Made by a program: the position numbers and the translations under genes. Below, one piece after another: positions 1 through 64,000 of a stretch of 64,000 nt of DNA. This DNA is from Echinarachnius parma (lineage: Eukaryota > Echinodermata > Echinoidea > Clypeasteroida > Echinarachniidae): contig JBAMJV010007970.1 in the NCBI GenBank assembly GCA_037951105.1, positions 1-64,000 on the forward strand. Reading direction: 5' to 3'. A model generated the notes under the pieces. It was given only the letters and a program-made list of their open reading frames with translations, did no database searches and was not told where the DNA came from. Numbering within the stretch: position 1 is the first letter of the stretch; each line of letters opens with the position of its first letter.

Positions 1-245
1 GGATATCGGCCAATGGTACACATAATTCATAAGAAAATTCACGAATAATTCTTACTGGCAAATCTCCTGTTACACTAGATTTTTGTAAATTAATTTTACT
101 AAGTAAATTATAAACTTGTTGACATTCAATGAAAGGACATTTTACAGGTGATGACAAATATGCTGGTAAGATTGACCTATCAAAATGAGGCAAATCTTCA
201 GCAATAGATATAAAATATTCATTAATTTTGTTAGCAATTTCAATA

Positions 246-1931
246 TTACACTGAGTTTGGATCACTAGAGTCAATTCCAGGAATGTCTACAGCAGTCTGT
301 TCCTTTCTTCCTTGAGTAAGGATTTTTATTTTATTATGCCATCCAGCAGGATCACCTCTCTTTAAATTACTTATCCTAGTATTATGATAATTACTTTTTG
401 CTAATACTATTGCTTTAGCAACTTTATTCTTAAAATGACGCCAAAGTGGTTTATTGCCTTGGCACCATGCTCTCTGTCGATTTTGAATTGTTGATTTAAT
501 TTCTGATGTCATCCAAGGTTTATCATCCTCATGGAAACGGATCTCACGTACTGGAAGGCTATCATCAAGATGTTCCTGAACTGTGCATAATAACATTTTC
601 AACTTATCATTAACGTTGGTTGCCTGAAGAACTTCTTCCCAGGAATGTTGGGTTATCCAAGATCCAAAAACTCTTCGACCGCTATCCGTCAAAGGTCGAA
701 CGATTTGTTTGCGTATTTTATTTGAACGGTTAACTTGAGGAAAACCTGGTTGCCACAAAACACAGTTGTGATCACTATTAGCTATTGGACATAAAATCTC
801 AGGTGAATGATATAATAATGGATAATTTGTAATAATCATATCCAAAATATTTTCTCCTCTTGTTGGCTGCTGTACAACCTGCTTACATCGTTGATCTTGT
901 AGAAAAGGCTCAGTATCGAGATCATTAAAATCACCAATTATGGATATTCCGGCTCCGGGGTATCGAATTAGTAGCTCATCAATGGTAGAAGTGATGTGAT
1001 CGATATAATCCCGTGAACGTGGGTCTCTGGGTGGGAAGTAAATAACGCAGATTATAATAGATGATACTTGGCGCGGTAATCTTGGTGGTCTCATCTGGAT
1101 CCACAGGACCTCTAGGCCGTCAGGAACTTGGACTGGAAGCTGTTTACAGTTGAGTCGTTGTTTACCGTAAAGCGCGATACCGCCACCAACACGATCCTTT
1201 CGGGATTTGAAGAATAAATTGTAACTAGACAATGAAAACGGTTGCAGAGGGGTATTGTTGTTGAACCATGTCTCTGTAATTGCAATTAGGTCAGCATTAT
1301 TTATATCAGCAACAACTGACATATCATCAAACTTATTTTGTAATGATCTAGCATTCAATAGAAGGACAGAGGGTAGATCATAGTCATGCTTCCTGTTCTG
1401 TGTAGAGGTTTTCTCAATAGGTATTGTAATAAGGTATTTGTTTCTATCTTGTAGAATATGTCTATTACTGGTTCGGTTAGGAATTCGTTGACGAACAAGG
1501 ACAGGTATTTGTTTCCGATTTCGTGAATGCTCACCTCCTCTCTTACCTCGGTGAGGAGCTGGTCTGCTGTTGATGCCCAGGTGCTTGATGATGTCCCACG
1601 TAGCAGGAGGTAGTTTGGAGCGTGTACATGATGTCCTTATATCATGTAAAGATGCGGCGGAATATCTACGGGTTTGAGATATTTGTCCATTTTCACCGAT
1701 GTTGTCGTTGGGTCGAGGTCCAGGGTTGCTCTCAACGTCACCACATCGTAGAAGTTCACTACGAAAAGTTGATATTGAGTTGTTATAATATTGAATCCGT
1801 CTTCCGATGAATTTATGGTGGAAGAATTTGGTTCCAATCACATGAACAATTCTCAAAGACACAGTGTTACGAATCTTGTTGTTGTGCGGATGGTACACAA
1901 CATTACACAGAAGCAAACTCAAGCATATCAT
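246..1931 (-). CDS. LINE ORF: 2A-like leader plus apurinic-type endonuclease domain
   Basis: The frame is 561 residues long. Residues 1-59 form a leader that opens with a short hydrophobic stretch (ICLSLLLCNVV, residues 2-12). Residues 64-72 read GDVESNPGP, a complete 2A-like motif. Residues 73-185 are basic and low in recognisable structure. Residues 188-395 are the endonuclease/exonuclease/phosphatase fold: N193 in LLNARS, E220 in ITETW, the catalytic GDFND at 333-337 and SDHN at 386-389. Residues 400-561 are the EN-RT linker typical of L2/CR1 elements. This domain nicks target DNA to prime reverse transcription. The ATG at 1931 is the first in frame upstream of the 2A motif. The frame is intact through the endonuclease but is shifted just before the reverse transcriptase, so this copy is probably inactive. 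Confidence 0.85.
   Translation of the reverse strand: MICLSLLLCNVVYHPHNNKIRNTVSLRIVHVIGTKFFHHKFIGRRIQYYNNSISTFRSELLRCGDVESNPGPRPNDNIGENGQISQTRRYSAASLHDIRTSCTRSKLPPATWDIIKHLGINSRPAPHRGKRGGEHSRNRKQIPVLVRQRIPNRTSNRHILQDRNKYLITIPIEKTSTQNRKHDYDLPSVLLLNARSLQNKFDDMSVVADINNADLIAITETWFNNNTPLQPFSLSSYNLFFKSRKDRVGGGIALYGKQRLNCKQLPVQVPDGLEVLWIQMRPPRLPRQVSSIIICVIYFPPRDPRSRDYIDHITSTIDELLIRYPGAGISIIGDFNDLDTEPFLQDQRCKQVVQQPTRGENILDMIITNYPLLYHSPEILCPIANSDHNCVLWQPGFPQVNRSNKIRKQIVRPLTDSGRRVFGSWITQHSWEEVLQATNVNDKLKMLLCTVQEHLDDSLPVREIRFHEDDKPWMTSEIKSTIQNRQRAWCQGNKPLWRHFKNKVAKAIVLAKSNYHNTRISNLKRGDPAGWHNKIKILTQGRKEQTAVDIPGIDSSDPNSV
1716..1742 (-). other. 2A-like ribosome-skipping motif
   Basis: On the minus strand the codons give GDVESNPGP preceded by LLRC. 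This fits the 2A consensus DxExNPGP, in which the ribosome skips the final Gly-Pro bond and releases the upstream peptide. Such motifs are known at the N-terminus of non-LTR retrotransposon proteins in sea urchin and other marine animals. Skipping here would release a leader of about 71 residues from the endonuclease protein. Activity is inferred from the motif only. Confidence 0.8.
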
Positions 1932-2135
1932 ATATCATATATGTCTTTTAACTTCATCGCGTCGTTGGTGTTTCCAAGAACCAAACACAAACTTACTAAA
2001 AATTGGCGTGACCTAACTGTAGTCAACGCCGCTACGCACGGCGCCTGGCCCTGGTTAGGTTAGGCGTGAGTCCCGCTGATCGATCCAGTGAATCATGTCA
2101 GTCATCATTCATCAATGCAATTAGAATCGCCCGCC

Positions 2136-2172
2136 GACGTGCGACGTGCGACGTGCGACGTGCGACGTGCGA
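2136..2172. repeat. Short 7-bp tandem repeat (GACGTGC)5
   Basis: Five exact head-to-tail copies of GACGTGC lie within the CpG-rich leader upstream of the 2A LINE. Variable-number tandem repeats are common in LINE 5' untranslated regions, but no function is shown here. Confidence 0.85.
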
Positions 2173-2544
2173 GTCAATAAATTGTCGGCGCGCGTAAATC
2201 ATGAAGCTACGTTACACCGGTCTCCTCGTTCATGCAGTTTGACCACGCGTGAAGGCCCATTAACCGTGCGCGTATTAGGCAAGCAAAATGGCAGTTCTCC
2301 ATGTATAGTGTAGCGAAAGTGAATGCAGAACACATAGAAAGTTACAATCTAAAAGTTATTCATTCTCACCAAACACTGAACAGCTCGTGACATCACGTAA
2401 AATTTGTCCTGATGATTCAGAAAAGTTCAATTAAAACGTTGATCAAACTGAAAAAATCTAAAAGTGCAAATATCTTATGTAAAACACACAAATTCGAGAG
2501 CACAAATATTTCGTGTCAGCCGTTCCGGCGCGCACAACAACAAC

Positions 2545-3615
2545 ATCAGCAAGAGGTTGGCATAATTCACAGGCGAATTCACGAACAACGCGTGGAGGTA
2601 TGTCATCGAATAATCCTGCTTTATTACATTTTATTTTGCGTAATTTTAAATAAACTTCATGAGGTTGGACTCGCGGACATACGGATGGCGACGGTAAGTA
2701 TGCTGGTAAACAACTCCTGTCAAGGGGAGGAAGGTCTGATGCTACTGAGATGAAGTGCTCGTTGATTGCGTCTGCCGTTTTCTGTCGATGTTCAGGATCA
2801 TCGGGTTCGACGTTTGGGACAGCAATACATGGTGAATTCACATCTTTTTTTGTTATGAATTTAATTTGCTTATACCAAGCTGCTGGGTTTGTTAGCTTTA
2901 AATGTGAGACTCTTATATTATAATAGTACCTTTTAGCAGATATTATCATCGGATCAACTTTGTTCCGTAGACGGCGCCACTTAGTTTTATCATTTACTAT
3001 AAAGGCATTTTCCTTTTTATCAAAAACATCTTTTACTTCAGGTGTCATCCAAGGTTTATCATTTTTACATATTTTGACTTCTTTAACAGGTAAACACTTA
3101 TCCAGTTCAGTCCTGGTAGTATCAATAAAAAGACTACACTTATCTGAAGGGTCTGAAATTTGTGAGAGTTCATTCCATGAATGACTTGTGATCCATTGAC
3201 CAAATGAACGCAAACCACTGTCTGGAAGAGGGCGAACAAACTTTTTCTTAATTTCATTTTTCTCTTTAAATATACATTTTAATGGAGCTAGCAACACACA
3301 ATTATGGTCACTCCTACCAAGAGGCGACATCAATATTACAGGTGAATAAAATCTACTGCAATTAGTAATTATCTTATCAAGAATATTATTCTCTCTTGTG
3401 GGTAAATGTATAACTTGATGGAAGCCATCATTGTTTAAAATTGGATGTATATTTAAATCATTCATATCTCCCACCACAAACATACCGGCATCTGGATGTT
3501 CCATGAGTACATAATCAATAACTGAGGTAATATGATCAATATATTCATTTTGATACTGACATCGTGGTGGGTAGTATAATACACACATAACAATACTTAA
3601 CTTTTTAGTACACAT
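2545..3615 (-). pseudogene. Second LINE, truncated at both ends (endonuclease C-terminal half to start of reverse transcriptase)
   Basis: An open minus-strand frame starts inside the endonuclease. It has a GDMND motif at residues 49-53 and SDHN at 102-105, and then an EN-RT linker that matches the first LINE (VRPL.DSG..FG.WIT.HSW and KPWMT.E). Residues 321-357 (KIKCNKAGLFDDIPPRVV and LCQPLADV) are the first block of the reverse transcriptase. After residue 357 the similarity stops and the frame runs on into unrelated DNA to 2458. By eye the protein is roughly half identical to the first LINE, so the two are related families and not a recent duplicate. The first third of the endonuclease is missing upstream of 3615. 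The downstream loss sits exactly where the leader of the first LINE appears to begin. Confidence 0.85.
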
Positions 3616-3636
3616 TTAGTTTAATTTGCAAGGTAG

Positions 3637-3806
3637 TTAAAGGGGTAGTTGAGTATTGGTCAAACTTAACTTTAGTAACCAAAACCTGCACGATTACAGT
3701 ACAAACTAATAGTTATTACTTCACCATGCTCGAAAAGTATACACAATTACAAACCACAAAATAAAACCCCTGTTATCATTCAAAAAGAGCCGTTACAATG
3801 TGGATT
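3637..3806. mobile_element. TTAA MITE family F1, one end only
   Basis: Starts with TTAA followed by AGGGGTAGTTGAGT. It then matches the left part of the complete copy at 5025-5587 (AACCAAAACCTGCA, ACAAACTAATA, AAAGAGCCGTTA). The match is lost near 3806, where a tRNA-like SINE head begins. Confidence 0.7.
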
Positions 3807-3807
3807 A

Positions 3808-3892
3808 ATTGTCTAACCCTGGGCATACTCCGGGTTCGAACTCGGGATCTCCCGCTTGGAAAGCGAGCGCTCTACCAATCTTGCCACACTAC
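3808..3892 (-). mobile_element. tRNA-derived SINE head (fragment)
   Basis: Read on the minus strand, the stretch has an A box like TGGCAAGATTGG (3875-3886), a seven-base anticodon-like loop TTTCCAA, and a B box AGTTCGAACCC (about 3832-3842). The T stem and acceptor stem do not pair, so this is a tRNA-derived SINE promoter and not a working tRNA gene. It is related to the longer copy ending at 10030. Confidence 0.7.
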
Positions 3893-4255
3893 AAATGTAC
3901 ATCCACTGTGGTTTTTACAGTTATAGGTTGTATTTCTGACACTGTTATATCCCCTGAGATCAGGCATTCGTGGGTGTACGTATATACATGTATAGCCTAC
4001 AAAATTATGAAACGGCCTGTAATCAAGAAAAGTTAGTTTAAAAACTGTTAGTACAATTTGAGGTTATGTAAAAATGTATTTGTTTGCACAAGCTTCATAA
4101 TTTTATTTGTTGGTTTTTGTTATCATTTATTTTTAAAAGAGCTATACATAAGCGCAGTTTAATATATAGTAGCTGCACTATTGAAATGTGCGTATTACTA
4201 TTATCATTATTATTATTTCAAAAGAACATGTATGTCATCTAAAAAAAATAGTTAA
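3893..4255. other. AT-rich spacer with no recognised feature
   Basis: I see no coding potential, tandem repeat or clear inverted end here. It separates the SINE fragment from the next TIR element. Confidence 0.5.
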
Positions 4256-4921
4256 TGCTACGGTCACAACTCAGAGCGGCGACCGACCGATTTGTAGCCT
4301 GCTCGGTCGCCGCTGGAATTTAGGCATCGCCCAACGATTTTGGGGAAGTCGAGCAGGCTGTAGAGCCCCAGCGGTGCCTGGGCGGTGCCCTGTCGGTGTC
4401 CCGTCGGTCACCGGTCGATTTTAGGTCACAACTGGGCTAAATTAGGGAGTTTCTCCGCACGGCGTCCCTGCAGTGACCGACCGATGACCCACCGGTTCCC
4501 GAGCGGTCTCCCACCGGTCACCGGCTGATTTTTAAGAAATCGCCCGGCGACCGGACGGTGACCGGCGGGTCACCTGTAGGTGTCCCATAGGCGTACCGGC
4601 GGCGACCCGCCGGGCTCCTCCGGGAATTTACCGTTACGATGGTAAATGTGAAAGTTTACCTGCAGGACTTTATAATGTTTGATAATTACACAACCTTGCA
4701 TTTGTTTGTAACCAAAAGTGCGCAAGCGGGCGAGAAATATTACGGTAATTGCCTTGTTTGTATGATTTGTCACCTGAGAAAGAAATTCATGATGTGCCAA
4801 GTAAATTAAGCCTATAATACAATGTAGTATTAACTGAATTTACTCTGATCTTTCCTTGTACCTTATTCTTTGTTTTTAATGAAGAGTCTTTAATTTGCAG
4901 TAAAGTAAAAATTGAAGACTA

Positions 4922-5665
4922 GTGGGGTGTATTCTGAAAACCACTTTAAGTTAAAATTATGTTAAAATAATGTATCTACGTCATATCTCCGTCACTAAAA
5001 TATGTTTTCGCAAGTCGCTATTCCTTAAAGGGATAGTTGAGTTCTGGTAAGGAGAGTAATGTTTTGGTGAAACTGAATTTTAGTAACCAAAACCTGCATC
5101 ATTAGACTACAAACTAATAATTATTCTAGAAGGGAACACAATATTACAAATGACTTAGTAAAGATCATATTATCATTAAAAAAGAGCCGTTAAAACGTAA
5201 GAGGGCGCTCTCTAAACACTCATCGGTTTCAACCATTTTGAATACAATATTGTGCATGTGATTTTGTTGTTGAAATAGTGATTAGATAGAGAAATAAAAA
5301 AATAAAAATTTAAATACCTATTTTGTTACTTTTTGAAAAGAGGAAACATTTTTAAAAATTGTTAACGGCTGGTTCAAAATTATCGAATAAGTGTGGGGCC
5401 CCACATTTATTACAAATGACTATGATTATGGATATTTCAGCCGTTTTTGAACCGATTTTGATCAAATAAAGTTTATCCTGGCTTTAAAATATTGTGCTCT
5501 TTAAATTTTTTCACTCAGTTTTTCATTATCTCACAAAAAATCATTGTATGTAGCGCCCTCTCTACCAAAACTCAACTATCCCTTTAAGTACAGTGTCATA
5601 TTTTAGTGACGAAGATATGACGTAGATATAATAAATTTTAGCCTAAAATCGTTTTCAGAATTCAG
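4922..5665. mobile_element. Small TIR MITE (ends like GGGGTGTATTCTGAAAAC), split by a TTAA MITE
   Basis: The left arm (GGTGTATTCTGAAAAC, ATCTACGTCATATC, GTCACTAAAATATG) returns inverted on the right of the nested element, ending at GTTTTCAGAATTCAG. A possible 5-bp duplication GACTA lies outside both ends (4917-4921 and 5666-5670). Without its insertion the element is about 180 bp and nearly palindromic. A second copy lies at 63061-63814. Confidence 0.65.
5025..5587. mobile_element. TTAA MITE family F1, complete copy (piggyBac-like target)
   Basis: Flanked by TTAA at 5025-5028 and 5584-5587. The inverted ends share AGGGATAGTTGAGTTYTGGTA. There is no coding frame. The TTAA duplication is characteristic of piggyBac-type transposition. 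Other pieces of this family are at 3637-3806 and 61278-61719. Confidence 0.8.
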
Positions 5666-5734
5666 GACTAAAGCGCATAGTGCGGTGGTACATGAAAGAG
5701 TAAAATTATATGATTACATGTAGACTCGCATGTA

Positions 5735-5880
5735 TTGTGTGTGTGTGTGTGTGTGTGTGTTCGTGTGTGTATGCGTACATAATATATGCGTGTGCATAGT
5801 ATGACAGCCATGAATCAACTCGCAAAACAAAGTATGCATGTTTAACACATTTTCTAGACACCTTTGTATCCGAAAGTCAC

Positions 5881-5943
<63 letters not shown>

Positions 5944-6006
5944 AACGCACACACACATAAACACACACACACACATGCACACGCGCACACACACGCACAC
6001 ACACAC
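5735..6006. repeat. Paired dinucleotide microsatellites (GT)n and (AC)n
   Basis: A GT run at about 5735-5772 is followed by a longer, interrupted AC run at about 5878-6006. Their opposite orientation allows pairing into a long imperfect hairpin. They produce a meaningless low-complexity cysteine/valine frame on the minus strand. Confidence 0.9.
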
Positions 6007-6434
6007 TTTTGTGGAGCGCTATTATACCAAACAATGATCGATTTAGGTCAAACATAGGTCAAATGGGTCATCGGCTGCCGAGCGGTCGCCGCCCGGTGAC
6101 CGACTGATCTCCCAGCGGCGACCGGGCGGCGACCGCTCGGCATCCGATGACCTATTTGACCTATTTTTGACCTAAATCGCTCGACGGCGACCGCTCGATT
6201 AGGTCGGTGCCCGGACGGCGACCGCTCGGCCACCGAGCGTATTTTGGGCGGCGAGTGAAAAGTGAGCAGGCGCCGCCCAAATTTTAACTCCGCGCTAAAA
6301 CTTCAGCGGCGACCGAGCGATGCCTAAAAACCAGCGGTGCCTGGGCGGCCGCCGCTCGGTGACCGAGCGATTTTGGCTAAAAACTCGCCGCCCGGCCGCC
6401 GAGCAGGCTACTTTTTTGGGTTGTGACCATAGCA

Positions 6435-6716
6435 TAACATTTGCACTGCCCCCATGTATTGATATTTAAAGCTGAATAGCAGAATTGTGAAAGTTATGGA
6501 AAGTATCTGTATTGACCATGTAAATGATGAAATAGTATTAAAAGGGTTTATACTGTCAATATGAACCTTAATATTGCTCAATGCAGAAATATAGGTTGAA
6601 AGTTCCATGCGCGCTGCTGAGAATTGGGCCAAAATTTCATAATAATTTTGACCAGTTCCCGTACGGCTGCTTTGCATACGGTGTCCATGTGCAGATGAAC
6701 TGAATCGGGTGCGTAC

Positions 6717-6750
<34 letters not shown>

Positions 6751-7028
6751 ATCTAACAGTCAGTTTCAAGGCAGTTTTTGTCAATCATGTACATTCATAG
6801 ATAAGTCACGATATATTATTTCACACATCGCTGGTAATAAAACTGTATACATTTATTTGTGTGTATATAGGGCGTTTTCCAATATAGCTTTAATAGTGAG
6901 GCAATTCTTTTTGCCAAGGTTGACAATAATAACTCATGCGGAGGACAGCAACCCTGTGAAGAAATAGTAGGATACCGGGCCATGATGGTTATAATAAAAA
7001 CCCATCAAAAGCTTACTCGTCCAAATAC
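6435..7028. other. Spacer with a long poly-T tract
   Basis: There is a run of about 30 T at 6720-6749, possibly the poly-A tail of a minus-strand retrosequence, but no matching body was recognised. Nothing else is supported. Confidence 0.5.
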
Positions 7029-7329
7029 TTAACCCTCTCTGTACTTGAGTGCCGATGACAATGCTTGCTAGCATGCAGATGTGCAAATGGGCACAGATGT
7101 TGCGATGCGTAAACTATAGAGTCAATACAATTGTTCTTCGCTGCAGACCACTATTCAAGTACATGTACAGGTCCCACCAACCTGCACACCCCATTCTTCA
7201 TTTACCTAGCTCAATGTTGATAAGTCATTACAATGTTGCATTCAGAAATGTTTTTGGAAGGTCAAATCAACACACATCATATCACTACTGTGGCACAGGG
7301 GGTTTATATCCTGGCAATCAAAGAGTTAA
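7029..7329. mobile_element. TTAA MITE family F4
   Basis: Flanked by TTAA at 7029-7032 and 7326-7329. The left end reads CCCTCTCTGTACTTGAGTGCC and the right end is its diverged inverse, GGCAATCAAAGAG. No coding frame of note. About 300 bp long. Confidence 0.65.
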
Positions 7330-8046
7330 GTTTGAAAAGGAATAAATAGAGGCATTGTCCATTTTTGCCTGGTACATCATAATACCACACTGTTTGCTTT
7401 AAGGTTTGGTTTATCCTATTTTGTATCGGTTCATTTATTTGGCCTGAGAGTCTCCCTGAAAAGAGTGTTGTTATTACATTCCTACTTTTTGTCTGAATCT
7501 GATTCAGTGAATGCCAGGGCTCAGGGGCCTGTAACCTTACTGCACAACTACAAATGTACAATGGAATTCTATTGAAATATATTTTGAGAGAAAAAAATCA
7601 TAATTGAATCTATGGTGCCATTTATCGTCCGTCATATATAGGTACTGAAGCCGATAACGTCTTTGTTGCTTTTGTTCTCACCAGAAATCATTACCGCCAC
7701 CCTTATTTACCTTTGGGGCTAACAATAAGAACTGTGCCAGGGTATGCCCATGGTCGCAAATAAAAACTGCTTCATTTATACCCAAAACTATACCCATGTG
7801 GAATTCAGGTAACAATCATCCAAGATTATTCGTTTCATGTAAATTACAAAGTAAACTCCCTAACGTTCAAGAATTTAAAGATCTATATATGTATACTGTC
7901 TGCTTTTACAAACCAAAATTCAAAAGTTGCGAGATCATTGTCTTTAATATGTGAGAAAATACCATTTAAGAGCTAGTCTGAGAAGATTAGAACTTGGAAA
8001 TACCTTTAATTTGGAATATATTGAATTTTAGAGCTTGAAATATTAT
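7330..8046. other. Spacer with no recognised feature
   Basis: Unique-looking AT-rich DNA. I see no repeat ends, tRNA-like parts or protein similarity. Confidence 0.45.
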
Positions 8047-8185
8047 AAGGCTGTAGTAAGTCGGGTATTTTGACAACCGGTTAACCGACGGCAAAAACCG
8101 TTCAACCGAACGGGTAACCGAAAAAGAAGAAAAAAAAGCAAAGAGTGCTTTAACCCACGTACACGTTTGGATACCAGTACTTAAC

Positions 8186-8249
8186 ATATTAAATCGAAAG
8201 AAGGACTGCTGGTGAGGCCTCACCAGCAGTCCTTCTTTCGATTTAATAT
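8186..8249. repeat. Perfect 64-bp palindrome
   Basis: Two 32-base arms meet with no spacer at the centre AGGCCT (8217/8218). Every base pairs, and pairing ends with a mismatch at 8185/8250. It could extrude a cruciform. It may be a MITE centre or a fold-back assembly artefact. Confidence 0.9.
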
Positions 8250-8436
8250 ATTGTATATATATATAATTTTTTTTTCTTTTTTTTCTCGGATATATCCGAT
8301 ATCTGTCCGTTTTTCAATTGGAATCAGCATGGCACTGCCATGTTAGTCTACGGCTGTCAAGATGAAAGCCTTCGGATATCTCATAACAAATGATTAACAA
8401 ATGATTAAATTTGGCTCTACTAGTCTAATCTATTCA

Positions 8437-8826
8437 TTAAAGGGAACCACCAGGCAAAGAACAACACATAAACTACAACTATGTTTTGGTACAGTTTTGT
8501 GATATAAAATAGATACCCAACATTTTGCAAAGGGTTGTGTAATTCATAAACAAAGCAATTTATTTCCACCACTTACGGAACCACTACTATTTCCTGGTTC
8601 CTGGTTTGCGAGTGCAAATATAATCCCGAGCGATTCGCGTGCTGCACACGCAGTAGTCTTCGCAATTCAGACCGCATGAACGCATGCTTTAGAATGGTGA
8701 TGCGTTTTCCAATTATATACTTTTTTTCTGAAAACATATTTGTGTGAACTTGTTGATGGAATGGAATACTAAACATGTTACCTTTCTATAATAAGAATAC
8801 TAGTTTTGGGTGGTGGTACCCTTTAA
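8437..8826. mobile_element. TTAA MITE family F3, complete copy
   Basis: Flanked by TTAA at 8437-8440 and 8823-8826, with inverted ends AGGGAACCACCA and TGGTGGTACCCT. The right two thirds match the truncated copy at 34085-34369, including ATGAACGCATGCTTTAGAAT. Confidence 0.75.
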
Positions 8827-9030
8827 TCCTCTTACCATTTGTTTATTTGTTTTGTTTATTTGTGATACATGTAAAATACCTTTACTTTAGCAATAGATTA
8901 GCAGGGTTCAACGTGCCATTTTCTGACCAAATCTATAGAATGGGGATAAGAACAAGGAAACCGTGAAAATGAAAACGTTTTTGCCGATGCCGGTCGGTTA
9001 ACCGTCGTGTAACCGTTTCACTACAGCCTT

Positions 9031-9674
9031 AAAATAATAAACAACTGTTACCACCGTTTAATTAGTCTAGCAACTGCAGACCCTTTATTGTATTTCATGT
9101 CTGTAATTGATGTTCCTACACCAAATATCAACTGTATTTTGTCAAAGCACTATCATTCAAAGTGATTAAATCAGATTTGTGATGTAACAGGGTGATTTGT
9201 CTTTTAACTTGGTAAAAACATAACAAAAATCAATGATTCATAGATTCACAAAAGAAGGCAAATGAGCCTAAGATTTAGACTACAAAGCAAATTGTTTTTT
9301 CTTGCATCATTTTAATGAAGAAATGAGATATGGCTTTGATGATGCATATGATATTTAACATGGCATTTAAAAACCCTGAAGTGCTTATATTATGCAAGAG
9401 CAGATATGAACACCATTTTTAACAATCTGAAATTATCGCGATTAAACCTCCTGAAATACAACAAAAATTATAAGAAAAGGGTAATAATACATTTAATAAT
9501 GACAATATTTCCCCTCTGGGATGTTTGGGCCCAATCATCATCCTGAAATCCTGTTTCTAAACTGCCCCTAACACCTCCCCAAATGCAAAACGGGCGCATC
9601 AAAGGGAATAATTTACCCGTTTTTACATACACACGTATAATTGAATGGAGAAAATACACATTACAGCTAGTGCA
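9031..9674. other. Spacer with no recognised feature
   Basis: AT-rich DNA without detectable repeats or coding signal. Confidence 0.45.
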
Positions 9675-10030
9675 GTATATAATAATAATAATAAGATGAA
9701 CATTTATATAGCGCAGCTATATACTCTACTGCGCTTAAATAATTATCTAAATTATTATTACCCATGGTCATCAGGTACATTTCAAACCAACACAATGATA
9801 TTGCGTACTTTCTCAACTCCCCTGGGAGCATACTAGCCGAGCTGCCACTGATGATGGCGCTACAGGCTAATTAACACCCGACCATGGTACCCATTTATAC
9901 ACCTGGGTAGAGAGCAGCAATTGTGGATGAATTGTCTTGCTGAAGGACAAACGCAGTGGGCCTACACAGGGTTCAAACTCGGGATCTCACGATCGGAAAA
10001 CACGCGCTCTACCAATCTTGCCACACCACG
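9675..10030 (-). mobile_element. tRNA-derived SINE, full-length-looking copy
   Basis: On the minus strand a tRNA-like head (A box at about 10011-10023, B box GAGTTTGAACCC near 9969-9980) is followed by a body containing the inverse of CATTTATACACCTGGGTAGAG-type sequence. It ends in AGCGC/TATATAAATG and an (ATT)n tail at 9678-9693. SINEs of this build are common in marine invertebrates. The head does not fold as a tRNA. The body also shares its head with the fragment at 3808-3892. Confidence 0.75.
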
Positions 10031-10036
10031 TCCAAG

Positions 10037-10315
10037 TTAATTGTTGAATGACAAATTACTGTCGCGACCATGGAAGGACAGATATGCAAAATGTGCACCA
10101 TTTTCTGAATTTTTAGATTTGAATACCGCCATGTTATACATGAAATGCATCTCTAGGATATTCTTTGGAACGTATTGATATCCACGGGTAAAAATATTCT
10201 GTATTTCTTTTTAAATTACTCTTTGGGAAATCTGGACGAGCATCTTTCGCAAGCTAAAACAAGAACTCCGCTCGCAGAGAGGCTTTTATAACACGCATCT
10301 CTATGCTGAGCGGGC
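10037..10315. repeat. Dispersed repeat R1, copy 1
   Basis: Matches 27840-28125 closely and in the same orientation. Shared marker stretches are ACCGCCATGTTATACATGAA, ACGGGTAAAAATATTCTGTA and AAGCTAAAACAAGA. No terminal structure was recognised, and the family is unknown. Confidence 0.8.
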
Positions 10316-10476
10316 AAAAAAAATCAATATGCTCTGCTTTGTTTGTTTTGTTTTTATTAATTTTGTTTGTTTGCTGAGCGGGCAAAAAATAAATATGCTC
10401 GCCGGAGCCCGCTTTGCTTGCTTTGTTTTTATTTATTTTGTTTGTTTTCTGAGCGGGCATATTGAAAAAAAGGCCC
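10308..10476. repeat. Tandem repeat, about 70 bp, 2.3 copies
   Basis: The unit starts CTGAGCGGGCAAAAAA, contains TATGCTC and a TTTGTTTGTTTTG-rich part, and restarts near 10308, 10373 and 10449. The copy at 28112-28170 holds a single unit, so the tandem expansion is local. Confidence 0.75.
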
Positions 10477-10990
10477 GCTCGTTTAACCAATCAGATTGCA
10501 GGATTCTTGATGTGAGGTATATAATTATAATTATATATTGAAACAAATCGGTTGCCAGAAATAAGAGATTACCAAGCAATAATGTGCATTTACCCAATAT
10601 AAATCTATGTTATCTCTGAATGTTGCAATTACAAAAACTTCAGTTTGCGTCTGAAGAAGATTCTGCAGAATCGAAAAATCTCTCCTAGTATAATCCATGA
10701 ATCGATAATGTAGGCCCCATATTGACTCGCAGTTTTTAGCACTAAATATTTTGCATCAATAACAAAAACTCTTGTAGTTGCAGCCCTAATCAGCACCCCA
10801 CTCATCATTAGCCTATGCTGCTGCTAAGGGCTAATTTCACCTGTATGAGTAATTCGTGGTAATTGAGATTTTGCACTTTTTAGTTTATAGTCAAAACGAC
10901 ATTATGAAAGAACTAAATATATCACATAATTCTGTGTAATAGCATTAAACCTAGACAAGCTGAATTCTTCAGGATAGATCCACACATTTG
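10477..10990. other. Spacer with no supported feature
   Basis: No coding signal. A short stretch near 10650-10680 (CTGAAGAAGATTCTGCAGAA) resembles motifs found at the ends of some retroelement frames, but too little remains to call it. Confidence 0.35.
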
Positions 10991-11129
10991 TTGGCATCCT
11001 CTACCAAAGCGTGCCCACGACTTGGCATTCATAACTACAAGAACCCATGCTCTGTGCAATTTTTATAGAGCATCGGTTCTTTTAGTCATGCATTCCAAGT
11101 CGTGGGCACGCTTTCGTATAGAATGCCAA
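10991..11129. mobile_element. Hairpin MITE, about 140 bp
   Basis: Two arms that include AAGCGTGCCCACGACTTGG and its complement pair across nearly the whole length, leaving a short loop near 11055-11065. Ends read TTGGCATYCT and its inverse. No coding capacity. Confidence 0.75.
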
Positions 11130-12279
11130 AGTTAATTTCCCTAAAATATATTCAATGAAAGGAGAACGCACAAACAATTCTTTGAAATGAAGTACGATTC
11201 ATGGTCAAAAAGAAAATTGAAAACGTGAAGTTGATATTAAGGTACAGATCATTAATCAAGCTGAACGATTAATTTTCTAGTCGGCATTTCTCAATGTATG
11301 GCTACATGACGTAGGCTAACAATTACATGTAGGGGCCTTAAATAGGGTGGCAAACTTTGACCCACTGTGGAATCATTTGTTAAAACTATTTTTTTTAAAT
11401 AGATTGTTGTGATTTTTCTGAATAGACCTAGTAAAGCCGCAAAAGTGACTTGGTTGAGGAGTTATGTTGCCAGATCTCTACAAAAACGAGGTACACCACT
11501 TTTTAAAGATTATTTGCAGCTACATAATATTTTAAAGATCTACCAAGACGATGTGTTCCTAAATGCACGAAAATAGTCAAGTGTTAAATGAAATTGATAG
11601 GCACTTGACTTCCTACCTAACTTCTATTGATTGTAGAGGAATTTGGATCTATGTAAGCTTGTATGAAGAACTCGCTCAAGATGATGTTGGCAATTTGATT
11701 TGGCACTCGGGGGGTTAAAGAATAAACTAGAACATTTATAATGTTGTCAAGCTCATGAATGTATATTAAAAGTATCACATAATGGTAACAACATTTGCAA
11801 TATAAACATACATTTGGGCATGTGCAAGCTTGATTATTTCATATTATAAAACTATCATTACATGAAGATGTAGAATGACTTCTGATTACTAGTTACTTTG
11901 CAAGGATATCAAAATATATTTTTGTAAAATATGTATTGCATGCCTATTTTATAATATAGATAAAACACATTTGAGCATGGATTTTTAAATATTGTGATGA
12001 CCATGATGGTGTTTATTTGTGTATGGTACTGTGAACAGATTATGAAAGAAAATGGTCACGCATGCATGTATATTTAATATGAAATAGTGCAAACATTAAT
12101 GAGATTGGATGTAGGTCAATACATAGGGTAAGCAATGGTCATGCATGGTCAACTCAAGTCACAATACTCATAGAATCTGATCTATTGATTTGTCCTTCGA
12201 TGCACACAATAACAAAATTTGATTGGATAGTACAGACACCCAAACTGCTTAGGGTATGGTCACACGATACTTGCGACGA
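11130..12279. other. Spacer with no recognised feature
   Basis: AT-rich DNA over 1.1 kb. I found no repeats, exons or RNA genes in it. Confidence 0.4.
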
Positions 12280-12730
12280 CCCGCAACGGTAGTTACTTTT
12301 GAGCCAAACGTAGCGTGAGGGCCAGGCGTTCATGAATAAACATAAGGTCATGACGTCACGGTACGTCATCTGCTTATGAATATTCATGACTAGGATTAGG
12401 GTCCGGGTGAGTTTGAGGGCTTATAGTTACAATGAAACCAACATCGATCACCAGCCGTTGACGTGGCCTAGTGGTCACGCTGCCTAGTGGTCACGCTGTG
12501 GACATAAACACTTGAGGTCATGGGTTCGAATCCTCTATTGGACTCTTCTTTTCTTTTGCCATAAAATATAGTGAGTAGCGGTTCATTTAGTGAATGTATC
12601 ATGCAGAGTTTTCACTCAAGTCTGAAATGACGTATCGTGATGTCATTACCCTATGATTATTCATGAACGCCCAGCCTAGCACTGGCCCTCACGCTACTGT
12701 TGGCTCAAAAGTAACTAACTACCTTGCAAT
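12280..12730. mobile_element. Foldback element enclosing a tRNA-like promoter
   Basis: The left arm at about 12286-12377 (GTAGTTACTTTTGAGCCA, GCGTGAGGGCCAG, GCGTTCATGAATAA) is repeated inverted at about 12605-12728. The loop contains the tRNA-like segment described separately. Some insertions distinguish the arms. Confidence 0.75.
12455..12545 (+). mobile_element. tRNA-derived SINE head with duplicated A box
   Basis: A box TGGCCTAGTGG at 12464-12474 and B box GGTTCGAATCC at 12523-12533. The 16-base stretch CCTAGTGGTCACGCTG is exactly duplicated (12467-12482 and 12483-12498), which doubles the A box. Stem pairing is too poor for a functional tRNA. These boxes would be RNA polymerase III promoter elements in a SINE. 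Confidence 0.7.
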
Positions 12731-12839
12731 ACATCGAGAGCGGCCGTTATTACATTGTCCAGCTCCTAAACGTCAACATTAACACGCATCAAATAGTGGA
12801 ATACACCAAACAAGGGCCGTATTACTATGGTGGCCCCGG

Positions 12840-13140
12840 AGGGACATCGTGAATCGTGAACTTTGATTCACGATTCACGATGAGTCGCATATTGTATTGC
12901 GAACTTTGATTCACGATTTGCAAAATCGTATATTTTATTGCAAATTTTGATTCACGATTTGCAAAGTCGCATATTTTATTGCGAACTTTGTTGCAATATT
13001 CACGATCAAATTTGCAAAATCGCAATTTTTTTTCAATATTCACGACGTTAAGATATACAATTCGTGAACTTTGTCTCAAGATTCACGACGAGATATTCAG
13101 GACGGGGATATTCACGATATCGCGAATTTGGTGTCGTATA
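12840..13140. repeat. Minisatellite, period about 41-44 bp
   Basis: Units built on GATTCACGATTTGCAAA followed by a TCGCATATTTTATTGCGAAC-like part restart at about 12864, 12908, 12949 and 12990, then decay. Each unit contains ATTCACGAT and often its inverse, so the array is rich in small hairpins. The first 35 bases fold back perfectly (CGTGAATCGTGAA pairs with its inverse). Confidence 0.75.
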
Positions 13141-13184
13141 GTTGATTGTGAATTTGTTTCTACTTGCTTGAGCGGTATTCTTTA

Positions 13185-13549
13185 TCAGTCCTCCTCGGTT
13201 TGAGGGCGTTTGAACAGAGAATGGGAGCATTATATATGGAGGGGAGAGAAGGAGAAGCTATAGAGCATAACAATGTTTTCTGGGTGGCTAGGGGTAGCCA
13301 TGGGGTAGCCGGGGGGGGGGGGGGGGTGCGGGTTGAGGGGATATAACGGAGTATTACCTCGTCGGCTTGAGGGGTTTAACTAATCATGAACAAAGATGGG
13401 ATTTCTATGGGGAGGGGAAAATGTGAGAGGGCAAAATAATATTTTCTGGATGGCTAGGGGTAGCCAAGGGATAGACAGGGGGGGGGGGGGGGGGGGATGC
13501 GGGTTAATGGGATATAACGGAGTTTATATTACCTCCTCGGTTTGATGGG
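13185..13549. repeat. G-rich tandem array, left segment
   Basis: About two units of roughly 180 bp. Each reads AACAAAGATGGGA-like, GGAGGGGA, TTTTCTGG, TGGCTAGGGGTAGCCA, a run of 13-18 G, GCGGGTTGAGG, GATATAACGGAGTAT and ACCTCCTCGG. The array is interrupted at 13549 by a TIR element and resumes at 18218. Confidence 0.8.
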
Positions 13550-13901
13550 GGGCAATTCCACGCCAAAGTGGACATTTGACCAAAAATTGTACAAGCATTT
13601 TTATGATACAAATTTGGTATCAAATCAAAGCTTAAATTCTATATTTTTGGAATTCAATGAGAAAATTTTAGTTTTACATAATTTTAGTTGTTTTTTTATA
13701 ATAACTTTATAACCATAATTTAACCCCACAAATTTGACATTTTTGTGAAAAAGTGTTTTGATCCTGTGTTTGTTTTATATTTCCCCAGTTAAGCCTAAAA
13801 ACCATTATTCTGACTCCTGAGATATTTCGTAAAATAGTAAATTTGTATGATTTATTTGATTTGTTATGCTTCAATGACTTCTTATTTTCAGCCTATGAAA
13901 A

Positions 13902-16900
13902 TGTCCTTCCGTTACCGAAAAATCAATATTTTTAATTTTGTGGCTCACATAGTTGTTGGAGCGCAGACCAATCTTCAGTGCAAAGCAAGTTCAAGTAGGC
14001 CTTCGCATTGCTAACAATTGTATTACTCAGTGTAACTTCGTTAATTAATAAATAACAAAAGAAAATGTCCTTCCGTTACCATACACATGGTAACAGATGG
14101 ACAAGGTACCTCATATTACATATTATGACAAAATTTATGTTCAAAAATTGGTCTCTCATATATGAAAACCCAAAATAATGAGACAATACCTGCAATGGCC
14201 AGCTATTAGTGGCGTAGCGTGGTCAGACTAGTAATTTTCTGTGTTTCAACCAATCAGATTTGTGCATTTAGAACATTTGATCTGGCTCACAATTGATTTT
14301 ATCTCTTTCTGCAACAGGGCCCATGTACCATGATGACATTTGTCTGGATTTCTATATTGTATGGGGATTAGTAGGTCTATTTAACTGTGGTGAGCCAGGG
14401 TGTGAATAGGCTCTGATCATGACTTTGAATAGGTCTTTTTTTAAACAATACACCCCTATAGAATTCTTGGACATGGGTGTAGGTCTAAAATAATTAAATT
14501 TTACATGAAATTTCCAAACTAAAAACAAGGCTGTAGAAAAAGCAAGAAAGAATATATCTCCAATTCTTTCATATGTTGTAGAAATTATATCAAGCTAAGA
14601 TTTAAGCAAAACAAATTCTCAAAATTATTTGATCCACGAGGTAAAACGGAAGGTCAAAATCTAAGGTCAAAGATTATCGTATCCAAACTCGCTCATGCAT
14701 GAACACAAATGGCATAAATGGATTGCACATAACACCCCCAGTCCAATGACACCATTACAAAATAAATTGACCCAACGGTTTATGGACAATGGCCATTTGA
14801 AAAATGGTGCCCACGCCCATTTCTTACAAAACTCCCCCATAAGAATCGACCATAGCGCCAAAACCATTGGGCGGATTGGGCTAAAACTGAAATATTTGCA
14901 CTTTTAAAGGTTGAAATATCATACATACCAAATATTAGCAAATTTTAAGGGGGCTGCGATGAAAATGTTCACTTTTTTTAAAGGTGATTTGCCATGGAAT
15001 GACCCTACTGTGTCATATCATACATTATAGTCCATTATGTCCTTCCGTTACCGAACATTGGTCCGCTTTGTGTGAAATAACTCAAATATCTGCGGACAAA
15101 TATTAATAGAATATAACAAGAATGAAATGTGTACCCTTAAAATATTTTGTATTATTCAATATCACAGAGTTTTAGTTAAAACTGATTTGATAACAAAACC
15201 TTGTCCATTTTGGTGTCCTTCCGTTACCGACCTCATTTTAGTTAGGCGGCTAAGGGTAACAATTGTGCACTTTTTGAAAGAAGTATGAAAGTCCTACCAT
15301 ATAATCTTCATTATATGTGAATTATTTTCCCTCGTGGAAGTTTGCTCAATTTGACCCCAAGTGACCTTTAGAGGTCATGACCTTGTTACCACCATATTTT
15401 ACCGATTTGAGGCATCATTCTTAACGATTCTCCTATATTTCGTTTTAAATATGATTGTAGCAGTTAGCCTCGCATCCGCGGGGTGACAATTATCTAATTT
15501 AAAGATGTTGGGGTCATGGGTTTAAAGGTTATGGAGCTCATTATCTATGTACTTATCAATGTCATTGAAGTAAATAAATAGTCCTGTAGACGGATCTATA
15601 CTTGTGTATTAGACCTGGAGACGTTCTTTAGTCTAACATGTTTTATTGATTCATATTCTAGAAGGTTTAAGAATACATTTTAGCTTTGTTCCCACCTTTT
15701 AATGTTAATTAGCTAATTTGCATATTTGTGTATAAAGGTCAGGGGTCATTTTCAATCTCGGAATAGTAAAATATTGATAAAACAAGTATTGTAGGGTATT
15801 TTGGGGCAAGGATTCCATTTCTGGTGCTCGTTTGTAAGTGCCAAATGGGAAAAATCCAAGATGGCTGCCTCTAATTTGCATATTTATGAATATTATTGAT
15901 TTTCAGTGGCTACAGCCCCTTATAAGCAATGATTCCAGATTATTATTTGTCAGTTATGTTCTAAGTATGTATTTAAGATATCAAAGATTAGTTGCCATAA
16001 AGGAAACCTCTAGCAATGCATATTATTTGCATAATTAGGTATTTTATATAATTTGTATATTTCCCCAAATCGAGTATATTGGGAACCAGGACGGTAAAAA
16101 TGACAAGTAATACCACTTTTCCAAGGTTTTAGGGGGCAACAGATCCATTTTTGATAATTACTTCCCTGTTTAACCGTGGCAACCATCTAAAATCCAAGAT
16201 GGCTGCTCCCCAAATTACACATGCTATGATACATGACTGTATTATTTCGGTTCAATATTAGATCGATATTATAATATTTGGACTTTTAATTATTGGAATA
16301 AGTAACTAGAATACTTGAATCATGATGTAGTTGTTTGCTTACAGTAAACAAATCATACTGTTATAAAATAAATGCAATTAAAGTGGCAAATAGCATTTTT
16401 CCTTCAAAATTACAAAGGCGGCCATCTTGGATTTAAGTGGGTTGCCAAGGTGATACGTCTAACTAAGTATCATGGATGGATTTGTTGCCCCCTTAAACCT
16501 TGGAAAAGTGGTATTCCTTGTCATTTTTACTTCCTGGGTTCCCAATATACTCGATTTGGGGGAATATGCAAATTAGGTAAAATACCTAATTATGCTAATT
16601 GTATGCATTGCTAGAGGTTGCCGATGTGGCAACCAAGCTAAATTATCTTTAACACGCATTTAGAGCATAATTGAGGAAAATCGTCTGTAATTATGATTTA
16701 TAAGAGGCTGTAGCCACTGAAAATCATTAATATTCATAAATATGCAAATTAGGGGCAGCCATCTTGGATCTAAGGGTGTTGCCCATATGGCACTTCCAAA
16801 CGAGCACCAGAAATAGAATCCTTGCCTCAAAATACCCTAGAATACTTGTTTGTTATCCATGTTGTACAATACCTAGCAAAAAAAATTACCCCTGACACTA

Positions 16901-18206
16901 TTTCACAAATATGCAAATTAGCTAATTTAGTTTATAATGCTTTAAAAATAGTTGCCCAATGTTGCCATGGTAGCAACAAAGCTAAAATATATTCTTAACC
17001 CTTCTAGAATATGAATCAATAACAAAATGTTGGACTGAAGAACGATAAGTAAACTTTAGACACATGTGAAAAGTGAGGGGGGAGGGGGGGTCCCACTCCT
17101 TTTCATTTACCTCATACAATTACCCCATAAAATAATCATATATATTATAATAATGGACAATATGATTTTCAGGTCACTTTTAACCCATAAACATATTAAG
17201 GAAAAAATAAAGTCATGTTAGATACCCATACAATGGTGTAATAATGCACTTTGCACCCCCTTTCTTTCAAGACCCTGTCACGCCCCTTATGGTCATAATT
17301 AGCAAACTTCCACGGGGGAAATTAAACGTTATGATAATATGATCTATCTGTGAAAAATTCACACTTCTTTCATTTTGTGCACAATTGTTATGATTCCAGG
17401 CCCTTAGCAGCCTAACTATTTGTATGCATATTCAATAATGTGCGGAGATAAACAAAATAAAAAATTATGGGACCTTAAAACTGTATGTTTTGGAAGTATT
17501 GTTATCAAAATAGACTGTTCTAACAACACAAGTATTTAAAAATGTCTTTCTTAAAGTTGACAATTTGTGTCTGAGTGTCCTTCCGTTACCATGGATTGAC
17601 CATGAATAAGAGCCATTGGAGCATGAAATATAGTAAGAAAAAAATAGAAATGTAAATGATTGTGATGTCCATATGCTATCCATGATACAAACTCATTTTA
17701 GACCACAAAAGAGATGTTTCCTTCTCATAAATGGTCTTTAAATTTCAAAATTAATTTTATTGTACAATTCATATAGACTTTTCAGAGGTCCTTCCGTTAC
17801 CGTCCTTCCGTTACCGTCCTTCCGTTACCGAACACTGGAGTAATTAATTTCTCATAATTAATATACCAATGTAGATATTTTTCTTAAAAGGTGGTGTTAT
17901 ACTCTGTGAACATAAGGAAATTGACTAGTAGCCAACTTAACATGATAAACCTCGTAACTTCACAGAGATTGGGTCATAACTAAAAAACTAAAAAATCCAT
18001 GTCCATTTTGGCGTCCATCCGTTACCGGCCTCATTAGTGTCCATATCTAATTTACATAATGCGGTCAACATTTTAGAAATAGTGGAAATCAAAGGTGTCC
18101 CAACAAGGATCAAAGACATGCCATTTAGAATAAAAAATCAAAAGCAGGATCCTGGAACTATTTGATTTAAGTTCCAAAATTGTGTCTGAATGTCCTTCCG
18201 TTACCG
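13902..18206 (+). repeat. Dispersed 15-base motif GTCCTTCCGTTACCG, about ten copies
   Basis: Copies start near 13903, 14067, 15040, 15215, 17577, 17788, 17802, 17816, 18013 (one change) and 18192. The three from 17788 to 17830 are in perfect tandem with a 14-base step. All are in the same orientation, and degenerate inverse copies occur near 14090 and 14647. Their restriction to the end regions of the element suggests protein binding sites. Confidence 0.8.
15241..17416. mobile_element. Long foldback element, about 2.2 kb, TA target
   Basis: Ends GTTAGGCGGCTAAGGG and inverse CCCTTAGCAGCCTAAC, flanked by TA on both sides (15239-15240 and 17417-17418). The arms of roughly 1 kb pair along most of their length around a centre near 16300. 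Marker pairs are CCACTTTTCCAAGGTTTT with its inverse, and TTTGCATATTTATGAATATT with its inverse. A second, end-trimmed copy lies at 26412-27470. The TA duplication suits the Tc1/mariner superfamily, but no transposase is present. Confidence 0.75.
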
Positions 18207-18217
18207 TGGAATTGCCC

Positions 18218-18745
18218 TGGGGTTTAATTAAATATGAACAAAGAATGGGACTACTAATGTATATGGGGAGGGGGAAAAGGGGGATGGCTAGGGGAGGCCA
18301 AGGGGGGGGGGGGGGAGGGGAAGGGGGTGCGGGATAAGGGGATATAACGGAGTATAATACCTGCTCGGCTTATGAGGTTTAACTAAATATGAATAAGAAA
18401 TGGGACTTCCATGGAGGTTGCTGGTTAAGGGGATATACCAAAGTGTCTATTATCTTCTTGGTTTGAGGGGAAAGTAATATTAACAGAGAATCATGGGACT
18501 ACTATAGGGAGGGGGGAAAGGGGGACTCGTTTTCTGGATGGCTAGGGGTAGCCAGGGGGGGGGGGGTGTGCTGATTAAGGCGGATATAAAGGAGTATATT
18601 TTACCTCTTAGGTTGAGGGGGTTTTATTAAATAGCAGTCCCATTCTCTGTTCATTTTATTTTAATTAAACCCCCTGAAACCAAAGAGGTAATTGTATACT
18701 CCTTTATATCCCCTTAACCCGCACCCCTTGACTAGCCTTGGCCAT
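18218..18745. repeat. G-rich tandem array, middle segment, with orientation switch
   Basis: Three or so variable units continue in the same orientation as 13185-13549. Near 18617-18683 the sequence reverses, so units from 18640 on read as C-rich. The junction itself can fold back (GAGGGGGTTTTATTAAAT pairs with ATTAAACCCCCT). The segment is cut at 18745 by the BEL/Pao element. Confidence 0.75.
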
Positions 18746-19884
18746 CTATAGCTACAGGTGAGGCGAACAAAGGAACTTTCGACAAAGGTTTCTACAGAAG
18801 CATCTTGACTTTATTGCTGATATGTTTCAATCGCTCCGTCGTTCCGTAAACTCCGTGAAAACTGAAACAGTAACACATATGGAGGCATCATAAGTACATG
18901 TATGAAATAGTGACATTTCTTGAACAGTTAAAAGATATTGACCATAGGCATAAACAACAATTATCCTGGCTCATCGAGTTAGAAATCAATCATTCTTATA
19001 ATAAACATCTTGATTCAGAAATGTCTAACAATTTGACATAAGTCAATGTACAGCGTCATTTGCTATCATAATAACATTTACTATGGAATGCCTTCATAAA
19101 CAAATATGCTTGAATCAAAGCTTGGCCTGCATTTTATGGCATGACCTTGTCCTTAACTTTGACATTCAAACTCAACATGAGAATTAATCTTTTCTAACTA
19201 GTTTAACTAGTTATTTCAAATTACTATCATAAATGCATCTCTTGCACAACACAACATCATTATATAACATCATCCTCAAGTGTCATAGCTTATAAAAGAA
19301 GTTATAAATCTTGCCCGGATTCTATCCACTCATGTAATGTAATATCATGTACTATGTAATGTACATGTACTGTACTATATAACATGCATAACATAACCCA
19401 CACTGGATAACTCAAATCAAGCAACTAATTTACACCTTTAGCAAACACTGATTTATAAATGAGTAAGTTAATATGATAAACTGACCTCTTTGCCTCTTTA
19501 GGAGCACTAGAAAGAGTAGCTGGCTGGCAGGATGCTCTGAACTTAAGCTGATTTAGGAGCTCAACAAAATTGCTTCTTATCTGTAAGGGACTCCATGATG
19601 CTCTAAAGTTCAAACACCAGCTGGCGCTATGTCAGTAATTTACAAAACTATATAGTTCCAAACACAAGATGGCGCTATGCCAGTAAAATCTATGAGAGGC
19701 TGGCTCACCTTGAATAACAGTAATATGGACCTACATAGAAACAATAAATCATTAATTGTGTAATACATACAAATAACACTGAGTCAAACAATGAAATCAG
19801 CAAAATACTCTGGAATTTAGCAGTGAAATATATCATCAATTTTAAATAAGAAAAAAGGACATTTTTCAAAGACCTTTCATTACA
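18746..19884 (-). repeat. LTR, downstream copy (no later insertion)
   Basis: In element orientation it starts TGTAATGAAAGG and ends ACCTGTAGCTATAG. It matches the upstream LTR over its full 1,139 bp. It preserves the uninterrupted TTAA at 18928-18931, which serves as the empty site for the insertion in the other LTR. A purine-rich stretch lies just inside it. Confidence 0.85.
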
Positions 19885-21003
19885 TGGCTCCTTTAAATTT
19901 ATCAAATTTACCAAACTTTGTAACTTGAAAAATGAGCTGTATAAGTACTGCAAACTTCAACTTGACTATATAGTGTCTTGCATAAGTCAAATAATCTAAA
20001 CCTCGACTAACATTTCATCAATTGAGCGATAAATTAAATACCACCTTCTCACTTATCAAAATGCACACTGCAAGGCATAAGAATGGATATACATTTTAGG
20101 TCTACATGTTTATGCAAATAATCAATTTTTCAAATTTGGACACCCTTTATCCTTTATCAAATTTCCAATGATGCAATAAACTGCAGAGTGTAATATCCAT
20201 TCCTACTAATACAGTGCATGTCTTTCCAAATTTTGAAGGTTTTAACTAAAATTATTTTCTTCCACTTTCAGAAGAATAGCAAACCATTATTGTTTACATT
20301 TTAGGCACGATTCGGTAAGTGATAATCAAATAATTAATCAAATTTAGTTGAGCTATTCTTGCATCAAGTTTCTAGAATGTAACTTACAAATTCAAATAAC
20401 ATGCAAAGTATTTGATTCAAATACAATGCGAATATATTGACCAAACGAGGTACAATTTCTAATTACTATCCAACCTTGGAGTGGTTAGACAATAATACTT
20501 TTCTTCAGTTTAAAAGGAATCTCTTCAATAATTTGCTTTCTTCGATAATAGCCAAAATAATTACCGAAACACATGTATTCCTAAATCTTTAAATGTATTA
20601 GTCTTGTTTGAGACTTCAATAAAAAGGAACTTGTGTAGTCTTAAAATTCAGACTCTAAAGGACTTTTTAAGATTAAATAATAATCTTCACATGCAGAGCC
20701 TATGAAATGAGGCGCACAAGGCTGAAAGTAAGTGTTCTCATTCAGACCCTATTATAAGGATAGACAAATACGTAGTCTCGAATTCAGTCCAGTCAGGTAT
20801 TTAGTCTACAGTTCAGACCTGACTTTGAAATTTTGTAATCGACGGGTTCATGGTTCCTTGGCTGGGAATTCTACTTGGTCTTCTGTGGGAAGTAACAAAA
20901 CTACTTCGTGAATGGGCGATCTAAGTAACTTAATAAAACAGTTCGCTTTCCTGATGCGGTTAGATTTCGATCACCCACTGCTACCTAGACCTAACGAACA
21001 TGA

Positions 21004-23727
21004 CTATCCTCCATCATCAGCACAAAAGTCTGGTGATGATGAAGCTCTGAAGAGGTGCACTCTCGTACGCAGTTGATTCAGCGCTTCATACCTGCTCTGT
21101 GCACTGCAGTCAAACGCTACACGAATCTTGTTGGGTTGCGGAACTCCACGATGAGGGATCCACCAACCAGTGTCCGCTTCCTTGGATGAGTTTGGAACAT
21201 ATTCAGTGTAGCCCTTCTCTATCGATGTCTGCATTTTCTGAGTATATAACCTGTGATTCTCAGAGTCGTTCTCGAATTTCCTCTTCAAGCCGCTCTTCTC
21301 CGCCATGTGCCTGTCGTTGTGCAGCTTGAGATCTGTTTCCTTGAAGGGAAGGGGTGTTTCATCTGTGACACGGAACTGCTCCTCCATCGGTCTCAGAACC
21401 TTCACGTCGTTCTGTGAGTAATGCCGTTGTGTCCGTTCAAGAGCGAAGTCTGCTTCTTGCTTGATGATCTGATGAGGTGCCATCTCCTCTTTAACTTTGG
21501 ATTGGGATGGGTACACCGCTTCTGTAGGATTTCCATCTAACTGTACTTCTTCAGGCAGAACTTTCACCATTGCACGATGACTCACACCTATTGGGTCATT
21601 GTCTTTGCAGTCATCCGTTACCGTGCCTACGACGCTCCAACCGAGGTCAGTCTGCATTGCGAATGGTCCTCCATCAACTGGAGGGAGAATGACGGCTCGA
21701 GGAGCGAGGGCGCTCGGACAATCGTAGCCTATAAGCAACGCTATCTCGCAGTCCAAGATTGGTGACAGATGACAAGCTATTTCTTCCAGGTATGGCAAGT
21801 CCTTGGCGACTTGAGGCGTTGGAATGTGACTTCTGTTAGCAGGCATAATGTCACGGGTGTACGTTGGGGGTAAGGCAATTTCTTTGTCACCATTCAACGC
21901 TCTCACTTTGAAACCACTTATCTTTTCACTGGCGACTTTCTCTTCAGCGGTTGTCATGGTCGACAGAAGTAGATTGATCTCCAGATCTACGATTCCCATT
22001 TCTTCCTTCGTCTTGCGTAGAATGAAAGTCGTATCAGATTGGGTATCAAGCATGGCGTATACCAACCGCTCCCTTGACGATGAGGCATGAGATAGCCATA
22101 CTGGAACAATGGTAGAGGTTTTGGATGTATGGGAGTTGCCTCTGTTGCTTGATGTGTGTGACGAATGAGGTTCTCTCATCTCTTGCTCAGTGTCAACCTT
22201 TCTTGATGGCCGTTTGACGTTCCAGTTATCGTTATGAAGAATAGTGGGGTGCCTCTTCTCGCATGTAGAACAAGTGCTCCTATTCCGACAGTCCTTGGAT
22301 CTGTGGCCAGGCTTGAGGCATCCAAAGCACAGATTACCGTTGCGGATAAAATCTACCTTCTCTTCCATTGACTGTGCTGCGAATGAAGAGCAGTCTGCAA
22401 GACGGTGCTGTTCTTTACAAAACTGGCAGACTGTCTTCTTTTCTCCTTCTTCCCTGTTCTGCATTCCAGTTGAAAACGACCTGGCATTTGGCGCTGGCTT
22501 CATCTCCTTCCAGGACGTTACTGATACGCAGGCAACCTCTGCTTCCCTTACGACGAAGTCCACAAAGACAGCGAATGGAGGGAAGGAGCCTGTATCACGT
22601 TTCCATTGGACGACCGTCCTACCCCATCTGTGTGTGAGCCAATCCGGCAGTTTCATCAAAAGCCTCCTATTCTCTCTCTCGTCATCCAGATGCTTCAGAT
22701 GATGTACAAATTGAGATGCCGCATTACATTGACGAAGAAAATCTCCATATCTGCGGAGGCCTTCTGGATCCTTCGCACCTATCTTAGGCCAGTCATCGAG
22801 CTTATCTCTGAACGCGTTGGACAAGACGAACGTATCTCCATAACGCTTGTCCAGTTCCTGCCTTGCAAGTGTGTAGGCATGATCGTTGCTGAGGAGTGAA
22901 TAGCCCTGCACCAGCTCCAAAGGCTGCCCCTTCAGATACTTCAATAAGTAGTAGAACTTATCTTCCGGCGGGATTCCCTTCTTCTCTATGAGCATGTCGT
23001 ACGCTCTCTTCCAAGCTGGATACTGAAGCGGGCTTCCATCGAAGACTGGTGGCTCGGGTGAGGGCAGTCTGTTTAGGCGCATCTGCTCCAACAAACAAGC
23101 TGTGAGGAGCTTATCTGGTTCTTGGCGAGGCTCTGGTGCAGGATTCCAATGTTCAAAAGCTTGATGCTGCCTCGCCGATCTGAAATCTTCCTCTGGTGCT
23201 TGCTCGTCAGCATTACCTTTCTCTTTAACGTTTTCTTGATGTACCCTGTCACTCTGTTCGCCACTGGTACCTTTGGGCTGTAACTGCTGATCAAGCCATT
23301 GTTGACATCGACGTTTTGAAGAAGAAGAACTGGCCGACGACAGCTTCACGCTTCCTTGTAATTCTCTCAGTTTATCATATGTCTGTTTCATGAGAAGCGC
23401 ATGTTCTTCCTCGATATCTTCAAGCCTCCCTTCGCTTTCTTCGTTGGTTTGTGCCGCTGCTGAGAGATTGGCTTGAGCTGTAATGGCAGCGTCCATAGTG
23501 GCCTGGAGAGTGTCTCTTATGGTTTTTATTGGACCAATTTCTGCATCCTCATCGGTGAGGATGTTTCTCAATTTAATAGACGTCCTCCTCCAAGATGTGA
23601 TGCTTGTTTTCCAATCTTTTAACTTAATGTCTGACTGCCATTGGGCTCCCTTTTCAGTAGGCTGCCGTAGACGAGAACTGGTTCTAGTACCTTGCTCTGA
23701 CGAGCTTCCGCCCCGATTTGTAGTCAT
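21004..23727 (-). CDS. BEL/Pao gag-protease frame (fossil element)
   Basis: The frame encodes, in order, a charged coiled-coil-rich leader with a serine run, and a gag-like region typical of BEL/Pao (PPVFDGSPLQYPAWKRA, the DUF1759 type). Two Cys/His zinc-binding stretches follow, the second being CFGCLKPGHRSKDC at 22288-22329. Next is an aspartic-protease-like region (AMLDTQSDTTFI, the DUF1758 type). The end shows the first block of a BEL reverse transcriptase. Gag packages the element RNA and the protease matures the polyprotein. Treated here as part of a broken element. Confidence 0.85.
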   Translation of the reverse strand: MTTNRGGSSSEQGTRTSSRLRQPTEKGAQWQSDIKLKDWKTSITSWRRTSIKLRNILTDEDAEIGPIKTIRDTLQATMDAAITAQANLSAAAQTNEESEGRLEDIEEEHALLMKQTYDKLRELQGSVKLSSASSSSSKRRCQQWLDQQLQPKGTSGEQSDRVHQENVKEKGNADEQAPEEDFRSARQHQAFEHWNPAPEPRQEPDKLLTACLLEQMRLNRLPSPEPPVFDGSPLQYPAWKRAYDMLIEKKGIPPEDKFYYLLKYLKGQPLELVQGYSLLSNDHAYTLARQELDKRYGDTFVLSNAFRDKLDDWPKIGAKDPEGLRRYGDFLRQCNAASQFVHHLKHLDDERENRRLLMKLPDWLTHRWGRTVVQWKRDTGSFPPFAVFVDFVVREAEVACVSVTSWKEMKPAPNARSFSTGMQNREEGEKKTVCQFCKEQHRLADCSSFAAQSMEEKVDFIRNGNLCFGCLKPGHRSKDCRNRSTCSTCEKRHPTILHNDNWNVKRPSRKVDTEQEMREPHSSHTSSNRGNSHTSKTSTIVPVWLSHASSSRERLVYAMLDTQSDTTFILRKTKEEMGIVDLEINLLLSTMTTAEEKVASEKISGFKVRALNGDKEIALPPTYTRDIMPANRSHIPTPQVAKDLPYLEEIACHLSPILDCEIALLIGYDCPSALAPRAVILPPVDGGPFAMQTDLGWSVVGTVTDDCKDNDPIGVSHRAMVKVLPEEVQLDGNPTEAVYPSQSKVKEEMAPHQIIKQEADFALERTQRHYSQNDVKVLRPMEEQFRVTDETPLPFKETDLKLHNDRHMAEKSGLKRKFENDSENHRLYTQKMQTSIEKGYTEYVPNSSKEADTGWWIPHRGVPQPNKIRVAFDCSAQSRYEALNQLRTRVHLFRASSSPDFCADDGG

Positions 23728-23769
23728 GTTGTAGTAGCGAGAGTTTTCACTCCCGTGGCAGAGTTTTCA

Positions 23770-25616
23770 CTATAGCTACAGGTGAGGCGAACAAAGGAAC
23801 TTTCGACAAAGGTTTCTACAGAAGCATCTTGACTTTATTGCTGATATGTTTCAATCGCTCCGTCGTTCCGTAAACTCCGTGAAAACTGAAACAGTAACAC
23901 ATATGGAGGCATCATAAGTACATGTATGAAATAGTGACATTTCTTGAACAGTTAACCCGTTTCTTCCTGGAACCGAGTTAATACGGGCCCCGTGTCACAC
24001 ACTCACACCCGGGAACCGACTATACTCGGTTCCGAAAATACCACACTCATGACACTATTTAATCGTCTAAAAAGCTATATTCTTAATGCAGACATACTGA
24101 ATTTGTTATATCACTTGAAAGCTAATAAAATAAGCTATCGAAATATCTCAAACTTGTGACGTATCATGAGTTTTACAGCAATTGGTAACTGTATAAAGTA
24201 TGTAATATTACTTACAAAGTTGAAATAATTTCGTACAGCGGTGAATGTACGATGTACAAGCCAACATTTAGAGAAATTGCGTTTCGCTTGGACAGGAAGT
24301 ATTCCCATTACGCGTACAATAATAGTGGCAGCGAAATATATCGTGCGTGCGCGCCATGCCAATAGAGATTATACGTGATTCTGTATGCATAGAGCTGTAT
24401 AATATACAGCTCTATGTTCTGTATACAGCTATAGCTGCCTATAAACCGGGATCTTCACTGTGGTATAGAATACATTTCTATACAAGGATACCGGCCTTTT
24501 GTGCGTGCACCACCTTTGTGAAACCGCAACCGAAAAAATCGATTTCTCTGCACGCACACTTGGCCGCTGGTCTTTTGTGTGGAGGCCTTGGCTCGTTTCA
24601 TTGAAAAGAATCTCGTTTTGGGGGTCGATAAATGCGCTTTTATTTTCGGAAGCAACCGGTTAAAAGATATTGACCATAGGCATAAACAACAATTATCCTG
24701 GCTCATCGAGTTAGAAATCAATCATTCTTATAATAAACATCTTGATTCAGAAATGTCTAACAATTTGACATAAGTCAATGTACAGCGTCATTTGCTATCA
24801 TAATAACATTTACTATGGAATGCCTTCATAAACAAATATGCTTGAATCAAAGCTTGGCCTGCATTTTATGGCATGACCTTGTCCTTAACTTTGACATTCA
24901 AACTCAACATGAGAATTATTCTTTTCTAACTAGTTTAACTAGTTATTTCAAATTACTATCATAAATGCATCTCTTGCACAACACAACATCATTATATAAC
25001 ATCATCCTCAAGTGTCATAGCTTATAAAAGAAGTTATAAATCTTGCCCGGATTCTATCCACTCATGTAATGTAATATCATGTACTATGTAATGTACATGT
25101 ACTGTACTATATAACATGCATAACATAACCCACACTGGATAACTCAAATCAAGCAACTAATTTACACCTTTAGCAAACACTGATTTATAAATGAGTAAGT
25201 TAATATGATAAACTGACCTCTTTGCCTCTTTAGGAGCACTAGAAAGAGTAGCTGGCTGGCAGGATGCTCTGAACTTAAGCTGATTTAGGAGCTCAACAAA
25301 ATTGCTTCTTATCTGTAAGGGACTCCATGATGCTCTAAAGTTCAAACACCAGCTGGCGCTATGTCAGTAATTTACAAAACTATATAGTTCCAAACACAAG
25401 ATGGCGCTATGCCAGTAAAATCTATGAGAGGCTGGCTCACCTTGAATAACAGTAATATGGACCTACATAGAAACAATAAATCATTAATTGTGTAATACAT
25501 ACAAATTACACTGAGTCAAACAATGAAATCAGCAAAATACTCTGGAAATTAGCAGTGAAATATATCATCAATTTTAAATAAGAAAAAAGGACATTTTTCA
25601 AAGACCTTTCATTACA
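23770..25616 (-). repeat. LTR, upstream copy, carrying a TTAA insertion
   Basis: Same ends as the downstream LTR. The extra 708 bp at 23952-24659 is exactly a TTAA-flanked insertion. Confidence 0.85.
23952..24663. mobile_element. TTAA element family F5 inserted in the LTR
   Basis: TTAA at 23952-23955 and 24660-24663. Inverted ends CCCGTTTCTTCC and CCGGTTGCTTCC (right end inverted). The interior has repeated GGAACCGA/TCGGTTCC motifs and a 29-base hairpin at 24388-24416 (CATAGAGCTGTATA pairs with its inverse around one A). No transposase frame. The single TTAA in the other LTR shows the duplication directly. It is younger than the LTR element. Confidence 0.85.
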
Positions 25617-25850
25617 CCTTCCATTAGTATGCTCCCCTTTTCTCCCCTCCCCATATTAGTAGTCCCATTCTTTGTTCATATTCAATTAAACCCCCTCAAA
25701 CCGATGAGGTAATAATTATATACTCCGTTATATCCCCTCAACCCCCCCCCCCCCCCCCCCTGGCTACCCCATGGCTACCCCCAGCCACCCAGAAAACATT
25801 GTTATGCTCTAGCTTCTCCTTCTCTCCCCTCCCTATACAGGGTGGCCTAG
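25617..25850. repeat. G-rich array, right segment, inverted orientation
   Basis: This is the inverse of the left end. Read backwards, TGTTTTCTGGGTGGCT, GGGGTAGCCATGGGGTAGCC and GAGAAGGAGAAGCTA match 13230-13310 almost base for base. The whole array was therefore once about 1.1 kb with inverted halves. Confidence 0.8.
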
Positions 25851-26411
25851 AAATAACGGAACGGGGCACTTCCCAAAATAAAGAAACGAAATGACTGGGT
25901 TTTAGAGTGCTGTGAGTGACACCATGTCAGGGTTCATTTTTCTTCAATTTTGACTGACCTATTAGCTAAAGAATGACCCGAACGGCTCGTCATAGAATTA
26001 CGGCGCACTTGATGCGGGCACCTTTGTTAATGTGCAATCGACTGAATAGCCAAAGCTCCGCCTTTGAGCGGGGCGTAGTAGGGTGATGTGACATGTAGGA
26101 GGTGCATAATTACCATGGTTTCATTAACTGAGTCGCTCCACAGATCGTGTGTGAGAATTTAATCGTGCGTTGAACAGTATTTTGTGCAAGGTGGTGAAAG
26201 GGAAACGGGCTAAGATATCGGGTTGGGGTTATTTTTCATAGAATTACGGTGCACTTGATGCGGTCGTAAAAAAGTAGACAGTCTGGCAGTGGCGTAGCAC
26301 AGATCATGCAGATAGCGTGTAGAAATAAATGGGTAGTAACCCCCTAGAAAAATAACCACAACCCAAAATCTTAGCCCGTTTCCCTTTCACCACCTTGCAC
26401 AAAATACTGTT
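25843..26411. mobile_element. Unclassified repeat with 67-bp inverted arms
   Basis: Starts near CAGGGTGGCCTAGAAATAACGG, which resembles a transposon end. Arms 26173-26240 and 26345-26411 are inverted copies (AGTATTTTGTGCAAGGTGG and GGGAAACGGGCTAAGAT on the left). A direct repeat CATAGAATTACGGYGCACTT occurs at about 25989 and 26238. The segment is cut off where the foldback copy at 26412 begins. Confidence 0.55.
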
Positions 26412-27470
26412 TATGAATATTATTGGTTTTCAGTGGCTACAGCCTCCAATAAGCAATAATTACAGGTTTTTTTTTTCTTCAATCATGTTCTAAATGTGTA
26501 TTAAAGATACTTCAGCTTGGTTGTCGCCTTGGCAACCTCTAGCAATGGATATAATTAGCATAATTCGATTATTTTCACAATTTGCATATTCCCAGAAATC
26601 AGGTAAAATCGTGGATAGTGTAAACCCAAACGGTAAAAAAGACGAGAAATACCACTTTTCCAAGGTTTTGGGGGCAGGAAATCCATTTATGATACCTAAA
26701 TCGACGTATCACCTTGGCAACCCACATAAATACAAGATGGCCGCCTTTGGCATGTTAAGGGAGATAATGCTATTTGCCACTTTAACAGCATTTATTTTAT
26801 AAGAGTATAATTTGTTTACTGTTAGCAACCACTAACTACATTGAAATGCAAGTATTCTAATTCCAATAATTGAGAGTCCACAAATTATAATATTGTTCTA
26901 ATATAACCAAAAGAATGAAGTCGTGTATCATTACATATGTAATTTGGGGAGCAGCCATCTTGGATTTAAGAAGGTTGCCATGGTGCTATATGGAAATAAG
27001 TATAAAAAATGGACTTGTTGCCCCCCAAAACCTTGGAAAAGTGGTATAACTTGTCATTTTTACTTTCCGGGTTCCCAATATAGGCTACTCAATTTGGGGA
27101 AATATGCAAATTGGGTAAATAACCCAATTATGCAAATTATATGCATTGCTAGAGGTTGCCAAGTTGGCAACTAATCTGAAATATCTTCACACATATTTAG
27201 AACATGAATGAGAAATAATAATCTGGAATTATTGCTTATTGGAGGGAAAACCAATATTCATAAATATGCAAATTAGGGGCAGCCATCTTGGCTTTTAGGG
27301 CGTTACCCATACGGCACATGCAAATGAGCACCGTTAATGGATTCCTTGCCCTAAATTACCATTGAATAATCGTCTTTATCAATATTGTACTATTCCCAGA
27401 TAGAAAATGAACCCTGACCACATTTCAGAAATATGCAAATTAGCTAATTAACTTTATAATGCAAATTAAC
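26412..27470. mobile_element. Second copy of the long foldback, both ends lost
   Basis: Matches the inner parts of both arms of 15241-17416, starting TATGAATATTATTGG and ending at GCTAATTAACTTTATAATGC. The terminal GTTAGGC ends are missing. It keeps the palindromic layout around a centre near 26860. Confidence 0.75.
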
Positions 27471-27578
27471 CCACTTTCCCTAGGTTCTATTTCTTAGGAC
27501 TTTTATTATGTTGTTCAGGGGAGTTTCCTGAACAGAATTCCCATGTTGCAATTTTGCCGAGGTCAAGAACCTACAAGA

Positions 27579-27784
27579 ACTCAGTTTATCAATGATAAAC
27601 TCAGTTTATCAGTTTATCAACTGATAAACTCTGTTTATCTGTTGATAAACTGAGTTTATCATTGATAAACACAGTTTTTCTGATAAACTGAGTTTATCAA
27701 TAATTGATAAACTCAGTTTATCACAGAAAAACTGTGTTTATCTGGTGATAAACTGAGTTTATCTGAGATAAACAGAGTTTATCT
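27579..27784. repeat. Minisatellite of palindromic units (GATAAACTGAGTTTATC)
   Basis: About ten variants of GATAAACTSWGTTTATC follow each other with spacers of 1-10 bases. Each unit is its own inverse complement apart from the centre, and the larger block (AAACACAGTTTTTCTGATAA and its inverse) is palindromic too. Confidence 0.85.
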
Positions 27785-27837
27785 AGTTTTTACACAAAGG
27801 GCTTGCCATACACGGTGCATGCAGTACAGTGCACCGC

Positions 27838-28170
27838 TGCAATTTAATTGTCGAATGACGAATTACTGTCGCGGCCACTAAAGATCAACGATGCAAATTG
27901 TGCCCCATTTTCGGAATTTTTAAATTCGAATACCGCCATGTTATACATGAAATGCATCTCTAGAATATTCTTTGGAACTTATTGATATTCACGGGTAAAA
28001 ATATTCTGTATTTCTTTATAAATTACTCTTTAGAAAAGCTGGTCGAGCATCTATCGCAAGCTAAAACAAGACATCCGCTCGCTGAGAGGTTTTTTATAAC
28101 ACGCATTTCTACCTGAGCGGGCAAAAAATCAATATGATCTTGCTTTGTTTGTTTTGTTTTTGTTTATTTA
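27838..28170. repeat. Dispersed repeat R1, copy 2
   Basis: Matches 10037-10400 in the same orientation, including ACCGCCATGTTATACATGAA and the CTGAGCGGGCAAAAAATCAA unit (single here). Ends in a T-rich then G-rich tract at 28150-28198. Confidence 0.8.
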
Positions 28171-28613
28171 TTTATTTATTTTTTTTTGGGGGGGGGGGCC
28201 AAAAGAAAGCATAGTTCCTTTTTCCCCGGGAAAAGGTGAACTATGCGTGACGTCAGCAATACAAAATGAACTATTCACCTGCAAACGTCTTTTCTAGTCA
28301 AAACTATTCTTTTTCTTGTTGTGTACACTCCTAATGCAACAATCTTTCGATAAGGGTTATAACAGATATATTAATAGACCTTGTCAGACCTGAGATAATT
28401 TGTGTGGTTCTAATAATGTTTACAAATAACTATATGCCCATATCTCTCTTTACCTCCCCCACTATATATCTCTCTCTCTCTCTCTCTCTTTGCAATGACA
28501 GTAGAACGGATGTATTATTTGTTTTCAAAAGAGATTAACTGAAACTGAGCTGAATAATATTTGAGGACGACAACAGCGATGACGAAGATCATAAATCGAG
28601 TACAATCATAACC
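28171..28613. other. Spacer with G run, small hairpin and (TC)n
   Basis: A run of G ends near 28198. A hairpin CATAGTTC...GAACTATG lies at about 28209-28245, and a (TC)n microsatellite at 28469-28490. No gene seen. Confidence 0.5.
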
Positions 28614-28621
28614 GCATTAGG

Positions 28622-28915
28622 CAGTGGCGTACCCAGGAGTTTTTCAAGGGGGGGTGGGGTTATTTTGTTAAGAGTCGTACAGGGGGGGGGGGGGTGTCCG
28701 TAGAAAATTTTCGAAGCCGAGGCCGAGTACCAGGTTCATTCAAAATGTTCGAGGTCGAGACCATTGGTAAGGATGGTCGAGACTGCTAAAATGTGGTCTC
28801 GAGACCGAATACAAGTTGTAAAGGGGAGGGGGGGGTCATTTTGGGGTCAAAGGGGGGGGTGTTTTGAACCCCCAACCCCCACCCCCCCCCCCTCCCCCTG
28901 GATATTACGCATATG
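28622..28915. mobile_element. hAT-type MITE with 8-bp target duplication
   Basis: Ends CAGTGGCGTACCCAGG and (inverted) CATATGCGTAATATCCAGG. The 8 bases GCATTAGG occur immediately outside both ends (28614-28621 and 28916-28923). Eight-base duplications and CAGTGGCG-like ends are usual for hAT elements. The interior is mainly G-rich, then C-rich, and has no frame. Confidence 0.8.
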
Positions 28916-28923
28916 GCATTAGG

Positions 28924-29563
28924 TACAACGCTGCGTAGTTGAAATAGCTGTAATAGTATCTATTCAGTATATTTAATGTGCATGCAAGCCAAGGTGACCG
29001 AGACCTGTCACGCTTCCCCAATTCCGCTTCCCAACACGGGCCATGCATTTTGACTGAATAATGCCAAAAAAACCACGCTCACTCCCAAAAAAAAGGCATA
29101 ACAAGTCAAGGCAGGCAAAACAAAAGACAGGCAAAAACACACCCCTCACAGCTTCCAGCAACCGGAAGCTTTAAGAATTAAGATTAGATCCCACCACACA
29201 AATGCGCCCAGTTTAAATAGCTGAAATAGTTTTCTATTCAGTTACGTGTCTGGTCATGTATTGTCCGGGACCTTGACCGAAATTCCTCTCCTTTTATCAC
29301 GGTTAATGCCAAAGCACACGGTGTTTGAAAAAAGTGTAGACGTTACGATCGCAAAAAGCGATTGCGGTGCTATTCCATCTTCACTAATTTGTCAAATCAT
29401 TGGCACAAAAAACCCCAATTAATTTAAATTATATAGCTGCATACATTTTGGGGGTAAAATATTTCATTATGCATTGGCAAGAATGGTACCAATCTGTGGA
29501 AAACACAAGACATATTATTATGCACCATGATCTAAATGAGTGGTACACAATTTGTGTTTGATA
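28924..29563. other. Spacer with no supported feature
   Basis: Two loosely similar stretches (near 28940 and 29215, both around AAATAGCTG-AATAGT) suggest an old duplication. Nothing else is recognised. Confidence 0.4.
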
Positions 29564-29565
29564 TA

Positions 29566-30703
29566 CACTACTCACAAAAAGTAAGTCCCCCCTAGCATTT
29601 TTTCATATATCTCAAAAAGTATTTTACCGATTTTGATCATTCAAACGGCAATGGATATGGAAGTTTCTTACGCAAAAGATGAATGGTATGTGTCAGCCAA
29701 TTGATGGCATTCTTGGTGTGAAATCATGCATTTTATGACAAAAGGTGTGAACAAAAAAATTACTTTTAATAAGCATCACAATTAAAACAGGACTTGACTT
29801 GTGCCACTCTTATCTCCAACAATTTCATATTGAAAGGCCTATTGTTTCAGAAAAATGCATGTTTTTGAAAAATGGAACAATGCAGCAGTAGTACTGAATT
29901 ACATAACAGATTTGTGAATTAGGCCAACTCCAATAAAGATTAAAACAGGACATGACTTTGGCTACTATAATCCCCAACAATTTCATATTGAAAGGCCTAT
30001 TGTTTAAAAAAAATGCATGTTTTTGAAAAATGGTTCCACTAAGAACAATGCAGCAGAGTACTGAATTACATAACAGATTTGTGTGTTGGGTCCATTTCAA
30101 TACAGATGCTTACTCGTATACAAAATGTACCCAATATGCCATATAAAACTTAAAGTGCAACTTTTTTTTGTATCAGAAAATACATGTTTTATGGTAAAAA
30201 CGTAATTCTACGGCAACCATTTCTTATGGAGTTGGCCTAATTCACAAATCTGTTATGTAATTCAGTACTACTGTTGCATTGTTCTTAGTGGAACCATTTT
30301 CCAAAAGCATGCATTTTTCTGAAACAATAGGCCTTTCAATATGAAATTGTTGGGGATTAGAGTGGCCGAAGCCATGTTCTGTTTTAATTGTGATGCTTAT
30401 TAAAAGTAAAACATAGAGAGAAATGCAATAAATGGTGCTTTAGATTTCAGAAACATGCGTGATTCTCTTGTTATTCGTGTAGAAGCTGACACAAATCACA
30501 AAAGTGCAAGATTTGTTTTCACACCTTTTGTCATAAAATGCATGATTTCACACCAACAATGCCATCAATTGGCAGACACATACCATTCATGTTTTGCGTA
30601 AGAAAATTCCATATCCATTACCGTTTGAATGATCAAATTCGGTAAAATACTTGTTGAGATATATTAAAAATTGCTAGGGGGGACTTACTTTGTGTGAGTA
30701 GTG
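29566..30703. mobile_element. Mariner-like foldback MITE, 1.1 kb
   Basis: Ends CACTACTCACAAAAAGTAAG and the near-exact inverse, flanked by TA on both sides (29564-29565 and 30704-30705). Arms of over 200 bp are close inverted copies, and further inside both arms share GAAAGGCCTATTGTTT-type sequence. In the left arm a block of about 160 bp is duplicated in direct order (about 29775-29935 and 29940-30095). No transposase frame. TA target and end sequence suit Tc1/mariner. Confidence 0.8.
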
Positions 30704-30705
30704 TA

Positions 30706-31232
30706 TAATATCTTATGGTAGCCGGTAACATAATATCAATTGTACTTTTGGTATTTATGTCTTATTCAGAAAAAGAATCTGATTCTTGATCGACAATTAT
30801 GGTTGGTACAATAGAAGAAGAAAAACACAGTCAAAAAGTTGATTATGTTATAAGATAAGTGTGCGTAACGTTTATTTAATAGTACGGAATGCAAACAAAC
30901 TTTTTGTCCATAATGATTAGTGTATGTACAATGTATTAGTTTTACTAAAAATGTGTGTTATACCGGTATTAGTCACCTGCAGTTTAAGCAACAATAACCA
31001 TTGGTTAGTCCTTCTATTTGACATTACCCTGTGCCTGTTATATTCCCGAAAACACGACTGTTTATCAATTGAAACAAAAGGAGAATATTATCCTCACAGG
31101 CCAAACATTTAAAAAGAATAATATCTGCCATAAATCATATCACGATGTCAACAAATAATTCATTCAAATGAAGAGCTTAGTTTCAAAAGGCGCTTAATCT
31201 ACTTTCCATACAAAATTGAGCTTACGATTAGT
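30706..31232. other. Spacer with no recognised feature
   Basis: AT-rich DNA without repeats or coding signal that I can support. Confidence 0.4.
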
Positions 31233-32655
31233 CCACACACAAATTGTAAAGATACAATACATGTAGTTTAATATCGAGTTAACATTAAATTAGTTTCTTA
31301 TATTAGGAAAGAAACAAAATTAACCCTTAAAAATGAAGGTTTATAATAGCAAAGAAGAACGAGGACGAGCATAAGTGTCAAGTGGAATGAAAAGTAAAAT
31401 ATTATGGCTGAGAAGAAAAAAAAGAATCTGAATCTGGGCTGGAGCATTCACAGAAAAAATACTAAGATACTGACGTATTTGATGGATCAAGTAACATTGT
31501 AAAAAATATTTTAAAAATTGCGGTCTGAAATACACTGTTGTATTTGTATAACCAATAAAGCATGGAAATGGTTTCGGTTTTCTAAATTTTGATGTCATTA
31601 AGAAAATATTTTGTTTGTATTCGGATTCGGAAATTCTCCCATTGAGAATTACAGCTGTGTAGATTCTCACTGCAAACAATTAGCATATATCACTTTACGT
31701 TAAGATGATTCCACACACAAATGGTTAAGATAAAAATACATGTAGTTTTATATCGAGTTAACATTAAATTAGTTTCTTATATTAGGAAAGAAACAAAATT
31801 AACCCTTAAAAATGAATGTTTATAATAGCAAAGAAGAATGAGGACGAGCATAAGTGCCAAGTGGAATGAAAAGTAAAATATTATGGCTGAGAAAAAGAAA
31901 AAAAGGAATCTGAATCTGGGCTGGAGCATTCACAGAAAAAATACTAAGATACTGACGTATTTGATGGATCAAGTAACATTGTAAAAACAAACACAAAAGT
32001 GGCGGTCTGAAATACACTGTTGTATTTGTATATGCAATGAAGCATGGAACTGGTTTCGGTTTTCCAAATGTTGATGTAATTAAGAAAATATTTTATTTAT
32101 GATTAATGTATTTGGATTCGGAAATTCTCCCATTGAGAATTACAGCTGTGTAGATTCTTACTACAAACAATTAGCATATATCACTTTACGTAAAGATGAT
32201 TCCACACACAAATGGTTAAGATAAAATACATGTAGTTTTATATCGAGTTAACATTAAATTAGTTTCTTATATTAGGAAAGAAACAAAATTAACCCTTAAA
32301 AATGAACGTATACTGATAATAGCAAAGAAGAACGAGGACGAGCATAAGTGCCAAGTGGAATGAAAAGTAAAATATTATGGCTGAGAAGGAAAAAACGAAC
32401 CTGAATCTGGGCTGGAGCATTCACAGAAAAAATACTAATACTGACGTATTTTATGGATCAAGTAACATTGTAAAAACAAACACAAAAGTGGCGGTCTGAA
32501 ATACACTGTTGTATTTGTATAATAGCATGGAACTGGTTTCGGTTTTCCAAATTAAGAAAATATTTTGTTTGTATTCGGATTCGGAAATTTTCCCATTGAG
32601 AATTACAGCTGTGTAGATTCTCACTACAAACAGTTAGCATATATAACTTTACATT
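31233..32655. repeat. Tandem repeat, about 480 bp, three copies
   Basis: Units start at about 31233, 31711 and 32202 with CCACACACAAATKGTWAAGAT. They share TTAGTTTCTTATATTAGGAA, GGGCTGGAGCATTCACAG and GATTCGGAAATTYTCCCATT. They differ by small insertions and substitutions. The minus-strand frames in units 1 and 2 are not kept in unit 3, so the repeat is probably noncoding. Confidence 0.85.
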
Positions 32656-32689
32656 ATCGCGCAATATATTCACCATGGATTAGTAAGAT

Positions 32690-33101
32690 AGCTCGGAGGG
32701 AGGGCCCATTCAGCACCGTCTATGTAGACATGGCTGATCTTCCATGGGGTCCTTTGACAACAATATAATTAACAATACAATTAACAATGAATTTCAACAA
32801 ATTGTTATGATTGCAACCTAGAACTATGAGTACAGACTACAATCTATCTTACTAAATCAATGTCATCAATTTGATAAGATTAAACAACACTGGGTATACA
32901 AAAGAATGCAATTTCCTTTTAAATACAACAATACTTGTCGAGGATTTATTTCAAAGGGGAAAATATTCATGGGACTTCAATACAGAAATGTGCATTTAAG
33001 AAATTCTGTTTTTAGTTCTGGTAAAAATAGTTTCCATTCGATCTTAGTGATCGAGTAATAATAATAACAAAATTGAAAGGATCTTTTTAAATAAGTTGGA
33101 G
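32690..33101 (-). pseudogene. LINE 3' end, distal part (after MITE interruption)
   Basis: Read on the minus strand from 33101 down, the frame continues the fragment at 33640-34085: TPTYLKRSFQFCYYYYSITRSNGN, then an eroded NFLNAHFCIEVP. This fits the C-terminus of CR1/L2-type reverse transcriptases, which end in a TRSN...F.YRGA..WN-like block. Stops interrupt it. Below about 32870 the sequence is probably the 3' untranslated tail. Confidence 0.6.
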
Positions 33102-33639
33102 TTAAAGGGACAGTCCCTCTTTTACAAAACGTCTGAACAGTTTCCAGTTGACGGATGGGGATGAATGAAACACACACAAAAAAGCATAATATTACAACTA
33201 TATTGTACTTATTCTTGTAAAGGTATTGTGAAGCCGACATTTGTAAAGGAATGTCAAGGAAAAAAAATCTCAAAAATGAAGAATATGTAATTGCATGTAG
33301 TCAGTTTAAGCGAGGTTTAGTTATTTTGCCTAGTGTGCGGTCATGCTATTCTTAATTGTGCCCGGTCACGTAGCTAGCGCGGGTCACGTAGGGGTCACGC
33401 ATAGCGTTGTGATACTTCATGGAATCTGTGTGCGAACTTCCTCACTGGGTGAATATACGTATAATGCACAATTAATTGTTGGACGACGGTTTATTAGTTT
33501 TAGGTCTATAACTCCACGAAAAAGAGATTTCAAGCCCTAATTTGTTCAGGCATGCTATTAAATGAAATTTTCTTTCATATAAGACAATAACCTCGCAACT
33601 TTTTAAACTTGGCTTGCAAAAGAGAGAATGTCCCTTTAA
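33102..33639. mobile_element. TTAA MITE family F2, inserted in the LINE fragment
   Basis: TTAA at 33102-33105 and 33636-33639. Inverted ends AGGGACAGTCCCTCTTTTAC and its diverged inverse. A second copy is at 63085-63677. Removing the element and one TTAA restores an uninterrupted LINE codon series across the site. Confidence 0.85.
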
Positions 33640-34085
33640 AACATGTGTTGCCATATAAACGATCGAGTTTAAATGAGAACTTCGCCTTGCTGCTAATGAT
33701 TTTAAACCAACTCGATCATGCAAATCTATTATTTACATCTATAAGGATGATCCCTTACATAATTCTGCAAGCTCTGGTTTGGAGCTTCTGCACTAAATAG
33801 CTATGTTTAGCACATGCTGTTCTATATGACAAGTCTCCATAATCAAATATTGGGAGAATCATTGCATTATACACAATTGTCAAGTTAGCAAATATTATCA
33901 ATATTATATTGCAAACGAGATTTTAAAAAATACCTATCAATTTACTAATTCGAGTACAGTTGTTTCCAATATGTGGATTCCACTTTAAATTTGAATCAAG
34001 TATCATACCAAGGTTTTCTGCACATATATGGTATTTCCTTATTATTTACTTTTAGTTTTAATTCATAAAGAATACAATTAATTAC
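33640..34085 (-). pseudogene. LINE reverse transcriptase C-terminal (thumb) fragment
   Basis: Minus-strand reading gives LGMILDSNLKWNPHI, ISKLIGIF, YNAMILPIFDYGD, LQKLQTRACRI and LKSLAARRSSHLNSIVYMAT in order. These are the late reverse transcriptase and thumb blocks shared by CR1, L2 and related LINEs. At least three stops or shifts break it, so it is an old copy. It is split at its end by the F2 MITE and truncated at 34085 by another MITE fragment. Confidence 0.75.
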
Positions 34086-34369
34086 CCTCACTTACGTAAC
34101 CATCATTATCTGATGGATCCGTATGCGCCCAACGTCTGAGAGTGCGCCAATTCTATTCACACGTATATGTTTGGAGACAATAGAATCCCGGTCTTCGTAT
34201 ACGCAGACCCATGAACGCATGCTTTAGAATAGTGACACGTTTTCCAATTACATGTATATCATTTTTTTCTCGAAACATATTTGTCTGAACTTGTTGATGG
34301 GATGGACTACTATAAAAATGTTACCTTTCATTCATTAAACTATTATTTTTCGGTGGTGGTACCCTTTAA
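34085..34369. mobile_element. TTAA MITE family F3, right part
   Basis: Ends in GGTGGTGGTACCC followed by TTAA at 34366-34369. Matches 8570-8826, including ATGAACGCATGCTTTAGAAT. The left end is missing. Confidence 0.7.
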
Positions 34370-35652
34370 GTGACGTGGGCATGGGTGTGTATTTAAAATG
34401 TTGCGGACGGAAGTCTTTTAACTACATTATTTTTATTAAGTTAACTTCTTCCTATCCCTGGCATTCCAGTGGTCGCAATGTCTTCACTCTGTTACACTAC
34501 TTTTGTATACTTGATTCACCGAATAGAATTATATTAATAATACCAATCTACAATAACGACATGCATAACTGTTCAATGACTTAATGACGTTGATGAACTA
34601 AAAGTAACATTGTCCAAATCCTCAAAACTAACTTGGAACTCTAGTGGTTCTCTTATACCTTATCATAGCAATAACAGCACGGGACAGGTTTCGATTTTTT
34701 TTCTTCAAATTTCCATTTCGTTCAAAAAGTATTTACTATTGAAGTGTTCCGATTAAAAAATGTTCTACGAGATAATTTCATACCGTGTGCATAGTAAGTA
34801 CAATGCGTTAGTGAATACCACTTTGCACTTTTGCTCATATCTCAGCCAAAAAACCTCCAACTTACGTGAAATTGCTACACATATTACGTTGTGGATATAT
34901 CGGATCACTCCAATACACATTTTATTAATCACTCATCACTTTTTGCACTTGCCAACAAAGTTACTATTGTAGCGCAGAAGTTAACTTGCGGTTATGCCAC
35001 GATACCTTCGATACGCTAGAGCAAAAATACACACCTCTATTATCTTCTACATGTCTTACTAATGTTAAATCTTCTAAATGTTAATTTGTTATTCATCATT
35101 ATACTCAATGAGTATACTTTGTATTTGTTGCTTGTATCTGCATATGGATAATTAAATCTGAAACTGAAACTATTTATACTGCTTAATTTTCAAACATTCC
35201 GATAGCCACCACTAGACGGAAGGCGTTTAGCCATAGTTATTGAGTGGCATTCCATTGGTTGCAATTTCTTCAATTTGTTTCACTTCTTTTGTATTCTTGC
35301 TTTGGCAAATAAAATTGTAATCATATTAAGAATCTAGACTAGCGACATGCATAAATTATTTTGATGAAAGTGACGTGGGTATATATTCAGAATACTTCCA
35401 TTGCTGGAGCGCAGAAGTTCGCATGCGATCATTGTGGACAGATGAGTGTGGACTATCTTCAGAACTTGTGATTTGTTTTCTGGAAGACAATTCGTTGGCT
35501 CAGAATTTAGTCGAAAGCGTTTGATATATCAACTTGGTAGACTTTCTTTAACTGATTAGTGATTGATACCGAATACTTTATCAGCTAGTTCACAAAGGGT
35601 TGCATTGGATTGGACGTATTGCGTCAGGTGGACGGGTGTGGCACCCAAAGAG
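34370..35652. other. Candidate promoter and 5' untranslated region with an old internal duplication
   Basis: Stretches at about 34375-34570 and 35215-35365 are alike in order (GACGGAAG, TGGCATTCCA, GCAAT.TCTTCA, TTTTGTAT, CGACATGCATAA). So are 34972-35000 and 35405-35440 (GCGCAGAAGTT). This suggests a diverged tandem duplication of about 430-840 bp upstream of the exon. The stretch 35400-35652 could be 5' untranslated sequence. No TATA box or start site can be fixed by eye. Confidence 0.35.
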
Positions 35653-35773
35653 ATGGCGGAGGATACAGCTTGGCCGCGTCATCGGGCCATGGTGTCTCTG
35701 TGGTCCATGTGCACCATCTTGGTGCTCCTATTCGGAACCCAACTCACTCCTGTCTCTGCTCAATCTTATTTAG
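35653..35773 (+). CDS. Possible first coding exon of a host gene: signal peptide, phase-1 splice donor
   Basis: The ATG at 35653 has G at -3 and G at +4, a good animal start context. The exon encodes 40 residues plus one base. A charged start (MAEDTAWPRHR) is followed by a hydrophobic core (TILVLLFG) and a likely signal peptidase site after VSA, before QSYL. It ends at AG with GTATTA following (donor GT at 35774-35775). The phase is 1, as is usual for signal-peptide exons of extracellular proteins. Beyond the donor the frame runs only to 35889 and looks noncoding. The mature protein is not in view, so the gene cannot be named. It may have a very large intron containing the satellite array, or it may be a chance frame. 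Confidence 0.4.
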
Positions 35774-36055
35774 GTATTATACAACTAATTAAAGTACTTC
35801 TACTCGTTATTTCATTAACCACTTGCCTACGGAATTGGGCATTCCCCACAGGGATTGTACATACAGGGTACAGCAGTTGCCCGCAGTGAATGGATTAATA
35901 TAATTATCTTCGTCTATACTTTTGCCTTCATGAGTTTATTTATATATATATTGAACTACCACACTATATTATTATTATTTGTTATACTACATGACTAATA
36001 TTCAAATAATAATGTATATTTCTGGTCAAGATAATTTGTACAATTATAATATATA
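35774..36055. other. AT-rich spacer (possible intron start)
   Basis: Begins with the candidate GT donor and holds nothing else I can support before the array starts. Confidence 0.4.
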
Positions 36056-36228
36056 ACTAGATGTTGAATTCGTCACTTTTGACGAATTAAGGTTATACAT
36101 ATCGATTTATTATGATAAAAGGATGATTCCAAAAATAACTTCTCAATCATCATATAAATAATAGCAGATACCCTCCCCCTCCATAATAAAAAGTAAAAAA
36201 GAAGAAAAAAAGAAAGTAAAAAAAGTAC

Positions 36229-36300
36229 TGTCTTGGATTCGAACCCACGAACCTTTGATCTTGTGTCACAAATTATACCGCGAGACCAACATTAGATCTC
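36229..36300 (-). mobile_element. tRNA-derived SINE head inside type A unit
   Basis: On the minus strand: A box like TGGTCTCGCGGTA and B box GGTTCGAATCC, with a poor anticodon stem between. The same segment recurs at about 39416-39485, 42345-42412, 45797-45860, 48625-48690 and, diverged, 60022-60100. In each case a C-run followed by an A-rich stretch lies just upstream on the plus strand. It was therefore captured by an ancestral unit and amplified with it. Confidence 0.7.
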
Positions 36301-37227
36301 TTAACGAAAATGGGAAATTGGGAAAGATACATCAGTGATTGCACACTGCATATGTCATTGTAACAGTGAATTATTTGACCTTTGAACTTAATTTACATAT
36401 CCTTAACGCCATTTTCATATTCCAATCTTATCTTATGAACATTTTCCTTTCATTATACCATACATGTGTGCTGAATTTCATGTCCGCGGCGTACGTGGTT
36501 TTTGAGTATTCATGCTTGATTTATTTGACCTTTAACGGTAAATATGACAATGAAATATGCATTTTCGCGATTTGGTATTAACTTATGAAATGATGGACTT
36601 GCAAATCCCTATCTACATGCGAAATCTCAAATTGATAGCATAATTCCTTCAGCAGTTATAGGTCGATAACATACGTTTTGGCTAACCCTCAATTTGTAAC
36701 AGATTTGTACTCTTATTTCCAATCAAACTATTCATCAGGATCCAGTGAAGAAAACTAAATGGTGTGAATAGATCGCGAATAGAGCAGGACATCAGCTACG
36801 ATATATCACAATTTGGGAGAAAATTGATGGAGAATAAGTGAGATATGGTCAATAGTCCGCTGTGATCGATTTCAACATTGACTGAAATTGATTAAAATTC
36901 GCATTTTCAACTTTAACCGTCAATATGATAACTTTATAACATTTACTCGGCATAAATGAGGTATGAATTCGTATCTACAACTCATAATCTATCCGAATAT
37001 TAAAAGAAAATTGGATGTTTGTGGACTTTTTAAAAAGTTATGGCCGAATAAAAAAAGGATGTTTTTACCATATTTTGCCAATTTGCGTGCGCGCGTAATT
37101 TTGACTTTGACGCGCGCGTACTCCGTTATTATGAGTCAACAATGACTCAAATTGATAGGGAGTGTTGAGGGATCTATAAGGAATCCAAAACATGTGAAAA
37201 AACGACAATTTTCCTATTCATTTGTGT

Positions 37228-37266
37228 TACGCGCGCAAATACGCGCGCGCCGACGCGCACGCGCGG
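37228..37266. repeat. CpG box of type A units (alternating CG/GC)
   Basis: A 39-base stretch of GTTACGCGCGCAAATACGCG type followed by CGCCGACGCGCACGCGCGG. It is repeated nearly unchanged in units 1, 3, 5, 6, 7, 8, 9, 11 and 14, and in part in 16. Two further CpG-rich blocks flank it in each unit. The surroundings are strongly AT-rich. Confidence 0.8.
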
Positions 37267-37682
37267 AATTTTCTGAAACGCTTAAAATTGTCTGAAACAT
37301 ATAGTAAATTACTCGGGTTGGGATTTTGAGCATTTTTTGACATTTTTTTTCATTTGACGGACGCGTACGCGCGCGTCTCCGAGTGTAATTGCACGCGCAT
37401 AAGCTTAAAAGATGACCATTGACCTGATCAATATTGATGCGAAATTTGAATTGAAATTGATATTTCATGACTGAGATATGATGATTATTAACATTTGACA
37501 AAATGGCGTCCTGATGACGTCACAATCATGTGACGTCACTGAAAAAGTGGGCAGTTCTAAGTTAGAACATGATCTATCATCATGTGAAGATTCATGATAT
37601 TTGATTCATGTGATCTTGAGATAATCGACGAACAAAAGTGAGGGGTAGAATAAAGAAGAATAAAAATTCGAACAAAATCAAT

Positions 37683-37710
37683 AGGTTATACATATGTATA
37701 TGTATAACCT
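37683..37710. other. Type A 3' hairpin (example)
   Basis: Left arm AGGTTATACATAT, two-base loop GT, right arm its exact inverse, then AACTAG. The same structure ends units 1, 3, 5, 7, 8, 9 and 14. Confidence 0.85.
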
Positions 37711-37716
37711 AACTAG

Positions 37717-39249
37717 ATGTTGAATTCGTCACATTTGACGAATTAAAGGTTATACATATTGAAATTTCGATATGATGATATTGACTTTTCAACGCGTAAT
37801 ATGATGATGTCATAACATTTACTTGGCATAAATAAATGAATGACACAAAATGGGGTAACAATATTCATTCATAACAAAAGGGGAGGGGGCAGCTCTTTAA
37901 TTGACCAAAATGACTGTAAAATGGCTCTGTACCTGACGTCTTATTTCGACCATATCACACCTTTCCTTTGGCCGATTTTGACCCGGTTTTCAGTATGTTA
38001 AAGCTGAGTTTCCGCTAAACTATCGCGATTTTCGAGTTTATTTCACGATTAGAGCACGGGAACAGGTCGTAATTGAAGGTTGAACTTTTTTTTACTTTAT
38101 CGTGCACAATGATGACTTTACAAAATCTGATTGGCCAATGTTAAATTTGTAAAAATATGTGCAACTCATACTCTTTCAGAATATGAACAAATATTTGTAT
38201 ATATCCAGGTATCAAAGAAGTTGTGACCGATAAGAGAAGTGCATGTTTGACCAGATTTAGCCAATTTTCACACTCTTTGCGCGATTTCAACTTTAAGCGG
38301 TCAATTCGATGACTTTAGAACATTTACTCGGCATAAAGCAAGTATGAATTCGTATCTACAACTCATAATCAATCCAAATATTCAAATAAAATTGGGTTTT
38401 TGTCGACTTTTGAAAAAGTTATGGCCGAATTAAAAAAAGGATGTTTTTACCATATTTTGCCAATTATTTGTTTTGAACTGTTCGCCGTTAGATGTTAGAT
38501 GGCGCTCTTCAGACTTAGCCAATTTTCACACTCGTGCGCCATTTAAATTTTAACGGTCAATATGATGACTTTGTAGCATTTACTCGGCATAAATGAGGTA
38601 TGAATTCGCATCTACAACTCATAATCTTTCCGGATATTCAAAGAAATTTGGGAGTTTGTGGACTTTTTAAAAAGTTATGGCCGATAAGAGACCAGACTTG
38701 GGAAATTTTCACGCTCGTGCGCTATTTAATTTTTAACCGTCAATATGATGACTTTATAACATTAACTCGGAATAAATGAGGTATGAATTCGTATCTACAA
38801 CTCATAATCTATCCGAATATTAAAAGAAAGTTGGGTTTTTGTGGACTTTTTACAAAGTTATGCCCGAATAAAAAAATGGTTGTTTTTGAGCATTTTCAGA
38901 TTTTCAGATCCTTAGACGAGCGCGTACGCGCTTGTTACGTAGCGCATGCGTATGCGCATAATGGGAAAAGTTGCCACTCGGCCTGATAATTGTTGGTGCC
39001 AAATTTAAAGGGAAATAGAAGATGCATGACTGAGATACATCCATGAATGAAATTTCACAAAATGGCGTCCTGATGACGTCACGAATAGTCGGCGGCACTC
39101 AAAAGTTTGGCAGTTCTAAGTTAGACCAAGATCTATCATCTCGCAAAGTTTCAGGACAATAGCTGCACCCGTTATTGAGGTATCCGACGAACAAAATCCT
39201 TGTTTTCGTGTCTCTATGCATTGGCATACAGACACAAAAACAATACTAG
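37717..39249 (+). repeat. Array unit 2 (type B, 1,533 bp)
   Basis: Contains three diverged monomers of about 190-240 bp between 38270 and 38930, each with ACTCGGCATAAA, TCTACAACTCATAATC and AAAGTTATGSCCGA. Ends with the GTGTCT...AGACAC hairpin. Confidence 0.8.
37723..37744. other. 5' hairpin common to all units (example)
   Basis: Arms AATTCGTCA and TGACGAATT around a four-base loop (CATT here; CGTT, CTTT or CTAT elsewhere). Present at the start of every unit. Only unit 8 has an arm mismatch. Confidence 0.85.
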
Positions 39250-40898
39250 ATTTTGAATTCGTCACTATTGACGAATTAAGGTTATACATATCGAATTCTT
39301 ATGATAAAAGCATTATTCCAAAAATAACTACTTAATCATATAAATAATATCACATACTCCCCCCCCCCCCCCCTAATAAAAAGTAAAAAGAAGAAAAAAG
39401 AAATTAAAAAAATATTGTCTTGGATTCGAACCCACGACCCTTAGATCTTGCGTCACAACTTGTTCCACGAGACCAACATTAGATCTCTTAACGAAAATGG
39501 GAAATCGGGAACAATACATCAGCGATTGCACTCTGCATTTGTCATTGTAACAGTGAGTTATTTGACCTTTGATCCTAATTTACATATCCTTAACGCCATT
39601 TTCATAATCCGATCTTATCTTATGAACATTTTGCAATTCATTATAACATACATGTGTGCTGAATTGCATGTCCGCGGCGTACGTGGTTATTGAGTATTCA
39701 TGCTTGATTTATTTGACCTTTGACGGTAAATATGACAATGAAATATGCATTTTCGCGATTTAGTGTTAACTAATGAAATGATGGGCTTGAAAATCCCTAT
39801 CTACATGCGAAATCTCAAATTGATAGCATAATTCCTTCAGCAGTTATATGTCGATAACATACGTTTTGGCTAACCCTCAATTTGTAACAGATTTGAACTC
39901 TTATTTCCAATCAAACAATTCATCAGGATCCATTGAACAAAACTAAATGGTGTGAATAGATTGCGAATAGAGCAGAACATCAGCTACGATATATCAAAAT
40001 TTGGGAGTACATTGATGGAAAATAAGTGATATATGGTCAAAAGTACACTGTGATCGATTTCAACATTGATTGAAATTGAGTAAAATTCGCATTTTCAACT
40101 TTAACCGTCAATACGATGACTTTATAACATTTACTCAGCATAAATGAGGTATGAATTCGTATCTACAACTCATAATCTATCCGAATATTAAAAGAAAATT
40201 TGGTATTTGTGGACTTTTTAAAAAGTTATGGCCGAATAAAAAAAGTATGTTTTTACCATATTTTTCCAATTTGCGTGCGCGCGTAATTTTGACTTTGACG
40301 CGCGCGTACTCCGTTATTATGAGTCAACAATGACTCAAATTGATAGGGTGTGTTGAGGGATCTATAAGGAATGCAAAACATGTGAAAAAACGACAATTTT
40401 ACTATTCATTCGCGTTACGCGCGCAAATACGCGCGCGCCGACGCGCACGCGCGGAATTTTTTGAAACGCTTAAAATTGTCTGAAACATATAGTAAATTAC
40501 TGGGGTTGAGGTTTTGAGCATTTTTTGAATTTTGTTTTCATTTGACGGACGCGTACGCGCGCGTCTCCGAGTGTAATTGCACGCGCATGAGCTTAAAAGA
40601 TGACCAATTACCTGATCAATATTGATGCGAAATTTGAATTGGAATTGATATTTCATGACTGAGTTATGATGATTATTAACATTTTACAAAATGGTGTCCT
40701 GATGACGTCACAGTGATGTGACGTCACTGACAAAGTTGGCAGTTCTAAGTTAGAACATGATCTATCATCATGTGACGATTCATGATATTTGATTCATCTG
40801 ATCTTGAGATAATCGACGAACAAAATTAGGAAGAAGAATAAAGAAAAATCTTGACGAAATCAATAGGTTATACATATGTATATGTATAACCTAACTAG
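39250..40898 (+). repeat. Array unit 3 (type A, 1,649 bp)
   Basis: Collinear with unit 1 including SINE head (about 39416-39485), poly-C tract at 39360-39373, CpG boxes and the GGTTATACATAT terminal hairpin. Confidence 0.8.
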
Positions 40899-42170
40899 AT
40901 GTTGAATTCGTCACGTTTGACGAATTAAGGTTATACATATCGAAATTTCGATATGATGATATTGACTCTTCAACGCGTAATATGATGATGTCATAACATT
41001 TACTTGGCATAAATGAATGACACAAAATGGGGTAACAATATTCATTCATAACACAAAAGGGGAGGGGGCAGCTCTTTAATTGACCAAAATGACTGTAAAA
41101 TGGCTCTGTACCTGACGTCTTATTTCAACCATATCGCACCTTTCCTTTGGCCGATTTTGACCCGGTTTTCAGTATGCTAAAGCTGAGTTTCCGCTACACA
41201 GCGATTTTTGATTTTATTTCACGATTAGAGCACGGAAACAGGTCGTAATTGAAGGTTGAACTTTTGTTTTACTTTATCGTGCACAATGAAGACTTTACAA
41301 AATCTAATTGGCCAATGTTAAATTTGTAAAAATATGTGCAACTCATACTCTTTCAGAATATGAAAAAATATTTGTATATTTCCATGTATCAAAGAAGTTG
41401 TGACCGATAAGAGAAGTGCATGTTTGACCAGATTTAGCCAATTTTCACACTCTTTGCGCGATTTCAACTTTAAGCGGTCAATTCGATGACTTTAGAACAT
41501 TTACTCGGCATAAAGGAAGTATGAATTCGCATCTACAACTCATAATCTTTCCGGATATTCAAAGAAATTTGGGAGTTTGTGGACTTTTTAAAAAGTTATG
41601 GCCGATAAGAGACCAGACTTGGGAAATTTTCACGCTCGTGCGCTATTTAATTTTTAACCGTCAATATGATGACTTTGTGACATTTACTCGGCATGAATGA
41701 GGTATTAATTCGCATCTACAACTCATAATCTATCCGAATATTAAAATAAAAATGGGTTTTTGTGGACTTTTAAAAAAGTTATGCCCGAATAAAAAAATGG
41801 TTGTTTTTGAGCATTTTCAGATTTTAAGATCCTTAGACGGGCGCGTACGCGCTTGTTACGTAGCGCATGCGCATGCGCATACTCGGAAAAGTTGCCACTC
41901 GGCGTGATAATTATTGGTGCTAAATTTAAAGGGAAATAGAAGATGCATGACTGAGATACATCCATGAATGAAATTTTACAAAATGGCGTCCCGTTGACGT
42001 CACGAATAGTCGGCGGCACCCAAAAGTTTGGCAGTTCTAAGTTAGACCAAGATCTATCATCTGGCAAAGTTTCAGGACAATAGCTGCACCCGTTATTGAG
42101 GTATCCGACGAACAAAATCCTTGTTTTCGTGTCTCTATGCATTGGCATACAGACACAAAAACAATACTAG
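40899..42170 (+). repeat. Array unit 4 (type B, 1,272 bp)
   Basis: Like unit 2 but one monomer shorter. The terminal hairpin is at 42129-42156 with loop ATTG. Confidence 0.8.
42129..42156. other. Type B 3' hairpin (example)
   Basis: Arms GTGTCTCTATGC and GCATACAGACAC (one mismatch) around loop ATTG, followed by AAAAACAATACTAG. Ends units 2, 4, 10, 12, 13 and 15. Confidence 0.8.
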
Positions 42171-43817
42171 ATTTTGAATTCGTCACTTTTGACGAATTAA
42201 GGTTATACATATCGATTTATTATGATAAAAGGATGATTCCAAAAATAACTTCTCAATCATCATATCAATAATAATAGATTCCCCCCCCCCCCCCCCTGAA
42301 AAAAAGAAAAGAAAAAGAAAAAAAAAGAAAGTTAAAAAATATTGCCTTGGATTCGAACCCACGACCCTTTGATCTTGTGTCACAAATTTTACCGCGAGAC
42401 CAACATTAGATCACTTAACGAAAATGGGAATTCGGGAAAGATACATCAGTGATTGCACACTGCATTTGTCATTGTAACAGTGAATTATTTGACCTTTGAA
42501 CCTAATTTACATATCATTAACGCCATTTTCATAATCCGATCTTATCTTATGAAAATTGTTCCTTTCATATGTGTGCTGAATTTCCATGTCCGCGGCGTAC
42601 GTGGTTATTGAGTATTCATGCTTGATTTATTTGACCTTTGACGGTAAATATGACAATGAAATATGCATTTTCGCGATTTGGTGTTAACTTATGAAATGAT
42701 GGTCTTGCAAATCCCTATCTACATGCGAAGTTCAACATCGGTAGCATAGTTTCTCGAGCAGTTATAGGTCGAAAGCATACGTTTTGACTAACCCTCAATT
42801 TGTAACAGATTTGAACTCTTATTTCCAATCAAACAATTAATCAGGATCTAGTGAACAAAACGAAATGTCGTGAATAGATTGCGAATAGAGCATGACATCA
42901 GCTACGATATATCAAAATTTGGGAGAAAATAGTTGGAGAATAACCGAGATATGGTCATAAGTCCGCTGTGATCGATTTCAACATTGATTGAAATTGATTA
43001 AAATTTGCATGTTCAATTTTAACCCTAAATATGGAGACTTTATAACATTTACTCGGCATAAATGAGGTATGAATTCGTATCGACAACTCATAATCTATCC
43101 GAATATTAAAAGAAAATCGGATGTTTGTGGACTTTTTAAAAAGTTATGGCCGAATAAAAAAAGGATGTTTTTACCATATTTTGCCAATTTGCGTGCGCGC
43201 GTAATTTTGACTTTGACGCGCGCGTACTCCGTTATTATGAGTCAACAATGACTCAAATTGATAGGGTGTGTTTAGGGATCTATAAGGCATGCAAAACATG
43301 TAAAAAAACGACAATTTTCTTATTAATTCGCGTTACGCGCGCAAATACGCGCGCGCCGACGCGCACGCGCGGAATTTTTTGAAACGCTTAAAATTGTCTG
43401 AAACATATAGTAAATTACTCGGGTTGGGGTTTTGAACATTTTTAATTTTTGTTTTCACTTGACGGACGCGTACGCGCGCGTCTCCGAGTGTAAGCGCACG
43501 CGCATGAGCTTAAAAGATGACGATTGAACTGTTTGATATTGATGCGAAATTTGAAGTGAAATTAATGATGCATGACTGAGTTATGATGATTATTGAAATT
43601 TGACAAAATGGCGTCCTGATGACGTCACAGTGATGTGACGACATTGAAAAGTTTGACTGCACTAAGTTAGACCATGATCTATCATCATGTGAAGTTTCAT
43701 GACAATTGATTCATTTGATCTTGAGATATGCGACGAACAAAATTGGGAAGAATAATAAGAAGAAAAATCTTGACGAAATCAATAGGTTATACATATGTAT
43801 ATGTATAACCTAACTAG
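42171..43817 (+). repeat. Array unit 5 (type A, 1,647 bp)
   Basis: Type A with SINE head at about 42345-42412 and poly-C at 42282-42297. Some internal differences from units 1 and 3 (for example the CRE region has one site altered). Confidence 0.8.
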
Positions 43818-45633
43818 ATGTTGAATTCGTCACATTTGACGAATTAAGGTTATACATATTGAAATTTCGATATGATGATATTGACTTTTCAACGCGTAAT
43901 ATGATGATGTCATAACATTTACTTGGCATAAATGAATGACACAAAATAGGGTAACAATATAAATTCATTACATTCAATTGTTATCAAATTGGGGAGTGGG
44001 AAGCTCTTAAATTGACCAAAATGACTGTAAAATGGCTCTGTACCTGACGTCTTATTTTGACCATATCACACCTTTCCTTTGGCCGATTTGTACCCGGTTT
44101 TCAGTATGTTAAAGCTGAGTTTCCGCTACACTATCACGATTTTAGATTTTATTTCACGATTAGAGCACGGGAACAGGTCGTAATTGAAGGTTGAACTTTT
44201 GTTTTACTTTATCGTGCACTATGGAGACTTTACAAAATCTTATTGTCCATTGTTAGGTATGTATAAATATGTGCAACTCATACTCTTTCAGAATATGAAA
44301 AAATATTTGGATATATCCATGTATCAAAGAAGTTATGACCGATAAGAGAAGGGCATGTTTGACCAGATTTAGCCAATTTTCACACTCGTGCGCGATTTCA
44401 ACTTTAACCGTCAATTCGATGACTTTATAACATTTACTCGGCATAAATGAGGTATGAATTCGTATCTACAACTCATAATCTATCGGAATATTAAATAAAA
44501 CTGGGTGTTTGTGGACTTTTTAAAAAGTTATGGCCGAATACAAAAAGGATGTTTTTACCATATTTTGCCAATTTGCGTGCGCGCGGACAGATTTGTTAAT
44601 TATCCGCCGATAGATGGCGCTATTCTCCACTCCAAATCATGGTTGTAATTGAAGGTTGAACTTTTCTTTTACTTTATCGTGCACTATGGAGACTTTACAA
44701 AATCGGATTGGCCATTGTTAGATATGTAAAAATATGTGCAACTCATACTCTTTCAGAATATGTAAAAATATTTGGATATATCCATGTATCACAGAAGTTG
44801 TGACCGTTAAGAGAAGGGCATGTTTGACCAGATTTAGCCAATTTTCACACTCGTGCGCGATTTCAACTTTAACCGTCAATTCGATGACTTTATAACATTT
44901 ACTCGGCATAAATGAGGTATGAATTCGCATTTACAACTCATACTCTATCCGAATATTAAAAGAAAATTGTGTGTTTGTTGACTTTTTAAAAAGTTATGGC
45001 CGAATAAAAAAAGTATGTTTTTACCATATTTTGCCAAATTGCGTGCGCGCGTAATTTTGACTTTGACGCGCGCGTACTCCTTTATTATGAGTCAACAATG
45101 ACTCAAATTGATAGGGTGTGTTGAGGGATCTATAAGGACTGCAAAACATGTGAAAAAACGACAATTTTCCTATTCATTCGCGTTACGCGCGCAAATACGC
45201 GCGCGCTGACGCGCACGCGCGGAATTTTTTGAAACGCTTAAAATTGTCTGAAACATATAGTAAATTACTCGGGTTGGGGTTTTGAGCATTTTTTGACATT
45301 TTTTTTCATTTGACGGACGCGAACGCGCGCGTCTCCGAGTGTAATTGCACGCGCATGAGCTTAAAAGATGACCATTGACCCGATTAATATTGGTGCGAAA
45401 TTTGAATTGAAATTGATAAATCATGACTGAGATATGATGATTATTAACATTTGACAAAATGGCGTCCTGATGACGTCATAGTAATGTGACGTCACTGAAA
45501 AAGCTTGCAGATCTAAGTTAGATCATGATCTATCATCATGTGAAGATTCATGACAATTGATTCATGTGATCTTGAGATATGCGACGAACAAAATTGATGG
45601 GAAGAATAAATAAATAATAATAATAATAACTAG
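43818..45633 (+). repeat. Array unit 6 (hybrid, 1,816 bp)
   Basis: Starts as type B, repeats the GTAATTGAAGGTTGAACTTT segment twice, then switches to the type A CpG region. Ends in (AAT)n directly before ACTAG with no hairpin. Its second half resembles unit 11. Confidence 0.75.
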
Positions 45634-47283
45634 ATGTTGAATTCGTCACGTTTGACGAATTAAGGTTATACATATCGATTTATTATGATAAAAGGATGAT
45701 TCCAAAAATAACTACTCAATCATGATATCAATAATAATAGATTCCCCCCCCCCCCTGAAAAAAAAAAAAAAAAAGGAAACAAAAAAATGTATTGCCTTGG
45801 ATTCGAACCCACGACCCTTTGATCTTGTGTCACAAATTATACCGCGAGACCAACATTATATCTCTTAACAAAAATGGGAAATCGGGAAAGATACATCAGT
45901 GATTGCACATTCCATTTGTCATTGTAACAGTGAATTATTTGACCTTTGAACCTAATTTACATATCCTTAACACCACTTTCATAATCCGATCTTATCTAAT
46001 GAAAATTGTTCCTTTCATTATAACATACATGTGTGCTGAATTTCATGTCCGCGGTGTACGTGGTTATTAAGTATTCATGCTTGATTTATTTGACCTTTGA
46101 CGGTAAATATGACAATGAAATATGCATTTTCGCGATTTGGTGTTAACTTATGAAATGATGGGCTTGCAAATCCCTATCTACATGCGAAGTTTCACATTGG
46201 TAGCATAATTCCTCCAGCAGTTATAGGTCGAAAGCATACGTTTTGGCTAAACCTCAATTTTATCAGATTTGGACTCTTATTTACAATCAAACAATTCATC
46301 AGGATCCAGTTAACATAACGAATTGTTGTGAAAAGATTGCGAATGGAGTACGACATCAGTTACGATATATCGAAATTTGGGAGAAAATTTATGGAGAATA
46401 AGCGAGATATGGTCAATAGTCCGCTGTGATCGATTTCAACATTGATTGAAATTGATTAAAATTCGCATTTTCAACTTTAACCGTCAATACGAAGACTTTA
46501 TAACATTTACTCGGCATAAATGAGGTATGAATTCGTATCTACAACTCATAATCTATCCGAATATTAAAAGAAAATTGGGTGTTTGTGGACTTTTTAAAAA
46601 GTTATGGCCGAATACAAAAAGGATGTTTTTACCATGTTTTGCCATTTTTTGCCATTTTGCGTGCGCGCGTAATTTTGACTTTGACACGCGCGTACTCCGT
46701 TATTATGAGTCAATAATGACTCAAATTGATAGGGTGTGCTGAGGGATGTATAAGAATTGCAAAACATGTAAAAAAACTACATTTTTTTTATTCATTCGCG
46801 TTACGCGCGCAAATACGCGCGCGCCGACGCGCACGCGCGGAATTTTTTGAAACGCTTAAAATTGTCTGAAACATATAGTAAATTACTCGGGTAAGGGTTT
46901 TGAGCATTTAAAAAAAAAAAAATTAATTGACGGACGCGTACGCGCGCGTCTCCGAGTGTAATTGCATGCGCATGAGCTTAAAAGATGAACATTGACCTGA
47001 TAAATATTGATGCAAAATTTGAATTAAAATTGATATTTCATGACTGAGTTATGATGATTATTAACATTTGACAAAATGGCGTCCTGATGATGTCACAGTG
47101 ATGTGACGTCACTGAAAAAGTTGGCAGTTCTAAGTTAGAACATGATCTATCATCATGTGATAATTCATGATATTTGATTCATCTGATCTTGAGATAATCG
47201 ACGAACAAAATTAGGAAGAAGAATAAATAAAAATCTTGACGAAATCAATAGGTTATACATATGTATATGTATAACCTAACTAG
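45634..47283 (+). repeat. Array unit 7 (type A, 1,650 bp)
   Basis: Almost identical to unit 9 (48459-50112). I saw only a handful of substitutions plus homopolymer length changes. SINE head at about 45797-45860. Confidence 0.8.
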
Positions 47284-48458
47284 ATGTTGAATTCGTCACT
47301 TTAGACGAATTAAGGTTATACATATCGAAATTTCCATATGATGATATTGACTTTTCAACGCGTAATATGATAATGTCATAACATACGTTTTAGCTAACCC
47401 TCAATTTTTAACAGATTTAGACTCTCATTTCCAATCAAACAATTCATCACGATCTAGTGAACAAAACTAAATGGTGTGAATAGATTGCGAATAGAGCAGG
47501 ACATCAGCTACGATATATCAAAATTTGGGAGTACATTGATGGAGAATAAGCGAGATATGGTCAAAAGTACACTGTGATCGATTTCAACATTGATTGAAAG
47601 TGATTAAAATTCGCATTTTCAACTTTAACCGTCAATACGATGACTTTATAACATTTACTCGGCATAAATGAGGTATGAATTCGTATGTACAACTCATAAT
47701 CTATCCGAATATTAAAAGAAAATTGGGTGTTTGTGGACTTTTGAAAAAGTTATGGCCGAATACAAAAAGGATGTTTTTACCATCTTTTGCCATTTTTTGC
47801 CATTTTGCGTGCGCGCGTAATTTTGACTTTGACACGCGCGTACTCCGTTATTATGAGTCAACAATGACTCAAATTGATAGGGTGTGTCGAGGGACCTATA
47901 AGGAATGCAAAACATGTGAAAAAACGACAATTTTCCTATTCATTCGCGTTACGCGCGCAAATACGCGCGCGCCGACGCGCACGCGCGGAATTTTTTGAAA
48001 CGCTTAAAATTGTCTGAAACATATAGTAAATTACTCGGGTTGAGGTTTTGAACATTTTAAATTTTTTTTTTCACTTGACGGACGCGTACGCGCGCGTCTC
48101 CGAGTGTAAGCGCACGCGCATGAGCTTAAAAGATGACGATTGAACTGATTGATATTGATGCGAAATTTGAAGAGAAATTAATGATGCATGACTGAGTTAT
48201 GATGATTATTGAAATTTGACAAAATGGCGTCCTGATGACGTCATAGTGATGTGACGTCACTGAAAAGTTTCACTGCACTAAGTTAGACCATGATCTATCA
48301 TCATGTGAATATTCATGATAATTGATTCATCTGATCGTGAGATATGCGACGCACAAAATTAGGAAGAATAAATAAAAAAAATAAAAATAAAAATAAAAAA
48401 AATAAAAATCTTGACGAAATCAATAGGTTATACATATGTATATGTATAACCTAACTAG
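47284..48458 (+). repeat. Array unit 8 (short hybrid, 1,175 bp)
   Basis: Type B start, then a jump near 47380 into the second half of type A (ACATACGTTTTAGCTAACCC onward). Ends with an A-rich stretch and the GGTTATACATAT hairpin. It lacks the SINE head. Confidence 0.75.
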
Positions 48459-50112
48459 ATGTTGAATTCGTCACGTTTGACGAATTAAGGTTATACATAT
48501 CGATTTATTATGATAAAAGGATGATTCCAAAAATAACTACTCAATCATGATATCAATAATAATAGATTCCCCCCCCCCCCCCCCTGAAAAAAAAAAAAAA
48601 AAAGGAAACAAAAAAATGTATTGCCTTGGATTCGAACCCACGACCCTTTGATCTTGTGTCACAAATTATACCGCGAGACCAACATTATATCTCTTAACAA
48701 AAATGGGAAATCGGGAAAGATACATCAGTGATTGCACATTCCATTTGTCATTGTAACAGTGAATTATTTGACCTTTGAACCTAATTTACATATCCTTAAC
48801 ACCACTTTCATAATCCGATCTTATCTAATGAAAATTGTTCCTTTCATTATAACATACATGTGTGCTGAATTTCATGTCCGCGGTGTACGTGGTTATTAAG
48901 TATTCATGCTTGATTTATTTGACCTTTGACGGTAAATATGACAATGAAATATGCATTTTCGCGATTTGGTGTTAACTTATGAAATGATGGGCTTGCAAAT
49001 CCCTATCTACATGCGAAGTTTCACATTGGTAGCATAATTCCTCCAGCAGTTATAGGTCGAAAGCATACGTTTTGGCTAAACCTCAATTTTATCAGATTTG
49101 GACTCTTATTTACAATCAAACAATTCATCAGGATCCAGTTAACATAACGAATTGTTGTGAAAAGATTGCGAATGGAGTACGACATCAGTTACGATATATC
49201 GAAATTTGGGAGAAAATTTATGGAGAATAAGCGAGATATGGTCAATAGTCCGCTGTGATCGATTTCAACATTGATTGAAATTGATTAAAATTCGCATTTT
49301 CAACTTTAACCGTCAATACGAAGACTTTATAACATTTACTCGGCATAAATGAGGTATGAATTCGTATCTACAACTCATAATCTATCCGAATATTAAAAGA
49401 AAATTGGGTGTTTGTGGACTTTTTAAAAAGTTATGGCCGAATACAAAAAGGATGTTTTTACCATGTTTTGCCATTTTTTGCCATTTTGCGTGCGCGCGTA
49501 ATTTTGACTTTGACACGCGCGTACTCCGTTATTATGAGTCAATAATGACTCAAATTGATAGGGTGTGCTGAGGGATGTATAAGAATTGCAAAACATGTAA
49601 AAAAACTACATTTTTTTTATTCATTCGCGTTACGCGCGCAAATACGCGCGCGCCGACGCGCACGCGCGGAATTTTTTGAAACGCTTAAAATTGTCTGAAA
49701 CATATAGTAAATTACTCGGATAAGGGTTTTGAGCATTTAAAAAAAAAAAAATTAATTGACGGACGCGTACGCGCGCGTCTCCGAGTGTAATTGCATGCGC
49801 ATGAGCTTAAAAGATGAACATTGACCTGATAAATATTGATGCAAAATTTGAATTAAAATTGATATTTCATGACTGAGTTATGATGATTATTAACATTTGA
49901 CAAAATGGCGTCCTGATGACGTCACAGTGATGTGACGTCACTGAAAAAGTTGGCAGTTCTAAGTTAGAACATGATCTATCATCATGTGATAATTCATGAT
50001 ATTTGATTCATCTGATCTTGAGATAATCGACGAACAAAATTAGGAAGAAGAATAAAGAAAAATCTTGACGAAATCAATAGGTTATACATATGTATATGTA
50101 TAACCTAACTAG
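48459..50112 (+). repeat. Array unit 9 (type A, 1,654 bp)
   Basis: Near-duplicate of unit 7. SINE head at about 48625-48690, two intact CRE-like sites. Confidence 0.8.
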
Positions 50113-51384
50113 ATGTTGAATTCGTCACGTTTGACGAATTAAGGTTATACATATTGAAATTTCGATATGATGATATTGACTTTTCAACGCGTAATATGAT
50201 GATGTCATAACATTTACTTGGCATAAATGAATGACACAAAATACGGTAACAATATTAATTCATAACAAAAGGGGAGGGGGAAGCTCTTAAATTTACCAAA
50301 ATGACTGTAAAATGGCTCTGTACTTGACGTCTTATTTTGACCATATCACACTTTTCCTTTGGCCGATTTTTACCCGGTTTTCAGTATGTTAAAGCTGAGT
50401 TTCCGCTACCTTATCGCGATTTTCGATTTTATTTCACGATTAGAGCACGGGAACAGGTCGTAATTGAAGGTTGAACTTTTTTTTACTTTATCGTGCACTA
50501 TGATGACTTTACCAAATCTGATTGGCCAATGTTAAATTTGTAAAAATATGTGCAACTCATACTCTTTCAGAATATGAAAAAATATTTGTATATTTCCATG
50601 TATCAAAGAAGTTGTGACCGATAAGAGAAGTGCATGTTTGACCAGATTTAGCCAATTTTCACACTCTTTGCGCGATTTCAACTTTAACCGGTCAATTCGA
50701 TGACTTTAGAACATTTACTCGGCATAAAGGAGGTATGAATTCGCATCTACAACTCATAATCTTTCCGGATATTTAAAGAAATTTGGGAGTTTGTGGACTT
50801 TTTAAAAAGTTATGGCCGATAAGAGACCAGACTTGGGAAATTTTCACGCTCGTGCGCTATTTAATTTTTAACCGTCAATATGATGACTTTATAACATTTA
50901 CTCGGCATAAATGAGTTATGAATTCGCATCTACAACTCATAATCTATCCGAATATTCAAATAGAAATGGGTTTTTGTGGACTTTTTAAAAAGTTATGCCC
51001 GAATAAAAAAATGGTTGTTTTTGAGCATTTTCAGATTTTAAGATCCTTAGACGGGCGCGTACGCGCTTGTTACGTAGCGCATGCGCATGCGCATAATCGG
51101 AAAAGTTGCCACTCGGCCTGATAATTGTTGGTGCTAAATTTAAAGGGAAATAGAAGATGCATGACTGAGATACATCCATGAATGTAATTTCACAAAATGG
51201 CGTCCCGATGACGTCACGAATAGTCGGCGGCACCCAAAAGTTTGGCAGTTCTAAGTTAGACCAAGATCTATCATCTGGCTAAGTTTCAGGACAATAGCTG
51301 CACCCGTTATTGAGGTATCCGACGAACAAAATCCTTGTTTTCGTGTCTCTATGCACTCGCATACAGACACAAAAACAATACTAG
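50113..51384 (+). repeat. Array unit 10 (type B, 1,272 bp)
   Basis: Same length and layout as unit 4. The terminal hairpin loop reads ACTC in place of ATTG while both arms are kept. Confidence 0.8.
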
Positions 51385-52907
51385 ATTTTGAATTCGTCAC
51401 TTTTGACGAATTAAGGTTATACATACTGAAAATACTATAATATGGTATTACATGTATATTGCCTTTTCAACAGGAAATATGATGATTTAAGTACATTTAT
51501 TGATATAAATGAATTTCACAAAAAGGGTACAAATATTAATTCATAACATTCAATTGTAATCCAAATTGGAGTGGGAAGCTCTTAAATTTACCAAAATGAC
51601 TGTAAAATGGCTCTGTACTTGACGTCTTATGTTTGACCAGATTTAGCCAATTTTCACACTCTTGCGCGATTTCAACTTTCAACCGTCAATTCGATGACTT
51701 AATAACATTTACTCGGCATAAATGAGGTATGAATTCGTATCTACAACTCATAATCTATCCGAATATTAAATAAAATTGGGTGTTTGTGGACTTTTTAAAA
51801 AGTTATGGCCGAATACAAAAAGGATGTTTTACCATATTTTGCCAATTTGCGTGCGCGCGGACAGATTTTTGAATTATCCGCCGATAGATGGCGCTATTCT
51901 ACACTCCAAATCATGGTCGTAATTGAAGGTTGAACTTTTCTTTTACTTTATCGTGCACTATGGAGACTTTACAAAATCGGATTGTCCATTGTTAGGTATG
52001 TAAAAATATGTGCAATTCATACTCTTTCAGAATATGAAAAAATATTTGGATATATCCATGTCTCAAAGAAGTTATGACCGATAAGAGAAGGGCATGTTTG
52101 ACCAGATTTAGCCAATTTTCACACTCGTGCGCGATTTCAACTTTAACCGTCAATTCGATGACTTTATAACATTTACTCGGCATAAATGAGGTATGGATTC
52201 GTATCTACAACTCATAATCTATCCGAATATTAAAAGAAAATTGGGTGTTTGTGGACTTTTTAAAAAGTTATGGACGAATAAAAAAAGTATGTTTTTATCA
52301 TATTTTGCCAATTTGCGTGCGCGCGTAATTTTGACTTTGACGCGCGCGTACTCCGTTATTATGAGTCAACAATGACTCAAATTGATAGGGTGTGTTGAGG
52401 GATCTATAAGGAATGCAAAACATGTGAAAAAACGACAATTTTACTATTCATTCGCGTTACGCGCGCAAATACGCGCGCGCCGACGCGCACGCGCGGAATT
52501 TTTTGAAACGCTTAAAATTGTCTGAAACATATAGTAAATTACTCGGGTTGAGGTTTTGAGCATTTTTTGACATTTTTTTTCATTTGACGGACGCGTACGC
52601 GCGCGTCTGCGAGTGTAATTGCACGCGCATGAGCTTAAAAGATGACCATTGACCTGATTAATATTGATGCGAAATTTCAAATGAAGTTAATGATGCATGA
52701 CTGAGATATGATGATTATTGAAATTTGACAAAATGGCGTCCTGATGACGTCATTGTAATGTGACGTCACTGAAAAAGTTAGCAGATCTAAGTTAGATCAT
52801 GATCTATCATCATGTGAAGATTCATGACAATTGATTCATGTGATCTTGAGATATGCGACGAACAAAATTGATGGGAAGAATAAATAAATAATAATAATAA
52901 TAACTAG
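51385..52907 (+). repeat. Array unit 11 (hybrid, 1,523 bp)
   Basis: The 5' hairpin is standard, but the following 200 bp (from CTGAAAATACTATAATATGG) differ from all other units. It then joins the unit 6-like body with the CpG boxes and ends in (AAT)n and ACTAG. Confidence 0.75.
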
Positions 52908-54436
52908 ATGTTGAATTCGTCACGTTTGACGAATTAAAGGTTATACATATTGAAATTTCGATATGATGATATTGACTCTTCAACGCGTAATTATGATAAT
53001 GTCATAACATTTACTTGGCATAAATGAATGACACAAAATGGGGTAACAATATTCATTCATAACAAAAGGGGAGGGGGCAGCTCTTTAATTGACCAAAATG
53101 ACTGTAAAATGGCTCTGTACCTGACGTCTTATTTCAACCATATCACACCTTTCCTTTGGCCGATTTTGACCCGGTTTTCAGTATGCTAAAGCTGAGTTTG
53201 CTCTACACAATCATTTTTTCGATTTTATTTCACGATTTGAGCACGGGAACAGGTCGTAATTGAAGGTTGAACTTTTTTTTTCTTTATCGTGCACTATGAT
53301 GACTTTACAAAATCTGATTGGCCAATGTTAAAATTGTAAAAATATGTGCAACTCATACTCTTTCAGAATATGAAAAAAATATTTGTATATTTCCATGTAT
53401 CAAAGAAGTTGTGACCGATAAGAGAAGTGCATGTTTGACCAGATTTAGCCAATTTTCACACTCTTTGCGCGATTTCAACTTTAAGCGGTCAATTCGATGA
53501 CTTTAGAAGATTTACTCGGCATAAAGCAAGTATGAATTCGTATCTACAACTCATAATCTATCCAAATATTCAAATAAAATTGGGTTTTAGTCGACCTTTG
53601 AAAAAGTTATGGCCGAATAAAAAAAGGATATTTTTACCATATTTTGCCAATTATTTGTTTTGAATTGTTCGCCCTTAGATGTTAGATGGCGCTGTTCAGA
53701 CTTAGCCAATTTTCACACTCGTGCGCTTTTTAAATCTTAACGGTCAATATGATGACTTTGTAACATTTACTCGGCATAAATGAGGTATGAATTCGCATCT
53801 ACAACTCATAATCTTTCCGGATATTCAAAGAAATTTGCGAGTTTGTGGACTTTTAAAAAAGTTATGGCCGATAAGAGAGCAGACTTGGGAAATTTTCACG
53901 CTCGTGCGCTATTTAATTTTTAACCGTCAATATGATGACTTTATGACATTTACTCGGCATGAATGAGGTATGAATTCGCATCTACAACTCATAATCTATC
54001 CGAATATTAAAATAGAAATGGGTTTTTGTGGACTTTTTAAAAAGTTATGCCCGAATAAAAAAATGGTTGTTTTTGAGCATTTTCAGATTTTAAGATCCTT
54101 AGACGGGCGCGTACGCGCTTGTTACGTAGCGCATGCGTATGCGCATACTCGGAAAAGTTGCCACTCGGCGTGATGATTATTGGTGCCAAATTTAAAGGGA
54201 AATAGAAGATGCATGACTGAGATACATCCATGAATGAAATTTCACAAAATGGCGTCCCGATGACGTCACGAATAGTCGGCGGCACTTAAAAGTTTGGCAG
54301 TTCTAAGTTAGACCAAGATCTATCATCTGGCAAAGTTTCAGGACAATAGCTGCACCCGTTATTGAGGTATCCGACGAACAAAATCCTTGTTTTCGTGTCT
54401 CTATGCATTGGCATACAGACACAAAAACAATACTAG
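52908..54436 (+). repeat. Array unit 12 (type B, 1,529 bp)
   Basis: Three-monomer type B like unit 2. Ends with the GTGTCT...AGACAC hairpin. Confidence 0.8.
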
Positions 54437-55969
54437 ATGTTGAATTCGTCACTTTTGACGAATTGAAGGTTATACATAATGAAATTTCGATATATTATGA
54501 TAATTGACTTTTCAACGCGTAATTATGATGATGTCATGACATTTACTTGGCATAAATGAATGACACAAAATAGGGTAACAATATTCATTCATAACAAAAG
54601 GGGGAGGGGGGAGCTCTTAAATTGACCAAAATGACTGTAAAATGGCTCTGTACCTGACGTCTTATTTCAACCATATCACACCTTTCCTTTGGCCGATTTT
54701 GACCCGGTTTTCAGTATGTTAAAGCTGAGTTTCCTCTACACAATCATTTTTTCGATTTTATTTCACGATTTGAGCACGGGAACAGGTCGTAATTGAAGGT
54801 TGAACTTTTTTTTTCTTTATCGTGCACTATGATGACTTTACAAAATCTGATTGGCCAATGTTAAAATTGTAAAAATATGTGCAACTCATACTCTTTCAGA
54901 ATATGAAAAAAATATTTGTATATTTCCATTTATCAAAGAAGTTGTGACCGATAAGAGAAGTGCATGTTTGACCAGATTTAGCCAATTTTCACACTCTTTG
55001 CGCGATTTCAACTTTAACCGGTCAATTCGATGACTTTAGAACATTTACTCGGCATAAAGCAAGTATGAATTCGTATCTACAACTCATAATCTATCCAAAT
55101 ATTCAAATACAATTGGGTTTTTGTCGACTTTTGAAAAAGTTATGGCCGAATTAAAAAAGGATGTTTTTACCATATTTGGCCAATTATTTGTTTAGAACTG
55201 TTCGCCCTTAGATGTTAGATGGCGCTGTTCAGACTTAGCCAATTTTCACACTGGTGCGCTTTTTAAATCTTAACGGTCAATATGATGACTTTGTAACATT
55301 TACTCGGCATAAATGAGGTATGAATTCGCATCTACAACTCATAATCTTTCCGGATATTCAAAGAAATTTGCGAGTTTGTGGACTTTTAAAAAAGTTATGG
55401 CCGATAAGAGACCAGACTTGGAAAATTTTCACACTCGTGCGCTATTTAATTTTTAACCGTCAATATGATGACTTTATAACATTTACTCGGCATAAATGAG
55501 GTATCTATTCGCATCTACAACTCATAATCTATCCGAATGTTAAAATAAAATTGGGTTTTTGTGGACTTTTTACAAAGTTATGCCCGAATAAAAAAATGGT
55601 TGTTTTTGAGCATTTTCAGATTTTAAGATCCTTAGACGGGCGCGTACGCGCTTGGTACTTGGCGCATGCGCATGCGCATACTCGGAAAAGTTGCCACTCG
55701 GCGTGATAATTATTAGTGCTAAATTTAAAGGGAAATAGAAGATGCATGACTGAGATACATCCATGAATGTAATTTCACAAAATGGCGTCCCGATAACGTC
55801 ACGAACAGTTGGCGGCACCCAAAAGTTTGGCAGTTCTAAGTTAGACCAAGATCTATCATTCCGCAAAGTTTCAGGACAATAGCTGCACCCGTTATTGAGG
55901 TATCCGACGAACAAAATCCTTGTTTTCGTGTCTCTATGCATTGGCATACAGACACAAAAACAATACTAG
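54437..55969 (+). repeat. Array unit 13 (type B, 1,533 bp)
   Basis: Close relative of unit 12, with the same monomer count and the same 3' hairpin type. Confidence 0.8.
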
Positions 55970-58307
55970 ATGTTGAATTCGTCACGTTTGACGAATTAAA
56001 GGTTATACATATTGAAATTACGATATGATGATATTGACTTTTCAACGCGTAATTATGATGATGTCATAACATTGACTTGGCATAAATGAATGACACCAAA
56101 TAGGGTAACAATATTCATTCATAACATTCAATTCATAACAAAAGGGGAGTGGGAAGCTCTTAAATTGACCAAAATGACTGTAAAATGGCTCTGTACCTGA
56201 CGTCTTATTTCAACCATATCACACCTTTCCTTTGGCCGATTTTGACCCGGTTTTCAGTATGCTAAAGCTGAGTTTCCTCTACACAATCATTTTTTCGATT
56301 TTATTTTACGATTTGAGCAGGGGAACAGGTCGTAATTGAAGGTTGAACTTTTTTTTTCTTTATCGTGCACTATGATGACTTTACCAAATCTGATTGGCCA
56401 ATGTTAAAATTGTAAAAATATGTGCAACTCATACTCTTTCAGAATATGAAAAAAATATTTGTATATTTCCATGTATCAAAGAAGTTGTGACCGATAAGAG
56501 AAGTGCATGTTTGACCAGATTTAGCCAATTTTCACACTCTTTGCGCGATTTCAACTTTAACCGGTCAATTCGATGACTTTAGAAGATTTACTCGGCATAA
56601 ATGAGGTATGAATTCGTATCTACAACTCATGATCTATCCAAATATTCAAATAAAATTGGGTTTTTGTCGACTTTTGAAAAAGTTATGGCCGAATTAAAAA
56701 AGGATGTTTTTACCATATTTTGCCAATTATTTGTTTTGAATTGTTCGCCCTTAGATGTTAGATGGCGCTATATACAGACTTAGCCAATTTTCACACTCGT
56801 GCGCCATTTAAATCTTAACGGTCAATATGATGACTTTGTAACATTTACTCGGCATAAATGAGGTATGAATTCGCATCTACAACTCATAATCTTTCCGGAT
56901 ATTCAAAGAAATTTGCGAGTTTGTGGACTTTTTAAAAAGTTATGGCCGATAAGAGACCAGACTTCGGAAATTTTCACACTCGTGCGCTATTTAATTTTTA
57001 ACCGTCAATATGATGACTTTATAACATTTACTCGGCATAAATGAGGTATGAATTCGTATCTACAACTCATAATCTGTCCGAATATTAAAAGAAAGTTGGG
57101 TTTTTGTTGACTTTTTACAAAGTTATGCCCGAATAAAAAAATGGTTGCATTTTTGCGATTTGGTGTTAACTTATGAAATGATGGTCTTGCAAATCCCTAT
57201 CTACATGCGAAGTTTCACATCGGTAGCATAGTTTCTCGAGCAGTTATAGGTCGAAAGCATACGTTTTGGCTAACCCTCAATTTGTAACAGATTTGAACTC
57301 TTATTTCCAATCAAACAATTTATCAGGATCCAGTGAACAAAACGAAATGTTGTGAATAGATTGCGAATAGAGCATGACATCAGCTACGATATATCAAAAT
57401 TTGGGAGAAAATCGTTGGAGAATAACCGAGATATGGTCAAAAGTCCGCTGTGATCGATTTCAACATTGATTGAAATTGATTAAAATTTGCATGTTCAACT
57501 TTAACCGTAAATATGATGACTTTATAACATTTACTCGGCATAAATGAGGTATGAATTCGTATCTACAACTCATAGTCTATCCGAATATTAAAAGAAAATT
57601 GGGTGTTTGTGGACTTTTTAAAAAGTTATGGCCGAATACAAAAAGGATGTTTTTACCATGTTTTGCCATTTTTTGCCATTTTGCGTGCGCGCGTAATTTT
57701 GACTTTGACACGCGCGTACTCCGTTATTATGAGTCAATAATGACTCAAATTGATAGGGTGTGCTGAGGGATGTATAAGAATTGCAAAACATGTACAAAAA
57801 ATACATTTTTTTTATTCATTCGCGTTACGCGCGCAAATACGCGCGCGCCGACGCGCACGCGCGGAATTTTTTGAAACGCTTAAAATTGTCTGAAACATAT
57901 AGTAAATTACTCGGGTAAGGGTTTTGAGCATTTAAAAAAAAAATAATTAATTGACGGACGCGTACGCGCGCGTCTCCGAGTGTAATTGCATGCGCATGAG
58001 CTTAAAAGATGAACATTGACCTGATAAATATTGATGCAAAATTTGAATTGAAATTTATATTTCATGACTGAGTTATGATGATTATTAACATTTGACAAAA
58101 TGGCGTCCTGATGACGTCACAGTGATGTGACGTCACTGAAAAAGTTGGCAGTTCTAAGTTAGAACATGATCTATCATCATGTGATAATTCATGATATTTG
58201 ATTCATCTGATCTTGAGATAATCGACGAACAAAATTAGGAAGAAGAATAAAGAAAAATCTTGACGAAATCAATAGGTTATACATATGTATATGTATAACC
58301 TAACTAG
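55970..58307 (+). repeat. Array unit 14 (B-to-A fusion, 2,338 bp)
   Basis: Runs as type B to about 57145, then switches within GGTTGCATTTTTGCGATTTGG to the second half of type A. It ends with the type A hairpin. It looks like a recombination product that skipped a unit boundary. Confidence 0.8.
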
Positions 58308-59854
58308 ATGTTGAATTCGTCACGTTTGACGAATTAAGGTTATACATATTGAAATTTCGATAAATTATGATGATATTGACTTTTCAACGCGTAATATGAT
58401 GATGTCACAACATTTACTTGGCATAAATGAATGACACCAAATAGGGTAACAATATTAATTCATTACATTCAATTGTTATCAAATGGGGAGTGGGAAGCTC
58501 TTAAATTTACCAAAATGACTGTAAAATGGCTCTGTACCTGACGTCTTATTTCAACCATATCACACCTTTCCTTTGGCCGATTTTGACCCGGTTTTTAGTA
58601 TGTTAAAGCTGAGTTTCCGCTACACTGTCGCGATTTTTGAGTTTATTTCACGATTAGAGCACGGGAACAGGTCGTAATTGAAGGTTGAACTTTTTTTTTC
58701 TTTATCGTGCACTATGATGACTTTACAAAATCTGATTGGCCAATGTTAAAATTGTAAAAATATGTGCAACTCATACTCTTTCAGAATATGAAAAAAATAT
58801 TTGTATATTTCCATTTATCAAAGAAGTTGTGACCGATAAGAGAAGTGCATGTTTGACCAGATTTAGCCAATTTTCACACTCTTTGCGCGATTTCAACTTT
58901 AAGCGGTCAATTCGATGACTTTAGAAGATTTACTCGGCATAAAGCAAGTATGAATTCGTATCTACAACTCATAATATATCCAAATATTCAAATAAAATTG
59001 GGTTTTTCTCGACTTTTGAAAAAGTTATGGCCGAATTAAAAAAGGATGTTTTTACCATATTTTGCCAATTATTTGTTTAGAACTGTTCGCCCTTAGATGT
59101 TAGATGGCGCTGTTCAGACTTAGCCAATTTTCACACTGGTGCGCTTTTTAAATCTTAACGGTCAATATGATGACTTTGTAACATTTACTCGGCATAAATG
59201 AGGTATGAATTCGCATCTACAACTCATAATCTTTCCGGATATTCAAAGAAATTTGCGAGTTTGTGGACTTTTTAAAAAGTTATGGCCGATAAGAGACCAG
59301 ACTTGGGAAATTTTCACACTCGTGCGCCATTTAATTTTTAACCGTCAATATGATGACTTTATGACATTTACTCGGCATGAATGAGGTATCTATTCGCATC
59401 TACAACTCATAATCTATCCGAATATTCAAATAGAAATGGGAGTTTGTGGACTTTTAAAAAAGTTATGCCCGAATAAAAAAATGGTTGTTTTTGAGCATTT
59501 TCAGATTTTAAGATCCTTAGACGGGCGCGTACGCGCTTGTTACGTAGCGCATGCGCATGCGCATAATCGGAAAAGTTGCCACTCGGCGTGATAATTATTG
59601 GTGCTAAATTTAAAGGGAAATAGAAGATGCATGACTGAGATACATCCATGAATGTAATTTCACAAAATGGCGTCCCGATGACGTCACGAATAGTCGGCGG
59701 CACCCAAAAGTTTGGCAGTTCTAAGTTAGACCAAGATCTATCATCTGGCAAAGTTTCAGGACAATAGCTGCACCCGTTATTGAGGTATCCGACGAACAAA
59801 ATCCTTGTTTTCGTGTCTCTATGCACTCGCATACAGACACAAAAACAATACTAG
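58308..59854 (+). repeat. Array unit 15 (type B, 1,547 bp)
   Basis: Three-monomer type B. The hairpin loop is ACTC as in unit 10. Confidence 0.8.
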
Positions 59855-61277
59855 ATGTTGAATTCGTCACGTTTGACGAATTAAGGTTATACATATCGAT
59901 TTATTATGATAAAAGGATGATTCCAAAAATAACTACTCAATCATCATATAAATAACATTATATACCCCTCCCCCCCCAATAAAAAGAAAAAAATAAGAAA
60001 AAAGAAAGTAAAAAAAAAATATTGCCTTGGATTCGAACCCACGACAATTAGACAGACTTAAGATCTAGAGTGACAGATTCGTACCACGACACCAGCCCTT
60101 CCTTGTTCACTTGACAGAGATAAACAAATGATGGAATATGAGTAAAAGATTGCACTCTGCATTTGCCAATACAAGATATAATGTTGATGCGTGGCAGACT
60201 TATCATAATTGTATAAATTCGCAATTTCACCTTTAACGCTCAATATGATGACCTTATAACATTTACTTGGCATAAATGAGGAATAAATTCGTATCTACAA
60301 CTCATAATCTATCCGAATATTAAAATAAAATTGGGTGTTTGTGGACTTTAAAAAAAGTTATGGCCGAATAAAAAAAACAATGTTTTTACCATATTTGGCC
60401 AATTTGCGTGTGCGCGTAATTTTGACTTTGACGCGCGCATACTCCGTTATTAAGAGTCAACAATGACTCAAATTGATAGGGTGAGTTGAGGGATGTATCA
60501 GGATTGCAAAACATGTGAAAAAACGGCATTTTTCCTATTTATTTGCGTTACGCGCGCAAATACGCGTGGCAGACTAATCACAATTGTATAGAGACACATT
60601 ATAGTTCCTGAATTCATATTATTAGATAATTTAAACCACAGCACTTTTAGAGTATAACCTCAGCTACAACATATCGAAATCTGGGAGAAAATAAACGGAG
60701 AATAAGCGAGATATGGTCGGAAGTCTGCTGTGATTGATTTCGAAATCGATTAAAATAAGTTAAAATGCGCATTTTCAACTTTAACCGTCAATATGATGAC
60801 TTTATAACATTTACTCGGTATACATGAGGTATGAATTCGTATCTACAACTCATAATCTATCCGAATATTAAAGGAAAATTGGGTGTTTGTGGACTTTTTA
60901 AAAAGTTATGGCCAAATAAAAAAATGATGTTTTTACCATATTTTGCCAATTTGCGTGCGCGCGTAATTTTGACCTGATAAATATTGATACGAAATTTGAA
61001 TTGAAATTGATATTTCATGACTGAGATATGATAATTATTAAAAATTTGACAAAATGGCGTCCTGATGACGTCACATCATGTGACGATTCATGATATTTGA
61101 TTCATCTGATCTTGAGATAATCGACGAACAAAAGTGAGGGGTAGAATAAAGAAGAAGAAGAAGAAAAACAATTCGAACAAAATCAATAGGTTATACGTAT
61201 GATATACGTATAACCTAAAACTCTTGACGAAATCAATAAGGTTATACATATGTATATGTATAACCTATGTATAACCT
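59855..61277 (+). repeat. Array unit 16 (rearranged type A, last unit)
   Basis: Starts as type A with a diverged SINE head (about 60022-60100), then has internal losses and repeats. It ends with two successive terminal hairpins, one carrying a paired change in both arms (61188-61216). Then a truncated TTAA MITE follows without an ACTAG end. Confidence 0.7.
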
Positions 61278-61719
61278 TACAAATGACGTAGTAAAGATCA
61301 TGTTATCATTAAAAAAGAGCCGTTAAAACGTAAGAGGGCGCTCTCTAAACACTCATCGGTTTCAACCATATTGAATAAAATATTGTGCATGTGATGTTTT
61401 GTTGAAATAGTGATTAGATAGAGAAATAACCAACAACTATTTAAATACCTATTTTGTAACTTTTTGAAAAGAGGAAGCGTTTTTTTTTAATGTTTAACGG
61501 CTGGTTCAAAATTCACTAATAAACCTGGGGCCCCAGCTTCATTACAAATTGTTATATTTATGGATATTTCAGCCGTCTCTGAACCGATTTTGATCAAACA
61601 AAGATGATTTTATTATTTAAATATTATGCTCTTTCAAATTTTACACTCAGTTTTTCATTACCTCACAAAATAATAAGTAGTCTAGCGCCCTCTCTACCAA
61701 AACTCAACTATCCATTTAA
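61278..61719. mobile_element. TTAA MITE family F1, left end missing
   Basis: Matches 5150-5587 in the same orientation (AAAGAGCCGTTAAAACGTAA, ACTCATCGGTTTCAACCAT). Ends AACTCAACTATCCATTTAA with TTAA at 61716-61719. Its left part is replaced by the end of the satellite array. Confidence 0.75.
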
Positions 61720-62312
61720 GTGTGATAAAATCTGAATCTTAGTATCGTTCAATGTAGGCATAATGATAGAATGTCAACTAACGCCATCAGCACGCCAGTA
61801 AAATGTGGCCTAAATTCTCGGCCCATCCGCGCCACAACGCTGGGTTGGACATTGGCTCGACAAGGCCGATATGCCGTGCAGATGTGAGCTCGCGTAGCTT
61901 TTGCACGCAGCGTATGCGGTAAAAATAAAATATATGTGGTAAAAGATCTCTGTATTTCTAACTACTAAATTTCAATGCAGTTTTTTGTTCCCTAATATTT
62001 ACATTAACAGATACGTTATCATACATGTATATTATTTCATATGGTAGATGATTAGTCCGTGTTTTTCAATTGTTAGTGCGTGAGGCGTTTCAAAATACTA
62101 TATTTGGCTTTAACTCATATTAGGCCATAGTTATATAGAGTTCTACACGCCCGGATATGGTTCATTTATCTTCCATATATCTCACGAAGAGAATAACGTG
62201 TAAAAGTTAATGTCAATTCCGACAATACCATGAACTTATTCTAAAAATCACCGTTCAAACAACTTCATACACAACTACAAACTGCTATTTGTGTACGCGT
62301 ATCCAAAGCTCT
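61720..62312. other. Spacer with no recognised feature
   Basis: Slightly GC-richer around 61780-61920, but no splice-bounded frame or repeat could be supported. Confidence 0.4.
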
Positions 62313-62762
62313 GATCAACTAGATAAGGAAATAACAACCGGATATGTTATTCTTTAGCGTGCAGTGCAGATCGATTAGCTTTCCTAAGGTCAAAGCAACA
62401 TATTTGGATTAGGTTGTAAAAACACAAAGTCTTATTAGAAATTTCCCACGAGTTAAATCCCTAATTTGTTTAGCTGCTGTCCTCATGACCTGGGACCCGT
62501 TATTGCAATGTGCTTCCTCCATAAATTATGTACTTGATCAACTAGATAAGGAAATAACAACCGGATATGTTATTCTTTAGCGTGCAGTGCAGATCGATTA
62601 GCTGTCCTAAGGTCAAAGCAACATATTTGGATTAGGTTGTAAAAAACACAAAGTCTTATTAGAAATTTCCCACGAGTTAAATCCCTAATTTGTTTAGCTG
62701 CTGTCCTCATGACCTGGGACCCGTTATTGCAATGTGCTTCCTCCATAAATTATGTACTTGAT
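62313..62762. repeat. Recent tandem duplication, 223 bp
   Basis: The segment from GATCAACTAGATAAGGAAAT to TATGTACTT occurs twice, starting at 62313 and 62536. I saw one substitution and one A-run length change. No coding frame. Confidence 0.9.
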
Positions 62763-63060
62763 AAGGATCACAATCCTCGAAACTTACGTTGAACTCTTGC
62801 GGTTCTCACATATCTCGTTGTATTTGTATTAATAATATAAGCATGGGCAGTTTTTGTTTTGTTTTTCTTAAATTATTTGGTTATAAAGATATGTATGATT
62901 AAAGGGTTCAGATTTACATGTATATGCTAGATCATAACCGTGTAGAAAGTCGGTGAAATGAGTGATAGTAAATATCACTCGCATTGCAGTTTTGCTCATT
63001 ACTCGGTCATATGACGTTCATTTACCATGGAATGCTCTCACATCACTCAAATGATATATC
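62763..63060. other. Spacer weakly similar to 34590-34900
   Basis: Shares order of short stretches (AATCCTC.AAACT, GAACTCT.G.GGTTCTC, TTTGCTCAT) with the region upstream of the candidate host exon. Possibly an old dispersed repeat. Not further identified. Confidence 0.35.
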
Positions 63061-63814
63061 TGGGGGTGTATTCTGAAAACCATTTTAAAGGGACTGTCCG
63101 CCTTTTACAAATCATCTAAAAAGTTTACAGTACCTAGACTCGGTGATAAATATGACACCCATGTGAAATGTTCAATTCAAAACGCTATAATTTAGATTCT
63201 ATGAATGAAAAACTACCAAGAAAAATAGCAAAGATCGCGTCTCCTCAATGTACTACATTTTGGCCACTTGCTATGTATATTTAGCTGATTCATTGTCAGA
63301 ACTTATTTTCGAAAAACCTGTGTGTATACAATTTATTAGATGCATGCTACACAATAACAATCTCAAATGAAAGAAAGAATGAAAGGATCTGAAGTTTGAA
63401 AAGTATTTCAGTACTTGAATGATTATTCGGTCATTAGGTTGCACAAGGCAAACGCAGGCAGTTTAGCGTTCACTCAAAGTCTGTAGAACACTAAACATGT
63501 CAGGCAGTATAACCAGGGAAATGGAAGTATGTTAAATACACTTACATGTTGTTGTTGTTTTTAAATATCAAGCCCTTATATGTTAAAGCATGCTGTTAAA
63601 TGACATTTTCTATCATATAAGTCAATAACCTCGCAACTTTTGAAATTTGGCTTGCAAAAGGGGGACAGTCCCTTTAAGCTAAGATATAGTGTATAATTTT
63701 ATACGTCACTAAAAAATGTTTTAGCCAAATCGGTATTCTGAAGCTCTAAACTATATTTCAGTGACGTAGATGCAATACATTTTAACTTAAAATACTTTGC
63801 CGAATACACCCCCA
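63061..63814. mobile_element. Small TIR MITE (GGGGGTGTATTC ends), split by a TTAA MITE
   Basis: Ends TGGGGGTGTATTCTGAAAAC and the inverse CGAATACACCCCCA. Same family as 4922-5665. About 160 bp without its insertion. Confidence 0.75.
63085..63677. mobile_element. TTAA MITE family F2, second copy
   Basis: TTAA at 63085-63088 and 63674-63677, inverted ends AGGGACTGTCC and GGACAGTCCCT. Interior matches 33102-33639 (for example ATAACCTCGCAACTTTT, TTTGGCTTGCAAAAG). Confidence 0.8.
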
Positions 63815-64000
63815 GATCAAAGAAACCCATGAGATTTGATCACCCATTTGCCCGTTTTTCAAATTGTTATCATGTGTATGGTTATTATTACCATTTGTAT
63901 TATTAATATTACTATCATGATTACTATGAGTATGCATTGCGGTACGCTATTCGTAGTATACTGTATCACAGCGTTTACAATAGTTTGCAAAATAACTATA
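63815..64000. other. Window end, no recognised feature
   Basis: AT-rich DNA with a few (ATT)-like runs and nothing that can be called. Confidence 0.4.

Follow-up and report, generated by a model that had tools for sequence, protein, structure and literature searches.

A Head-to-Tail Array of Non-Coding Units with a Common 5′ Hairpin and Alternative 3′ Ends, Resembling Helitron-Superfamily Elements

Introduction

Helentrons and HINEs, as described in the available parts of two studies, carry a 5′ repeat with an inverted copy nearby, central repeats, a 3′ repeat and a palindrome, and they insert at TT (PMC4067079, PMC7492417). The same parts ascribe tandem Helitron clusters in bat and silkworm to bypassed termination (PMC4067079, PMC7492417). 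Helitron2 elements have asymmetric inverted repeats and hairpins, according to the accessible portion of a further source (PMC5148889). Tandem centromeric Helitron arrays of plants run head-to-tail and have been ascribed to rolling-circle copying (Xiong et al., 2016, via the accessible portion of PMC12628747). Dimers of fly transposons, as summarized in that portion, have been ascribed to insertion-site preference (PMC12628747). For canonical Helitrons (Helitron1) the criteria used here are a 5′ TC, a 3′ CTRR with a hairpin 10–12 nt upstream, and insertion between A and T without duplication.

The window analyzed here is a stretch of 64,000 nucleotides from Echinarachnius parma, and it contains a long array of head-to-tail units. 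We consider it slightly favored, with a probability of roughly 0.53, that the array consists of stacked complete non-coding elements of two subfamilies, A and B, that are Helitron-superfamily-like and, in the anatomy of their ends, closest to non-autonomous Helitron2/Helentron elements. If this is true, a mobile element can become a satellite by the stacking of whole elements together with their terminator hairpins, and not only of truncated copies or inner repeats. With hp1, hp2 or no hairpin following the same conserved 5′ end, the array would also be a natural set of terminator replacements in which to ask whether a rolling-circle terminator needs structure or sequence. End-to-end stacking of such elements has precedents, and the array is informative rather than revolutionary. 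A literature search for six stretches of the array by sequence, with most subscription papers outside its scope, returned no described case.

Organization of the Array

The units are named by their order, by sequence class (A or B) and by their 3′ end, which is one of two hairpins (hp1 or hp2) or a run of (AAT)n.

36056..61267, + strand: whole array, 16 head-to-tail units and a 50-nt remnant of a 3′ end
36056..37711, + strand: unit 1, class A, 1656 bp, hp1 end; the first unit, its ACTAG without a recognizable unit upstream
37712..39244, + strand: unit 2, class B, 1533 bp, hp2 end
39245..40893, + strand: unit 3, class A, hp1 end
40894..42165, + strand: unit 4, class B short form, 1272 bp, hp2 end
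42166..43812, + strand: unit 5, class A, hp1 end
43813..45628, + strand: unit 6, B-like head, A-like tail, (AAT)n end without a hairpin
45629..47278, + strand: unit 7, class A, hp1 end
47279..48453, + strand: unit 8, hybrid of a B head of about 106 nt and an A body, hp1 end
48454..50107, + strand: unit 9, class A, hp1 end
50108..51379, + strand: unit 10, class B short form, hp2 end
51380..52902, + strand: unit 11, B-like head, A-like tail, (AAT)n end
52903..54431, + strand: unit 12, class B, hp2 end
54432..55964, + strand: unit 13, class B, hp2 end
55965..58302, + strand: unit 14, hybrid, B-like over 1–1191 followed by an A body, 2338 bp, hp1 end
58303..59849, + strand: unit 15, class B, hp2 end
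59850..61217, + strand: unit 16, divergent A-like, ending in an hp1 variant (61187–61217)
61218..61267, + strand: remnant of a further class-A 3′ end (subterminal repeat and hp1), no ACTAG after it

The units are non-coding and measure 1175–2338 bp each (n = 16). The motif ACTAGATKTTG has exactly 16 exact copies, all on the + strand, the first at 36056 and the last at 59850. Its K is T in units 3, 5 and 11 and G in the remaining 13. With up to one mismatch it matches 19 times against 3.2 expected, a count reached in 0 of 100 shuffles. Each of the 15 internal joins falls exactly at ACTAG, which is insufficient as proof of transposition because satellites hold register as well. Unit borders are drawn from one array in one assembly. 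The left border reads ATATATA followed by ACTAG, and internal borders have A or T before ACTAG. At this one outer site, A precedes the array and T follows the remnant (at 61268). No target-site duplication was noticed when both array edges were read. No blastn match to the array was found in its flanks (36,055 bases on the left and 2,705 on the right, 38.8 kb; E ≤ 0.01).

The Shared 5′ End

36067..36088, + strand: 5′ hairpin of unit 1 as an example, 9-bp stem and 4-nt loop

The first 48 nt agree at 92–100% among all units. Over the first 150 nt, A and B heads agree at only 51–64%. The 5′ hairpin, AATTCGTCA/TGACGAATT, is present in 16/16 units, with a perfect stem in 15 (0 expected); unit 8 has a single mismatch at the top of the stem. 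It folds far better than dinucleotide shuffles of itself (z −4.6; 0/200 shuffles as good). The 16 exact starts and the hairpin bear out the original prediction, in which 16 units shared one 5′ hairpin and a constant join of ACTAG to ATKTTG.

The Alternative 3′ Ends

37682..37711, + strand: hp1 3′ hairpin of unit 1 as an example, flush with the next ACTAG
39200..39243, + strand: hp2 3′ hairpin of unit 2 as an example, 18-bp stem, ending one base before ACTAG

The hairpin hp1 is a palindrome that ends seven units (1, 3, 5, 7, 8, 9 and 14). Its 26-nt core has eight exact copies, at these seven unit ends and in the remnant (0 expected), and the 30-nt form is identical at all seven unit ends, with a one-letter difference in the remnant. 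Six units (2, 4, 10, 12, 13 and 15) end in hp2, the copies having 0–2 mismatches (0 expected). Folding against dinucleotide shuffles gave z −6.6 for hp1 and z −6.1 for full-length hp2, with 0/200 shuffles as good. The (AAT)n ends of units 6 and 11 have no fold, and a 3′ palindrome or stem-loop is present in 14/16 units. Two alternative 3′ hairpins had been proposed from the start, and both are present, with hp2 (an 18-bp stem) being larger than a short hairpin. The proposed 14 of 16 hairpin-bearing units likewise stands, as do the exceptions named (unit 16 and the two (AAT)n units, which are 6 and 11); the number of units with a hairpin just before ACTAG is 13 (seven hp1 and six hp2) and not 12.

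Unit 16 ends in two consecutive 3′ ends, a hairpin at 61187–61217 and then the remnant at 61218–61267. Its hp1 variant has an A–T pair changed to G–C on both arms and keeps a palindrome arm that is perfect over 14 positions (folding of this variant covered 61174–61213). The remnant matches the ends of units 3, 5 and 9 in 48/51 alignment columns and that of unit 1 in 44/51. When the 5′ hairpin and hp2 are pooled, 4/13 unpaired and 1/54 paired columns vary (Fisher p = 0.004), against a background of 269/1624 varying columns in class A and 147/1526 in class B. Because stems vary less than loops and the change in unit 16 is two-sided, the hairpins look maintained for their structure, with the caveat that the copies are related and do not count as independent.

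A subterminal inverted repeat is statistically weak, and weaker still in the hp2 and (AAT)n units. The sequence TGACGAAATCAA occurs in 6/7 hp1 units and in the remnant and is inverse to the 5′ sequence TTGAATTCGTCA at 11/12 positions; unit 1 and the end proper of unit 16 have a different form at this site. In hp1 units and unit 16 the best score was reached by 7–40 of 1000 mononucleotide shuffles and by 1–5 other 26-nt windows of the same unit, and units 1 and 3 have their best match at another stretch. For the hp2 and (AAT)n units, where matches are only gapped and weak, the best score was reached by 80–173 of 1000 mononucleotide shuffles and by 2–14 other windows.

Placement of ACTAG

Sequence CTAG follows 15/17 3′ ends, and it does so only where a new unit follows. 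ACTAG stands at the left edge of the array with no recognizable unit before it, and it is absent after both 3′ ends of the right edge (unit 16 and the remnant). It fits the 5′ side better because it is present at the left edge and missing after both of these ends. The simplest reading, drawn from the array edges, is that ACTAG makes up the first five bases of the element. An alternative is that the ACTAG of the left edge was left over from a lost upstream unit. The original prediction had taken ACTAG for a Helitron-like CTRR 3′ end, and the array edges favor the other side. If CTAG were the 3′ terminus, its distance would be 10 nt from the inner hp2 stem and only 1 nt from hp1.

Classes and Hybrid Units

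Sequence comparison places units 1, 3, 5, 7 and 9 and the divergent unit 16 in class A, and units 2, 4, 10, 12, 13 and 15 in class B, with 4 and 10 as short forms. Central satellite-like repeats of 183 bp were found by TRF in units 2 and 12–15. Units 8 and 14 join a B head to an A tail. Units 6 and 11 constitute a further form, T, with a B-like head (76–83% to B units), an A-like tail and the (AAT)n end. The expectation of two families with a common 5′ end, joined head to tail, holds, the joins lying at one exact nucleotide, and so does that of recombination into hybrids, since B-head/A-tail units exist. The join in unit 8 has 7 nt in common with units 1 and 3, or 3 nt with units 5, 7 and 9, and that in unit 14 shares 2 nt (contexts read by eye); with 2–7 nt shared, homology at these joins is therefore slight. 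Four hybrids are B-head/A-tail and none is the reverse, a count too small to use because units 6 and 11 share ancestry.

Units of classes A and B are related beyond the 5′ end, at about 66% over about 360 columns upstream of the terminator and in their central repeats. Identity upstream, up to CGACGAACAAAAT, is 66% for units 9 and 12, 67% for units 6 and 12, 67% for units 5 and 2, and 84% for units 6 and 9 (346–366 columns). The A, B and T ends are alike as far as CGACGAACAAAAT; the terminators that follow it are different, as is expected of 3′-end replacement. From this alignment it looks as if one terminator took the place of another downstream of an older 3′ region that the classes share. 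Loss of the hairpin from an A end may account for the T end.

Growth of the Array

Divergence among the units is layered. Units 7 and 9 differ by three substitutions and one 4-nt indel (99.6% identical), units 4 and 10 are 96.2% identical, and units 6 and 11 are 96.2% identical over 1275 alignment columns. Other full A pairs reach 90–93% and long B pairs 94–96%. The adjacent units 12 and 13 are mutually closest full-length matches. Head type changes in 10/15 adjacent pairs. In eight close pairs examined, similarity is lost on both sides of 7/9, 6/11 and 13/15, and largely lost on both sides of 2/12, where left steps recover to 108/111 columns. For units 7 and 9, free-end alignment of the adjoining 150 bp gave 78/90 identities on the left and 118/153 on the right. 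At least 90% is kept on at least one flank in the other four pairs (4/10 on the left, 12/13 on the right, 1/3 on the right, and 3/5 on both). The mixed flank similarity means that units were duplicated both singly and along with a neighbor or a unit of the neighbor's class.

Within a class, the closest match of a unit differs from one segment of it to the next. PHI tests support recombination between units, with 4/1000 for all six B units, 34/1000 when only the four long ones are taken and 21/1000 for the five full A units. They gave 0/1000 for two sets that add the A part of unit 14, or those of units 14 and 8; unit 7 was left out of these two sets as near-identical to unit 9. Stepwise accumulation with recombination fits these data better than one rolling-circle burst. 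The growth pattern cannot by itself separate transposition from satellite evolution; a mobile origin is favored by the hairpins and by the fact that different terminators follow shared ends.

Comparison with Described Elements

The likeness to Helentrons and to HINE/DINE-1 elements, including oyster Cg_HINE, begins with the 5′ repeat and its adjacent short inverted copy (available parts of PMC4067079 and PMC7492417), which is found here in 16/16 units and is perfect in 15. It extends to a 3′ subterminal repeat followed by a palindrome, seen here in class-A ends, to central satellite-like repeats (183 bp here), and to subterminal repeats that are common to families while the last 60 bp differ by subfamily (PMC4067079, PMC7492417, same parts). 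A 3′ palindrome or stem-loop is likewise part of Helentron anatomy. For the subterminal inverted repeats of Helentrons, 11 bp or longer, six hp1 units and the remnant have an 11/12 counterpart, and hp2 and (AAT)n units have only weak, gapped matches. The differences from these elements, as far as the same parts describe them, lie in the lack of a TT border at the unit edge (PMC4067079, PMC7492417), in a hairpin that is flush with the unit end while that of mite HINEs lies 8–35 bp inside, in imperfect subterminal repeats that stand out in no more than six hp1 units and the remnant, and in the tandem arrangement of whole elements rather than central repeats only. Neither TT insertion nor T-rich borders were seen, though this is weak at a single outer site. 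Because the hairpin architecture matches, the TT border does not, and the subterminal repeats match only in part, we do not file the units as Helentrons.

Fusarium Helitron2 elements are similar in their asymmetric inverted repeats, in hairpins at both ends in some groups, and in a joined-ends form and one tandem triple on record in the accessible portion of the source (PMC5148889). They differ in being coding elements whose ends are given there as TCAG or TGCCT at one side and ATTTT or CTCCTGT at the other (PMC5148889). Helraiser and Helibat, in the available part of their description, share a 3′ terminator hairpin, 3′-end replacement, insertions abutting another Helitron and exact head-to-tail circles; they differ in their 5′ TC, their 3′ CTAG and a hairpin 11 nt inside the 3′ end (PMC4778049). 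The plant arrays, in the accessible portion of the source, include many with multiple 5′ ends and a single 3′ end, whereas here 14/16 units have a 3′ hairpin (PMC12628747). The canonical 5′ TC is absent, as all 16 units start with ACTAGATKTTG. Like satellite DNA, the array is long and head-to-tail with inter-repeat exchange (16 units, PHI tests). The units most likely work like Helitron-superfamily elements.

Proposed Mechanism and Alternative Explanations

The account put forward here presumes mobility, a rolling-circle mechanism, insertion at resident 5′ ends and an outside enzyme. Each element would run from ACTAGATKTTG and the 5′ hairpin to hp1 or hp2, the terminator hairpin sitting directly at the 3′ end. 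Copying by a Rep/helicase of outside origin would begin at the 5′ end and halt when it meets the 3′ hairpin. Its product, a circle or a single strand, would go in beside the ACTAG end of a resident copy and thereby add whole units. Homologous recombination between like units, together with low-homology joins, would then produce the mosaics and the B-head/A-tail hybrids. Units 7 and 9, near-identical over the whole unit with similarity falling at both borders, argue for this account. The similar flank on at least one side in 4/8 close pairs argues against it and is explained equally well by satellite evolution; the lack of a TC 5′ end and of a T-rich border also counts against it, as do the weak subterminal inverted repeats and the lack of a Rep or helicase among the Pfam matches of the window's 20 open reading frames. 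Rather unlikely, in our estimate, is the stronger version in which the units make up a separate lineage of rolling-circle elements in eukaryotes, one whose 5′ end is always ACTAG, whose terminator hairpin is flush with the 3′ end, and which targets the 5′ ends of its own resident copies and so forms satellites of complete elements with interchangeable, unrelated terminators.

Ordinary satellite evolution is a serious rival, even if we regard it as somewhat unlikely. Here a composite A/B repeat with no mobile past of its own would have been spread and homogenized by unequal crossing-over and gene conversion, and the hairpins would be accidental or protein-binding sites. It accounts for units that are mosaics of one another, for the adjacent units 12 and 13 being each other's closest full-length match, for similarity that continues into at least one neighboring unit in 4/8 close pairs (4/10, 12/13, 1/3 and 3/5), and for the lack of array copies in 38.8 kb of flank. 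Head types point the same way: they alternate A/B over the first ten units, and no two A heads are adjacent (462/8008 orders). The alternation is, however, not significant by a runs test (as many runs in 1092/8008 orders). Satellite evolution is also at odds with a common 48-nt start, at 92–100%, in two classes with different terminators, with stems that are less variable than loops and a two-sided change in unit 16, and with near-identical units 7 and 9 whose flanks are dissimilar. The same alternation over ten heads would suit amplification of the whole array from a single A-B dimer circle by rolling-circle replication, an account that we hold to be highly improbable. Alternation was rejected as proof of such a dimer on the result of the runs test, though no A heads are adjacent. 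The layered divergence (99.6% for units 7 and 9, 96% for 4 and 10, 90–93% for other full A pairs) and the mosaic units speak against one rolling-circle amplification as the source of the array, where the original prediction had suggested rolling-circle replication. The alternation also breaks from unit 11 on, and the nearest relatives of the A units do not parallel those of the adjoining B units. Very unlikely, too, are tandem insertions of a cut-and-paste or fold-back DNA transposon with the terminal inverted repeat AGGTTATACATAT and about 35 nt around ACTAG as spacer. They would explain why AAGGTTATACATAT near the 5′ end occurs inverted in hp1, but hp1 by itself contains both orientations, the 5′ copy is retained in six hp2 and two (AAT)n units whose last 75 nt contain no 3′ counterpart, and a reading of the array edges gave no target-site duplication.

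Window Context and Database Scans

Rfam at gathering thresholds returned nothing for the whole window, and its five sub-threshold matches in stretches of units 16 and 5 all scored far below gathering. ARAGORN found no tRNA in the window. The pattern of the 5′ hairpin was found in six IMG/VR contigs whose flanks are unlike the units by eye, and these were taken as chance; three longer array patterns gave no IMG/VR match. The window has 20 stop-to-stop open reading frames of at least 100 aa. Pfam gave no Rep or helicase among them and matched two, of which a LINE-type one fell below the curated cut-off. The other carries DUF1759, a domain that we take to be typical of BEL/Pao retrotransposons. 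The LINE-type frame has 25 protein matches, mostly unnamed, and the best named one is from Branchiostoma belcheri at 35% identity.

Short motifs within the array

Within the array of head-to-tail, non-coding units lie 27 of the 29 TGACGTCAC matches of the whole window (37515-61074, both strands counted). They sit in the 3' part of the units and resemble CREB-type binding sites. A tRNA-like GGGTTCGAATCC box is found on the minus strand in units 1, 3, 5, 7, and 9, which are of class A, and in the divergent A-like unit 16; one copy is at 36235-36250. A separate tRNA-like stretch, with GCCTAGTGGTCACGCT doubled, occupies 12466-12533. ARAGORN and Rfam made no tRNA calls.

Other repeats and mobile-element-like sequences

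A pair of ORFs on the minus strand (246-3615) is LINE-like in appearance. Endonuclease and reverse-transcriptase domains are present in relatives of the first ORF (246-1934), whose own Pfam match is sub-threshold, and a Pfam scan of the second returned no match. To the left of the array, an element resembling an LTR retrotransposon (18746-25616) contains the following features.

18927-19884 and 24659-25616, 958-bp direct repeats, 99.7% identical, flanking the ORF
21004-23766, minus strand, ORF with DUF1759, between the 958-bp repeats
18746-18931 and 23770-23955, second repeat pair, 186-bp, identical

Inverted arms in a foldback layout (29562-30707) are 89-92% alike. A ~475-bp repeat is present in about three tandem copies (31222-32656; 89-91% identical) and has no match to the array by blastn. 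A 224-bp tandem duplication with 99% matches lies at 62312-62762. Two inverted-repeat pairs follow it.

63058-63088 with 63787-63817, inverted repeat pair
63085-63125 with 63635-63677, inverted repeat pair

Together (63058-63817), these look like two small inverted-repeat elements, one nested within the other.
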